The position numbers and the translations under genes are program-made. A stretch of 64,000 nt of DNA from Dysidea avara. Lineage: Eukaryota; Porifera; Demospongiae; Dictyoceratida; Dysideidae. The notes beneath the pieces are model-generated. The model did not search any database. It saw only the letters and a list, made by a program, of their open reading frames with translations, and was not told where the DNA came from. The DNA lies in contig NC_089279.1 of NCBI RefSeq assembly GCF_963678975.1, forward strand, positions 30,964,660 to 31,028,659. The letters run 5' to 3'. Positions 1 through 64,000 of the stretch are shown piece after piece (within the stretch, counting starts at the first letter, position 1; each line of letters begins with the position of its first letter).

Positions 1-1374
1 GATTGAGAGGTATTTTTCTATAATATTACAGTGGCAGCTGCCTTTTAAATGTACTTAACTCAAGACTAAAATATGTCTTAAGTATGAACAGCACTTGCAA
101 AACTTTTTAAAAATTTATTAATTAGCAGCACCCAACTAGCTAATATACAATTACATGTAGTGTAGGTGTTATTCCCCAATGGAACAGTCTATGTATTAAC
201 CTATCCAACAACTAGTAACAACTGCATTCTGTAATTGTAACTTAGTTCTTGGTAGGAAATTAGGAATGAGTTAGAGTCACTGAAGACTATACATTGTATA
301 GTATTTTTAAAATTGTTAATCTAAAAATGAAGTAGGGTTTTATGCAATAAAAAGTAGTGAAACAAGAAACAAACTGATATAATATATTACAGCATAGCTT
401 GGTGTGAAAATCCCTACTTTAATTGGCATTGAAGAAAATTATAGCTAATGTGCCAAAGTAGGGACTTTCCCACCAAGCTATGCTGTAAACGTTGCACTGG
501 AAATACTCTAATAGAACAGTCGCACTAATACAACAGATATTCTAATAGAACAGTCACAAATTACACTGTAACTAGCTGTGCTACAACAAAAAACTAAACA
601 AACTAGTATTTTATCTTGATGATTAATTTTCTGATCTTGATGGGCTTGAGTAGCAGTTTGATTTAATTTTGGCAGACAGCAATAATTATGGAATTTATGA
701 CATCCAGATATATAGAAGAAAGAAATTGACAGACTAAGTGACAATGAAGACTTAACACAGTGTATATGCCAGCCGAAAATCTGTAATTAGCTATCAAGTG
801 AAGAGAGGGGAATGCATACTTTCTCAGATTAACCATGTACCAAATTCATTCACACACTAGCCCAAACACCTAGTCACGCTAGGAATGGTAGTACAGAGGT
901 CTGTGTAATAGACAGATACTTCCATGGCAGTACAATGACTGACTATGGCCACCAAAAGAAATTGAACCTGTGTACATCAAATGGAAAATAGATATAGCAG
1001 GTGTATAGTATAATATCAGTGAACCAAACAACCAGAGGTGCTATCTTGGGAGTATGAGGTCATTACCTTTAGATTACTTCTCTTAATACCCATAAACCTT
1101 GTATTGCTGGCAGTATGAAAGAGTAATATTTTTCTCTTTAGTGCAACTACTATACAAGGATCTTAGTGGTACTATGTTGCTAGAAGGACTCATTTCCACC
1201 AATTGAATCACTAAAGTTGGTGGATAGCAATCATTCCCATCACCTCACTACATAGATTATAATGCAAGCAAAAGTTGTGTCATCATTATTATTATTAAAT
1301 TTTTAACTCTGTATATACATACCAGATTACTGTACATATAATTTCACAACTACATACATGACTGTAGATTCTGC
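1..1374. other. gene-free left flank
   Basis: No convincing exon was seen on either strand. The stretch holds one foldback element (323-490) and two copies of the dispersed motif TACTCTAATAGARCAGTCA (about 504-521 and 539-555). The remainder is AT-rich sequence without recognisable structure and serves as the 3' flank of the MATH-domain gene. Confidence 0.5.
323..490. repeat. foldback element, AAAAAGTACTGAAACAAG family (copy 1)
   Basis: The left arm has a start like GAAGTAGGG, the family core AAAAAGTAGTGAAACAAG, then a segment with AGCATAGCTTGGTG and TCCCTACTTT. The right arm (about 451-488) repeats the last segment inverted (AAAGTAGGG, then CACCAAGCTATGCTGT). The outer part of the right arm is missing, so this copy is truncated. 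Related copies lie at 26151, 27321, 41364 and 48067. Confidence 0.7.
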
Positions 1375-2721
1375 TTATGAAAATTCATAAATTATGTACA
1401 TGATCAAATTCAACAGTAATGTGCAGCAAAGATATAGACCAAAATTTACTGTGACATTAACAATATCATGACCATAATTACTTAGTGTTTCTAAAACATA
1501 CATTATCCAAGGTAAGCTTATCATAATTGTTGAATTATTTGTATGGGACAGTGAATACTTCCTGATTACCTTGAATAATGCTAACACAAAAACAAGTATG
1601 CTTGACATTCTAAGCAACATATAAAGAATACTATAGCTGATAACACCAAACTCCCATAGCAATACATAAGACATTCCAATTAGTGTGATTAGCTCCAGGT
1701 CAACTATTGTGCTAAAAAGATCTTCTAACACCATCCATTTCACCAGAACCAATTGCAGTTTAATGTCATATTTGGATTTTTTAATCAAGCCTCTGACAAT
1801 TTCAATGATCAGTAATATTGTAAATGTAAAGGTACTATCTAACAGACATGTCATGATTAAAATGAGTGAATTTGGCATTACCATACTCCACAAGTAAGTA
1901 TATGAAAAGCTGGAACTGTATGAAACTCTGAAATATAAATTGCCATCTTTCTTGTAACTAATGTGATAGCCGTCATAATCAAGATGCTGATGAGATATCA
2001 AGTCATCTCCATACCCTTTTGCCATAACATCTTTCAACACTCTTTTAGTACAAGCACTGCAAGTCTCATTGCTTATAAAAAATACTTCTTGTTGATGTAC
2101 AACATCATACAATTGGTTGAGTAGTTCAACAGTAAATGCTCCATTCATTGGCCATTGACCTGACTTCTCTAGATCATAATCATGTGGACCCTCCATGAGG
2201 AACAAACCACCAAACACATGTGTTCCTTTATGATCACCATAACCATCAGCATCAACTCTTAGGCACACTTTATATCCACCCTCAAAAGCAAAGAATGGAT
2301 CACTGTACCATTCATTGTGCTCTAATTTCTCACTAAAGTTTGACATTCTCAAAATAACTGGAGCTACTTGAGAAGACATCATGTCTGGTGAAATCCATAT
2401 TGAAGTGCAATTGTCATAGTACTCCTCTAGATCTTGTTTAGAATCTACCTCATCATCATATGTATAGTTGGAAATCGTAGACTGAAGTGGGTTGTTGTTT
2501 GGTGCCATGGCCTGTGTAATCTCCGTTAGCAACGTAGTAATGTAAACCAAAATTACCAACATAGCTAAAAGCAGTGAAAGAACTGCTAAATTGAATCTCT
2601 TGTTTGTAGTATTAACATTGAAGACTATTATTTTGTGTTGGTTAGTTTTTGCTTTCTGTGAGTTATTTAGTACACTTATTCCACTGTTAATACTTTCTGC
2701 GGCACATGCAATAAAGGACAT
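1375..2721 (-). CDS. MATH (TRAF-C-like) domain multi-pass membrane protein
   Basis: An uninterrupted 448-residue single-exon frame starting at ATG 2721 and ending with TAA. Residues about 44-64 form a hydrophobic segment (signal anchor or first membrane span). Residues about 120-267 resemble a TRAF-C/MATH domain: WYSDPFF, GGYKVCLRV, GKGTHV, GLFLMEG, then QWPMNGAFTVELLNQ, and a closing GYGDDLISHQHL...LYFRVSY block. In TRAFs this fold binds receptor tails or peptides in the cytosol. Here it is followed by four or five hydrophobic segments (about 283-310, 340-385, 398-412, 424-445), giving an N-anchor/MATH/multi-span layout. Two CxxC-like cysteines (221, 224) sit in a MATH loop. No nucleases or kinase motifs are seen. 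Function is not known. The domain call is from remembered family patterns; the membrane layout is inferred from hydrophobicity. The upstream exon structure, if any, is not visible. Confidence 0.75.
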   Translation of the reverse strand: MSFIACAAESINSGISVLNNSQKAKTNQHKIIVFNVNTTNKRFNLAVLSLLLAMLVILVYITTLLTEITQAMAPNNNPLQSTISNYTYDDEVDSKQDLEEYYDNCTSIWISPDMMSSQVAPVILRMSNFSEKLEHNEWYSDPFFAFEGGYKVCLRVDADGYGDHKGTHVFGGLFLMEGPHDYDLEKSGQWPMNGAFTVELLNQLYDVVHQQEVFFISNETCSACTKRVLKDVMAKGYGDDLISHQHLDYDGYHISYKKDGNLYFRVSYSSSFSYTYLWSMVMPNSLILIMTCLLDSTFTFTILLIIEIVRGLIKKSKYDIKLQLVLVKWMVLEDLFSTIVDLELITLIGMSYVLLWEFGVISYSILYMLLRMSSILVFVLALFKVIRKYSLSHTNNSTIMISLPWIMYVLETLSNYGHDIVNVTVNFGLYLCCTLLLNLIMYIIYEFS

Positions 2722-4080
2722 ACCAGAGTAAATACATCTAACAATAGTATACAGCTCAGCATGTGAGAATTATGTTATTTTCACATACAAATGTGTAGCT
2801 ACATTATATACTGATCATGAGATCTAGTTGTCTATCTTTACAGATAGTTTTTAAATACTAAGGGTGTTTTTATGTATGTGAAACAACAAGGTGGTCACCA
2901 TTGACTTGCATGTGAATCAGGCTTTGTAGAAGCCTTATACTGTATTGATGTATGAGGCTTGTGTGCTAATCAAGCCTAATAGATAACTTAACCATTACAA
3001 TTTCATGCAAAGTAGCCTACCAACTTTTTCTAGCTATTAATACCAATAGTCTATCATCTGACTGCTTTATTAGAGTATTTCATCATTTTATTATGCATGA
3101 TCAGAATCCATACAGTGCTGGTCTCACATAGTGCTTAGAATAACTTTATACATTGATATCAAGATGCATGGTTGTGTGTTGCGCACCCCAAGAAGCCGAT
3201 AACGTACAATGATGTGCAGGAAGTCAATACAAAACACGGTTTCCACATAATATATATAGCCCCCACTCCTTTCTCTTATTAAAGCAGATTTATAGTGGAA
3301 TTTATTGCCAGGTAGAGCAGGCAAAATATAGAACATCAGAAAAATCACTCCAGTCATTCCCATGACCAAAATTTCAAGCTCCTTCTTCTCAGTTTTTGCA
3401 CTTTGCAAAATCCATCACAAGACACAACCATTATCCAAAGTGGCACATGTGAAGGGTGCCAAAAGCAAATACCAGTACACATTTTTCATATGAAAGCTAT
3501 ACACATAAGTTAAACATTGCAGAAGTGCCTTTTGGTGGTTGAAGAAAATCAACAATGAGCTCACGCAAACAAATATCTGTAACAGGTGCTTGCATGATTG
3601 AATTTACAAACATGATAAAGATTACTCTGGTTTGCTGTTATAGGCCTACTAGACAAACTGTTTGAAAGAATGAGCTAAAAATTAGTATGCAGAAGATAGA
3701 AACCCAAACATGCACTCAATGATACTCTAATAAAATTATGTAGTCAGCAATCGATTTAATATACAATCACAGTACTGTATAAGAATAGATAGTTAGCTCA
3801 AAAAGTGATAAGTATCAATAAGAAGAAAGAATGTAGTCTGAAACCTTTGTTTTCACAACTATTTTTATTCTGAAGTGGACCACACCTTTGGTTGTTTTGA
3901 TATAGATAAAATTATACAGTAGCAACATGTTGATCATGCCTAAACTGCTTCCAGTAATGGAAGGGACATTAGACAGCAACTTCCTCCACAAGCACATGCA
4001 GTTTAACTGCAGTTGCAGACATTATTTCCATCAGAAAAGGGAATCTCACAAGGCACTAATTTATAGTCTACATAGTTACA
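2722..4080. other. gene-free stretch
   Basis: No supported exon. A single reverse-orientation copy of the TACTCTAATAGARCAGTCA motif sits near 3062-3080 (GACTGCTTTATTAGAGTA). The rest is unremarkable AT-rich sequence. Confidence 0.45.
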
Positions 4081-4083
4081 AAC

Positions 4084-4135
4084 ATGTGTGCGTGCGTGCG
4101 TGCATGAGTATATGTGTGTGTGTGTGTGTGTGTTC
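4084..4135. repeat. (TG)n/(CGTG)n microsatellite
   Basis: A GTGCGTGCGTGC run followed by an uninterrupted TG run, directly abutting the inverted part of the LINE fragment. Confidence 0.9.
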
Positions 4136-5075
4136 TAACATCATCTGCTATGATTGAGCCCAAGTATTGGAAGCTTTCAACATAGTCAATCATACCACCT
4201 ACCACTTCAGTAGGTTCCTTCTCTTCCTGTGTGATGTCAATACCAGCACCCAAATGCATTGCCAGTGCTTCGAGAGCTTTTGGTGCTCTTAGGCAGGCAG
4301 TGTTTAAAGACGATAATTTGTCAGTTGTCACCAAGAGGAAAGTTTATCAGGCATGTGTGTTATCTGTTCTTATGAAGGAGATGGACACCTTTGAAAAGAC
4401 ATGTTAGAAAGCTAGATGTGTTTCATCATCAATGTGTGCGCACTGTATCAGAAATCACAAAATGGCAATTGTGGGAAGAACACATCTCATCACACAATGT
4501 CAAAGAAAGTCGGGGTGATGTGCAGTCCATTTCAACAAAGTTAATGAAACATCGCCTTGAATGGCTTGGACATCTCTTAGAATGTCAGATCAAAAAACCC
4601 CTAAGATAGTCCCCTTTGGTTGGTTGAAGAAGACACCTCCAAGATGTGGACCAAAGAGAAGACGGAGAGATTTTGTAAAGACCTGATTGCAGCAAACACC
4701 AATGTTGACACTAGGATTGATACTGCACTTAGTAGAGGAGAATGGTATAAATGTTATACTGAAGGAGCTATTAATTATCAATCTGCCTACCACAAGAAGC
4801 AAGCATCTTTAGAATTGGGGAAAGTTAGGTGTAATGAGTGTAGAAGAACATTTAGAAGAGAAGCAGATAAAGTTCGACACAAATGTTTAGTAGAGCAGCA
4901 GAAGCCTGAGCAAGACCAGCGAGGTGCAACACAATGTGGTGTGTGTGAGAGATGGTTTAGAAATAAAGATGGCTTAGCAGTGCACAGATGCAAGGGACCA
5001 ATGAGAATTTGTCAACAAGATCCAGAACCAACCAACAGTTTTGCTTCCTTCAATTTGGAGGACCACGTGGACTGA
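4134..5075 (+). mobile_element. LINE ORF2 tail with 5' inversion (decayed)
   Basis: The plus strand from about 4256 to 5075 encodes the C-terminal part of a non-LTR retrotransposon ORF2 in shifting frames: SRAFGALRQAVF, NLSVVTKRKVYQA, HVRKLDVFHHQCVRT, HRLEWLGHLL, then KTPKIVPFGWL and GPKRRRRDFVK. It ends in two Cys-His clusters (CNECRRTFRR...H.C and CGVCERWF...VHRC), typical of the C-terminal zinc knuckle of such elements. At least one frameshift near 4600 separates the WLGHLL part from the RRRRDFVK part. The segment that should come just upstream (VESFQYLGSIIADD) lies at about 4134-4254 on the minus strand, so the 5' part is inverted. It is a dead fragment. Inference: twin-primed insertion. 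Confidence 0.8.
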
Positions 5076-6044
5076 GAGGCAGTGGACAGATAAAACAAGA
5101 CAAGTGTGTGTGTGTGGGTGTGTGGGTGTACGTACATGTGTGCTCAGTGTATTTGGGTGTCATCCTATGTGGAAAGGGCTATATAGCCATAGGGAGTTTG
5201 GACACAACACGACTGATACATTTTTTGATTGTATAGTTCACATTCACACATGCATGTACAACAAATGTACTGTATTTACTTAGTTAAATACCACTCCTTC
5301 AACAGTAGCCACACTTGAGTGGTGCTACAATCGATTTCAAGTGTAAGGGCTTGAACATTGTTTTCAAGTACTGAGTGGTGGCTAATTTTGCTGCATTGAT
5401 TTTGGAACTACAGCCTATAATTAAGGTAATGAATGCCATGACATTTAACTAAGTAAATACAGTACACACACAAAATCAATCACTAATTTCTTGCCTCACC
5501 AGAGACCCTTTACTAAAGACTGCAAGCTTGTACAGCAGGGAGTCAGAAACTTGACACTAAAAATTCCCAGTTCATGCCAAGTAATGACTTTATAACTAAC
5601 TAGACAGGTACCCAAGGAGTCTTACAGCCTGGAGTCCAGAATTCCCTCTGCATTTAAGCCAGCTTAGCACTAAGACACCATGCATGCACACCGTAATATG
5701 ATCACTAGGGACCTGCTATATAAAGACATACACAGAGGCAAACACATGCATGCACACATGTACAGACAAGCAGAGTGCATGTACAAACACACACACACAG
5801 TGTCACATACACATCTTGATGTGGCCCACTGAAGACATGTTCAACAGCAGCAGGGTTCTACAGACCAGTGACAAGCTGTTGTCTCCACAAAGACCACAAT
5901 AGCATTTTGAAAGGTGAAAATTGATAATTGTTGTTATGAAAAATCTAAAATTTATGGAATAAGAAGTACTGAATTTTACAGAGAAAGATAAACTGAAACA
6001 TGCCTCCTCCCCTCCACTGTGCACACACACACATACGCACACAT
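5076..6044. other. gene-free stretch with GT microsatellite
   Basis: A GT/GGGTGT microsatellite lies at about 5104-5150. The rest shows no convincing exon. It would be the first intron or 3' flank of the death-domain gene read on the minus strand. Confidence 0.45.
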
Positions 6045-6047
6045 TCA

Positions 6048-6099
<52 letters not shown>

Positions 6100-6100
6100 C
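6045..6100. repeat. (ACGC)n microsatellite
   Basis: About 13 uninterrupted tetramers. It starts a few bases inside the intron after the death-domain exon, so the ACVR-repeat reading frames here are artefacts. Confidence 0.95.
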
Positions 6101-6109
6101 TAGATTCAC

Positions 6110-6497
6110 CTTTAAAGTTAACAATAGCTTGAGCAGAAGCTTGCATTTGATTGCCAGAGACAGCAGCTGACTCAATTGCTTTAAACAACTTCTTCCAACT
6201 AGCAGAGGAGTCCACTTCAAGCCAGTATTCCAGCATTTTATTGCAGCACCGTTTAACGTTGGTAGGATAGTCAGCCTCTATGTTTCTCAGTTCTTCACTA
6301 GGTAGACCCAGTAGTGTTCCTATCACTTTCCATTCTGCAGCATATTTCGGAGTAATATGCTCATAAAGATCTTTCAATAATGGAGTAGTGATAGCTGTAT
6401 GAAAGTTGTAATATTTATGCGAGTATTTCTTTTCAGCTTGTCTCTTACCCTTCTCAGATGTTTTAAACTGCTGTAATCCGGCTTCATCCCAGTCCAT
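6110..6497 (-). CDS. death-domain protein, 5' exon (partial gene)
   Basis: ATG at 6497 opens a frame of about 129 residues. Residues about 40-112 look like a death domain: LLKDLYEHITPKYAAEWKVIG, LLGLPSEELRNIEADYP, CCNKMLEYWLEV, ASWKKLFKAIES. The helix spacing and the W-K-x-L-x-x-A-I-x ending match the family, which forms adaptor assemblies in apoptosis and innate immune signalling. The N-terminal 40 residues are basic and lysine-rich. The exon most likely ends at 6110 on a good donor (AAAG|GTGAAT); reading on enters a tetranucleotide microsatellite and would give a nonsensical ACVR repeat tail. Downstream exons should lie at lower coordinates but none could be recognised. The 5' flank is not annotated in detail. 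Confidence 0.75.
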
Positions 6498-6932
6498 TTG
6501 ACGTACCTACCAAGCAATTTGTTGACTAGCTCAAGGACCAGCCACATCATAGGCTAACAAAAGCAATGAATTATAGCACCGAGAGGCGTGGCTTGACTGT
6601 ACTATATATACCACACAGATTTCAGTGCTACTGCTACTATTATATCAGTACAGCTACAAGTTAGATACGGTTGATAACAAACTTCGTTATGAACTGAGAT
6701 GGATGATTCTACAACCACGCCCTATTGTACATGTTACGGAAGTTAGTAATATTTCTGTGAAGGGCGGGCGCCAATAACACCACATGGATTGATTATTGCT
6801 GTGCAAACCTCAATTACAAAAGAGTCATAGCTAAGAGTGCTTTTTTGAAATGTTCCAAAGTCGTTGAGGTGACTGCTGGCCTTACTAGCTGACGCACTAG
6901 CTGAGGCTATTCCACTATCTAATGGCTCACGG
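6498..6932. other. upstream region of the death-domain gene
   Basis: Contains a possible TATA-like run (CTATATATACC, about 6602-6612) on the plus strand. No exon or repeat recognised. Promoter status is not shown by the sequence. Confidence 0.3.
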
Positions 6933-6981
6933 CAGTGGCGGCGACTCTAGACCTGGCCTACAGGGGGGTCAAGTAGGGAAC

Positions 6982-9517
6982 GGTGGGGTCTATTCTACGG
7001 AACGGAACGGAACGGAACGGAACGGAACGGAACGGAACGGAATGATGGACTAAACTGCGGAACGGAATGCTTTCTCAGATTGAAGCTTGCAGCTTACCAT
7101 TGCTGTACAAATTATCAGTGGCACTTCCAGCAGGTAATCAAACGTACCCCAAGAAAGATAAAACGAATTTAAGGATCGATTGTGGGTTCTTGTTGGTTGT
7201 CATTAGTAACGAAGTACTAATTGTGGGAATAGCTGACTCAGTGTGTTCATCTTTGGATATATCAAGTAGGGAACTTAATGCATGACTTGTTTTTACTAGT
7301 ATGTGAGTTATTTTTATTTACTTGACTTTAGAATGTACAGTCTGAGGCCCAGCCTTTCTAATCGGCATAAATCGGTATGTGTATAGCTACACTACAAAGG
7401 AAACAAGTATGGTGACAAGCTGAATCAACTCAGTCTAAGTAGAATCTAAAGGAATTTTGTGCAGTGTGTGAGGAGCAAACATTCAGATACCTCAAGGAGG
7501 CTATATTGTGTGAACATCAATGATTCATTAACAGAGTAGTGGACTGTTGTCAGATATCTCAGCCTGAGTACTGAGTTGAATTCTGGATGGGGTCTATTTT
7601 ACAGAATGGAATGCTTTCTGAATCAACTTGCAGCTTGGCTAGCTGCTATCATTGCTGAAATTGCATTTTATCAGTGGAACCTCCAGGAAAATGGAATAGG
7701 ATAATTATAAAACATTAACTAAGTGATTGTTTAGGTAATCATGACTTTATTCAGTCTAATAAACAGAACATATGGTTGATTGAGTGAGGTATCACTTTCA
7801 GAATGTTCAGACGACCAGTGATGAGATGCATGGATTCATCGAATTTTTGTTGTGGTTGGAGACATTAAATATCCAAAAGCAAACTGATTGTATAATATTA
7901 ATTCACTTTCTTTATATTTTCTCAATTTTGAGCCTGTATACAAATAATTGAATTTTCCTTGTCAATAGAAATCCTAGAATAAGATGGGAGAGAAACTTAT
8001 CTTTGTTTACCGATACTGTACAACCAAGAGTTCATAATACTGATTTGTATGGGGGAGAGAGTCTAACTCTCAGTATGGCCTGTACAAACACCCTGCGTAA
8101 AGTTCACCTTTCATCAAATCAACACCTTTACTGGGGGATAGAAAACTGTTGATTAGTGTTGCTGAAGAAGGTAAAGCCTTTGTTCTGAAATAAGGCCGAG
8201 GTGTTACTTTAAACAGGGTGTTTGGTGAATGCATTCAAGTTAGACACTCTCCACCTTATTATGAACTCTTGGTACAACTTCGAAGGAAATGAAGAAAACA
8301 TACAGATGAATCAATAAAATCACTACAGTAAGGTGAATTACAGACTAGTGAGATCTTGGTTAATTAATGACAGTGGTTGGAGATTAAGTGTGGTAGCTTC
8401 TTGCTCTTGAATATGTTGCAAAGTGGAAGTACAAATCAAAATGGGATATCAATTTCATTATGAAAAATTTGTATACATAAATAATCTAGCATTACTATTT
8501 CATTTGTCCTCCACTTAAACATGCTACAACAGTACTAGTGTCAGTACATTGGCAGTGAGTCTACCTTGAAATCTCAACTCTAGAGTAGATCCAACACAGG
8601 ACAGCCCGCACTGTAACAAATACATGTGATCCCATTGTAATTTCATGGACCAGCTGGACTGGGAATCACTTGAAAATAGACAAACAAATTTAACCTGTTT
8701 TGTTTGAAGTGAAGCATGTGAAATGTTACACTTAAGAAATCCTAGGATTCTTAGGTGGTATGTAATTAATGTGAGTGTTCCATTTCAGGTCTGACTAGAT
8801 ACATTGAAATTACACACACATCCTGGTCCAAATCACGTTTGCCTGGTGGCTATGGGCATGGTTTCACATGCGGCTTATAATAGAGATTTGGCTGATCTTG
8901 GAGTTTTGGCATTTAGCCTGATTCAAGGCTAGCAGTCAGACACATCCTTGAATTGTGCAACAGATACGTAAAATCAGCTCACTATTGAATACGGCATTAG
9001 TCCACTGCACCAGCTGTTAATATATAAATAACTCCATGCATACACTTCAGTGATGTTTGCAGAATATACCCTCCTTGCGGTCTGCCAAAATATTTGCTCC
9101 TCACACACTGCACAAAATTCTTCAAGTTTTAATTCAGCTGGCTCTTTCCTGTTACCAGTATCTTCCTGCTTGCTTTATTTATACACTGACTTATGACTTG
9201 AAAGACCGACCCAGACTGTTTTCTAAAGAAAAACAGCTCACATAAAGTTCCCTTCCGTATGGATGAACATCACTGATACAGCTCATCCCACAATAATACT
9301 TCGTTACTAATGACAACCAACAAAAACCCACAATCGATCCGTTAATTCTTTTTATCTTATGTTTAACCACCCACTGGAGATGCCACTGCTAACTTATAAG
9401 AGAAGTTTCAGCAATGGTAAGTTGCAAGCTTCAATTTGAGAAAGCGTTCCGTTCCGTGGTTTAGTCCATCATTCCGTTCCGTTCCGTTCCGTTCCGTTCC
9501 GTAGAATAGTCCCCACC
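6982..9517. mobile_element. 2.5-kb long-TIR transposon with GGAAC repeats in its ends
   Basis: Starts GGTGGGGTCTATTC and ends with its inverse, GAATAGTCCCCACC. It is flanked by a perfect 8-bp duplication TAGGGAAC (6974-6981 and 9518-9525). The arms run about 500 bp inward (for example 7450-7480 against 9090-9123, both with GCAGTGTGTGAGGAGCAAA). Each arm has a GGAAC pentamer array (about 6997-7042; inverse about 9466-9503). A third, degenerate copy of the arm head lies at about 7590-7700, and a foldback sits at 8018-8278. No transposase was seen, so it is non-autonomous. Confidence 0.85.
8018..8278. repeat. foldback element inside the long-TIR transposon
   Basis: The left end GTACAACCAAGAGTTCATAA is repeated inverted at the right end (about 8259-8278). 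Inner segments also pair, for example CACCCTGCGTAAAGTTCACC with GGTGTTACTTTAAACAGGGT. Confidence 0.75.
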
Positions 9518-9767
9518 TAGGGAACAGCATTACTAATGTTGCATGGCTGTAATATAAATCAGAATTTCAGGGGATGTAGGGGTGCAAGCCCCAGAAGCTG
9601 TAGGATTTTTGCAATTTGAAGGCTTGAAAAGAGCTTAAAATTTATACTAAAAACATGAAAAATACAATGCCAATCTATACTGCAACTTTTTCCCAAGATT
9701 TTTTTTAAAAGTTATTTTTCAGCAGGGGGGCCATGGCCTCCCCTGACCCCCCTTAGAATCGCCTATG

Positions 9768-10769
9768 ACTCACGTTGTGAGTAGCTATTACTTATTGATT
9801 GTGGGAGCTGATAGCTAACAATACTGATGGTGACGAGTACAGGGATTGAGAGTAGGATAGTTTGTTAAAATCATTGTAGCTTTCTACTTTGCAGACTTTT
9901 CTACTCATACAAGATTATATGATTATATAGTAATTCTAGACCACAATTTAGTAGTTGCTGTAGCAAATATGTATGCTTGCACATCTCTGAATCTTTTCTA
10001 TGTTGAGGATATCTTTCTGAGTATAATTATGGATTCGAAATTGTGCAAGCAATTCTATAAATTATTAAAGATTTGTAACATGACTCTTTGTTATAGGAAG
10101 GGAAGGATTAAATTTCTATAGAACTTAATTGCAATATACCCAAAGCAGAACCTAGATATCGAAAATATGTTTTACCACTTTAGTTTTTCATTCCTAAGTC
10201 ATTTCATAACTGATGGAGTTGTTTTATAGTTTTACTATCAATATTGTGGCTATTGGTGAGCTTCTGTTTGTGATACAAAGCTAGAAACTCACTTATCAAA
10301 GTTGAACTTGAAAAGGAGCTGCCAGCCCTTTGACCACTAACGATCAGCTTGGTGATGTCACTCTGGAGAGAGATATACAATCATCCGGTAATTTGCAGTA
10401 TTACAAGATATCATTGGCATATAGCTTTGTTGTAGGGTGCAGGGTATGTCATTTACAAAACATAAAAAAGAGGGGAATAAGACAGTTCCTTAGCTAGGGT
10501 ACACCAGATGTCACTGCAGAAAAGTTGCTACTAACTAATACCATCTGTTGTTCTCTTGCAGTTGGTTTCTATTTTGTACATGGAGAAAAACTAAATTTGA
10601 TCAGTTTTGGGCTTGTGCTAAACAAAAACAATATATTGAGGAAGAAGTTGGCACAGCTGTTGATGACAGATGACATTCTACATAGCAAGGCTATATCAGT
10701 AAGAAATCTTTGTGAAAGAGTAGTCAAGAGATGCCCACCCAACACATCGGGCATTCAAGGCGCCACTTA
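9768..10769. other. gene-free stretch
   Basis: Nothing recognisable on either strand. Short open frames near 10525-10770 show no family features. Confidence 0.4.
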
Positions 10770-10985
10770 GGGTTTAACTCACATATTGCCCAGGCAGTAT
10801 CAAGGGAAAACAGTTTGCCATGCCAATGACTTTAATACCCAGCCAGTTCAAAGAAACAATGTGCCTTGACCTGTTATATTGAGCGGCATAGAGCTTTGTA
10901 TTGTGGGACTCATTTTTGTAGTGGTTGCTAAGCTGAGTACATTTGCTAAGATAGACTAGTTGGTTGTTAGTAAAGTTTGTGGTGA
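10770..10985. repeat. dispersed repeat, copy 1 (partner at 39575-39785)
   Basis: About 215 bp, with blocks such as CCCAGCCAGTTCAAAGAAAC and AAGATAGACTAGTTGGTTG, recurs in the same orientation at 39575-39785 with scattered differences. No terminal repeats were found, so its class is unknown. Confidence 0.75.
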
Positions 10986-11353
10986 AGCCGGATGTCACCC
11001 TCAACACCTGTGATTCATTATACATTATGTAAGAGGCTGTAATACATTTAGCAAGAACAAGAAAAAAATTAGCTAAATGCTCATGTGTGCATAGCAAGGA
11101 GTGATAATTATATTATGCTAACTAATTAATACAATTTTGTTCAGTTCAGGTCTGTACTCTGGAGATAATCTCTTGCTGCATTTTCACACCATAAATATCC
11201 TTTGAGAGGCTGAGTTACAGAATACATTTATAAAATTGTAGTCCATGCATGACTGCATAGATAAAACAGCATGAGTGGTCCTGTAAGTTATCTATGCTGA
11301 ATCCATGCACCATGAATCCTCTAATGTTTCACCATTGTTAGGCCTATAAGGGG

Positions 11354-12211
11354 TAGGGGTGCGGCGATTATGCTGGCATAATTCCGGGAATAATAGGTAT
11401 TTGTGGGAATCAGGAATTATGCTAGCATTCTGAGGTGAATATAAAGCTTTAACAGTAGGAAATATGCAAATTGCACAATTCCGTTAAAAAAAATCGAGGT
11501 ACTCTAATAGAGCAGTCAGAAACTCTAATAGAACAGTCCAGGGGCGGCGGAACGGGTAGGAAGGGTAGGCAAATGCCTACCCAACTTTTAGTGGTAACTA
11601 TTGAGCCATGTTCCAAGTCCATAGAAAGCAGTCTGGTTGCTCTGATTTTTTAGGATCGCTTTTGGTTATTATCACTCGAGATACTCTAATAGACTAGTCA
11701 TCGATACCCTAATAGAGCAGTCAGTGACTATTCATTCCATTAGACTATATTAGCTATGCATTATTTTATAGATGTGAAATTGTCTCCAGATTCAATCGCA
11801 GAAAGCAATTTTTCAAAAAATTTCTGGAGCTGGCCTAAGCATGTTGCAAATGCTGGTTGTGATTGCACAACTATGATGCTGGTGATGGTCATAGAAGTAT
11901 GATCTTACAGTTGCCTACCCAACATGTAGACGCTTCCTCCGCCCCTGCAGTCACTGAATGTTTACTGTAACAAAGCAGTCATACTGAAACAAAATACTCT
12001 AATAAAACAACCAGCTAAAGAATGCAAGAATATTTGAAGCTTAAACATCAATGAAAATGGTCTGATACAGCAATTAACTGGCATTATTAGCCAATTATAG
12101 TGGCATAATTTTGGGAATAATGGGCAATTCTCAAAAGCATAATAGGTAATTTTTTGAGCACTGCTCAAAAGCATAATGCTCAATTTTTGGAGCATAATAG
12201 CCTCATGCCTA
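11354..12211. mobile_element. 445-bp hAT-like family, copy A (interrupted)
   Basis: Starts TAGGGGTGCGGCGATTATGC and ends GCATAATAGCCTCATGCCTA, imperfect terminal inverted repeats. Flanked by a perfect 8-bp duplication ATAAGGGG (11346-11353 and 12212-12219). It contains many GAGCATAATAGGT-like iterons near both ends and the paired motif ACTCTAATAGARCAGTC in the middle. A 409-bp element has inserted at 11539. Without it and its duplication the copy is 444 bp, equal to copies B and C. Confidence 0.9.
11539..11947. mobile_element. 409-bp hAT-like insertion nested in copy A
   Basis: Ends are CAGGGGCGGCGGAA and TTCCTCCGCCCCTG (inverted repeats with one mismatch). The flanking duplication is CAGTC (11534-11538 and 11948-11952). 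The uninterrupted paralogue at 38717-39164 reads AACAGTCACTGAAT across the same point, which proves the insertion and sets the duplication at 5 bp. No coding capacity. Confidence 0.9.
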
Positions 12212-12866
12212 ATAAGGGGCTAGTTGTGGCCAACAAGCTAGTTGTGAGTGACTTTAATTTTGGCTAGTTGCAAAATTACTATATGTCTGACTGGACTAAA
12301 ATAGCAAACTATATATACCACAGAATATAGTAAAGTGAAAAGCTACTTATTATTTATAATTATGTGCATGTGCATCTTAAATTTAAATCTCTCTACAGGT
12401 ATAGATTGAAAATGCCTCAAGATCCAATCTCGAGATAACAATTTCAAATATCTCAGTTGTGGTTCACTATTAATAATTGCATTATAAACCAACCTACAGT
12501 ATTTTTTTATATTTTTTTTTGCAGTCCACCTTAAAATCTCATAAAACAATACATATAGCTTTGTCTTTCTGCACATCACTTTCAAACTGACCTTGCACAG
12601 TTGTAACCTTGTAGCATTTTTTTTTAAATTGTCTACTTCGGGCGGCTCATTTTCTTAAAATTATAATCACTTCTAAATCTCAATCATCAGTTTCTTACAG
12701 ATTGCTTCCAGATACAATCTCATCTCCAGATACAATCTCATCACAGCTATTTTACTGGGGAGTATGCCACAGTCACCCCAAGCATAAGCTGGTGAGAACT
12801 TCTGTCAGCTTTCCCCCCAACTGGCACTCTGCCACTCAACTATTACTTGGATGATCATTATATAGC
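12212..12866. other. gene-free stretch
   Basis: AT-rich sequence with no recognisable gene or repeat, apart from a short repeated AGATACAATCTCATC at about 12713-12742. Confidence 0.4.
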
Positions 12867-14298
12867 CAGTGGCATAGCTACCATTGAGGCAACCGAGGCA
12901 GTTGCCTCGGTAAAAATTGCTCAACAATTCAGGCTGAGCAGCCTGAGTTTTCAGTGGCACCCCTAATTTTCTACTCAAACGTTTACTACTACTGAGACAG
13001 CATCACAGCTCGACTAGGGACCCGCCGATTATGCTGGCATAATTATGAGCATAATAGGTGTCTGAAAGCATTGAGCATAATGCTAGCATAATAGGTAGAA
13101 TATTTGTGTAATAGTATGAATTCTTGCTTATCAAAATAGCTATCACAAAAAGATCGATATACTCTAATAGAACAGTCAGTAACTCTAATAGAACAATCAT
13201 ATAACTGACTGTTCTATTAGAGTATATCTATCTTTTCTGTGATATACATTTTGACAAGTAAGTTTGTGCTTCAGCCACTTATTGTTTATCCATAAGTTGG
13301 AAATTATTACTAGAGCATGGGAACTGAAGCATAAATAATTGGGCATAATTTGAGCATAATGGGTAAGTATTGAGCATATATTTAAGCATAATAGGTAAGT
13401 TTTTGAGCAGTGCAGCATAGCATAATAGGTAAAATTATGAGCATAATCGGCGGGTCCCTAAGCTCGACTGTACCACACACAATAGAATCTATATGGCTGC
13501 AATACTAAGCAGGGTCAGAGCCCACGGTGACAAATCCGGAATTGGTTGGACCACTTTTCAGCTACTTGAATTTGTATCAAAAAGGTCGAGATACTCTAAT
13601 AGAACAGTCATTGTAATGTACTCTAATAGAACATTCAGTACAGATTATAGCCACTGTTCTCATTACACTGCTTGGTTTAAGTCATTTACATTTAGCTATG
13701 TTAATTGTCTTTAAATTACTTTTAAAAAGTTCCAATGGGTCAACTGCATGGCATTGCACTGAGCTACTGAATTGATCACATCATGCATTAGCAGTTACAA
13801 TCAAAAAATAGCTTCCACATACCATTTCAAAGCATATATTTTCTAAATTTTCCTTGAGGGAGCATGCCCTCATGCTCCTAGCTTGACATGCAGCTGAATA
13901 TCACATGAAATTATCAAAGAGATAATCTCCGACTTAAATATCACATCAGATCAATAAAAGTATAGTGTGCTTGACTATGACCTCCGTTGCAGTCCACGGA
14001 TGGCTTGACCTCTAAAAATGGCTTGACCTCTAAAAATATCTCTGGAGTAAGTCAGCTTTGTGTACTGAGTGAAATTAAACTAGTCTAATTATTAAAGCAT
14101 GGTATACTGTAGCATTAACTAAGCTGGAGCATTACTTATGACATGTAGAAAAATGCTCAGTCTTCTGAAACAGTTTCTTCCATACAACCAGTTAACCAAG
14201 TTTGAAAGTTTTTGTGAATCAGTTGAGTCAGACCCTCCCAATTAGGTCAATGTATAAAAACTTTGCCTCGGTAAAAAAGTTTCCTGGCTACGCCACTG
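12867..14298. mobile_element. hAT-like element, CAGTGGC ends, hosting copy B
   Basis: Starts CAGTGGCATAGCTACC and ends GGCTACGCCACTG, inverted repeats with a few differences. A TTGCCTCGGTAAAAA segment recurs near both ends in direct orientation. The flanks share ATAGC (12862-12866 and 14299-14303), a 5-bp duplication. A second transposon (13015-13460) lies inside, and two motif copies (about 13591-13610 and 13619-13637) follow it. No transposase seen. Confidence 0.75.
13015..13460. mobile_element. 445-bp hAT-like family, copy B
   Basis: The inverted ends share TAGGGACCCGCCGATTATGC exactly. The flanks are a perfect 8-bp duplication AGCTCGAC (13007-13014 and 13461-13468). The middle holds three motif copies, two direct and one inverted (about 13159-13224), which together form a hairpin. 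Many GAGCATAATAGGT iterons occur. Perfect ends and duplication suggest one of the younger copies. Confidence 0.95.
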
Positions 14299-16353
14299 AT
14301 AGCTAGGGCAAAACTATGCACTTCAAAGAAAAATGTAAAATTGTTCACTTGCAAACAATGTGTAATAATACTCTATTCCACCCACCTCACCTTCCACTCT
14401 CCCCAGTCCCAGAAGTTTTAGCCCCTGTTGTTAGCGGATACAAACCTTGCAAATTTCTAAGCCACATATCATTTAGCCAAGTGTTCCAAAATATAATATG
14501 GTCCCCATACTCATATTATTATGGGGTTCAGCTTCTCCAGCAGTTGTAGCTAGCTATAGGTATGTATGCTTGAAAATATGTGAATAATAAAGAAAGTGCA
14601 AATAAGCATTATTGTGACAATCAGAAAAAGTTACAATATAGAGGTACGTACAGATGCTTTAACACTATTACAGTTGATAATGGTCTCTGCAACACATACA
14701 TGCTATGATCAAGTACACTATTATAGTGACTATTATGCATTACAAGTTAGGTCCAAAGTGGTAAAAGATCCGTGCCTTGTTCCCACAATCCTAATTCAAA
14801 ATCATAAATGTTTTTACTTAAAATGTAGTGACCAGCTGTAAATAATTTTCGTTTGCAGAACATTTTCTTCAAAGTGACATTAAACGTTTCCTCTTCCAAA
14901 CAATGTATAGTTTTAGCACTCAAATATAATGCTATCAGATTTGGAGAGTTGATGTTATACCTTCAGCTGTCAACGATAGTATGCTCATAACTAAATGTAC
15001 CAGTCCACCATGAGCTGAAACTGAGGTCATAAATTCATCGAGAACAACATAGTGTAATGCATGAATGTATGTATAACTGTTATAGATTGTGGTTATGAAC
15101 TACAGAAAAAGTGGTTCTACCTTGCTTTGGGATGAGGTAAGTTACATGTAATTAAAAACCAGTAACTTCTTGCAACCTGTCATGGAGATGCTGGTAAAAT
15201 ATGTGACCAGATTTTACAAAACCGATCCAAATCACACATCAGGCAAAATCAAATTAACACCACCAGTGGATAGCTACACTATCGTACTAGTAGTTTTGAC
15301 ACTCAGTACCACTCAAACTACTCAAGGCTGGTTTCAACAGATGTCTTTTCTGGGGGTGTGTAGAGCTCGAATGGTGGTTTTAGGCCTTGTGAAGGACCTG
15401 GCTTGGCAAGAATCAGTGGTTTGCTGGTGGACAGCCTAACAATGTTGGTCAGATGTTTTTTCTATGGATTTTGCTACATATCAACCACTCAGGAGCCAGC
15501 ACGGCCCTGTAATCTAGTCTCTGGGCTCCAATCGTGGTCTGCCTCCATTTTGAGGTCTAACCCTTGCCCCCCCCCACCACTTTCCACCCCACCACCCTCC
15601 ACCCCGCCGCTCTCCCACCCCATCACCCTCCACCCCGCCACCCTCCACCCCATCACCCTCAACCGCCCACCCCGTCACCCTCCACCCCCCACCCCTCCAC
15701 TCCGCCACCCCCCAGCCCTCCACCCCACACCCCTTTGTGAGCACTCATGATACTACTACTTCACTCGTCCAACAGCCCAGATTTTCTATCTTATTTGGCG
15801 GGAAACTCTACAAGCAGCTACAAGTACTGGAAGTTGTCTGAAAGGTAACAGATTGATGCATCTTTAATGTAAATTTCATACGCGTGCTTGCTATACTTAT
15901 GCTGGCTTGAATTCTTTAAAACCGTTCATCTCGAAACTTCTAATGTGCGATTTGGATCTTTTTTCCAAAGTCCAGTCACATATTTAAATTTGACCATTCA
16001 GCACACCATTATATATTGAACTAACACTCATGATGTGATTAATAGATTTTTTCTTGATCTTCATAGCTACTGTATATGTGATCAGGCCTGCAAAAACAGG
16101 GCAAATGGGCATATAAAATTTGCCTACTTTTTGAAACTTATGTCGTCACACTACAGCCATTTCAACACTTATTAAATGCTTAGTAATACAGGTTATGGAA
16201 TCCAGATATTTTATCCTAACATCAAGTTATAACCTGCTATGTGACACGATGTAGTTTGTGCCCACATGTCCTATTTCCGCATGTATGGTCACATACTGTA
16301 TGCTGAGTTGACCAAGGTAGCATGCCATTTTCATGTTTATAACTATCCTACAG
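14299..16353. other. stretch upstream of the GPCR exons
   Basis: This is where earlier GPCR exons (GPS, first four membrane spans) would be expected, but none could be recognised. A C-rich minisatellite (15565-15735) is the only clear structure. Confidence 0.4.
15565..15735. repeat. C-rich minisatellite (CCACCCCNCCACCCT-like)
   Basis: Irregular units such as CACCCTCCACCCCGCC and CATCACCCTCCACC. The minus strand is a run of short G tracts with G-quadruplex potential. Open frames on both strands here are low-complexity by-products. Confidence 0.9.
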
Positions 16354-18703
16354 GAACACCGCTTCCTGTTGTAGCCATTGCTGTTGGTATAGCTCATGAT
16401 CAGTATGGCACTAATGACTAGTGAGTTGACCCTGTTAACTGATGTGTATTGTCATGTGCTATGTAGAGCACAATGTTGCTTATACACTAGTCTAGCTGTA
16501 GTAGAACACATGTACTTTGATTGCTTTGTAGCTGTTGGATATCTATTGGAAAAGGAGCTATCTGGGCTTTTGTAGCTCCAATGTTGGTGATCATATTGGT
16601 AAGCAAATTAGCAATGTTTCTTTGAGTTTACCATTGTCTTTGTTAGGTTAATGTGGTATTTTTGTGCCTGGCAATAAGGACTGTGTATAAAAACAAGGCA
16701 AATACTCTTTCTGCAGAAGCCACAACAAATGTTGAAGTTGTGAAGTAAGCACATTCCTAAAACATAAAAGACAATAATATTACGTATGTTACTTTTCAGA
16801 ACTGTACTAAGGGCTACACTAGTACTACTACTGCTACTTGGCATAACTTGGGTATTTGGTATTCTGGCAGTCAATGAGGAATCTATTGTGTTTCACCGTA
16901 CTGAATTCTTTACAGGTATGTTTGCATAGGCATTACAAGTTTAATGTTATTTTTTCCTTCCATAGGGCATATTTATATTTGTACTCCATGTGCTAAGGAA
17001 TGGAAAAGCAAGTTATTTAAATTACAATAGTACTGCTAAAGTCACCTCATTTTTGTTTACAGATTAAAGACAAAATAAAGTCTTACTTTGAAAAAAGATC
17101 TAAGTACACCATAAGCTCGGTATGTTGACATGAAATGTAGCAAACTAAGAAGTACATGCGGTATTAATACAATGTGGGTATAGAAAAAATGTGATGTTCA
17201 TGTATGCATAGTTCCATGCTCCCTTCTCCGGATTCCAGAGTTATAGTTGACTGACAGGTGGGGCAGGGCCATACACCAAAATTTAATTTGATATGGACAG
17301 CCAGTGTTTACTTATTTCTTTTGTTGTGATATAGCTACAGTGGAATGGAATCAGTACAATGAATCTGGTCCCAATTATATTAGTGTACATGTTTTTATGC
17401 CATCATGAAATCATGACACCATTCTGTTACGGACATGTCAATCTGTCCAAAATATAAGGGTGCAACTGCATTTATAAGGCTAGAATTTGTGCTACAATGA
17501 CTGATTTGTACTTCATTGCAGACTGCCACTAGTACTACCACTAGAGATGGAACATTAAAATCTAAAAAAGGTATATATAGTTATGCAAGTGCACCATTTC
17601 AATATATCAACATGAAGACTTTTATATAACATTTGCATTGTCATTTTTATGTTTGTCAAATGATAACGCATATTTTCTTTAATTCATTAGCTTCTTCTAT
17701 GAAAGCCAAGGCCAGTACAGATGTGGAGCTTGGTTCGATTAGTAAGCATTCTCTAGATGATAGCAAAGTGGAATCAATTGTCTGTACCAACCCCCTTGCT
17801 AATGTTGCTGGTACGTATACGTAGTAGATTGTTCACATGTTAAAGATCACGTACATTGAGCTGTGCTTCATAAAGTGGTGGCCGATCAGAGGTATAAGCA
17901 TTTAAAATGCAAAGTACATCCAACCAAATTGATTCATTAGTTACATCTTTTTACATTATATTGAATGGCTGCCCTGCATATTAAGGGCCAGAGCTTTGCA
18001 ATAAGAAGCAGTTTGTTATCCTTTTATTAAGCTTATTAAAGGAGCACCCTTAAAGTAAGTAGATTAACAGAGCCACCTAGTTCATGCTTTTGCATGAAAC
18101 TTTGGTAGAATGAAAAAATCTATGGTCTAGAACAGTAGCTCTGAAGTTTATACCACTTTTTGCAGCAGGTTATTTTGTATACAAGTGATGAAAGAGACAT
18201 CTTTTATTGTTTTAGTAGTATGCACTGGGCATCATGTGCAGTCAATGATGGTCCTTTTGCAACTCTTGAAATCTGCTAGCATCAATACTTAAAATTAATG
18301 GTGTTCACTGCACCCTGTATAAGAATGCATTCCAAGTATAGAGAATGTCCGTAACACATTCATAATTACATTTAAGTGATGCAGAGAGAATTTTCATGTG
18401 TTCCTATAATATAGGCCATGTAGGATTGCCCACAGCTATATAAAGCAGCATGTGTATATTGTAAGAAATCGTGTATTTGGTTAGATGTGCTGGCAATGGA
18501 GCTTTAAAATTATGATCCATGTTTGAATTTACCATGTGATCATTACCTTAAGTATTTGATTTCTCTGAACACAGTACAATATAAAGAAATTTATATAAAT
18601 AGTATTAAATATATACAGTGATATCATTAATGGTAAACTAATTACTAGTGTATTCTTTATTATCTTAGAAGAAGAATATGAAAACAAAGACAGCTCCAAT
18701 TAA
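16354..18703 (+). CDS. adhesion-type GPCR, 3' exons (TM5 to C-tail)
   Basis: Nine exons were placed by splice signals and frame: 16354-16420, 16532-16598, 16647-16744, 16800-16915, 16966-17007, 17063-17119, 17522-17570, 17691-17810, 18669-18703. They encode GTPLPVVAIAVGI and YGTNDY (second extracellular loop), CWISIGKGAIWAFVAPMLV (TM5), FLCLAIRTVYKNK (cytoplasmic loop), TLVLLLLLGITWVFGILAV (TM6), GIFIFVLHVLRNGK (TM7), and a Ser/Thr-rich tail ending EEEYENKDSSN and TAA. The CW, GAIWAF and GITWVFG signatures are those of class B2 receptors. Two oddities: the 16915/16966 junction is out of frame by 1 nt, and the intron after 17007 seems to start with GC (AAA|GCAAGT). TM1-4 and the ectodomain are not seen upstream, so the gene is partial here or truncated. 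Ligand unknown. Confidence 0.8.
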
Positions 18704-19129
18704 ACTACATAAATAATTTTATAATTGTGTTTAGTTTATATATAATTAGCTGATAATTATATTGTTTATTTTTAATTTGAAGAATTCTGTGCACATGATA
18801 CAATTGTTTCATGGCATACTATGCTATACCTCTGTCTCTTATTGGTATACAAGCACATATTATAATGTGTTAGATACAGTAAAACAGTCACTGCGTCTTG
18901 ATTGTAAATGATCAATGTGTATGCATAATCTTCTGGAGAAGAAATTTCTCCCTGCAGATTGTAAGTTAGCAAGCATTGTTTTTACTAATTATTGTGCTGA
19001 ATTCTTATAATTGGAGACCTCTTCTTTACAAAGGCCACATTATGATTAAAGTACTTGGTAAAGGCAGAGCCTGTATACCAGAAGACCTTATAAAGGTCTA
19101 AGACGTTTATATTAACTTCACTAAGTATG

Positions 19130-19250
19130 TGAGAAAGAAGAAAAAATCCATGACTGGACCTGGGCGGCCTTGAACCTGCAGCCATCCAATTAATGCTCGA
19201 ACGCTTACAGGAGTCTGCCAGGCGGTCAGGACATTTTCTTACTATTTTCA
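19130..19250 (-). repeat. possible tRNA-derived SINE fragment
   Basis: On the minus strand, a B-box-like GGTTCAAGGCC lies about 45 bp downstream of an A-box-like TGGCAGACTCC. No cloverleaf can be folded with confidence and no second copy was found in the window. Confidence 0.25.
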
Positions 19251-22204
19251 ATTATAATAGTTGGTTCAGATGAACTTTCCTTTCTGTAACAGAAATTTTA
19301 AAACTGAACATATATATATACCATATAAAACATTTGGCCTTGGAGACTGGCGGTCCACCACTATACCCTTGAGGATCAAATCACCATGTCTTTTAAATTT
19401 ACTTATTACGCTTTGAATTACCAGCAAATCAACCTATTGTGCATTTTTAATGCTATTCCATTTCCTATTGCCACAACCACTGCTACAATTATTTTGTAAC
19501 TAAAATTTTGCCATTCATTAAATGCTCCATTACAATTGATAATCCAACCCCAGATTGAAACCTTTGTAAACATTACAACAGTTGTACTTTAATTCTTACC
19601 ATTTTTTAATAATTATTTCCAATGGTTCAAATGGGCAATTGTTACTTCTTTATTTTGTAAAGGAGAATCTTCCTACCATATATGCCTGCAATTCTTTCTG
19701 TTATACTTGCTCTAAGACTTGGATCTGTCTGTTTCCTTCCTACCTTATCAGAAATTATATTAGCACAAAACTCAATAGTAGAAGAAACTTCACATAACTT
19801 AGACCAATGGAAACAGATACACCAGAGACTGAGAATCTGGATAACATAGTGATTGCACTTACAATAAAATTATAGTATCCCTTTGCTAGTGAGAAGTCAA
19901 TGTAGATAAAGTACAGAAGTTCTGTTTTCTAGCTATTGTGGCTCTTTTGGTACTTGCCTAACCTGCACGGTGCTGAAGGATCAAGTTACTAATGGGTCTG
20001 GGAATTTTTCTGCATTAGGTTAATTTTAAGATCTTTAATTCTTGATCATGACTTCCCATATTGTACATTTTTATAACCTCCTTCCAGGCTGGTTCTTAGT
20101 GCATGGGATAACCCCCACAGCATTCCTTGACTTTGTAAAACAATGTAATGTGTAATACAGTTCCTCACCGTCAAGCTGTCATTCTATGCATACTACATTT
20201 AAGACAACAAAATAACACTTGGATTTAATCATGGCTGACACACGTACAAGTACTAAAAGTTGTAGTAGACGGGACATGTTTTTGGTTATCAGTATTAAAC
20301 ATACAGTAGTCTTGGGGTCACACAGTATATCAAATAGAATGGTAGAACTGTTAAGTAGGGTTCCCCCTAGAATGAATGGCATCCAGCAAAATCTACTATT
20401 AAAAATATAACATCATAGCAATACCATATGCAATACCATATGCAATGAAAATCACCTTTACGGAATAGTCCTAGTACATCTAACATCAAATCTAGAAACA
20501 AGAAAATACTTATAGAAGGCTGAATATTGAATTTAAAATAGACTAAACAAACAACAGATGCACTTGATAGCTAGTATATACCAGTTAACTAGAGATGCAC
20601 AAGGAGCTCGGTACACTATATAGCTAGCATGTTATACATGCTAAATTCCACAGCTCTACAGTTTAGTCTTAAGTGGGAGAGTATCTGCACTTCACAACTT
20701 AATCATGAGTGCTTTCATTATCTTTAGTACTTGGTTGCCAGTTACTGCAGCAGCTGATTGTGACCTCACTCACAAGAGTACCACCTGCCTGCTTTTAATA
20801 TACAATAGTCTACAGAGATTTACTATTATTTTGAGATACTGATAATGGAAAATTCATTATCTTTATCACAATAATGACATAGGTATCATGATAATCACGC
20901 TATCGTTATTATCGCACAGCCCTATATATTATACTGGTGGTGTTAGTTTGATTTTGTGTGGTGTGTGATTTGGGCCTTCGGCTGGTCACCTACAGTGTAT
21001 ACATGCTAACGACTTTAAAAGACACTGTATAAAAGTATAAATTGGCTGGTATCAACAGAACTATTGCCTTACTGTTATAGGGCTGGTACCATGGTTTTAT
21101 ACCGGTCCCCCACTACCAAACAGTATGTATATGATTATACCATACTTCAAAGTGTTATTGTGTTTCACCATTGCTGTACATTTAAGCTTTTTAACTAGAC
21201 GATTAGGTACACATGTACAGCCACTTTCATAACCTAAATTACTCAACACAATCAAAGAAATAATTATCATCTAAAGTGAACATGCAATGTACCTAAATAT
21301 GTATAATCAAACTGTATGAGTTCATGATGACTACAACTGTGTGCAGCTACATTCTAAAGTGTCCAGGTCGATTAAATCCAGAGTGTTTATTTATTTATCA
21401 TCATCATCATCATAATCATCCCCACCATGTCCTCCTTCTGTATAAAGTACACCAACATACACAATGTGTGATCAGATCTGCAGAAGGGGTCTTAAAAGCC
21501 TTTCTAAATTCGACTTATCAATCAGTTATCATATTTCCTCGTGGTTTTAACCAATCACATTATAACTACAACAAACAGCAGTGGTATGTTGGGGGTAAAT
21601 GATGTGACCAAATTTCAAGGTGGTACCATATTCACATGCCAAGTTACAAGTTACCAATTGGGAAGACTACAAGATCCCTTATTTGAGATCCAGTCACATA
21701 AACAGCAAGAAATTGCATGGCATATAACACTAAAATGATCATACATTGTAACAAACATAGAAGTGCTTAAGCATTCACCAAAAAATTAGTATTCCTTGCC
21801 TTATGGTAAACATATAACAATGCTATTATACATGTAACACAAATTTAATCATCCCATTAAGGCGTTATTATAGCTAAAATAGTTAACACCAACAATGACT
21901 TCTTGGATGTCTGCATGACAATACAAGATTAAGTGAGACCTGTAAAAAAAACAAGCAGGTGCTGAATTAAACATTATATTCAAGGCTGAATTTGGTGTAC
22001 CAGAAGTAATGGAAACATCTGGTGGGTTAGCCTGTAAGTACAGTATGTAAATATGAACATGAGGAGACCTGTCAAGCAAGTGGCCACCAAACATACAGAA
22101 TGTATGGCATGGTCCCAGTTAGACACCTCTACACAGGTCCCTAACCAGAATAAAAGCCCTACATACTTTGCAAATATCAAAGCATATACAAATACCATGT
22201 CTGA

Positions 22205-22885
22205 TGTAGGTTTGAGCCAATTATGCTATTGTTTTTATTATATATTTCTTGACTAATCTTATTCACACTTTGCAGAAATAAGCAGTCACTTACTCTAATA
22301 CAACAGTAAGGAAAGGCTGATATACTCTAATAAAACAGCCAACTCTAGAGCATAATCTTGATTTTAAGAACAAAATAGGCTGGATTTTTTAGCACTGCTC
22401 AAAAGCATAATAGGTTATTTTCAAAGCATCACACATTTACTTGATATGAAATGTGGTATTCAGGTGTAGTGAGTTCATGTTTTGCCATATTTTGACATGT
22501 ACATTGCACATTTTAATTAAAAATCTTGAAAATCATCAAATTATGCTGGCATAATGCTTGATGCTTTTGGCAGCCTATGAAATTATGACAGCATAATTGG
22601 CACAGACATAGTCCGGTGTGCATAAATAATCTCTGTGTGTGCACAATGCATGTCAAAAATTGGCACACTTGTATTGGAACAGTTAACATGTTGTTTAGTA
22701 TATTATATGGATTTTCACAGTTACTCAGAACATCACAAGTCAATAGTTGTTGTATCCAAATTTGTAAAGGGTACCACGTATAAGTTCAGCATCATTATAA
22801 GCATGATGTCTGATTTTTTTATGTTGACTCACACAGCATAATGTGTAATATTGTTAATTAAAACATAATAGGCTGGTGCCTGAAT
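22205..22885. mobile_element. degenerate 445-bp hAT-family remains
   Basis: Pieces of the family lie in scrambled order. At 22260-22430 the text runs parallel to 46970-47125 (shared TTCACACTTTGCAGAAATAA, motif pair, GAGCATAATCTTGATTTT). At 22537-22602 a piece matches the inverse of 46750-46825. At 22862-22880 there is a terminal-like CATAATAGGCTGGTGCCT. No target duplication can be assigned. Confidence 0.65.
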
Positions 22886-23391
22886 GTAGCCTAATTCAGT
22901 GACAGATCTAGAAATTTTCAGAGAGGGTTTCAGGTTCAGGAAGTTTTCAATAACTGTGATCTGAGACTGTGGCCTATAGCTAGCCACATAGATCTATGGC
23001 TTAAACTAGCTTGAACTAGCTAGCAATGAATCAGTAAAAAGTTGAATCTGACCAATCCAGGAGTTTGAAGCAAAACAGGACATGTACTCATTAAAACAAT
23101 AATTGTTTTTAGAGGTGCTTAACATGCTTAAACACCGTAATCATTCTCAGTGATGTCAAAGGTAAAAGTATGAAGTTTAGCCAGTAGAAAAATCCCAATA
23201 ATAATGCACTATGTATAACTCTTGGTCAAGTTATCGCTCACATGATCCATAATATATTTGGGGTGTGCGCATTTTTTCAAAGGGGGTTTTAGCTGAAACC
23301 ATTGCATCCCCCCTGTTTCTGCCACTGTAATTATTACGTGCAATGAGTTAATTTGCAATCATAAAACAAATAGTGTAGCAACATGCCATAC

Positions 23392-23583
23392 CTTGATATT
23401 CAGTGTTCCCAATCCACTTTAACTGACCACGAATAACAACACATTTCCTCCTTTTACTACCTCTTCTCTGATAACCATCATCACATTTTATGGTACAAGT
23501 ATCTCCTTTTGTAGCTACTCCATCATCTCCCAGTGTACAATAAATTGCTCCATTGTCAGGAGCAGTAAGTGGTGGACATGTTC
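23392..23583 (-). CDS. sushi/CCP module exon (most 3' of the three)
   Basis: A 192-nt exon bounded by AG|GAACATG and CAAG|GTATGG, frame phase 1 at both ends. It encodes TCPPLTAPDNGAIYC, then GDTCTIKCDDGYQRRGS and KRRKC. Sushi modules are extracellular ligand-binding folds found in complement and adhesion proteins. This one has five of the six cysteines of its neighbours; the expected last cysteine (near NTEYQ) is absent. It is probably an exon of the same gene as the exons at 23841, 24656, 34547 and 34912. A 3' continuation at lower coordinates was not found. Confidence 0.75.
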
Positions 23584-23840
23584 CTAATGACCACAGACAT
23601 TTTAACAATTACATGTAATCTGCACATACAGAATATCTAAACAATGACAAAAATGGTTGCAATCATTCTAACTACAGTATATATGCTTTATATTTTATAC
23701 AGGGTGCATGTAAAGCTAATGACTTAATCATTTTATACTTATGTAGCTATAGCTCTGAAATTGTTATAGTAATGCAAGCATATATGCATGTACAGGATAC
23801 TTTCACACTTGTACAGTAGGATATTATAAGTAGTTCATAC

Positions 23841-24128
23841 TTTCACAAGTAGTATGATCACCACTCCAGTTCCCATCACCTTCACATGTCCTACTTTCAC
23901 TACCACTAATCACATAACCATCATCACATGCGAATGTACAAACATCTCCTATACTAGAATCAGCTATATATTCAGGATCATCAGGTTGATTAAAAAAGTA
24001 TTGTATGAATCTTTTATTAACTGGTGGGATAGGTTCAGGTACAGGAGTGGGTTCAGGACTAGGCATAGGTACTCCAGGTGAACACTCTATCATTCCATTA
24101 TCAGGAGCAGACAGCATTGGACATGTTA
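23841..24128 (-). CDS. sushi/CCP module exon with Pro-rich insert
   Basis: A 288-nt phase-1 exon with acceptor ATAG|TAACATG and donor GAAA|GTATGA. It encodes TCPMLSAPDNGMIEC, then an insert of alternating Pro/Glu (PSPEPTPVPEPIPP) and an acidic linker, then GDVCTFACDDGYVISGSESRTC, GNWSGDHTTC. Six cysteines and the conserved tryptophan are present. The insert lies in the first loop, where 34547-34837 carries a similar one, so these two modules are close paralogues. Extracellular; partner unknown. Confidence 0.8.
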
Positions 24129-24189
24129 CTATGAAAGAAGAAAATGAAAAAAATGATTTTAAAACTATAAACCTTACATTTTGTATAGG

Positions 24190-24338
24190 TAAGACATGCA
24201 GTGCTAGGATTCTTCAGTGGATAAACAACCCCAAAGGAATGATGTAATAATCACCGAGATGGAGTCAAGGTTATTATAACAGTACATTATTCCTGTGGGA
24301 TGTTTATCCACTGAAAAATCCTAGCAATGCATGTCTTA
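24190..24338. mobile_element. 149-bp foldback/MITE in a sushi intron
   Basis: Starts TAAGACATGCAGTGCTAGGA and ends with the inverse (TCCTAGCAATGCATGTCTTA). The arms pair further through TTCAGTGGATAAACA against TGTTTATCCACTGAA. It sits in the intron between the sushi exons at 23841 and 24656. Any target duplication could only be TA. Confidence 0.8.
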
Positions 24339-24655
24339 GTTATTTAGACAATGGCCTGTGTGACTGGAATTTTGTTACGAACCCACAAAATATACAATTT
24401 GTTCATCAAAGTTTGTGGCTAGGTGACACACACTTTGTGGCCTAGTATGACACAGTTTGTGGCCCAGTATGACACAGGTCTCTTACCAGAATAAAAACCC
24501 TACATACTTTGCAAATATCAAAGCATTCTCCAAATGCCACTGTCTAACTTTATAATAACTTGCCACACAGCTACATAAACAGATTCTGAATTAGGTATGC
24601 ACTGTCAGTTCCCAAATTAGTTGTAGTGTACATACTGTCGTTTACAAAAGCTTAC

Positions 24656-24850
24656 CTTCCTTACACACAGCTAGACCAGTCCATTGCAATATGCCCCACC
24701 AAGGCCGGAATTTCCTAGTAGCACTACCTCTTAATTCAAAACCATCATCACATGTGACACTACATATGTCCCCTCTAGTAGCAAATCCATCATCTCCAAA
24801 TTCACATTCGATCATTCCATTATCAGGAGCAGTAAGTGGTTCACATGCTC
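24656..24850 (-). CDS. sushi/CCP module exon
   Basis: A 195-nt phase-1 exon with acceptor TTAG|GAGCATG and donor GAAG|GTAAGC. It encodes GACEPLTAPDNGMIEC, GDICSVTCDDGFELRGSATRKF, LQWTGLAVC. The fifth cysteine is a phenylalanine (RKF where the neighbours have RKC or RTC), so one disulfide is probably lost. Otherwise it matches the 23392 module closely. Confidence 0.75.
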
Positions 24851-26150
24851 CTAACATTAATAAGAAGGCACCAATATACTATTATATGCTAGTATAATTA
24901 GAAATTTATTAATTTAGACCGTTTTGTGGTGAATTTGGAGGTGTATAAATTACTTAGCATGTTCACTTTGACCCTTTCATGTTTATTATGTGCACAAACA
25001 CCGGTAGAGCTGGCAATGCATCACCACCCAAGAATTACTTCAATTTTCTTAGTTTATTATCAACTTTACCAGTTAGGCACTGGAGGGTGAACACAAAAGG
25101 CAGAGTCGATATGAGGTGTTTACTGCTAGCCTAGGAGCCTAGCTAAATGAAAATCTTTTAATGAAGTATCCTAAAGTGAAACAGGACAAATACTTAGTGG
25201 GGCTGAAAAAATCCAACCCTTTGTGACTTTATCTGCAGATTCCAGACACACTTATTCCAGTTTGTTAGGTTAGGTAATCCAAAGGATGTTACTGTCAGAC
25301 CTTCAGTGCTGGTCACTGTGAAGCTCTAATAACAATAACTTGGTGCCAACCAAGGAGGCCATTTAACATTTAAGTATGGAATATTAACATATCAACTTTA
25401 CCACCTATGGCGTAATGTATTTCGCAGACTGCATGGGCTCAGGGACTGAGCTTTTAAACAATAATCCAGGCATTACATGATCCATCTCTTGCAACACTGG
25501 AGACACCACTATCAAGCTACAACTGCTGGTACTGCTCTTCTTTACAAGTCAAGAAATAGGATGTGCAGTAATTAATTAGAATACACTTTTGATACATGAG
25601 TACTAGCAGTGATAAAGTGTGATAGAGACTATTGTTGTAGTGTAGATGTTTTCCTTTGTTACTTCAGTACTTAGCACTAGTGCTAGGGCTGTAGTGATAA
25701 GCCAGTTTATTTGCATAGCCCCATCACCTTGCCCGGCAGTGCAATAACCTATAGCTACCCTAGCTGCTAAAAATAATTGCTGGCTCATTTCTACAACCCT
25801 AGCACTAGTGCTAAAGCAACAAAGGAAAACATCTACGAACCAATGTAGGGCGAACACACAAAGGAAGAGCCTGTATGTGGTGTTTACAGATAGCAACAAT
25901 CAGGGGAAGAGCAATAGGTATATTTCCACTAATTAACACATGCATTTCACTGCTACAAGCAGCTGTCAACATTGTCAAGGTGCAACAACTACATAGGGTC
26001 TAAATAAGCAAGACTTCAGATCAGTTGGTGTCTATAATGTATATACAAAGTTTAGTAACCCTTAAGTACTGTAGTAGTGCTTTCCTTCTCTTTGGCACCA
26101 CGACACAGCGCCTTTGGGTTACTAAATTATGTAGACCCTGAAGTTTAACT

Positions 26151-26380
26151 ATTATTTTAAAATGAAGTAGGGATCTGAGAGATAAAAAGTAGTGAAACAA
26201 GAAATAAATGATGGTATTACAGCATAGTTCAGTGGGAAGATCCGTACTTTGGCATGTCTTTTTGTTCAATGTAAAAGTAGGGATTTTTCCAATGAACTAG
26301 AGTACAGTGTATACCATCATCCATTTCTTGTTTTGTTATTTTAATCATTTGGATCCCTACATACTTCATTATAAAATTAT
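26151..26380. repeat. foldback element, AAAAAGTACTGAAACAAG family (copy 2)
   Basis: The left arm carries ATGAAGTAGGGATC, core AAAAAGTAGTGAAACAAG, then GATGGTATTACAGCATAG. The right arm holds the inverse of these (ATACCATCATCCATTTCTTG and GGATCCCTACATACTTCAT). The arms are more diverged than in copies 3-5. Confidence 0.75.
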
Positions 26381-27184
26381 AAAGCAATTCATGGTTGGTG
26401 GGGGGGAGGGGGGTAGACAGTGTTAAGGATAAGATGCAAGCTAATGCTGTGTGGAAAAGTACTAAAGAAAATTTAAAAACTAGTGCTCTGAGATTGGATT
26501 ACGATGTATTCTTGGCAGTAAAACATGCTTGAATCATTCCATCAAATACAGCAGTGTATATTTAGCTTACCTCTATGTCAGCACACACAACTTTCCTAAT
26601 AGTACAAAAATTATTTTAGAGCCACTTATCTAGATTTTTGTTTGAAGTATGGTTGTGAAGTCAGGTGTGCAAGTAGATAGCTTCATAACTGCTTCATGGA
26701 TTGTTGGTTGACTCTGATTAATTAGAAAGTAGAGTAATCTGAAACATTGGTAGCAAGAAGACAGTTGAGTTCTTAAGAGATGACTTGAGATGGCTAACCA
26801 AAATATTGGGGGACCATGGTCCCCTGGCCCCTTTGCTTCCTATGCCTATGAAGTAATGATTTTAAATATACTAATTCATTTAGTTCCTTTGTTATAGCAT
26901 ACAGCTGTGATGTATATGTGTGACTGTTATAGTACATGACTGTTATGCTAGGGTAACTGCCGCATTAAAGGATCTCAAGTGGGCCTCTATCCCTGCCCAA
27001 TATATCAAGGGTTGTGGTCACTATGTCCTATTTGCATTGTGTTATCAATATAAGTATAGATAGACCAATAAGGAAACATGGTCATCATGTTTGAGTAAAT
27101 GGATTGTTAATATGCTGTTGCTATTGTTCCGGCAGCTGTCACATGAATACAATTAAAACTTGGACAAAAAAGTGCTGAAACAAA

Positions 27185-27290
27185 CAAACAAACAAAAATT
27201 CATGACTCCAATCTGGAGTCTTCAGTGTGTGAATCCACAGTGGTAATCATTATGCTACACCGCTGCCAGCTACTCACCTCCCTTAGTTTC
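27185..27290 (-). repeat. possible tRNA-derived SINE
   Basis: The minus strand reads GCTGGCAGCGGTGTAGCATA then ATGATTACCAC, resembling an RNA polymerase III A box, followed about 40 bp later by a weak B-box-like GATTGGAGTCAT. No tRNA fold is intact. Low confidence. Confidence 0.3.
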
Positions 27291-27320
27291 TACCTTATAA
27301 ATGTGAACCAACTAATTGTA

Positions 27321-27577
27321 AGACATATTAAAAATTTAAGATTTAAAATAAGAAATAGGGATCGCTGAAAAAAGCCACGAAACAAGAAGGGATCGCTGGG
27401 GTGGTAATGTAAACCACAAATCCCTATTTTGACTTTTTATACTCAAATGGAGCATTTATAGACAGTCAAAATAGGGATTTGTGGTTTACATTACCACCCC
27501 AGCAATCCCTTCTTGTTTCGTGGCTTTTTTCAGCGATCCCTATTTCTTATTTTAAATTTAAAATTTTTAATATGTCT
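27321..27577. repeat. near-perfect foldback element (copy 3)
   Basis: Two arms of about 114 bp pair almost without mismatch, around a loop near 27436-27462. The outer end is AGACATATTAAAAATTT with its inverse at 27577. It carries a variant core (AAAAAAGCCACGAAACAAG) and the AGGGATC/GATCCCT motif twice per arm. Near-identity of the arms indicates a recent insertion or gene conversion between arms. Confidence 0.9.
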
Positions 27578-28956
27578 AGTTTGTGTACTTTTTTCCAAAT
27601 CCATTTATGAATTATAAGTTAATTGGCACATTAGTGTAGTAAGCTAACAGAGATTCCTTGGTTTAAAAGGCTAACTCATTAGATATGTTAATGCAATATT
27701 AATTTTGTAATCTATGATAAAGACTGTATTTTCATTCTGATTCATTTGTACACACACAAAATATAAGGCAGGATACATTAATTCCTAGTCTATACTCAGT
27801 GTTTGAGCCATCATCGTCACACTTAGTGCCATCGCTGAAAACACACTGCTATCTGAGCTACTTACCTGTCAGAAGAATTACTGATTGTGCACCTATCATA
27901 CAGGAGACAGTGTTGATGGCAGCACAGGAGACTTGAAGAAGAACAAGATGTCTTAGGCCTTTATTCTAAGAGAAGGACAAGAATGAAACTCTATGATACA
28001 AGTTATAAGAATGGTAACTGTTAGTATTATAATTCCTGTAGAGTCCAATTTTTTTTCATAAATTTTCATGTGATATAACGATGCATACATCAAGCACGTA
28101 CATTATAGGTGTAGAGTTGTCTAGCAGAATAGGTAGTGAAGAGATAGCTATACATTGTAGCTGTAGTGCTATTATTGTAGCGATGACGCTTTACAACACT
28201 TTTGTATAAATGCACGTATGAACAGGGCTGAATACAGCAGCAACATTGTGAGTTGGTATTAATCAAGCTAAATAGGAGATGGCTAGGCTTGGCCGAAAAG
28301 TCTTCCTATGCCGGTGTCTGCATGTACAAATCACAATGTCACTACCAGTGGCCAGTGGCGTAGCCAGTCTTACATGATTACCAGGGATTTGGCAGTCATT
28401 ACCCATACATGCAGGAGTACTTTAAACTGGCATATTGAGTTCCAATTGTCAGGACTTAGACTGGGCTCTAGCCCTGGAAAGCCTAGGTGTAGCCTGCTAG
28501 CAACAGTGTGTAACAAAGTGGAACACCATAGGTATAGTCAGCAAAGTCTGGTTAGCATGCATGTGGTCATGGCTAAATGTTTGCAACTGTCAATGTCACT
28601 AGCTGATCGGAGAGTGCGCTAGAATATGTACACAGTAGCTAGTTACAGTGACATAAGCACAGTAGCACACAATCATCCCATATAAGACTTTCAGGCTTCA
28701 CACTCTGTAAGTTGTTTATGACATGGATACCATATGGGAGGGTTGTTGATGATATGTTAGATTAGATTAGATTATCGATTTTTGTCAAAAGACAAGGGTC
28801 ACACAAAAGGCAAAGCCTGCAAACGTGCTCCCCTTACAAATACATACAGACATACATACAGTTACAAGTACAAAATAAAACATACAGCAAAAACATGACA
28901 CACGACAACTACATACCTATACAAAAAGAAAACAAAGAGAAAATTACAAAATCAGG

Positions 28957-30675
28957 TTAGCTGAGCAGAAATCGACGAAGTGCCATCCGAAAAGGAATTG
29001 CTTTGGAAATTTGTAAAATTTCTACAGGTACTGAGTTCCAAAGAAATGGAGAATTTATGAAAAAAGAAAAACGGTATGCGTTAATGGTAGATGATGATGT
29101 GGTAAGTGAAAGTGAATGGAATCTAGTATTGGTGCTTGAAAACTTGAAATGTGAGTTGAATGGGATAGAAACTCTGTCATGTAAAATATCGTGTACTTGA
29201 GTTATAGTAAAATAGGACTGACGAGTATGGAGCGCAGGCCATCTTAGGTCCTGCAAACAAGAAGTAGAAGATTTGGACCAGTTATGTGAATGAGGATTCC
29301 ATCTGCTACCACACACCCAGCGTGCAGCTCGTCTCTGAATTGCTTCTACTCTATCAATGTCTCTGGCAGTGTGTAAATACCATACAGGTGAGGCACATTC
29401 TAGTAACGGTCTAACAAGGCAATTGTAGGCAGCAGATTTAACAGTAGATGGACTTGCAAAAAGAGTGTGTCTTAAATAGTTGAGTGAACGGGAGGCTTTA
29501 GCTGTTATATGTTTGACATGATCACTCCATTTAAGATGAGAATTGATGTACATCCCCAAGTAACAAACTACTGATTTAGATGGAATAGGCTGGTCATTAA
29601 GATGGTACTTGCACATTGGTGGCGATCGCTTATAAGATATACAAATACTTTCACATTTTTGTGGATTTAATTTCAGTTTCCATAACTGTGACCATTGATA
29701 AACTTTGGTCAAGTCTTCTTGAAGTAAAGTTTCATCATGAGTTGAAACAATTTGCTTGTATAAGACAATGTCATCAGCCAATAACTTAACAGTACTGCTG
29801 GAAATAACGTGATGGATTTCGTCAATGTAGAGTAAAAATAACAACGGTCCAAGAACAGAGCCTTGTGGGACACCTGAACGAACAGGAAGCCATTCTGAGA
29901 AACAGCCATTAATAACAACTCTTTGATAGCAATTGGTAAGGAACGAACCAAACCAAGAGAGTAGATTTCCATGTATGCCGAGACATTCAAGCTTAAGTAA
30001 CAGGTGGCAATGAGGAACCGAGTCAAATGCCAATAAAACACAATGAACTGAGTTTCGTCTTTCAAGGCAAAAAGCCCAGTCATTAATAGCTGAAAGTAAG
30101 AGGGTCACAGTTGAACGTTTACGATGAAAGCCATGTTGAGAATCACTGATGAGATGTTTAGACTCTAGAGCAAGTACAATTTGTCTGTGAATAATTCTTT
30201 CCATAACTTTCACAACAATGGAAGTAAGGCTTATTGGGCGATAATTAGATGGAAGGTGTTTATCACCCTTTTTGCGAAGAGGTACTACATTGGCAGTCAC
30301 CCAGTCCCTAGGCAGGGCACCAGAGGACAGTGACAGTTGAAATAAACGTGATAAAGGTAAGGAGATGAAATCGGCAGCAACTTGTAATAATTGAGATGGT
30401 AGATTGTCTGGACCACAGGCCTTATCCCGTTGTAAAGATTTAAGTTCTTCATAAACATTCTCTGGTGTGAATTGTACAGAGTCAATAAGCTTTCCATTAA
30501 ATTTGACAGACTCACGCAGAGATTGCAAGCCTGAGCAGTTTTCAGTTGTAAACACAGAGTTAAAATACTGATTAAAAGCTGTTGCCTTCTCAACATCATC
30601 TAAAACATGATTACCAGAAATGCTAAGTGGAGGAGGGGACTGATGAATTCCTTGACTGAATTTACAAAATTCCAA
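28957..30675 (-). pseudogene. LINE reverse transcriptase domain
   Basis: An open frame of 572 residues with RT fingers, palm and thumb. Motif C (ADDIVLY) is intact. Motif A lacks the DFxK block before AFDSVPH. The tail ends LWNSVPVEI, SKAIPFRMALRRFLLS, a typical LINE C-terminus. A C-terminal Cys motif is only suggested by WVCGSRW. Long open length despite missing catalytic residue implies fairly recent loss of activity. Confidence 0.85.
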
Positions 30676-30968
30676 AACTTCTTTGCATTTGCTGAATACG
30701 AGACAGAAAGTGCAGAAATGTAGTCTACGGTATCCTGTCTAGTCTTGGAACGAACCAAATTACTTATCGCTTTATACTTAGATCTATTTAGTTCAGAGCT
30801 ATTACGTTTAATTCTACGATACAAACGTCGCTTGACACGTATCAAATGGAGGGTGTCTGGAGTAAACCAATGCTTAAGTTTTTTCTGTTTCCATTGAGTT
30901 TTAGGTATAATAGAGTCAACAACTGCAAAAAATAAATTCTTCCAGCATGTCCAAGCATTTTCAATGTC

Positions 30969-31781
30969 TTATTCAAAATCCAGCTGATCCCAAGGAACAT
31001 GGGACAACAGCTCCTGAAATGCACAAAAATCGGCCTTTTTGTAATTATACAATTTCTTTTCACTGGTAGATGATTTTGTGGGAGAAATACAAATTGAGAA
31101 TTCAGCAGAATCGTGATCAGTTCCTGGCAAATTATCTACAGTCCGAATAGTGGAGATAGAGTTAGGACAGTCATGTGTAATTGAACAGAGATGAGTAGCG
31201 GTTGGAGATGATACAGCTGGAGAAACCACTGACCAGTCGATTGGGGGAACATTAAAGTCACCACATAATACTAGAGGTGTACCACCATTAATTAGTGATA
31301 ACGAGGAGTTCAGTTCATCCAGAGCTGACAGGGATGGACCTGGTGGACGATAGAATACTCCAAACAAAAGACTAGGTGAGGTAAGGAGTTTTACCCACAC
31401 TATTTCACAGTTTGTTTCTAACTCAGACATTCTCACCACGGGAATGGAGGAGCGAACTAGTATCATAATTCCACCACCGTGTCTATTTCGATCTTTACGA
31501 AAAACAACATAATTTGTGAGTAAAAATTGACAGTTAAGAATAGATTCATCTAAAAATGTCTCAGTTATAGCGACTACATCTGCATCAACTGCTGATAAAT
31601 AGGCTAACAAAGTAAAATGTTTTGGAAACAAACTGCGAGATATGTGGTTAGACCACAAAATATTTTTAAATGGTAGGGTTGTAATAAACACCCCACCCAA
31701 CCTTTTTTGCATGTGAAAAGCAGCCATGATATCAGCGCTACCATTTATCTTCCACCTATAATGGACAAACAAAGCACTCAC
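30969..31781 (-). pseudogene. LINE endonuclease domain
   Basis: A frame of 270 residues with the endonuclease signatures: ITET (metal-binding glutamate), GDFN and TDHDS (catalytic Asp/His region). In the living element this domain nicks the target to prime reverse transcription. It is cut from the polymerase part by TAA. The N-terminal residues before about 40 look weakly conserved. Confidence 0.8.
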
Positions 31782-32639
31782 TGTGATGGCTAGAAAGAAG
31801 AATAAACTGGATGTGCGCTTAAACGGCTTCTCATAGTGAAGACGGGTGGCTCACTAGAGACCCTATTAGGCGATCTTGTAAGGTAAAAGAGTGCTGCACA
31901 ACTTCAATCTGCCATCTATTAACGTTATAAGACTATAGTCGAACAATACGCATCCCTGAGCACACAAGATCCCGTAATTTTGTTCTTCTACGGCTTCTCT
32001 GTATACGGAACAGCTGGCAATGGCGAAGAAGAACTTAGAAATTTATCGAGGTGGAGGCCGGTTAGCGATCTGTGGAGTATGGGTTAATTAATGGGTCATG
32101 GACTCGCAGAAGGACTCAGTGAGTAAGGCTGTGTAGTTTCTATCGTGAAAAAATGGAAGCCTTGGGCTGTACACGAGTGAAACAAAATAATAATATTATG
32201 AATAATAATTATGAACAATTCACGTAAAATTCGCAATTTTTGAATGTTTCTAAATTTTGTCTAGACCATTTTTATTGCTATATCACCATTTGTCTGAGTT
32301 CAGTGTTTGATAATAAGCCATCTGAGTGTTGTTTTGTGCTCGAGTCTGCTTTCTAAGGCTGGTTTTAGGTAACTGCTCTATTAGGATTTTCAAAAATTCC
32401 ACTGCGATCCCTATTATGAACCCACTATCGTGGTTCATGATATAGTAAAAGCTATAGAAACTACAGGGCAAAGAAGAAACCAAAGCTGAATCCATCTAAT
32501 TTGCCTGATACACATAATGATGCTAGGTGCCAACTAATTATGTCAGCATTATTTAAAACACAGTATGTAAACAAAAGCATCAAGTATAATGCCATCCCAA
32601 TATGGACAATTTTCGACAATTTAATTAAATGTGCATAGC
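31782..32639. other. LINE 5' flank, gene-free
   Basis: May include untranslated 5' sequence of the retrotransposon, whose left boundary cannot be fixed from one copy. A partial motif copy (ACTGCTCTATTAGGA) lies near 32372. Nothing else recognised. Confidence 0.35.
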
Positions 32640-32649
32640 TCAACTCTCT

Positions 32650-32975
32650 AGAGGGTGATTTATTAGTAGCTTTGTAGCTGAACTTTCCACAGGGTGATTT
32701 GTTTGTAGCTGAACTCTCTACAGGGTAATTTGTTTGTAGCTGAACTCACTACTGGGTGACTTGTTTGTAGATGAACTCTTTACAGGGTGATTTGCTGAGC
32801 TCTCAGCAGGGTGACTTGTTTGTAGCTGAACTCAGTGATTTGATTGTGGCTGATCTTTCCACAGGGTTATTTGTTTCTCTACTATGAGACTTGTTTGTTT
32901 GTAGGTGTAAACTCTCCACATGGTGGTTTGTTTGTAGCTGAACTCTCTACACAGTGACTTGTTACATAGCTAAAC
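32650..32975. repeat. degenerate minisatellite, about 33-bp unit
   Basis: Around nine imperfect units of the form TAGCTGAACTCTCTACAGGG followed by TGATTTGTTTG. It is followed at 32975-33040 by two degenerate TACTCTAATAGA motif copies. Confidence 0.85.
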
Positions 32976-33628
32976 ACTCTAATAGAGTAGCTTTCTATGG
33001 TGCTGAATGCTCTAACAGGGTGACCGGACATTAGAGTATATTGATTGCACACTTGCTACAAGTGGTTGGATTATGTATAGTGGCTTTTACTCTGGTACTA
33101 CTGCAAGGACTTTCAATTTTATTATTTCATCTACATAATGGTTTTCAGCTCACTCTTCTAAGCAGTTTGCCTGGTAGGTGTGAAAACTAATAGTTTTTTA
33201 TTCATGAAACTTGATCATATAATTGTGATATAGGTTGGGTTTTGTGTCATATCTCCATGGTCTTTATCTCGATTCCTTTAAAATCATAAAAAGGCACTCC
33301 TACAATGGTTACTTCATCTGGGTTCACCCTGCAGGCATGACAGAAGTTTGATCTCATTTTACATGAAGAATTGGTCATAACTCACCGGATTTGGTACTGA
33401 GATTTGCTTTAATGAGCCCTTTAAATTTCAGCCTGATTGGAGTACGCATTTGTATTTTATGGTGGATTTTGCAAAGTATGCAAAACGAAGAAAAATGTTT
33501 GGCCGCTTATAACTCGGAAATTTCTTAGGTAATTTTCTGCAAATGTGGTATATAGACTCCCCTACCTGGCAGGCACTTTTGCAGCAAATTTGGTTCCAAT
33601 TGGATTAGGGATCACGGAGTTACACATA

Positions 33629-34280
33629 TGTGACCCAGTCTGAGAAAACTGGTCTTATCGCCCATGTCAGAAGATTCGATTTTTCACCCAGGACACAAAG
33701 CTACATGAATAAACTATCTAATTCCACAATCAAAATCAACTAGACTTGAGTTGATTTTGAACTCTCTACACAAGTCCAGTGGCTGCTTTTCCCAAGTCCA
33801 GTGGCGATCTACGTGTGGTGTGGGGCATTAATGGAGCTCTGCTCAGCCTGGGGATGACTGTATGTGGATGTACAGCTCTGTGGTATTGAATAAGTACCTC
33901 TGCTGTGAAGTTCCTTTCATTTTAGCCAATTTTGATACCTCAATGGCCCAAAATGTGGCCTAATTCATCCCTACGCCTTCCTTTCCAATTTTTGAACACC
34001 ATCTTGCCTGCCTTCCAGGGCCCCCATTTCCCACCCATTTTGCAGCTCGCTTGATACAGTCAACCTCGGTTTTAAAACTATCTAAAATGGCAGGAAACTT
34101 AGTTGTAAGCTACTTGCACAGTGGATGCTCTGGAAGGTTAGGAATTGGTGTAAAACATGTGAAAATCTGGTACACATAGCTTCAACCATTGGCGAGCTAC
34201 AACACACTAAATCCTTAAAATCGGCATTTCTCGATACTTTTAAATAGGCGATAAGCCCGGTTTTCCCAGACTGGGTCACA
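33629..34280. mobile_element. TGTGACCC-TIR element, copy 1 (intact)
   Basis: Ends are TGTGACCCAGTCTGAGAAAA and the inverse, GGTTTTCCCAGACTGGGTCACA, flanked by TA on both sides (33627-33628 and 34281-34282). The flanking text joins smoothly as ACACATATGTGAAAATC, consistent with a TA target. Length 652 bp. Inverted relative to the copies at 35515 and 50086. A TA target recalls Tc1/mariner-type insertion, but no transposase is present and the class is unassigned. Confidence 0.85.
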
Positions 34281-34546
34281 TATGTGAAAATCACATTTTC
34301 TTTCTTCCTGTCAATATACTCACAGTGTGGCACGCCAGCTTCTTGGGTCACAAAACACACCACCGTGTGTCTGCACTGTCTTGATACTGTTTTACTGTAG
34401 AGTAATATTTGTTTAGAGCAATATATATTAGTGGTCCGGTTTAGTGCTAAAAACAGCATCATCCTCCACACAAATAGTGTTAACAGAAAAACAATTAGGT
34501 TGTCTATAAATAAAAAGTTTACATATAGTTAGATATACAGTCATAC

Positions 34547-34837
34547 CTGGTGGTACAGTGCAAGTAGTGTCAGTACCATCCCATGTCCCATCATCACCAC
34601 ATGTTCTGTTCTCACTCCCACGTAGTTGATATCCTTCATTACATATGACAATACAAATGTCCCCAGCAACAGAATCAGTCATAGCATCTGCACCACGGAG
34701 GTCTCTACTATCCCCTGGAGGAGGATTAGTTGGTGGAGTAGGTACAGGTGCAGGAGTTGGTTCAGGAGGAGGTGTAGGAACTCCTGGTATACACTGTATC
34801 ATTCCATTTTCAGGAATAAAGAGTGCAGGACACGTTG
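34547..34837 (-). CDS. sushi/CCP module exon with Pro-rich insert
   Basis: A 291-nt phase-1 exon with acceptor GCAG|CAACGTG and donor CCAG|GTATGA. It encodes TCPALFIPENGMIQC, then a proline-rich stretch (PPPEPTPAPVPTPPTNPPP), then GDICIVICNEGYQLRGSENRTC and GTWDGTDTTC. All six cysteines and the tryptophan are present. It is the closest relative of the 23841 module. It follows the EGF exon at 34912 in transcription order, supporting an EGF-to-sushi order in one protein. Confidence 0.85.
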
Positions 34838-34911
34838 CTGCATGCAAAATATACTGTATAATTACCACTGGTGGCTTTGCATCTAATTTCTGTACACAAT
34901 GAATTGTTTAC

Positions 34912-35025
34912 CTGTTTGACAAACAACTCCAGTGTAGCCACCAATGCATTCACATGTAAAAGAATTTATTCCATCAATACATAGACCTCCACTTTGACAA
35001 GGATCAGGATCACAATTGTCTATTA
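34912..35025 (-). CDS. single EGF-like module exon
   Basis: A 114-nt exon with acceptor ACAG|TAATAG and donor ACAG|GTAAAC, same phase at both ends, encoding exactly one EGF module: [35 protein letters not shown]. Six cysteines. The DxCxPxPC start resembles the calcium-binding type. Same length as the repeat unit of the array at 41763, from which it is separated by about 6.7 kb of intron filled with transposons. Confidence 0.8.
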
Positions 35026-35514
35026 CTGTAAGTATTGATACTGTAACACAACTAATAGTACACAATTAATTGGTAATGTACATATTTTCATTCAGTATAT
35101 CACATGGGCAACTAAGTAGCTGTAAGCTCATACTGTATATATGTATTATTTTTTTGGAAGACATTCTCATATCAAACTATGAAAAACACATTCTTGCATG
35201 ACTATAGATTAGTATTACTAACATTTTCTTTGCAATACAAAAAAATTTATAAAAAAAAACATTTTTACAACTACATCTGAATTTTCAAAAGTAAAATCAA
35301 GGGTGAATGACATCAAATAATAAACAACTTTAAAATAACAGAGATACTGTCAAAAATATTTTTGTCTGGATTTACAACATTTACTTATGCTATGCTACTA
35401 CAGCATACCGAAAGTCCTTATGCTTTCTTTCTCTATCAACATTAAACTAGATCTCCTTTATCTGAAGATGTGGCAATAACTAATTTTCTTCAATGAATAA
35501 TATACACATATATA
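35026..35514. other. intronic stretch, nothing recognised
   Basis: AT-rich sequence between the EGF exon and the nested transposon cluster. No repeats or exons identified. Confidence 0.4.
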
Positions 35515-35567
35515 TGTAACCCAGTCTGGGAAAACTGGTTTTATTGCCTATTTTAAAGTATCAAGAA

Positions 35568-36729
35568 CAGGGGCCTAGCCAGCCAATATTTGATGGTTGG
35601 GCATAACATCAACTTAATTACACACACAAGAAACATGCTCACTTTCATGCGAGACATTATCAAAGAAAAATATGAAAAGTGTATGCACGCAAGCCCTAGC
35701 TACCTTTGCTATAGTGTAAACAAATCGTGCTGCTTGCTTGTTTGCATGCATGCAACATTTACTAGCTATATGCTATTCTATTAAACTTGTAGGGTAGGCA
35801 TCCACCGACAATCGCCGTAGCCAAGCATCACGTGACATCAAACTGCTGAATCTACAAGAACCAACAATGTAAACAGCTCATCACATATTTACTACAATCA
35901 ACTGGCAGTATAGCTTACAGACCAACCACCACAGTGATATGTAATGCTTTTTAAGTAAACGCCACATGGCCCCAAATGAAGGCCGGGGGCACTACTATAA
36001 TGAGTATTGTCGCAAATATCAGCATGCCAAGAAATCTTCGTCCCAGACTTATATGTAGCAGCCAATGTACAGTTTACATGAATCTGGTGTAAACCAATAC
36101 TCGGTTAGACAAATTGTGCACGTAACACTTTAATATAATGACTTGACCTTTTCTCCATTTTCAGCTCCATTTGCATATGCCATCATTGTTATCTAGAAGA
36201 GTACATTTTCCCGTTTTCTTTCATCAGCAGTAAGTTAGGCTATACGGTACTTTCCTTATCAAAAAATAACACTTGACAAGTCCACTGAAGTGAAATCTTT
36301 TGCTGCCAGCACCATCTATGCTGAATCCTACTGATGATTATCATTCACTGTGACTTAGAGATACAGTACCACGACTATAGTGTACCACGCTTCAACTCCA
36401 GACCATTTTAAATTTCGAATTTAAATTGCGCCAAAGAACATGGCACGAGCATCTACATGAAGTGTAATTATAGGGATTTCCCAAGGGATTTTCCGCATAA
36501 TGGATCACGTGATGCATCATCTATCTCAATCCCTAGCTTCTTTGAAGTCATGGTTCAACAAATGAGGTACATTTTCACGCTTTACAGTATTAAAGTAGGG
36601 TTGCTTTGTGTGCTGCTGTGAATCCTCGCATGAATTTTAAACTACTTGTGATGGTTGGGCAAAAGTTAGTGATGGTTGGGCAAGAAACTGTGATGGTTGG
36701 GCAAATGCCCACCCTTGGCTACGCCACTG
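35568..36729. mobile_element. 1.16-kb hAT-like insertion
   Basis: Starts CAGGGGCCTAGCCA and ends TGGCTACGCCACTG, imperfect inverted repeats. Flanked by ATCAAGAA (35560-35567) and ATCGAGAA (36730-36737), an 8-bp duplication with one mismatch. The empty copy at 50086 has ATCGAGAA once. Direct GATGGTTGGGCAA repeats cluster near the right end. No transposase frame. Confidence 0.9.
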
Positions 36730-36840
36730 ATCGAGAAATGTTGGTTTTAAGTATTCAGAGTGTTGTAGCTCGCCAATGGTGTAAGCTACATGTACCAAAT
36801 TTTCATGTTTAAGAGCATCCACAGTAGAAGTAGCCAACAC

Positions 36841-37733
36841 CAGTGGCGTAGCCAGACGTTTTGCCATGCCAGGGCACTGGGCAGGCAAGCCCTTCAACCA
36901 TGCAACACTCATACTCATGCCCATCTTCATGATATGGACATCAATACAGCATTTTTAAAAACGTGTATGCATCACTACATATACTTCACCTACACTACTG
37001 TATGCATGACTAATGTACTTTAACCTTACTCTAGGTGAACGCTAGCTATTGGCCTTGTTATTCCACATACACATGTCCGTCTTAATACTAGACTTCGAAG
37101 AAACCTTAATTAAAGCACGATGCGCTTATGGTGTTGTATCACATAATGACTTTGCTCTGCCAGTCCCACAGTCTATAAATTAAGAAAAAAAAAAACCAAT
37201 TGCTGACTGAATAAGCATTCCATACCATTTGAACTATCACTTGGTAGTATCTACGTGGCTAGGCAGGCACTAATGTCTCAAATATCTCGCCTCTCAGTAT
37301 TCTCTGATTCGAGTTTTGTCTGCACCAATAGTTACACAAGTTAATCCAATTGTTAACTGTCCATCCCACTATACTGGAAGAGTTAATAAAAATCCTTGTC
37401 CTTCACTCCTTGTCACAATGCTGCATGGTTTTTTTGTAATCACATGATCATGGATCTATTTATTGCCTCCTATTATTTGTACACAATCGAGTTACTCATA
37501 GGGAAATCCCTTGGATAATCCCATCTCTGTCCATCAACTGGTCGGAAAGAAAGACATTGGTGAAAATAATACAGTTAGTAAAGTTATGCTATCTACCAGT
37601 ATTCTTGTACAATAATGGAGCAACTAACAGCCCACATCTTCAATTGCTCAGGGCTCTGGGTTGCTAGTCGTGGGGCAAAACAGTCTGATGCCAGGGCAAT
37701 GCCCTAGCTTGCCCGGATTTGGCTATGCCACTG
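36841..37733. mobile_element. 893-bp hAT-like insertion
   Basis: Starts CAGTGGCGTAGCCAGACG and ends GGCTATGCCACTG. Flanked by GCCAACAC (36833-36840) and ACCAACAC (37734-37741), an 8-bp duplication with one mismatch; the empty copy at 50086 has GCCAACAA once. Both ends contain GCCAGGGCA-type subterminal repeats. No transposase frame. Confidence 0.9.
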
Positions 37734-38716
37734 ACCAACACTTAAGTTTCCTGCCATTTTATATAGTTCAAACTCAATGTTGACTCTATCAGGTGAGCTA
37801 CAAAAGGGGTGGGAGGTGGGGGCTGGAGGCAGGCAAGGGATTGTTTTTAAAAAATAAAGAGGAAGAATAGGGATGAATTAGGCCAAGTTGTGAGCCATTG
37901 AGGAATCAAGATTGGCTAAAATGAAAGGACATTTATAGTACAGCTATGCCCTTATTCAACTCCATGGAGCTGTACAGCCACACACACAGAGCCATCCCCA
38001 GACTGGCCAGGGCTCCATTGGGGCCCCAGACAACTTGTACAGACCACCACTGTGCTTGGGAAAAGCAGCCATCAAAAGCAGACCACTCACGTCTAGTTGA
38101 TTTTGATTATGAAATTTGATAGTTTATTCATGTAGCTTTGTGTTCTTGGTGAAAAATCAAATCTGCTGTCATGGACGATAAGAACAGTTTTCCCAGACCC
38201 AGTCACATATATGTAATAGTTATATATCACAGGCATGAGTGTGTATATATCAAGCAAAGCACGAGTGCCCGTGGTATAACTAATATGTGCCACGTGGATT
38301 AATCACCTACACATGTGAGAAATTGCTGGTATGCTTCACGAGTGTATTTATATTGGGCTTTGTGAATAGTGGACACTGGAAACAATGTAAGAATATAATA
38401 ACAAGGAGTTGCTGTGCTAAGAGTTCAAACGTGCGCGCAACAACACAAGCATACAAAAAGTTCAATTGTGGGTTTATACAGTGAGCAAGGAGACACAGGA
38501 CATCGAAATGCGACTTGATAATGATGGTTTAAAGCTGTTATAAGTGCTTCCAGGTATTTGCTATAATAATCGTGGATAAATTGTATCCATGAATAAAATT
38601 ACAGTCGCACATGAATACCATTTCACCTCAAATGGCTCAATGTACTTAGCGTGCATAATGTAATATTAAGACAGGTGTCTGGAACTTATCAAAACAGAGC
38701 TCACCTGTATTAAAAA

Positions 38717-39164
38717 TAGGCATGAGGCTATTATGCTCCAAAAAATGAGCATTATGCTTTTGAGCAGTGCTCAAAAAATCACCTATTATGCTTTTGAGAA
38801 TTGCCCATTATTCACAAAATTATGCTACTATAATTGGCTAATAATGCCAGTTTATTGCTGTATCGGACCATTTTCATTCATGTTTAAGCTTCCAATATTC
38901 TTGAATTCTTTAGCTGGTTGCTGTATTAGAGTATTTCGTTTCAATGTGACTGCTTTATTAGAGTAAAATTATATTCAGTGACTGTTCTATTACAGTTTCT
39001 GACTGCTCTATTAGAGTATCTCAATCTTTTTAAAGGAATTGCACAATCTGCAGATTTCCCTACTGTTAAAGTTTTATAATTACCTCAAAATGCTAGCATA
39101 ATTTCTGATTCCCACACATACCTATTATTCCTGAAATTATGCCAGCATAATTGCCGCATCCCTA
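38717..39164. mobile_element. 445-bp hAT-like family, copy C (inverted, uninterrupted)
   Basis: The left end TAGGCATGAGGCTATTATGC corresponds to the right end of copy A. The right end, inverted, reads TAGGGATGCGGCAATTATGC. Flanks ATTAAAAA (38709-38716) and ATTAGAAA (39165-39172) form an 8-bp duplication with one mismatch. It carries four motif copies in the middle. It shows the empty site for the 11539 insertion. Confidence 0.9.
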
Positions 39165-39369
39165 ATTAGAAACAGCTCTGTTTCAGTCAAAGAAACTACT
39201 CAACACACATTGAGAAACTACAAATAAACCTAAACCCATAATTGATCTTAACATATGTGACTATATAATGGCACAAAGAGATGGCAAATGACATCAAAGA
39301 AATCTGCGGATTTCTTGGAATGGATTAACGTGATGCACACCTAACTGTGCAATACCTTGAGTTAGTGAG

Positions 39370-39515
39370 ATATACGCACTGCCTTAATGAGATATACGTA
39401 CTGGTACCAGTGCGTATATCTCATTAAGACAGTGCATATATCTTGTTAAGACAGTGCGCATATCTCATTAAGACAGTGCGCATATCTCATTAAGACAGTG
39501 CATATATCTCATTAA
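39370..39515. repeat. 22-bp tandem repeat with inverted start
   Basis: About four direct units of AAGACAGTGCGCATATCTCA plus TT, preceded by an inverted partial unit pair (GAGATATACGCACTG) that makes a hairpin around GTACTGGTACCAGTG. Confidence 0.85.
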
Positions 39516-39574
39516 CAGTTTGAGCCAGTGCAATATTAATATATATACCACTTTGGTGTGGGCGTTCAAAGGCA

Positions 39575-39785
39575 CCGCTCAGTGTTTAACTCGCATATTG
39601 CTTGGGCAATATCATGGGAAAGCAGTTTGCCAATGACTTTGATGCCCAGCCAGTTCAAAGAAACGATACGCTTTGACTCGTCATATTGAGCGACATAGAG
39701 CTTTGCATTGTGGGCTCATTTTTGTAGTAGTTGCTAAGCTTAGTACATAGGCTAAGATAGACTAGTTGGTTGCTACTAAAGGATA
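39575..39785. repeat. dispersed repeat, copy 2 (partner at 10770-10985)
   Basis: Same order of blocks as copy 1 (CCCAGCCAGTTCAAAGAAAC, GAGCTTTGCATTGTGGG, AAGATAGACTAGTTGGTTG). Neither end shows inverted repeats. Confidence 0.75.
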
Positions 39786-40222
39786 ATGAAGGTATAAAAT
39801 AATCGTTTGTGCGATTGTGGATGCGTATTTCTACCCACCGCGTATCAGCCTTTGAACAGACCACGAAACAGCAAAGCTACTACTGCTACATTGAAATAGG
39901 TTAGTAACTTACAGTCCTAAGTACTTAACTTAATATAATAACTTACTTACTGTCCCAATAGTGAAGTTAGTTGGCTTAACTTAGTACAAAAATGATAACA
40001 ATATAAACTCAATCCCACAATTGCAAGTTTTCTAACATAGCGTGTTGAAGCATAGTAATGTATTAATGACGTTTCAATGTATGGACAACGTTTTGATGGC
40101 TATTAGCCCACGCTTTTAAAACCACGATCGATTTTCAGATGCTACTGTATAAAACAAACGAGATGAGTTCTCGTTAGTTCTTTCACCTATTAGGTGAGTG
40201 CGCCCCAAGTGGTATATATCAC

Positions 40223-40321
40223 TTATACCACGGCTGCTTGGGATTTTGCTGACATATACACCCGCAGCCCTCGGGCTTTGGGTGTATATATCAGTAAAAT
40301 CCCACACAGCCATGGTATAAC
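40223..40321. repeat. short foldback element
   Basis: TTATACCACGGCTG at the left pairs with CAGCCATGGTATAA at the right. Inner arms pair through GATTTTGCTGACATATACACC against the right half. A (TA)n run follows at about 40328-40351. A related fragment may lie at 38230-38290. Confidence 0.75.
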
Positions 40322-40819
40322 TATTAAATATATATATATATATATATATACTATAATAATTATTATACTGTCACATCAATCATGGTAAAGGAGATGCTTT
40401 AATCCAGTTAAAACTATAGTGTCAAAGCAGATGCAGTGCCATATGGTTGTATGTACAAATTTATACTAACATGCTATTATCCTTCAACATTAACAAACAG
40501 ATGAATATTATACACAACAAACAGATAAATATTATACACTACGATAGTAGTGTATAGTAGGGACCACAAAGGAGTGGGCATGGCCCATGAAATGAAATAA
40601 CAACCTCAATTTTCCCCGGGGACGATGAGGCAGTATCGGTTAGGTAAAACTAAGCCCAAACAAGCTTTCAGATCAACCCGAAACGCTTTCAACAAGTTGC
40701 TATGGAATTTTAAAAATAATTTATTTAACAGAATTTTCTACTGACTGACTGATGCCCTCAGACAAACGTAACTTGACAATGGCTAAGGTTACAGGCTTGA
40801 TTTTTTCACTGTTCGATGT

Positions 40820-40895
40820 CACTTCAACCCAACAGGTGCCTTTTGGCATACCAGGTGCCTTTTGGCATTGTCCCAACAGGTGCCTTTTGGTGCCA
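40820..40895. repeat. three direct repeats of CAGGTGCCTTTTGG
   Basis: Three copies within 70 bp (about 40834, 40852, 40876). No surrounding exon was recognised. Confidence 0.7.
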
Positions 40896-41035
40896 ATGTC
40901 TTCTTCATGGACTTACCAGTGTCCTCCTTTGTGTTCCATTCATCTTTGCAGCAGAAGTGCCGATTTAGAGATAGCACGTGATGGCTTTCCTTCGTAACGG
41001 AAATCGTCCGTATTTGTCATAGTGACTATTTCGAT

Positions 41036-41295
41036 AGCAGAGGTGCTTTTCAAACAGTTCTTGATTGTACTGCTGTGTAACGGGTTGAACATAGCCGACA
41101 ACGAAGCGTAATGGATACTTCACTTTTCAGATGATAATTATTGATATAATCCAGGGCGCGTGGCACCATTTCTTTCGATATGCGTGGATTGCAGAGGTGT
41201 TTTTCAAACAGTTCTTGATTCAAAATGCTGTGTAACAGGTTGAACATAGCTGACAGCAAAGCGTAATGGATACTGACGATAATTGGGATGCGCGG
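41036..41295. repeat. tandem duplication, about 155-bp unit
   Basis: Two copies of GCAGAGGTG...TTTTCAAACAGTTCTTGATT...GCTGTGTAACGGGTTGAACA...GCGTAATGGATAC, starting near 41038 and 41194, with several substitutions. Confidence 0.8.
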
Positions 41296-41363
41296 CATCA
41301 TTTCAGATGCGGTATATGTGGGTTCACCAATCATATTAATTGTTTACAAAAAAAAGTTAACAA

Positions 41364-41663
41364 ACAAGTACACAGAAATTTGGAATTTTCACTAGAGTAG
41401 GGACCATAGCACATCAATAAAAAGTACTGAAACAAGCTGGAGTAGTGCACGATATTAAATTACAGTAAAGCAGTAAGAAGTGTTATATACCTACTGTGCT
41501 CATGCAAGATACCATTATGGAAATGCACAGTAGGGATATAAGACTTCTTATTGTTTTATTGTCATTTAATATCGTGCACTACTCCAGCTTGTTTCAGTAC
41601 TTTTTACTGATCTACTATGATCCCTACTCTAGTTGAAAATTCCAAAATTTTTTGTGTACTTGT
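41364..41663. repeat. foldback element, AAAAAGTACTGAAACAAG family (copy 4)
   Basis: 300 bp. The left end ACAAGTACACAGAAATTTGG is inverted at the right end. The left arm has GTAGGGACCATAG, the core AAAAAGTACTGAAACAAG, CTGGAGTAGTGCACGATATT, AGTAAGAAGTG. The right arm carries the inverse of each in order. It lies 100 bp downstream of the donor of the EGF array, inside the presumed intron. Closest relative: copy 5 at 48067. Confidence 0.9.
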
Positions 41664-41762
41664 AAAACAAAGAGATATACTCACAATCTATTGTGATTGG
41701 AAGCCAGGGTTTATTAAATTCTGTCACAAATAAAAATGAAATAGAATATTATTTACACTTAC

Positions 41763-43244
41763 CAGTCTCACATGTCTCCCCAGTGAAATCATCAGTACAA
41801 TTACATGTGAACATGTTGATTCCATCAGTGCAATTGCCTTCATTGAGACAAGGACTTGGATCACAATCATCAATGTTCATTTCACAGATTTCTCCACCAT
41901 ATCCATCTTCACAATCACAAGTGAATGAGTCAATTCCATCAGTACAATTTCCATAATGGAGACAAGGATTAGGATCTCAATCATCAATATTTATTTCACA
42001 TATGTCCCCCTATATCCACTCTCACAATCACAAGTGAAAGAGTCAATTCCATCTGTACAGTTGCCTCCATTGAGACAAGGGTTAGGATCACAATCATCAA
42101 TGTTTATTTCACAGATGCCTCCACTATATCCACTCTCACAATCACAAGTGAACAAGTCCATTCCATCTGTACAGTTGCCTCCATTGAGACAAGGGTTAGG
42201 ATCACAATCATCAATGTTTATTTCACAGATGCCTCCACTATATCCACTCTCACAATCACAAGTAAAAGAGTCAATTCCATCTGTACAGTTGCCTCCATTG
42301 AGACAAGGATTAGGATCACAATCATCAATGTTTGTTTCACAGATGCCTCCACTATAGCCATCCACACAATCACAAGTGAACAAGTCAATTCCATCTGTAC
42401 AGTTGCCTCCATTGAGACAAGGGTTAGGATCACAATCATCAATGTTTATTTCACAGATGCCTCCACTATATCCACTCTCACAATCACAAGTGAACAAGTC
42501 AATTCCATCTGTACAGTTTCCTCCATTGAGACAAGGGTTAGGATCACAATCATCAATGTTTATTTCACAGATGCCTCCACTATATCTACTCTCACAATCA
42601 CAAGTGAACAAGTCAATTCCATCTGTACAGTTTCCTCCATTGAGACAAGGGTTAGGATCACAATCATCAATGTTTATTTCACAGATGCCTCCACTATATC
42701 CACTCTCACAATCACAAGTGAAAGAGTCAATTCCATCTGTACAGTTGCCTCCATTGAGACAAGGGTTAGGATCACAATCATCAATGTTTATTTCACAGAT
42801 GCCTCCACTATATCCACTCTCACAATCACAAGTAAAAGAGTCAATTCCATCTGTACAGTTGCCTCCATTGAGACAAGGGTTAGTATCACAATCATCAATG
42901 TTTATTTCACAGATGCCTCCACTATATCCACTCTCACAATCACAAGTAAAAGAGTCAATTCCATCTGTACAGTTGCCTCCATTGAGACAAGGGTTAGTAT
43001 CACAATCATCAATGTTTATATCACAGATGCCTCCACTATAGCCATCCACACAATCACAAGTGAACAAGTCAATTCCATCTGTACAGTTGCCTCCATTGAG
43101 ACAAGGATTAGGATCACAATCATCAATGTTTATATTTCACAGATGCCCCCACTATATCCATCCACACAATCACAAGTAAAAGAGTCAATTCTGTCCTTAC
43201 AGTTACCACCATTGAGACAAGGATTAGGATCACAATCACAATAC
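41763..43244 (-). CDS. array of 13 EGF-like modules (disrupted)
   Basis: Thirteen 114-nt units encode EGF modules of the form DDCDPNPCLNGGNCTDGI, SFTCDCESGYSGGICEIN, typical of the calcium-binding type in Notch-like and other extracellular proteins. Adjacent units are nearly identical, so the array has expanded recently. The left end has a good donor (GACTG|GTAAGT at 41763). Three lesions are visible: a 2-nt insertion between units 1 and 2 (about 43131-43136), a 1-nt deletion near 42005-42010 (GCCTCCAC to GTCCCCC), and a cysteine codon turned to TGA (41976-41978). The longest intact run is 41991-43067. The opposite strand is also open only because the unit is a multiple of three. Likely 5' part of the EGF-sushi gene. 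Notch identity is not claimed. Confidence 0.8.
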
Positions 43245-44205
43245 CTTTTAATACATACTATTATTGCAGCCAATTACAGCACTTTAATGGTCAAAGAACA
43301 TCTATCCCCAACATGCTTACCACAAGAGAAGGGTTTTGGAACCTGTCGGCTAAACTAGCAACTCAAGTTTTGTTTATGCCAGCTTTATATGCACTCACTT
43401 TTCAGTATTGCACAAGAAATAATTTTAATCCAGGCCAACTAATAAAAGACTAATGCATGTTTATTATAATAGAGCACAATACACATACAGCCAGAGCTCT
43501 TGCATATTTAACAACAAAAAATAAGTATATTAATTATATGTACGTATATAGATTAGAAGATAACATTAACATGTGTGCAGTGTAGATAGACAATTAAGTG
43601 GTTGTGCAACGAAGTATTCGATGAATACTGTCCTGACAAAAGTGTTAGCATCTGTAGCTATATTCGGAAAATTTCTAGTATTAAAAACTGTACAGAAAAG
43701 AGTAAATTGAAGGTGTTGTGTATTTTAGCAACTATACTGCAGAAATTTTACTAACATGCAGAATACTGCATGAAAATTTGAGAAAAGCATTTAAATTTTT
43801 TTTATTAGTAACCATGCATACTTATTAGCTATTGCTATATGCATGCATCAACACTTAGCACTATAATATATATAACAAAGGGGGCTTCTAATTGCACATG
43901 AGAAACTTAGCAATCCATAACTTTACTTGTGTGTATGGGTAGCTACCAGCCTGAAATGGTCACCTTATACATTCCTAACATATAACAGTATTCCTGGATG
44001 ACAATTAAAACATTAACATGACTATCACAGATCTGGTCACGTTAGCTATTATATCAAGATTGCATGTGCCTGTGTCAGTGAGATTCAATCATATGGCTGT
44101 CAGTGCTATAGCTAAGTTTTAAAACATGCCTGGCACTGCTATAGCACGCATGCAGCTCCCAGGCTATAGCTATACAAGTTTGCTATACATAGCTACATCA
44201 CTTAC
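43245..44205. other. gene-free stretch
   Basis: Between the EGF array and the zinc-finger exon. Upstream exons of the EGF gene or downstream exons of the zinc-finger gene would both fall here on the minus strand; none was recognised. Confidence 0.4.
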
Positions 44206-44854
44206 TACATAATGAAAGTGCTCCTGAATAAATTTTTCTTATTTGTACTGTGTTTCTAATCCATCAAAGAGGCATTTTGAATCAGCTGCTGAGAACACTT
44301 CTTGAACTTTTTGTACTAAGTCCGCTGTCACATTTTCACCCAATGCTTCCATCACATTAGTTTTTAAATCACTTATTGTGTGGTCCAACATGCATTGAAT
44401 ATCCTTTATAATACCATCTGTAGTAGTCTGGGAAAGTCTCTTTCCATCTATTATTTTCAAGATAAAGCGTGCAGCTTCTAAAGTTTGATTAGGAACCAGG
44501 CCAGGCGGTTGAGGGTTTGACTCGACGGATGGCTCTATGATGCAAGCTGTCTCACACTCATCATCTCTAGGATCATGTAAGTCGTTATCATGGCTGTCTA
44601 GTTCAGTTTGAAAGGGTAGAATCAATGTATCTCTGTGCTTTCTATATATATATGCTGATGCAAACCATCGTAAGTAGCTGGGGTTGCAGGACATCCATCA
44701 ATGCCACTCTTACTGGACCATCAAAGTGAGGGTAAACCTCCCTAACATGTCGCATTATTTCTGCTAAAGTACGCCTAGTGTATTGCCCACAGATTTGACA
44801 CTCGTACATTACACTTTTGAGGCAGAAATCTTCTGGCACTATACAGCAATCCAT
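44206..44854 (-). pseudogene. C2H2 zinc-finger protein, 5' exon, two breaks
   Basis: ATG at 44854 opens MDCCIVPEDFCLKSVMYEC. A first finger-like block is YECQICG...HVREVYPHF. A second, GIDGCPAT...LHQHIYRKHRDTL, is only in frame if one base is restored near 44715, where the expected Cys codon has lost a base. A middle region (AARFILKIIDGKRLSQTTTD, GIIKDIQCMLDHTISDLKT) and KCLFDGLETQYK follow. The frame stops at TAA (44239-44241) but goes on meaningfully as EKFIQEHFHYV to a donor GTA|GTAAGT at 44206, so TAA probably replaced a glutamine codon. From memory, fingers plus an EKFFxEHF ending occur in a poorly characterised multi-copy animal family; this was not verified. Divergent partner: the SAM gene 143 bp away. 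Confidence 0.65.
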
Positions 44855-44997
44855 GTATGCATGATCACGTGTGTTACATTATGATGTAAGGTCACGTGAC
44901 ATACAGATTCTGCAGCTTATAAATACGCCAGTTATTTAACACAAAAGCCATTCTGCATGCTCTGTTAAGTGACTCTAGTAAGTACTGGGTACTCTGT
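44855..44997. promoter_or_regulatory. 143-bp shared bidirectional promoter
   Basis: The region lies between two divergent start codons. It contains two CACGTG boxes (44866-44871 and 44893-44898, the second in GTCACGTGAC) and TATAAATA at 44918-44925, about 73 bp before the SAM-gene ATG. CACGTG is the site of bHLH-zip factors such as USF or MITF/TFE types. Which factor acts here cannot be told. Confidence 0.6.
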
Positions 44998-46038
44998 ATG
45001 GCAGGCATGGCTGCACTCTATGAGAAGTCTTCAGAGGAGTTCATGCAATGGCTTACAGCTGAGAATGAATTCAGTGAAAGTGTGATTGAATCATTGAAAG
45101 GTCAGTGTATTACCTAATGATAACTATATCCTTGAATTGTTTACTTGCCTCTGCCCTGTAGAAAATGAAATCGATCACGAGAGCTTTGTGCTCTTAACTG
45201 ATGGTGATATTTGTGATATGGTAAAACCAATCGGTACCAGAAGAAAGCTAATTGCAAAAAGAGATGAATTAAAGAATTCTACACTTAAAGAGATTTCAAG
45301 AAAAGTAGAATCAGACTCCTCTAATGACTGGCAAAGGAATGACACTGAGAGGGAGCCAATGCTTAGTGACAATGATTGCTATCATACCGATGATGAACCT
45401 GGATCTGAAATTATATGGGAGGATGATGTTGAGTTTTCTCTTTCTCGGTATCAAGATATCGACAATAATTATGAGGTATATATACGTTTATAAGCTTAGC
45501 TGAATATTGTGGTACTACAACTGTTTTCTTTAGCCTACTGCAGATCTATCAGCAGCAAGTGGAGATGAAACAGATGAAAATCAGAATGCACTCCTGGCGT
45601 CAAGTAGCAATGAAACAAGTGCACACAAAGAAGATAGAGACTAACTGTCTCCACAAGTAGACAGGGACTCACCTACTCAATTGCAAAGGTAAGCACTCAT
45701 GCAAACTATTAATAGTAGTATAGCTATTAGCTACAATGTTTTGATAGGAGGCTTTCTGTAGCTTTAAAGCATCATGGTGCAAAGAACAACCTCCACTTCC
45801 AGATGACTTCCAATTACCCTTAAATTATCCACGAGATGTCATGGCTGGCTTGCATAAGAAAAGGCTTAATGGCCATTGCAGAACAAAATTTATATCAAGT
45901 ATTTGTTCAGCAATTTTTAGATATAAAGCATTACCAACTAAAGAAGAGTACCAAAGTGTTGCACTCCAGGTTATTGAAAAGTATCCCTTCTTGCGATCAA
46001 AGTCTGGAAGTGAATATGTGAGGAAATAAATTTAATCA

Positions 46039-46079
<41 letters not shown>

Positions 46080-47614
46080 TATAGGGATCCTTGGTAGAGG
46101 CAATGTCTGACAGAACGAAAAATATAAGGAATGCTAAACCCAGAGGAGCTTTTAAGAGACCATTAGATGCTGATGATAGTGGCATAGAAGTAGTGAAGAA
46201 GCCTAGACCTGAATTTAAACAATTTCCTAAACTCCTGGAACCACCAGTTGTACCGGTAGGAGAAGATGAGCACTCCTACAAAAGGCACATGCAACTTTTG
46301 AAGCATGAAGAGGGGAAGATCTCGCCTGATACACATGTGATCAACAGTCTTATGACAAAAACATATGCATTAAGACGCCAGAAAATCCTAAAGGAACATC
46401 AACCAATCAAGGAATTATTGAAGGATTGCCCATCCATAAAAAGGTGTAATCAGGTAAATTGCAATTGACTCCTATGTATATAGATTTTACATAATACTCA
46501 TGATAAAACCTTGTGTGCATATTAGATTTTGGCTGAGCTTAATCGCATTGTCCAAAGAAGAGAGGCTACAAAAGAAATGAAAGAGATTTGGATGAATACC
46601 ATTCCAAAGATAATTGCTGTTGCCAATGAAGAAGGTAACCCACATCTGAGGGTTCTTTGTGATGAAGCAAAAGCACCTATTTCGGAAGGTACAATAGTTC
46701 ACATTGCCAAATGTTCTTAATCCACACATGCATATAGTTTCCAGATAGGCACCGGCCGATTATGCCGGCATAATTTAAAGCATAATAGGTGACCAAAAGC
46801 ATCAAGCATAATGCCAGCATAATAGGGACGATGTTTGAAAAATTAATTAAATGCGCAATACGCGTGCCTGAAAGAAAGCAAATATTCACTGCCAATGGTA
46901 TTATTTGTGCATTTTATAATCGAAAACACGTAATATAACTTATTAAACCGTTTCTTTGTTGGTTATTCACACTTTGCAGAAATAAGATCGAGATACTCTA
47001 ATACAGCAGTCAGGAAAGACTGATATACTCTAATAAAACAGTCACTTCTAGAGCATAATCTTGATTTTGAAAGCATAATTTTGAGCATAATAGGCTTAAT
47101 TTTTGAGCAATGCTCAAAAGCATAATAGGTAAAATTTCGGGCATAATAGGCCGGTGCCTATTTCCAGATCTATACTGGCCGCATTGATGCTAGCTTACTT
47201 GCTACCCGACACTAGAACAGTGGCCTAGTCAAGTAGACTGATTATTTTCATTTCGGTATGGAAATATATTTGGCTTTACATGCAGCTGTGTAGTTGTATA
47301 TATATTTTTAGGACTTCAGTGATGCTTCAACAGAAGCAAAGAACACAGAATATCCACAGCCTGTTATAATCATCAGGGGGCAGGCAAAAACTCCTAAAGA
47401 TGGATATCTAGTAGTCGAGAACAGGATTATGTCAAGAATTGATTTGACTGATGTGCTGATAATCCTATTTGCTTCCTACTATGTTTTCAACATGCAGTAC
47501 TGCACTGGCTGCACAAATATTTTCTCATTCTTGGAGGTACTGTTTCTGAATGCTCCACCAGTAAAAAGGTCTAAGCTTAAGAACTTCTTGAACAGTTTAG
47601 AGAACATAGAGTGA
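44998..47614 (+). CDS. SAM-domain protein (SAMD3-like type), spliced, two breaks
   Basis: Seven exons: 44998-45100, 45162-45475, 45534-45688, 45762-46017, 46085-46453, 46526-46688, 47312-47614. Exons 1-2 encode a SAM fold (FMQWLTAENEFSESVIESL, ESFVLLTDGDICDMVKPIG, RRKLIAKRDEL), a protein-interaction module. Later exons give YKALPTKEEYQSVALQVIEK then YPFLRSKSGS, a basic block (KPRGAFKRPL, VVKKPRPEF), VGEDEHSYKRHMQLLKHEE, VINSLMTKTYALRRQKIL, LAELNRIVQRRE, and a C-terminal ASYYVFNMQY...FLEVLFLNAPP. This order resembles uncharacterised SAMD3-like proteins of fish and invertebrates (memory, unverified). Exon 3 has an in-frame TAA (45642-45644) with the frame open on both sides. The exon 6/7 junction is off by 1 nt. 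A hAT-like element (46746) sits in the last intron. Possibly a decayed gene. Confidence 0.7.
46030..46078. repeat. (TA)n microsatellite in a SAM-gene intron
   Basis: About 19 TA units directly upstream of the acceptor of exon 5. Confidence 0.9.
46746..47160. mobile_element. 445-bp hAT-like family, copy D (intronic)
   Basis: 415 bp. Ends TAGGCACCGGCCGATTATGC and GCATAATAGGCCGGTGCCTA. Flanked by a perfect 8-bp duplication TTTCCAGA (46738-46745 and 47161-47168). Two motif copies at about 46993-47013 and 47023-47043. It lies in the last intron of the SAM gene. Its ends differ from copies A-C, so it is a separate subfamily, shared with the debris at 22205. Confidence 0.95.
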
Positions 47615-48066
47615 TGATGGCCAGTAAACATGGACAGTGACATACATTTAGCAATAGCATAGCATTTGAACTTTATTATTAACTATTGTACAATTTTCTT
47701 GAAAAGTTAAAGAGTCAAATTTATCTAAAGATTATAGTTCATAGCAATTGAGTAGATCACTGCATGTAGCTCATGACAACTATAATTACTAATTATATAT
47801 AAGAAGTTATGTGTCCATGTATTGATCAAGATATCAGCACAGTAAGTACATATAGTACAAGATCTGCAAGGAGTCAGCTAGGATAACAAAAGTAATTATA
47901 TAAGCCAGCTAATTGTGTAATCTTACATGCACATGCACACACACACAAGAATTTAAGGGTTTCACTTTCAGAATTTCAGTTTTTAAAAAAAATATTTTGG
48001 TCGGAATTAAAAATATATAATGGAAATCCATTACAGTGGCCATGAGCTTGCAAAAAAACTTCACAA
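47615..48066. other. spacer between SAM gene and third gene
   Basis: AT-rich, with no exon recognised; probably 3' untranslated sequence and spacer. Confidence 0.4.
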
Positions 48067-48362
48067 ACAAGTATAAGAAAAAATTTGGAATTTTAAATTA
48101 GATTAGGGACAGTGTATAATGCTGCATTAAAAAGTACTGAAACAAGCTGGATCGGTCCAAATACTGTAAAACAATAAGAAATGAATATCCCTACTGTACA
48201 TGTGCATTGAGTGTAGCACAGTAGGGATATTCACTTCTTATTGTTTTACAGTATTTGGACATTACATACTACTCCGATCCAGCTTGTTACAGTACTTTTT
48301 ATTGCAGCATTATACACTGTCCCTAATCTAATTTAAAATTCCATTTTTTTTCTTATACTTGT
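48067..48362. repeat. foldback element, AAAAAGTACTGAAACAAG family (copy 5)
   Basis: 296 bp. Ends ACAAGTATAAGAAAA and inverse. Core AAAAAGTACTGAAACAAG then CTGGATCGG. The arms repeat ACTGTAAAACAATAAGAA and TATCCCTACTGTAC in inverse. It lies just upstream of the first visible exon of the third gene and shares outer ends with copy 4. Confidence 0.92.
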
Positions 48363-48391
48363 TATTATTATTATACATCTATACTGTGTAG

Positions 48392-49338
48392 TGTGAGGTG
48401 AGACATAAAGGGTCAGAAATGTCAACAATTTGCAGGAAATGTGCAAAACTGAGAAGAGAGAAAAGAGCTAAATATCTAAATAAAGTCCATTCAATGCTGA
48501 TGTTTGGAACAGAAATAGCTTTAAAGAAAATAGAAGAACCAGGAGGATTTACGAAAGGTTCAAAAGTATATGAGATATAATTATATGATAACCCCATCAT
48601 ACAGGTAGGCCATATGATAGCTTGGAAAGCCGACAGAAGAGAAAACGAAGAGGTCAGTTTACTGCTTGTTTGACTAATAGCACTGCTTGCTTTCAAAACA
48701 TTGGAGTCAGAACAGTTTCAGCAACACTGCAAGCCTCTGCTGGAAATAAAATTGTAATTCCATTGGCAGAAGGAGCAGAAAACAAAGACCCTGAGCAGCC
48801 TGAATCCACAGAAAAGAATAAACTAATGCAAATTGCTCAAGTTACTTTAAAGCACAAAATTTCAAATAAAAGTTACCATGAGCTAACACAGATATGTCCA
48901 AAGTTACAGTAACAAGATCACACAAGGTAATTGTGAGCATGTTGTAATGACTATATATGGCCATTGACTCTCTGGCAGGTCAAAGCATATAAGAAAAGTA
49001 TACGTGTGTCAACTATTAACAGAACTCCTGGAACCTATGAAGTAGCGCAATTCAATTGTAAGGACATAGTTTGGGAAATGGTTGAGTTGGAGGTATGAAT
49101 ATGTATTGAATGTTACAGCTATTACATATTTTTTTTGTAATAGATATATAGGAACTCAGTTACTCATGATGAAGACCTAGACCACAGAGTTATGCACATG
49201 TATACACATTTCGATAGATGGGGCAAAGTACAGTATAGACATTCAAACTATTGTCTCTTAACAGCTTCATTGATTGGTGACAACTATACCCTTTGTAGTG
49301 ATGGTAGATGTGAAATGAGTCGTGGACAGTCCATTTAG
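48392..49338 (+). CDS. unrecognised spliced gene, four exons, one break
   Basis: Exons 48392-48557, 48605-48926, 48979-49092 and 49144-49338 join in frame except within exon 2. They encode MSTICRKCAKLRREKRAK, LKKIEEPGGFT, then across the first junction KGRPYDSLESRQKRKRRGQ (basic, possible nuclear signal), KLMQIAQVTLKHKISNKSYH, KAYKKSIRVSTINRTPGTYE, and finally RWGKVQYRHSNYCLLTASL and GRCEMSRGQSI with TAG. The KGRPxxxxESRxxRKRR segment followed by a short helical LxxxxLKxxxxxxSYHEL block resembles uncharacterised multi-copy proteins of cnidarians and other invertebrates (memory only). The frame is broken near 48910 (TAA after CPKLQ, RSHK in another frame). Start: the ATG at 48419 or an upstream exon. 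Function unknown. Confidence 0.55.
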
Positions 49339-49660
49339 TGTATGTATATCCATAATAGCTATGTCAGATAGTGCATGATATGTTTTGATCATTATTATAT
49401 ATGTGACTGGAGTAGTAAAAGCACCAGAGAGTTATAGCACCATTGCTGAAGCATTTGGGGAGATCAGTTAACAAGTCAATGAAATGATAGCAAATCCTAT
49501 CATAGATGTGGATGAAGTAGCATACAATAAGGAGTTCTACCTATGCATGCTCTGATTACAAAGTGTGTAGCTATACAGTTTGCATGGTCTATAAAATGGA
49601 CATGCATGCATGCATTGCAAGCCCAGACAGAACCACACTGTTAAAATATGAGTGTAATGG
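49339..49660. other. 3' flank of the third gene
   Basis: No exon recognised; possibly untranslated sequence of the third gene. Confidence 0.35.
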
Positions 49661-49664
49661 CAAC

Positions 49665-50045
49665 ACAATTTGGAGTGTCTGCTTGCATGTTTATATTCAA
49701 CCAGGGGTGGGTGTTAAAATGAGTGTTACTGAAGCACTCCAAGATGCTACTGATGCACTCCAAGATGTTACTATAGCACTTTCACTGTGCTGGAGTAGCA
49801 CACCTAGTGTGTGTTGGCAGCCTTCACTGTTAAAAAAGGATGCTGTTGTAACACTTTAGAGTGTCCACCTGCATGTTTAAATTCAACAAGGACGGAGTGC
49901 TAAAATCCATGTCATTGCAGCACCCTTCAGTGTACAGACAGCACTTTCGTGTGTAACTACTACACCTTTTGGAGTGTTCACTTATATTTCTAAATTCACA
50001 AGTGCTAAAATATGTGTCACCATAGCACTCAAGCATGTTCTTATA
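49665..50045. repeat. degenerate tandem repeat, long unit
   Basis: Three diverged units each beginning TTTGGAGTGT or TTAGAGTGTCC, then a TTTATATTCAAC-like block, then GTGTTAAAATGAGTGT and GCACTCCAAG. Unit starts near 49671, 49856 and 49966. The second half of the unit repeats GCACT blocks internally. Confidence 0.65.
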
Positions 50046-50085
50046 GCACTATGTTCGATTAATTGAGCACTAGTACTTGTACATA

Positions 50086-50719
50086 TGTGACCCAGTCTGG
50101 GAAAACCGGACTTATCACCTATTTAAAAGTATCGAGAAACACCGGTTTTAAGTATTTAGTGTGTTGTAGCTCGCCAATGGTTGAAGCTTTGTGCACCAAA
50201 TTTTAACACATTTTACACCAATTCCTTACCTTCCAGAGCATCCACTATGCAAGTAGCCAACAACTAAGTTTCCCACCATTTTAGATAGTTTTTAAACCGA
50301 GGTTGACTGTATCAGGTAAGCTGCAAATTGGGTGGGAGACGGGGGCCCTGGAAGGCGGGAAAGATGGTGTTCAAAAATTGAAAAGGAAGGCGTGGGGATG
50401 CATTAGGCCAAGTTTTGGGCCACTGAAGTCTCATAACTGGCTAAAATGAAAGGAAATTTACAGCAGAGGTACTTATTCAACACCACAGAGCTGTACGGCC
50501 ACATACAGTCATCCCCAGGCTGACCAGAGCTCCATTAAGGCCCCACACCGCACGTACGGATCGCCACTGGGTTTGGGAAAAGCAGCCAGCAAAACCAGAC
50601 CACTCAAGTCAAACTGATTATTTTTTATTGTGGAATTAGGCATGTAGCTTTGTGTCCTGGGTGAAAAATTGAATCTGCTGACATGGGTGATAAAACCGGT
50701 TTTCTCAGACTGGGTCACA
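50086..50719. mobile_element. TGTGACCC-TIR element, copy 3 (intact)
   Basis: 634 bp. Ends TGTGACCCAGTCTGGGAAAA and the inverse, flanked by TA. Serves as the empty-site reference for the two hAT insertions in copy 2. Confidence 0.88.
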
Positions 50720-51100
50720 TATAATATTCAATTCTATATTCACAGCATACAAACATATTTAGAAAAGAATAACAGTTGTGATAACTTAAATAAAGTTTAA
50801 GTTATTAAACACAGTTAATGTTGTGAAGCGTAGGCTGCGCAAGTACCCAAAATATTAGCATGCAACAGTGGGCTCTAATAAGAACAACGCATGCGCAACA
50901 AAGTGAGCAGAACACGTTGGCAGTAATTCATACCTGTTGTAACAAATCTTCCCACCCTGTCCCTACCCACTGAACAGTTCACAAACTTCACTACACACAG
51001 GTACTCTATGTTAATTGGCATGGTATGCTGGCAGTTAAAAAATTCTAGTCAGTATCCCATTATCAATAGTGGTACTTACATACATATGTAGTGTAAGCAG
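50720..51100. other. gene-free stretch
   Basis: No exon or repeat recognised. Confidence 0.4.
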
Positions 51101-51531
51101 TAGGGCTGAGCGATACTGCCATTTTAGTATCACGATCGATACTAAAGCCACTATTCACGATACTGAATATTTCACGATACTTACAAATAAGTCAATCATA
51201 GCTGGTGCTACATAGCATATTGCTCAGCATTCCTGCTGGAAGTCCTTATAGGTGATAACAAACTAGCCACTATCATCCTTGTTTACAGTAACAGTTATTG
51301 TAACACATGCTTTGAGGTTGTTATGGTGTTCACACCTCTCTGCAGGGGAAACCAGATGGGTGGACTTTATCATTTACAAGAATTCTTAGCCTAGTACTGC
51401 ATAACAAATGGATTTTTAATGACAGTAATGTACAGGCATGGTGTCACGATAGTTAATAACAAAATATCGCGATATCGATACTTTCAAAACATCGCGATAT
51501 ATCGCTAAAACGGTAGTATCGCTCAGCCCTG
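51101..51531. mobile_element. hAT-like MITE with GCGATA ends
   Basis: 431 bp. Starts TAGGGCTGAGCGATACTGCC and ends with the inverse of CAGGGCTGAGCGATACTACC. Flanked by a perfect 8-bp duplication GTAAGCAG (51093-51100 and 51532-51539). Subterminal TCGCGATATCG-type palindromes are present. Confidence 0.93.
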
Positions 51532-51839
51532 GTAAGCAGTGGAGCAAGCTAAGTAGACACATAATGTTGTTGTTGTACTCTAAACATTTACATGAAAGAC
51601 TGTACTATCATATGCATTTTGTTGCGAGTTCTTCAGCTGTAGGTCTGACTGGATTCCTTCACTGTGCCAGCCTTGATTCCTTCACCGTGCTAGCTGCTAC
51701 CACAAGTAGAGATTGCTATTGAGGGATGCTCGCAGTTCAAATCTTTGTCATGCTGTTTTATCCTGCCTGCAGTCACAGACAAGCCCCTCCAGTTCAGAGT
51801 GCCATCAGGAAATTGGGTTGCTAACAGCTGCTTGCCTCT

Positions 51840-52272
51840 CCCATCCAGATCAGTATCAGGAGACGCTCTTCCAACCAGATTACTAGCTGAAGATGCTCTC
51901 CCATCCAGATCATTATTAGGAGACGCTCTCTCATTCAAACTGCCAACTAGAGATGCTCTCCCAACCAGATTGCTAGCTGGATACACTCTCCCATCCAGAT
52001 CACTACCAGGAGACGCTCTCCCAACCAGATCACTAGCTGAAGATGCTCTCCCATCCAGATCATTATTAGGAGACACTCTCCCATTCAAATCGCCAACTAG
52101 AGACTCTCTCCCAACCAGATCACTAGCTGAAGATGCTCTCCCATCCAGATCAGTATTAGGAGAAGCTCTCTCATTCAAATTGCTAACTAGAGATGCACTC
52201 CCAACCAGATTGCTAGCTGGAGATGCTTTCCCATCCAGATCAGTATTAGGAGACACTCTCCCATCCACAAGA
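51840..52272. repeat. 30-bp minisatellite with higher-order 90-bp pattern
   Basis: About 14 units of GCTCTCCCATCCAGATCATT followed by a 10-nt variable end. Three unit types (CCATCCAGAT, CATTCAAACT, CCAACCAGAT) recur in order. Since 30 is divisible by three, both strands are open: minus 52340-51690 gives LDGRASSASDLVGRASL-like repeats, plus 51745-52290 gives ALPTRSLAEDALPSRS-like repeats. No flanking coding context supports either. Confidence 0.85.
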
Positions 52273-52469
52273 AGACACTCTCTGTCATGAGCACTATCAA
52301 ACATTTCCCAGCTATAGAGTACCAACCAGCTAACCACCATAGAGAGACCTCAGTGCTACTATCACGTGTCAATGCTATTTCACACAGTGCCACTCTCAAC
52401 AGTGGACATTGACAACTCTGAAAGAAACCGTCACGTCCTGACCATTGTACCACCTGCGCACAGGTGTTG

Positions 52470-52640
52470 ATGCTGTCATCACAATCTGGCACCTACACAT
52501 AGGTGTTGATGCTGTCATCACAATCTGGCACCTGCGCACAGGTGTTTGATGCTGTCATCACAATCTGGCACCTGCACACAGGTGTTGATGCTGTCATCAC
52601 AATCTGGCACCTGCGCACAGGTGTTGATGCTGTCACAATC
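52470..52640. repeat. 39-bp minisatellite
   Basis: Four to five units of CACAGGTGTTGATGCTGTCA then TCACAATCTGGCACCTGCG, nearly identical. Confidence 0.95.
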
Positions 52641-52984
52641 TGGCTAAAGCCACGTGACACAAATTAGTGGTGACCCGCAGGTCAACACATCACCTACTGC
52701 TGCTATAAGCAGTTCGTCCATTCTCCTTAGAGGAGTCTGAGACAGCCAGGGGGCCTCACTTAGGATATCTGCCTTATCCACTAGGTTCTCCCGTTTGCCT
52801 CTATTGTAAAGAGTTTAGGACAGAGACGCTTCTCTGCTCTAAACTCTTTCATTACCCAAGCATCAATAAACCAAAAGTACTTCCTACTTTGGCCCCGCTA
52901 GAATTACATAACTTTGCCTAGGCCATATACCATGGCAGATGAGGCCCCCTGGCACTTACCAAACTCCCTCCTCAATCAATGGAT
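52641..52984 (+). other. possible LTR-element leader or ncRNA with strong hairpin
   Basis: A GC-richer block. The hairpin at 52808-52849 pairs AAAGAGTTTAG with CTAAACTCTTT and, inside, CAGAGA with TCTCTG around a 4-nt loop. An AATAAA lies about 18 bases later (52866-52871). A short frame (ATGGCAGATGAGGCCCCCTGG, 52932) stops after 23 codons. This resembles the R region of an LTR element, but no second LTR or pol frame is seen, so the call is weak. Confidence 0.3.
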
Positions 52985-54918
52985 TGCTGGAGGTGAAGAA
53001 TGAAGATCCGAGGAACAGAGCACGTAAATAAGTGAGTGGTAGCATAACTAAACATTAATTGTGTCTGTCACTTTCTATATGTGTCCATGTATATAGTTCT
53101 TCCATGAGAGAGGCAGGTCAGAAAGGGGTGAAGATTACAAAAGTGATCTGCAAAAAACAACAAAGATGATAAATACACTTTGCTTTGTATGCTGTAAAGT
53201 GAATTTTTGGTCATGCTAAGTATTATATATTTCGAACACAAACGGTACCGATTCAATCACTTATATTAATTTTATGTTTTTATTGACAATGTCACATGCA
53301 TTAATGCACAGTTTTTAGATAGTCCATTAAACAAGTGGTATTCTAGTGCTGTAAAGCATAATTATCACTTTCAAGGGGAAAATATATATACACAGGTATG
53401 CAGCTCCAACAACGTTAAAAATATTAACAAGTTTATGACAATAATTGTATTACTGACCTGAATAAGTCTTTGCATTGCTTTGAGACATACTTGTGGTCAA
53501 CACCAACAGCTGTGAAACTGCAAACACATTGTACTGTAGTTCAACAATACTAAGCTTTCCTTACCTGTGATCACTTCCTATAGGCAGAGCTGCAGTTGGT
53601 AGGTATCCAGTTCAGTAGTCGCGAGCCATACCGTCACCGTGACTGCCCTGCCATAGCTTGGTTTGCTATAGTACAGCAACGGTACAATTTTTGGTAAACA
53701 AGCAATGGAAAAGTCTTGCCTCTTGACTTCTGGTTCCCTATCTGCTCTGAACCGAGTCGCTCTGCATGGCAGTGATTATAACTATAAGTCATCATCGCAG
53801 CTATACATACTTCGTCTAACCTGTCTTTCACTCAAAATAGCTCCATGTTAAGTTCGTCTGTATTGAAGGCCTCTAAAATTAATTACCATCATACTAGCTA
53901 TGGCTTTGATTTTCCGTGTAGCTGCTTTGGAAACATTTCCTTACAGTTTAATAATAGACCCCAGTGGTAAGGTTAGGAGTTACACAGTAATGTGGAGGCA
54001 TTTTTGTTAGTCATCCTCCAGTTTTGTCATCAAACACCTGTCAGGTAGCTAACTAGCTACAGTGTAGCTAACTAGCACCTTGCATACAGTACTACAGCCC
54101 AAAGAGTGCCTCCAAATGACATCTTTAATAATGTGTGATTTAAAAAATTTCCTGGGGTGTGGCCCCAGACTAAGCCTTACCACTTTCAGTTTTACTCTGA
54201 TGCCCCTGTATTCACATACAGAGTTTTGAATCAGTTAAATTTCTATTATAATGAAATTAATGAATTACTTTGGAATTCCTGAAATATATTGCTATGTGCT
54301 GCTAAGGATGCATATTTAAACAACTGCTCCAAACAACACGTTACACACAGAAGTATCTTCTCAGCTGTTTCTCTGTCTATGGTATTGTTCTTTGAAAATT
54401 CTCCTGACAAAACCTCTGGGCTGCTCTTTATTTTCGTTCACGTAAGTACAGGTCACACGCACTTTTAAATGAAAAGATGTGCATTTCCTGGTAGCCTATG
54501 AGGACTACCATAGTGTTTTTCAGTTGTAAAATGCCTGAAAAGTCCACTAGGAAAGCCGGTCTTGAAGTCTGTGGAGAGTTGCTACACTCAGTTTTAAACT
54601 AGGAAAAGAACCTAGCCCACCTTCGAGCTAAAGCTCACCTGTGTGAAGTTTATTAGAGGCTTTGTTTATCTGTATACAAGCTACTTTTACCACGTAATGG
54701 TTTGCTCAAATGGGTGTGTACAGACAAATAAACATAGATAGGTAGAGTCACATACACATGCACACACACATACTCATGCATGCACATTAAAGAAAATATC
54801 AGTAAACCACCACCTGAAGGCTGGCCGTCAGCACGCACCTATTTGTCATGGATATTACATCCAGAAATTGTAATGTTACTTCTTTTTAATGCACATTGCA
54901 TCTAGCTTGTGATTGGCT
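52985..54918. other. gene-free stretch
   Basis: No exon recognised on either strand. Short ACAC/GTGT-rich stretch near 54745-54790. A segment near 54500-54560 (TAGCCTATGAGGACTACCAT...GTTTTTCAGTTGTAAAATG) resembles 62430-62490 in the opposite orientation, a dispersed repeat. Confidence 0.4.
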
Positions 54919-54927
54919 GCAATTTTG

Positions 54928-55295
54928 TAGTCTCGCGTGGCCAGACCGCTTATCTATTGGAAATTATAAGCGCCTGCTCGGAAAAGGGTCTGGTCCAGTT
55001 CGAATTGCGTACCGAGATTTTGCGCGTTCGAAGGTAATGATTGCCTAAGTGTCATCCTGCTTGGTTAAAGCCACATGTGTTAAGTCTTAAAGCCTTAAAG
55101 TCACATGTTTCCAATTTAACACCACCGAACTTGGGTGGCCTGAGCTATTTTTCTATGTTCGAACTGGACCAGATGGTGGCCTGAGCTTTTTTTTTTTTAC
55201 ATTCGAACTGGACCTGACCCTTTTCCAAGCAGGCGCTTATAATTTCCAATCTATAAGCGCTGTGGGAGGAAAAGCAGTCTGGTCACGCGAGACTA
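54928..55295. mobile_element. Mutator-like MITE
   Basis: 368 bp. Starts TAGTCTCGCGTGGCCAGAC and ends GTCTGGTCACGCGAGACTA. Flanked by a perfect 9-bp duplication GCAATTTTG (54919-54927 and 55296-55304), the length typical of Mutator-type elements. The inner arms also pair (TTATCTATTGGAAATTATAA, AAGCGCCTGCT, GGTCCAGTTCGAA). Confidence 0.92.
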
Positions 55296-55304
55296 GCAAT
55301 TTTG

Positions 55305-56229
55305 GTCCAGACAGCACTGGAGATGGTGCACGAACAATGTTATAGCATATATAGAGTGGTTTTAAGGCCATAAAACAAAGGTAATATGACCAGTTTAATT
55401 AATTAGATCCATTTCCTTAAATTTTATTCCAACCATAATTCATCGAGATTTGGCCACTAGTTGTTGGAGAATTAGATTTTTCAAAGTCACACTATTCCCC
55501 CCACTACGCCCGGGAGGGGGACATTGATAGTTGCATAACTGATTTTATTTTTTGTTAAAGTTTACACTACGCATATGAAGAAGTTTGTGGAGATTTGCTA
55601 TACTTTTGTTAATGGCAAAAATGCCAGGTGGAACAGGCATGTCCCATACATTTCGATTGAAAAACCATTAAAAAGTGACTCGTGTACTGCCTACCTCGAG
55701 TCTGTTTAGTAACTTTCTGGAATTGATACATGTAGAGCAACTCTCTGTGAGTACGATGATGCCAAAAGAAGTCCAATTCGTGGATATTTAGGCTCGTCAA
55801 AATGGCCTAAACCGACCTGGTGCAGCAAATTTCCCCCATACATTTTGTATTGGGCATTTTGGGGGCATGCAATAAAATGCATAATAACCTGCGACATGTG
55901 ATAGATACCTCAGATTCTGGACCAGATTTGAAAAGAGCAGTAAATAGCAATTAAGATGAGCTATAGTAGAAGGAAATCAGAGCTCGTCATTTTCAGGTTG
56001 AAAATCACTTACTTTTCTATGGCAAAATGAATGGCAGATATTTGGAGGTGGAACACTCAGAGCTATTTTGACGTCTTGACAGACATTAACCTTCACTACA
56101 GTAGTGTTACAATGAAACAACAGCACTGTGAATTAGTTAAGCATGTTAGTTTGCAAAAATTACAGCGTTCTGTGATTAAGCAAAATATGTCCGTTCCATA
56201 CAACACTTCTTCATATGTAGAAATAAGTT
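55305..56229. other. gene-free stretch
   Basis: Nothing recognisable. Confidence 0.4.
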
Positions 56230-56501
56230 CATAGACGACTCTGCAGGGGGGGGGGGGGGGGGGGGGGTGCCCATTGAAAAATAGGTTTTTTTAAATCTTG
56301 GGGAAAGGTATAGTATAGATTGGCATTGTTAATTTTAGCATTTTTCCTGTGTTTAGTGCCAATTTAAAGCGATTTCTAAGCCTTAAAATTGCAAAAATCC
56401 TGCAGCTTCGCAACCCCCAGACCCTCCTAAAATTCTACAGTCATGCAACAACATCCATTCTGTGCCCTCCCTGTATGTCAGGTCTAGAATCGCGGCCAGT
56501 G
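56230..56501. mobile_element. fragment of the 6933-type hAT element, inverted
   Basis: Left end CATAGACGACTCTGCAGGGG and right end GGTCTAGAATCGCGGCCAGTG match the two ends of the element at 6933-9767. Inner text (AAATCTTGGGGAAAGG...TAGATTGGCATTG...GCAAAAATCCTGCAGCTTCG) is the inverse of 9575-9700. This copy lacks the nested long-TIR transposon. A run of 22 G (56246-56267) lies near its left end. Confidence 0.8.
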
Positions 56502-58224
56502 GAAATAACAAGTAATATTTCATCTCTCTACTATATAACAAGCGACCTCAGCTCTGACCGTCACTACTACTCACCTACTAAAACCGCTGATATTAGATCC
56601 ATCACGGGCACAATCTCGGGAACAATGGTGCTGCTGCAGTACTGGGTAGTTTGGGCATCTTTTCTTATTTAATACTAAGGGACTAAAAACACGAGTGCAT
56701 GAGAAAGAAACCAGCCTTACCTGGAGAAGAGGATCCAGCACAACGAGAGAAGGCGGTTCCTGGCCCTCGCTCTCAGCCTTTTTAATCTCGTGAGTACACG
56801 TGATCACAGAAAAGGCGGGCATTTTATACTGTCCGAGATACTGTCAGTATGTGCCCCACAGATTCTACCGGTGAGCGATAGTCCTAAAAGCGTCTCTGAA
56901 GTGGTGTATTCTATGGCGCAAAGTTAGCGCCTCTAGCTACAGGTCAGTTGAGAATGGTGTTGTTCTATTACTCTTGACCAGGGTAGATGATTCCGTCTGA
57001 CAGGTTTTTGTTCATGGCCTACAGACGAACTTATCATCTTGTTAACCATTATAATTATGCTGATCTCCCTGGCCACTTGGCTAGCGATAGCCTGCTAAGT
57101 ATCTCGTCAACATCTAGGAGCTAGGCCTGAACCGCCTGATAAAGTTTTGATCTCCAATTCTTATTGGAACTGTCACAGTAGTTACCAACAGAGACCAACA
57201 TGTTTGTGGCTGCCAGCTCTAGGGAGAAAGCTTTTTATGGTCCTGTTAGTCCTTGATCATACTGGCTTATCTGTTTGTTGGTTGTTTAGGTCACTTCTTA
57301 CCACTGTTGACATCTAATTTATGTAAAGTCCGTTGTCTTCAATAACACTGTGTTTGAGCTATTTTCAAACAAGTTGTGATATCAGAACTGTGGGATGTTA
57401 TGAATCTTGTAACTGTTGATGATTATTGTATGTATGCATGTATGTTGTAATGTACTGCTTTTTTTGTCTTGAGCTACCTGTGTTTCAGCTAGCTGTGTAC
57501 CCCTGAGTATAGGCCCTTGTATATTGTCAATGCGTATGTTATCTTGATAAAATAAGATGTTTCTCTGTTTTTGTAATTAATGTGTGTAGGTGGTTGAGAG
57601 AGATAGCCTTTTCTGGAAGCCTACATAAGGGCTACTACAGAGGCACATGTGGTTTCTGGAAAATCTACCTCCAGAAGAGTTCAAGGTACAGACATATTAC
57701 TATGTTGTACGCAAGGGTGTCTCCAGTGACGCATCCCCTAAGGGATCTGGGAACATGACTAAAACACGGTACATGATGGAAAATGGACTGGCTAACGGAC
57801 TGGAAAAAACCTTGCCTTAAAATATTGCAATATAATCCACAGTACAGTTGCCCCAGAACATCCAGATGATCGCAAAGCGTGGTGCTTACTGTGAAATGTA
57901 CAGTACTAAAAGCAAAATTGTTGCTGTTATGTAACAATCGTACAACTGGTTTACAATCCACTATTTTGTCTGTAGAAGTCATCTCGTACTGTACAACATG
58001 GTCTGCTTTGAAGCCTAGAATGAAGACTCCAACACCTCTCTAGTCTCGTGCCTGAACCACTTTGAAACCAGGCATATTTTATTCGAGCCAATACGGTAGA
58101 TTCAAATTGTGATTGTTCTATTAGGGTGGTTGACTGCTCTATTAGGGTATTTTGATATGAACTTTTGTAATGCGTATATTTATTTATATTTAAATGTATA
58201 TAATATCTTGTCACCTTTAATGCA
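56502..58224. other. gene-free stretch with a motif pair
   Basis: No supported exon. A reverse motif pair lies at about 58110-58150 (GATTGTTCTATTAGGGTGG, GACTGCTCTATTAGGGTAT). Confidence 0.4.
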
Positions 58225-58232
58225 GACATGAC

Positions 58233-58722
58233 CAGTGTTGGGCAAGTTACTTGGAAAAAGTAACTTGTTACATATTACATATTACTTGCAACTGAACCAT
58301 TTAGTTACATATTACATACGTATTACCCATAAAATAAAGTAACTGTAATATTACTACTTATTACATTACTTTTTGTCCACGGCCTTAAGCTGTCACGTGT
58401 GTAACTACCACCTTATTACGTGACATGATTGCATTGTGTAAATGTTGTTTATAAGTAAATAAGCTTCATTCGGTAGGCTTTGTTACTTTGTTGTGGCTAG
58501 GCTTTACTCAGCGACTAGTAACGAGATTAATAACTTCGCTACTTGTAGTAATAATATTACTTAATATATTAGACTCATTACAGTAACTTCATTACTTATG
58601 TAGCATGCCATTTTTAGCAAAGTAACTCGAGTTATAATACTAGTTTTTATACTGTATTTTGTTATATTAATTTGTTACCAGAAAAAGTAATATTATTATG
58701 TAATGTGTTACTCCCAACACTG
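58233..58722. mobile_element. CAGTGTTGGG-type MITE
   Basis: 490 bp. Starts CAGTGTTGGGCAAGTTACTT and ends with GTGTTACTCCCAACACTG. Flanks GACATGAC (58225-58232) and GGCATGAC (58723-58730), an 8-bp duplication with one mismatch. TTAC/GTAA-rich interior. Elements with these ends are common in animal genomes; the superfamily is not fixed here. Confidence 0.9.
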
Positions 58723-59204
58723 GGCATGACCGATAAGTTACTGCTGAATTATTGAGTAGACGAAGCGCAAATGTAACAAAATGTTTGTGTAGGCAAATCT
58801 CGGTGGTGGAAGCGTGTACTGACACACGCTGCTTGGCACACGTGATCTGTTCCGTTTCTTTAGCAACACAACGTGGTGAGTTGGCATCGTCTGAAGCTAC
58901 ACCACAGTGAGACGTTCAAGCAACCATGCACCTGGAAACGGAAACTGTTGATACGCACTCACTTAAGGAGTATTTTTGGCAACTACTGTATGTCCTATTA
59001 GGGTAATGTAACTATGTTCTGTTAGAGTAGTTGAATGGAACTCCAAAAGGGTTGCTTCAATTAGCTCTGCAATATACCAATATGTAGTAATACCGAGCGA
59101 GGTATTAGCAAAGCCACAATACTATATACTGAGCCCCAATACTGAACCGTGATGCCGAAATATCGTGAATACTGAATACATTGTAGTGGTCAATACATTA
59201 TAGT

Positions 59205-59354
59205 TAAAGCACTGCCACGCGCGTGTGTATGAAAAATACAGCACGAGGGGGTGTGTTGAAAAGCTAATACAGAGGCAAAGCCGAGTGCTGTATTTGCCTC
59301 AAGACACCCCCCGAGTGCTGTATTTTTGATACACACAAGCAAGGCGGTGCTTTA
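59205..59354. repeat. foldback element with CAGCACGAGGGGG arms, copy 1
   Basis: TAAAGCACTGCC...TGTGTATGAAAAATACAGCA pairs with TGCTGTATTTTTGATACACA...GGCGGTGCTTTA. A second copy lies at 60617. Both are followed by the same 150-bp text. Confidence 0.85.
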
Positions 59355-60339
59355 AGTGTTATATTGTACTTCCTGGTCATGTGACTTGGAGCGATTTTCT
59401 TTTGTACTCAAACCGCTGCAATTTTTGGTGTACAGGATATTAGTAAATTTTAAAATAATCTATTTCTAGTCGTAGAACGAACCAATAGAGTTAGTTTGGC
59501 TACTTTTAGCAATTTACAATGTCGCGCACAGGATTAATCGTGCTGTCTGAAGTCGTGTTTAAGGTGACACTGAATTGATTAAGTCCAGCCGCACAAAACA
59601 ATTTGTTTCAACCCATGCGCTTAATGAGCTATTTTAGGATGGCCCAAGATTTTGCTAGTGTACAACTTAATCTATGCCTAAAAAGCTGTTGTGATAGCCT
59701 GTGATGTTTTAGTTTAGTATACAAAGTTTCGTGAAATAACATGCCTTCACTTTTAGCCTATATAACTCTGAAGGTTCAAGCCGATTTTTAAATAACTTGG
59801 CCGATGAACAACCTAGCGCTCAGCCACTTCAGTTGCAACTATTTCTCACCTTGTAGAACAATTCTATGCTTTCCTTTTCACTGAAAACAACATGGAAAGT
59901 GGTACATCTGTGGAATACAACATTGGCCAACAACTCCCATCAATCCCGAATTGCAAAATATCGAAGCGTACTATTGTAGAGTAACGCTTATCAATGCCTA
60001 TACCAAATTTTGATGGTCTCTGGTGCATAATTTTGTAGTTATTTAGTCAGAAAGGAGACGGTGTGGCTAGTCAGAGCGCGGTCTGTATAACAGTAATCAC
60101 ACGATGGCAGCTGGTGCCGTTTGTCAGTGAAATAACCAGAAGCTAATCTCTTTACAGCGTCTATAATGTTAGTCCTGTCAACAACAGTAGCTGGGCGGTG
60201 ATACAGAGATTGTTCTATTAGTCCACGAGACCCTTCGCTGTAGTTCATAGATTTCCGCATTTGTTCGCATATTACCACAAACATCCAGTCCAATTAATTT
60301 TGTGTGGCTGCCCTTAATTGGTTCAGTGCCATCTTAAAA

Positions 60340-61325
60340 AGCTTCATGATCAGACGGTCAGTAAGTGTTTACTCAATCTATTTCTAGCCGTAGAAGAAAT
60401 CCATAGGGCTAGTTTGACTGGTTTTTAGTGAATTACTTATGAGGTTGTTTACGTAAAATTCTGCGAATAAATTCCTTGCATACGTTTGCTATATTTGCCC
60501 AATTAAGTGCATAACTGTACTGTATTTGTCCAGTTATGCAGTTAATTGGTACTGTATGGACTATATGATATGTGGCATCACTTTGATCCTCCCACGCAAA
60601 GTACAATATGTTATAGTTAAAGCACCACCACATGTGTGTATGAAAAATAATACAGCACGAGGGGGACGTGTTGAGAGGCTAATACAACATGAGGCGAAGC
60701 CGAGTGCTGTATTTGCATCGAGAAACCCCCCAAGTGCTGTGTTTTTCATACACACAAGCAAGGCAGTGCTTTAAGTGTTATATTGTACTTCCTGATCTCA
60801 TCTGGCTTGGAGCAATTTTCTCTAGTACTCAACCGCTGCGATTTTCGGTGATCAGGATATCAGTAAGTGTTTAAATAATCTATTTCTAGTTGTAGAACAA
60901 ACTAATAGAGTTAGTTTGGCTAGTTTAGCGATTTACAATGTCACGCACGTAATCTATCATACTGTGAGGGGGGTCGTGTTTAAAAAGCTTCGTGATCAGA
61001 CGATCAGTAAGTGTTTATACAACCTACTTCTAGCCGTAGAACGGATTCATAGGGTTAGTTTGGCTGGTTTTAGCGATTTACTTGTGTTGTTTACGAGGTT
61101 GTTTACATAACATTCCTTGAATAAATTCCCCTCATAGCTGTGCTGTATTTGCCCAATTAAGGGCATAACTGTACTGTATTTGCCCAATTAGCTGCATAAC
61201 TGTACTGTACGACTCATACAGTCTGTACTCATACAGTACTGCTATGCAGATAATTGGTACTGTATGAACAATACGATACGTGGCATCGCTTTGATCCTCC
61301 CACACAAAGTACAAAATACAATAAA
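60340..61325. repeat. two related segments around a foldback (segmental duplication)
   Basis: Segment 60345-60610 recurs at 60990-61315 in the same order: CAGTAAGTGTTTA, TCTAGCCGTAGAA, GGTTGTTTAC, TTTGCCCAATTAA, GGCATC.CTTTGATCCTCCCA. The foldback copy 2 (60617-60774) and a third partial unit (60810-60960, also at 59395-59545) lie between. Confidence 0.8.
60617..60774. repeat. foldback element with CAGCACGAGGGGG arms, copy 2
   Basis: TTAAAGCACCACC...TGTATGAAAAATAATACAGC pairs with GCTGTGTTTTTCATACA...AAGGCAGTGCTTTAA. Parallel to 59205-59354 with scattered substitutions. Confidence 0.85.
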
Positions 61326-61544
61326 AAATGAACTGTGTGCTTACAGAATGAGTAGCTGAGTGAAAAGTTTTTACTTTTCTGCCTTCTTGTTTAATTGTGA
61401 TCAGTATGTTATTAATTCAAGGGCTCTAATTATATTTAGCAATACCGAGGTGTCACTTTAACAATATACCAAACAGAGGTTTTTTTGGAAAATACTGCAG
61501 ACCCCTATTTATGTAACCTTTGTGATTAAAGTTTATCATTTATT

Positions 61545-61920
61545 TTTTGTAGGAGAAGAAATTCATGGTGATGGTGTTTATTGAGACTATCTGTTAACTT
61601 GTCAAAGAACTTATAAGCTACATAGTGCCTTGCAACTGCTGGAGGAGATGCATGGGTTATTACAGAACATACAACATAATGGTAAGCATAGTGTGTGTAT
61701 ATCACAGTACTGGGTTGATTGTGTACTGTTTCATGTAGCTTGTGTTACCACCAGTGACGATTAGCAATGTGTTTGTGGTGACACTGATGATGTAACCAAT
61801 GCTGTGTTAAGCTGCTGTTTCCGTTGATGCTCAATTGAGTGAGTGTACATGTTTTGTGGTAGAGACAGGACACTATAAATGTCTCGATTTTAATGTGTTG
61901 TGTGAACAATAAACGTCATT
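61545..61920 (+). repeat. duplicated segment, copy 1 right part
   Basis: Shares with 63590-63965 the order GTAGGAGAAG, TTGAGACTA.CTGTTAACTTGTCA, CTGGAGGAGAT, ATTACAGAACATA, CTGGGTTGATT, GTACTGTTTCATGTAGCTTG, GAGTGAGTGTACAT, TGTGGTAGAGACA. Both copies end near an AATAAA (61909; 63963), so they could be copies of a non-coding transcript. Its left part lies at 58975-59060. Confidence 0.65.
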
Positions 61921-63129
61921 TTGCCCTTTATAAAATTCCTTTTTGTTGCTTATCTATAGTAACAAAACCAAAGTTTTAGTATGTTGTGATGGATAGACAG
62001 TTGAAACAGTAAGAATCTAGTATGACCAATAAATTGCAGGTGTCTTAATCAATCCTAGCTCATGGATCAAAACAGGGTACAGTAGGAAGGTTGGGCTATC
62101 ATTGCATAGGTTTTATCATTAGGAGCGTTCTTTCACCATGTATCTAAATGATTACAGTGTACGTAAAGTTTTCAACCAAGTGTGTGCCCACAGTTGGCAA
62201 AGGCCAACTGGGTGCATGTCTGATTTACTGAAAATGCTTTCTGTAAGATGTGTATGTTTATTTGTTTGTCTGTCCACACCCACACTTGTACGGCAAAGCA
62301 GCTTTCTGGCTAAATTATGCCTGTACTAAACTTCCACATAGGTAAGCTTTGTTTTGAAAGTGGTTATCTTCTCCCAGTTTAAAAATCAGGAGTAGCAACC
62401 TTCTGCAGACTGTGTGGGTGGCCTCCCAATGAGCTTTTCAGGTGTTTGACAACTGAAAAACACTGTAGTAAGCCTTGTAGGCTCCCAGGAAATGCGTATC
62501 TATTCACCTTTTAATGCAGCATGACCCGTACTTATGAAAATTAAGCAGGGGCATATCCAAGATGTTTCGAAGGTGGTTTAATTATAAAAATAATGCATTA
62601 CTATGACTATTTTGTTAGAGTAGTTTGTTATTATAGAATACCCCTGAATGCTGTATTAGGGTATCTCAATCTTTCTGTAGTCACTAATGACTCACTATGT
62701 AGCTAATTACAGTTAAAAGTGGATTAGGAGTTGGTGTTGCACACTAAATCTGTTACTTCTGAGTAAGTTAAAATTTGCAAGGGATTTCTGGAACCCCAGG
62801 AAACATGTCCCTCGGTGGATCAGCCCTGAGGCTTTGTTTAGAGAATTTTTTGGAAAGACAAGAGAAGATAATTTGTGCTTAATTTTGTTGTTTTACATGT
62901 TCTTGGCAGTGCCTAGCAACATATTTCTGGAGTTACAAAGTACAATAGAGTGATTATATTTAATAGTAAATAGATAGATAAAATTGTCCAGCATGGCATC
63001 TGGTTTTTAAAAGTAACTTAGCATTAACATGGCACATAGGCGATGGAACCCCCCCACACACACATACACTTTTTGGCAAAAGGCTCCCCTACTTTTGCCC
63101 AACGTGTGTTAAAAAAGATCAAGGTATTA

Positions 63130-63260
63130 GTTTCTCTAATAGAACAGTTGTATGTATGTTTTACCTGTAATATCACAGTGAAAATATTTTTCAATAGAAT
63201 TGATTGTTCTATTGGAGTATTTAGACTCTTAAGTGTATGTTCTATTAGAGTAGTTGATCA
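63130..63260. repeat. inverted motif array
   Basis: One forward and two reverse copies of the TACTCTAATAGARCAGTCA motif, with GATCAAGGTATTAG at the left and a TAGTTGATC end at the right, so the block forms an inverted repeat without transposon ends. Confidence 0.6.
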
Positions 63261-63479
63261 AAACTTTGTATACAAATGAATGGGCTTTGCTTATCCAAAA
63301 TAAATTCACTCATCTAAACACTTATGATTGAACTGATAATGGAAGTTCCACTGTAAACTTGAGCAGAGAAGAAACATGTATTCAGGAAATAGCTGACAAT
63401 GGCAATATCTTCAGTCACATGAGAACAGGTTTAATTTTGTAAAACTAAAAAAAGGCTTTAAAAATTCTGCTATTACAGT

Positions 63480-63990
63480 TTTTTTACAACTACTGTATGT
63501 TCTGTATATGCGTTCTGTCACAGAAGTTGAATGGAACTCTAAATAGGTTGCATTTGTGAGAAAACTGATTCAAGTTTTATCATTTCTGTAGGAGAAGTGA
63601 TGCTGTTTGTTGAGACTACCTGTTAACTTGTCAGATAACTTGGTTAGTATCTCCATGTACTAAATAGTGTCTTAGAGTTGTGTACTGTTTTAGCAACTAC
63701 TGGAGGAGATCACATGGATTATTACAGAACATATAAATGGTATGCATAATGATGTATCACAGTGCTGGGTTGATTACAGCTGTGTACTGTTTCATGTAGC
63801 TTGTGTCACCGCCAGTGATGAGTAGTAGTTATAACACTGCAACTTTGTGTCAAGCTTCTGGTTCCTCTGCTTCTCAACCGAGTGAGTGTACATATTCTGT
63901 GGTAGAGACATAATATAAATGCCTTTGAATAACATCTATACAGTTTCAATGTGTATTATGTGAATAAAAAAGTTCTGACACTCTGTTCAC
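63480..63990 (+). repeat. duplicated segment, copy 2 (continuous)
   Basis: Joins without a gap the texts found apart at 58975-59060 (CAACTACTGTATGT, GTTGAATGGAACTC) and 61545-61920. It therefore looks like the uninterrupted form. No coding potential seen. Confidence 0.65.
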
Positions 63991-64000
63991 ACTACCTTCT

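Follow-up and report, generated by a model that had tools for sequence, protein, structure and literature searches.

The window analysed here, a stretch of 64,000 nucleotides from the genome of the sponge Dysidea avara, contains 29 matches (≤3 mismatches) to a dispersed 19-bp motif, where 0.08 were expected (100 dinucleotide shuffles, maximum 1). The first-pass annotation had reported about 30 copies, and indeed all 28 positions it noted lie at most 10 bases from the start of a match (for example, 3068 corresponds to the minus-strand match 3059-3077 and 62655 to 62645-62663). Absent from its list was the match at 11963. A position matrix gave 32 window sites above 14 bits versus 0.15 expected (20 first-order Markov sequences), those at 26937, 32370, and 58987 being found by the matrix only. 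Column information was 0.73 to 1.96 bits within the 19 bp and below 0.4 outside, except for columns -2, -9, and -13. The unit as a whole is about 27 bp long, GATYGAGATACTCTAATAGARCAGTCA, and the TYGAGA that had been seen to precede the motif is real upstream of the first copies. The genome-wide count proposed in the first pass yielded 161,269 sites, against 355 for a reversed control pattern (≤3 mismatches, whole genome of 550.8 Mb), or about one motif per 3.4 kb, and 20,785 exact 24-mers, against none for the control. All of these sites were counted, and individual examination was limited to smaller samples. Chance or base composition as the origin of the motif was ruled out by the shuffle, Markov, and reversed-pattern controls. 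No known RNA families or tRNAs were detected within the window. The motif pair pattern and a 23-mer had no match in a prokaryote contig collection, nor did the motif pair and the 19-mer in a viral one, both searches possibly excluding records near the genome itself. Among the literature matches listed, none was, by title, a repeat paper for the 10-base core and its complement, and nothing about the motif appeared in titles and abstract beginnings.

Nineteen of the 29 sites lie inside miniature hAT-like elements of three families whose ends differ: 15 in A, 2 in B, and 2 in C. The other 10 are unassigned. The 445-bp hAT-like family recognized earlier is real: A2 (13015-13460, plus strand, 446 bp) has a perfect 21-bp TIR (21/21), the 8-bp target duplication AGCTCGAC, and motifs at 13160 and 13181 on the plus strand and at 13206 on the minus strand. 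A1 (11354-12211, plus strand; motifs at 11500, 11521, 11963, and 11995) is homologous to A3, is flanked on both sides by the 8-bp duplication ATAAGGGG, and is interrupted by a MITE of family B (11539-11947, plus strand), which lies inserted within A1's second motif and has a motif pair of its own (11682/11705), a TIR of 13/14, and the duplication CAGTC. A3 (38717-39164, minus strand) carries four motifs between 38915 and 39018 (spacings of 32, 32, and 21 bp), and A4 (46746-47160, plus strand) carries a pair at 46994/47026 (spacing, 32 bp) and the duplication TTTCCAGA. Thus, three of the 8-bp duplications of family A are perfect and one, that of A3, matches at 7/8 (ATTAAAAA/ATTAGAAA); in A1, A3, and A4, the two ends match each other less well than in A2. 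A5 (22259-22415, plus strand) is part of an A-type MITE with a pair at 22291/22323 (spacing, 32 bp) and 81.7% identity to 46963-47130. C (12867-14298, plus strand) is a probable hAT-like element that contains A2; an element at 12867 had been noted before, and it most likely extends to 14298, in which case it encloses the pair 13592/13619. Its TIR (12/15) and 5-bp duplication, ATAGC, are known from one copy only.

Some hAT groups make 5-bp rather than 8-bp target duplications, and in family B a perfect 5-bp duplication was present in 21 of 37 rows (the window copy and 36 fetched copies), with 11 distinct sequences. With these TIRs and duplications, A, B, and C have the features of MITEs of the hAT superfamily; their mobilization by hAT transposases is putative. 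Motif pairs stand in direct orientation in A, B, and C alike, so that one arrangement recurs in at least two MITE families, and in the copies of A1 to A4 and B that were read the motifs form one internal block, 123 to 250 bp from the nearer named end. By eye, the arms of A bear a different repeated word, GCATAATAGG.

Several sites lie elsewhere. A plus-strand pair at 504-556 (spacing, 34 bp) has a degenerate half copy between its members (period, 17 bp) and flanks that match a recurring repeat in sample loci L012, L018, and L023; a search for element ends around it found none. A single minus-strand copy (≤3 mismatches) lies at 3059-3077; a search for its carrier found none. Further minus-strand pairs occupy 58110-58149 (spacing, 21 bp), 58987-59029 (weak; spacing, 24 bp; 16.6 and 8.3 bits), and 62604-62663 (spacing, 41 bp). 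Near the last of these, a hAT-like end, CAGGGGCATATCC, was seen by eye, and a search for its partner end found none. At 63132-63252, one plus-strand copy accompanies a minus-strand pair (spacing, 33 bp), and the flanks match a recurring repeat in sample loci L004, L021, and L023. Weak, probably decayed minus-strand copies (10.3 to 10.4 bits) lie at 32975-33045, at the end of a 31-bp minisatellite, with a 15-base core match equalled by 0 of 1,000 shuffles. By eye, this stretch resembles another motif-bearing repeat family, F, and the 31-bp array units look like the second motif of F. A 27+4-bp unit aligned with this minisatellite no better than shuffles did, 68% of them being as good.

The frequent pairing described in the first pass was confirmed, with same-orientation neighbours at 21 to 41 bp in the window. 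Weak sites included, 15 of 17 window neighbours less than 60 bp apart share their orientation, the exceptions being 13181/13206 and the weak 32975/33004. In a random sample of 200 kb (20 stretches from contigs C1 to C8, starts at 0.1 to 30 Mb, 3,229 N included), all 11 close neighbours had the same orientation. The commonest spacings were 17, 21, and 32 bp, and the 17-bp period of 504-556 recurs in sample locus L024. A minisatellite monomer is unsupported, since spacings vary from 17 to 41 bp and 26 of the 46 random-sample sites are unclustered. For helical phasing of the spacings, p was 0.018 with 11 values and 0.08 with 9, and no phasing is claimed.

Is the motif a relic of one transposon family? 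In the window, this is ruled out by the distribution of sites over A, B, C, and unassigned sequence. For the window and loci L001 to L028 together, it is ruled out by the motif-masked flanks of 58 clusters, which fall into 29 components, 23 of them single; the largest unites A, B, and C only through nesting inside the 250-bp flanks. So many flank contexts would also suit a very small unit able to move by itself, as suggested in the first pass, but no clean empty site was seen among the copies of A, B, and F looked at, and the motif-less B copies L079, L096, and L097 have unrelated right parts and no clean gap. We regard such a unit as highly improbable.

Sites found by likeness to the motif are biased toward conservation inside it; the F and B copy sets were started from flanks instead. 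Relatives of F with at least 73% identity, found by flank alone, had the motif in 6 of 7 cases besides the query, those at 61 to 69% identity in 0 of 5; the left-flank query gave 6/12 over all identities. Other flank queries recovered the motif in 3/3 (A3 left), 2/2 (A3 right), 1/1 (A2 left), 1/1 (H left), 1/3 (A4 right), 1/6 (F2 left), and 1/1 (F2 right) relatives. For the larger F set, 40 of 453 candidates were scored and all but the query, 39 in number, were fetched; since these are the best flank matches, flank change is understated. The core has no more than 2 differences in the query or in any of the 39 fetched copies. For the B set, 40 of 71 candidates were scored; apart from the window copy these number 39, of which 36 were fetched, and 33 of the 36 retained at least one motif.

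The first pass had held that the motif is kept while its surroundings diverge. This stood between families and over old divergence in A and F. A1 and A2 differ in 2/37 motif columns versus 52/146 others (p = 9e-5, one-sided), and A3 and A2 in 3/37 versus 57/146 (p = 1e-4, one-sided), two tests that share A2; across this old divergence, the motif of A differed by 5 to 8%, compared with 36 to 39% elsewhere. In seven F copies, the motif differed by 3.0% versus 15.5% in other columns, with 0 of 127 flank windows equally low; the second motif of F, at 14.6%, was no better preserved than the flank. Among young copies the effect was weak or absent. A1 and A3 gave 1/37 versus 18/147 (p = 0.07) and, in a second comparison, 4/38 versus 13/220 (p = 0.91), and A4 and A5 gave 3/38 versus 15/118 (p = 0.31). 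In young F copies, the core differed by 0.7% versus 1.6% in non-CpG flank (p = 0.039), and 10% of the 139 flank windows were equally low; the 27-bp unit differed by 1.4% versus 1.9% (p = 0.32). Young B motifs differed by 3.3% versus 6.5% (p = 5e-4), and as conserved were 88 of 294 interior windows for motif 1 and 11 of 294 for motif 2. This test kept 18 of 37 rows. Dropped were 9 that share the A-plus-B junction of L069, 3 that share the insertion of L074, 4 lacking the right end, and the three motif-less copies, whose omission favours the motif. Among the copies examined, then, with the 161,269 sites only counted, we found neither confinement to a single family nor a motif uniformly as divergent as its element, the combination that would have spoken against the first-pass view.

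The main rival is hitch-hiking without function: a piece of a very successful early element may have reached other families through nesting, chimerism, or gene conversion. The apparent conservation would then reflect few lineages compared or lineages exchanging sequence. The near-neutral decay of young copies in A, F, and B agrees with this, as do the nesting of B in A1, where the composite was itself multiplied (identical junction in 10 of 37 B rows), and F relatives whose right part was replaced beside the motif. The sharp motif edges, the quiet motif across old divergence in A and F, and the identical word in families without other detected similarity argue against it; we consider it less likely than not.

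Alternatively, the motif could be a transposase-binding subterminal repeat common to related hAT families. The carriers A, B, and C are hAT-like, hAT domains are abundant in the genome (1,875 candidates, 150 scored), and hAT transposases such as Hermes are described as binding repeated words within the element ends (PMC10368747). But the motifs of A1 to A4 and B form a single internal block, without arrays at both tips, and the arms of A hold the other word mentioned above. Moreover, the 1.2-kb 5′ flanks of 8 long-frame hAT genes had no copy (≤5 mismatches) where about 2 were expected, a weak test, and the 32.4 kb around 10 hAT domains had 3 where about 7 were expected. The motif is not a typical hAT subterminal repeat, the word not being repeated near both tips, and this explanation is unlikely. 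The flanks also lend no support to a promoter piece carried by transposons, as the first pass had offered, although only about 2 copies were expected and these genes are no more than candidate partners of A, B, or C. Hermes repeats, although likewise words inside hAT elements, are short and cluster at the tips (PMC10368747), whereas the unit here is about 27 bp and internal.

We favour, with a probability of roughly 0.4, the reading that the motif is a candidate sequence-specific recognition module, which several small DNA elements, unrelated to one another, carry in their interior as cargo. We prefer it because of the excess over controls in sites and exact 24-mers, the sharp edges, and the shared orientation; because the carriers differ in TIRs and in duplication length (8 or 5 bp) and the flanks in components; because the motif of A and F stays quiet across old divergence; and because flank-only searches recover the motif in F and B. 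This suggests that some protein reads the motif, binding being putative. The module would consist of the 27-bp unit and one or more shorter same-orientation copies 17 to 41 bp onward, and a DNA-binding protein would recognize it; a host protein of the multi-zinc-finger or transposase-derived type is a likelier candidate than the transposase of the elements themselves. Binding would benefit the carrier through open chromatin, transcription, position, or timing; lineages that keep the motif would continue to multiply, whereas their copies, once landed, would decay almost neutrally, and modules would pass between families on nesting, as B within A1. Since the motif is conserved over old divergence and near-neutral among young copies, we infer that the benefit accrues to element lineages and not to each landed copy. 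Counted against this reading are the young A, F, and B copies, in which the motif barely stands out, the divergent second motif of F, the distant F hits, and the many single components.

Many copies could serve the host, acting at promoters, enhancers, or loop anchors; precedents are the HIM-17 sites in Caenorhabditis MITEs (PMC9757741) and, in placozoans, a Mutator TIR motif at the anchors of loops (PMC12221973). Landed copies here decay almost as their flanks do, however, and therefore most are not maintained by the host, which makes this explanation quite improbable. Equally speculative is a site for a multi-zinc-finger architectural or insulator-type protein, to which the nine base triplets of the 27-bp unit would correspond. 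Several MITE families would have been selected as its carriers and would have seeded on the order of 10^5 sites as a boundary or loop code. For a code built by transposons, the spread of CTCF sites through B2 SINEs in rodents offers a comparison. CTCF is said to be missing from non-bilaterians (PMC12221973).

In the HIM-17 system as reported, m1m2 motif pairs in the MITEs CERP2 and CELE2 have a demonstrated binder and promoter use (PMC9757741). This system resembles our case in its short motifs, which form defined pairs and number in the thousands, carried by two MITE families and tandem in one of them; but there two different motifs lie in inverted repeats (PMC9757741), whereas here one motif is repeated internally, is far more numerous, sits in families that differ in ends and duplication lengths, and has only a putative binder. 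The highly conserved domains of SINEs, including the V domain captured by the MITE MER6, are likewise described as conserved internal modules in unrelated mobile elements with no known function (PMC6887750); those domains are conserved across animals, whereas our carriers are DNA elements examined in one species. The placozoan Mutator motif likewise owes its spread to DNA transposons, and the animal is again a non-bilaterian, but that motif lies within the TIR of one superfamily and is linked by data to loops and promoters (PMC12221973), whereas ours is internal and known from sequence alone.

Should the motif be bound by a host protein, several independent transposon families would have supplied that one factor with about 160,000 candidate sites. 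This would allow a direct test of whether unrelated selfish elements rely on one host factor and of how, in an early animal lineage, regulatory or architectural networks arise from transposons. Host use aside, a 27-bp word common to families without other detected similarity shows that MITE families swap or jointly preserve internal modules, beyond their ends alone.

The dispersed 19-bp motif noted in the first-pass annotation, in about 30 copies, is indeed present far above chance expectation. TACTCTAATAGARCAGTCA occurs 29 times in the window at 3 or fewer mismatches (0.08 expected), and a scan with a position matrix at a 14-bit cutoff gave 32 (0.15 expected). The genome-wide count, which had been proposed as a check, was carried out on the window's own assembly (550,814,596 bases in 108 contigs). 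There, the 19-mer had 80,326 + 80,943 matches with at most 3 mismatches, against 186 + 169 for the reversed pattern used as a control, and the 14-mer CTCTAATAGARCAG had 30,880 + 30,973 exact matches, against 1 + 0 for its control. This is 1 site per 3.4 kb, on both strands equally; the density was 1 per 2.2 kb in the window and 1 per 4.3 kb (46 sites) in 200 kb of random stretches.

The motif has sharp edges. Columns inside the 19 bp carry 0.73 to 1.96 bits each in the position matrix and columns outside less than 0.4, except those at -2 (0.99 bits), -9 (0.50), and -13 (0.76). The proposed length of 19 bp holds for the core, but the full unit, described as GATYGAGATACTCTAATAGARCAGTCA, is longer, with 27 bp. 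A TYGAGA before the motif had also been noted, and in fact GATYGAGA is often found directly upstream of first motif copies, while this upstream part is usually missing from later copies within a cluster. The exact 24-mer GATYGAGATACTCTAATAGARCAG was counted 10,407 + 10,378 times genome-wide (control, 0), about one-third of the frequency of the 14-mer. The frequent pairing of copies was also recovered: 15 of 17 window neighbors less than 60 bp apart (weak sites counted) had the same orientation. In the random stretches, all 11 neighbors less than 80 bp apart were co-oriented, at spacings of 17 (three times), 21 (twice), 25, 27, 32 (three times), and 38 bp, and 20 of the 46 sites were clustered at less than 60 bp.

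Three element families carry 19 of the 29 window sites. Fifteen are in family A (A1, 11354-12211; A2, 13015-13460; A3, 38717-39164; A4, 46746-47160), a tally that includes A5 (22259-22415), delimited in part only; families B and C carry 2 each. A search around the remaining 10 for element ends gave nothing convincing. The 445-bp family A is hAT-like, as suspected, and non-coding. Target duplications of 8 bp flank four of its copies; they are perfect in three (ATAAGGGG, AGCTCGAC, and TTTCCAGA) and 7/8 in one. For B (11539-11947), the end is CAGGGGCGGCGGAA and the target duplications are 5 bp long; these were perfect in 21 of 37 rows (the window copy and 36 fetched copies; 11 distinct perfect ones); 5 rows had a 4/5 duplication, 3 had 2 or fewer matches, and 8 lacked a recognizable right end. 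C (12867-14298), known from one copy only, has ends 12/15 alike and the duplication ATAGC, and it contains the nested A2 and the motif pair 13592/13619. B is inserted within the second motif of A1, and since 10 of the 37 B rows share this one junction, the A-plus-B composite has multiplied as a unit. This composite miniature element (MITE) lies at 11354-12211 and in the fetched stretches L068-L072, L083, L085, L101, and L102. At approximately 58232-58724, a motif-less hAT-like MITE recognized by eye (CAGTGTTGGGCAAGTTAC ... CCCAACACTG) adjoins the 58110 pair. In L009, a segment is duplicated at a distance of 6.4 kb, and each of its two copies holds one motif (L009:2326 and L009:8707) with well-kept flanks.

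A further carrier, family F, is known from random stretches; it has 453 candidate places genome-wide, 40 of which were scored, at 96 to 100% identity. Its copies have two motifs 17 bp apart, directly upstream of a 31-bp minisatellite (L019, L023, L024, L025, and L028) that is also present in the window at 32671-32963. By eye, the minisatellite units resemble the second F motif; a match of the motif consensus to the minisatellite was not above chance. When the motif-masked flanks of 58 clusters from the window and L001-L028 were compared, 29 components were obtained, 23 of them single, and the largest united A, B, and C through nesting only. At the thresholds used, the A, B, C, and F flanks showed no other detected similarity to one another.

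The motif was said to be kept while its surroundings diverge, and this applies to part of the material. In the old comparison of A1 with A2, 2/37 motif positions mismatched versus 52/146 elsewhere (P = 9e-5, one-sided), and in that of A3 with A2, 3/37 versus 57/146 (P = 1e-4, one-sided), both comparisons using A2. In seven F copies, also compared across old divergence, motif 1 had a mean pairwise mismatch of 3.0%, the 12 bp upstream of it 4.8%, and the left flank 15.5%, where 0 of 127 windows were as low as motif 1. When F relatives were searched by flank alone, the motif was present in 6 of the 7 with at least 73% identity (query excluded); five matches at 61 to 69% lacked it, and these were the unit lying upstream within those elements. 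However, motif 2 of the seven F copies reached 14.6%, and the young A comparisons showed little such difference (A1/A3 left, 1/37 versus 18/147, P = 0.07; A1/A3 right, 4/38 versus 13/220, P = 0.91; A4/A5, 3/38 versus 15/118, P = 0.31). In young F (39 copies and the query), the core had 5/759 versus 95/5919 in non-CpG flank (P = 0.039), a level no lower than that of 10% of the 139 flank windows, and the 27-bp unit had 15/1073 versus 119/6319 (P = 0.32). In 18 B copies, likewise a young comparison, mismatches were 22/670 in motifs versus 371/5677 (P = 5e-4), yet 88 of 294 interior windows were as well kept as motif 1 and 11 as motif 2. These small counts may be read as constraint on still-amplifying lineages, followed by nearly neutral decay after landing; sequence exchange among copies may also contribute.

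Of ten window open frames compared with Pfam, seven matched Death, Sushi (two), EGF, MATH, reverse transcriptase, or endonuclease families, which marks the genome as that of an animal. A 114-bp tandem repeat of 12.5 copies (41819-43242) encodes about ten EGF-like domains on the minus strand, and a LINE-type element (28957-31850, minus strand) has reverse transcriptase and endonuclease frames. The palindromic GAGATAATCTC at 11162-11172 and 13919-13929, with looser relatives close by, might be another dispersed motif.

Among the papers listed by full-text literature searches, none was seen to describe the 27-bp motif, nor does the word appear in the examined parts of a sponge chromatin paper (PMC5429095). 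As far as the consulted portions of the sources go, the nearest precedents include the HIM-17 motif pairs in two Caenorhabditis MITEs (PMC9757741), a SINE V domain captured by the MITE MER6 (PMC6887750), and the Mutator TIR motif of placozoan loop anchors (PMC12221973). In contrast to these, the D. avara motif is internal, direct-repeated, and present in families that differ in their ends and in the length of their duplications; its copy number is far above that of the HIM-17 pairs, and it is unlike hAT subterminal repeats in the form known from Hermes (PMC10368747).

Since a long, sharp-edged, direct-repeated word is common to families otherwise sharing nothing detected, the simplest reading is that the motif is a putative protein-binding module. 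A host protein would be favored over a transposase as the binder, because the motifs are internal, form a single block (in A1 to A4 and B), and are sparse near the hAT genes sampled. hAT transposase domains are very abundant genome-wide (1,875 candidates, with many of 150 scored in frames of more than 600 codons). The 1.2-kb 5' flanks of eight hAT genes (frames of 640 to 691 codons) contained 0 motifs at 5 or fewer mismatches, with about 2 expected, and 32.4 kb around 10 hAT domains contained 3 copies, with about 7 expected. A multi-zinc-finger binder would fit 27 bp as nine triplets, which is arithmetic, not evidence. The nesting of elements may offer a route by which such a module could be transferred between families.
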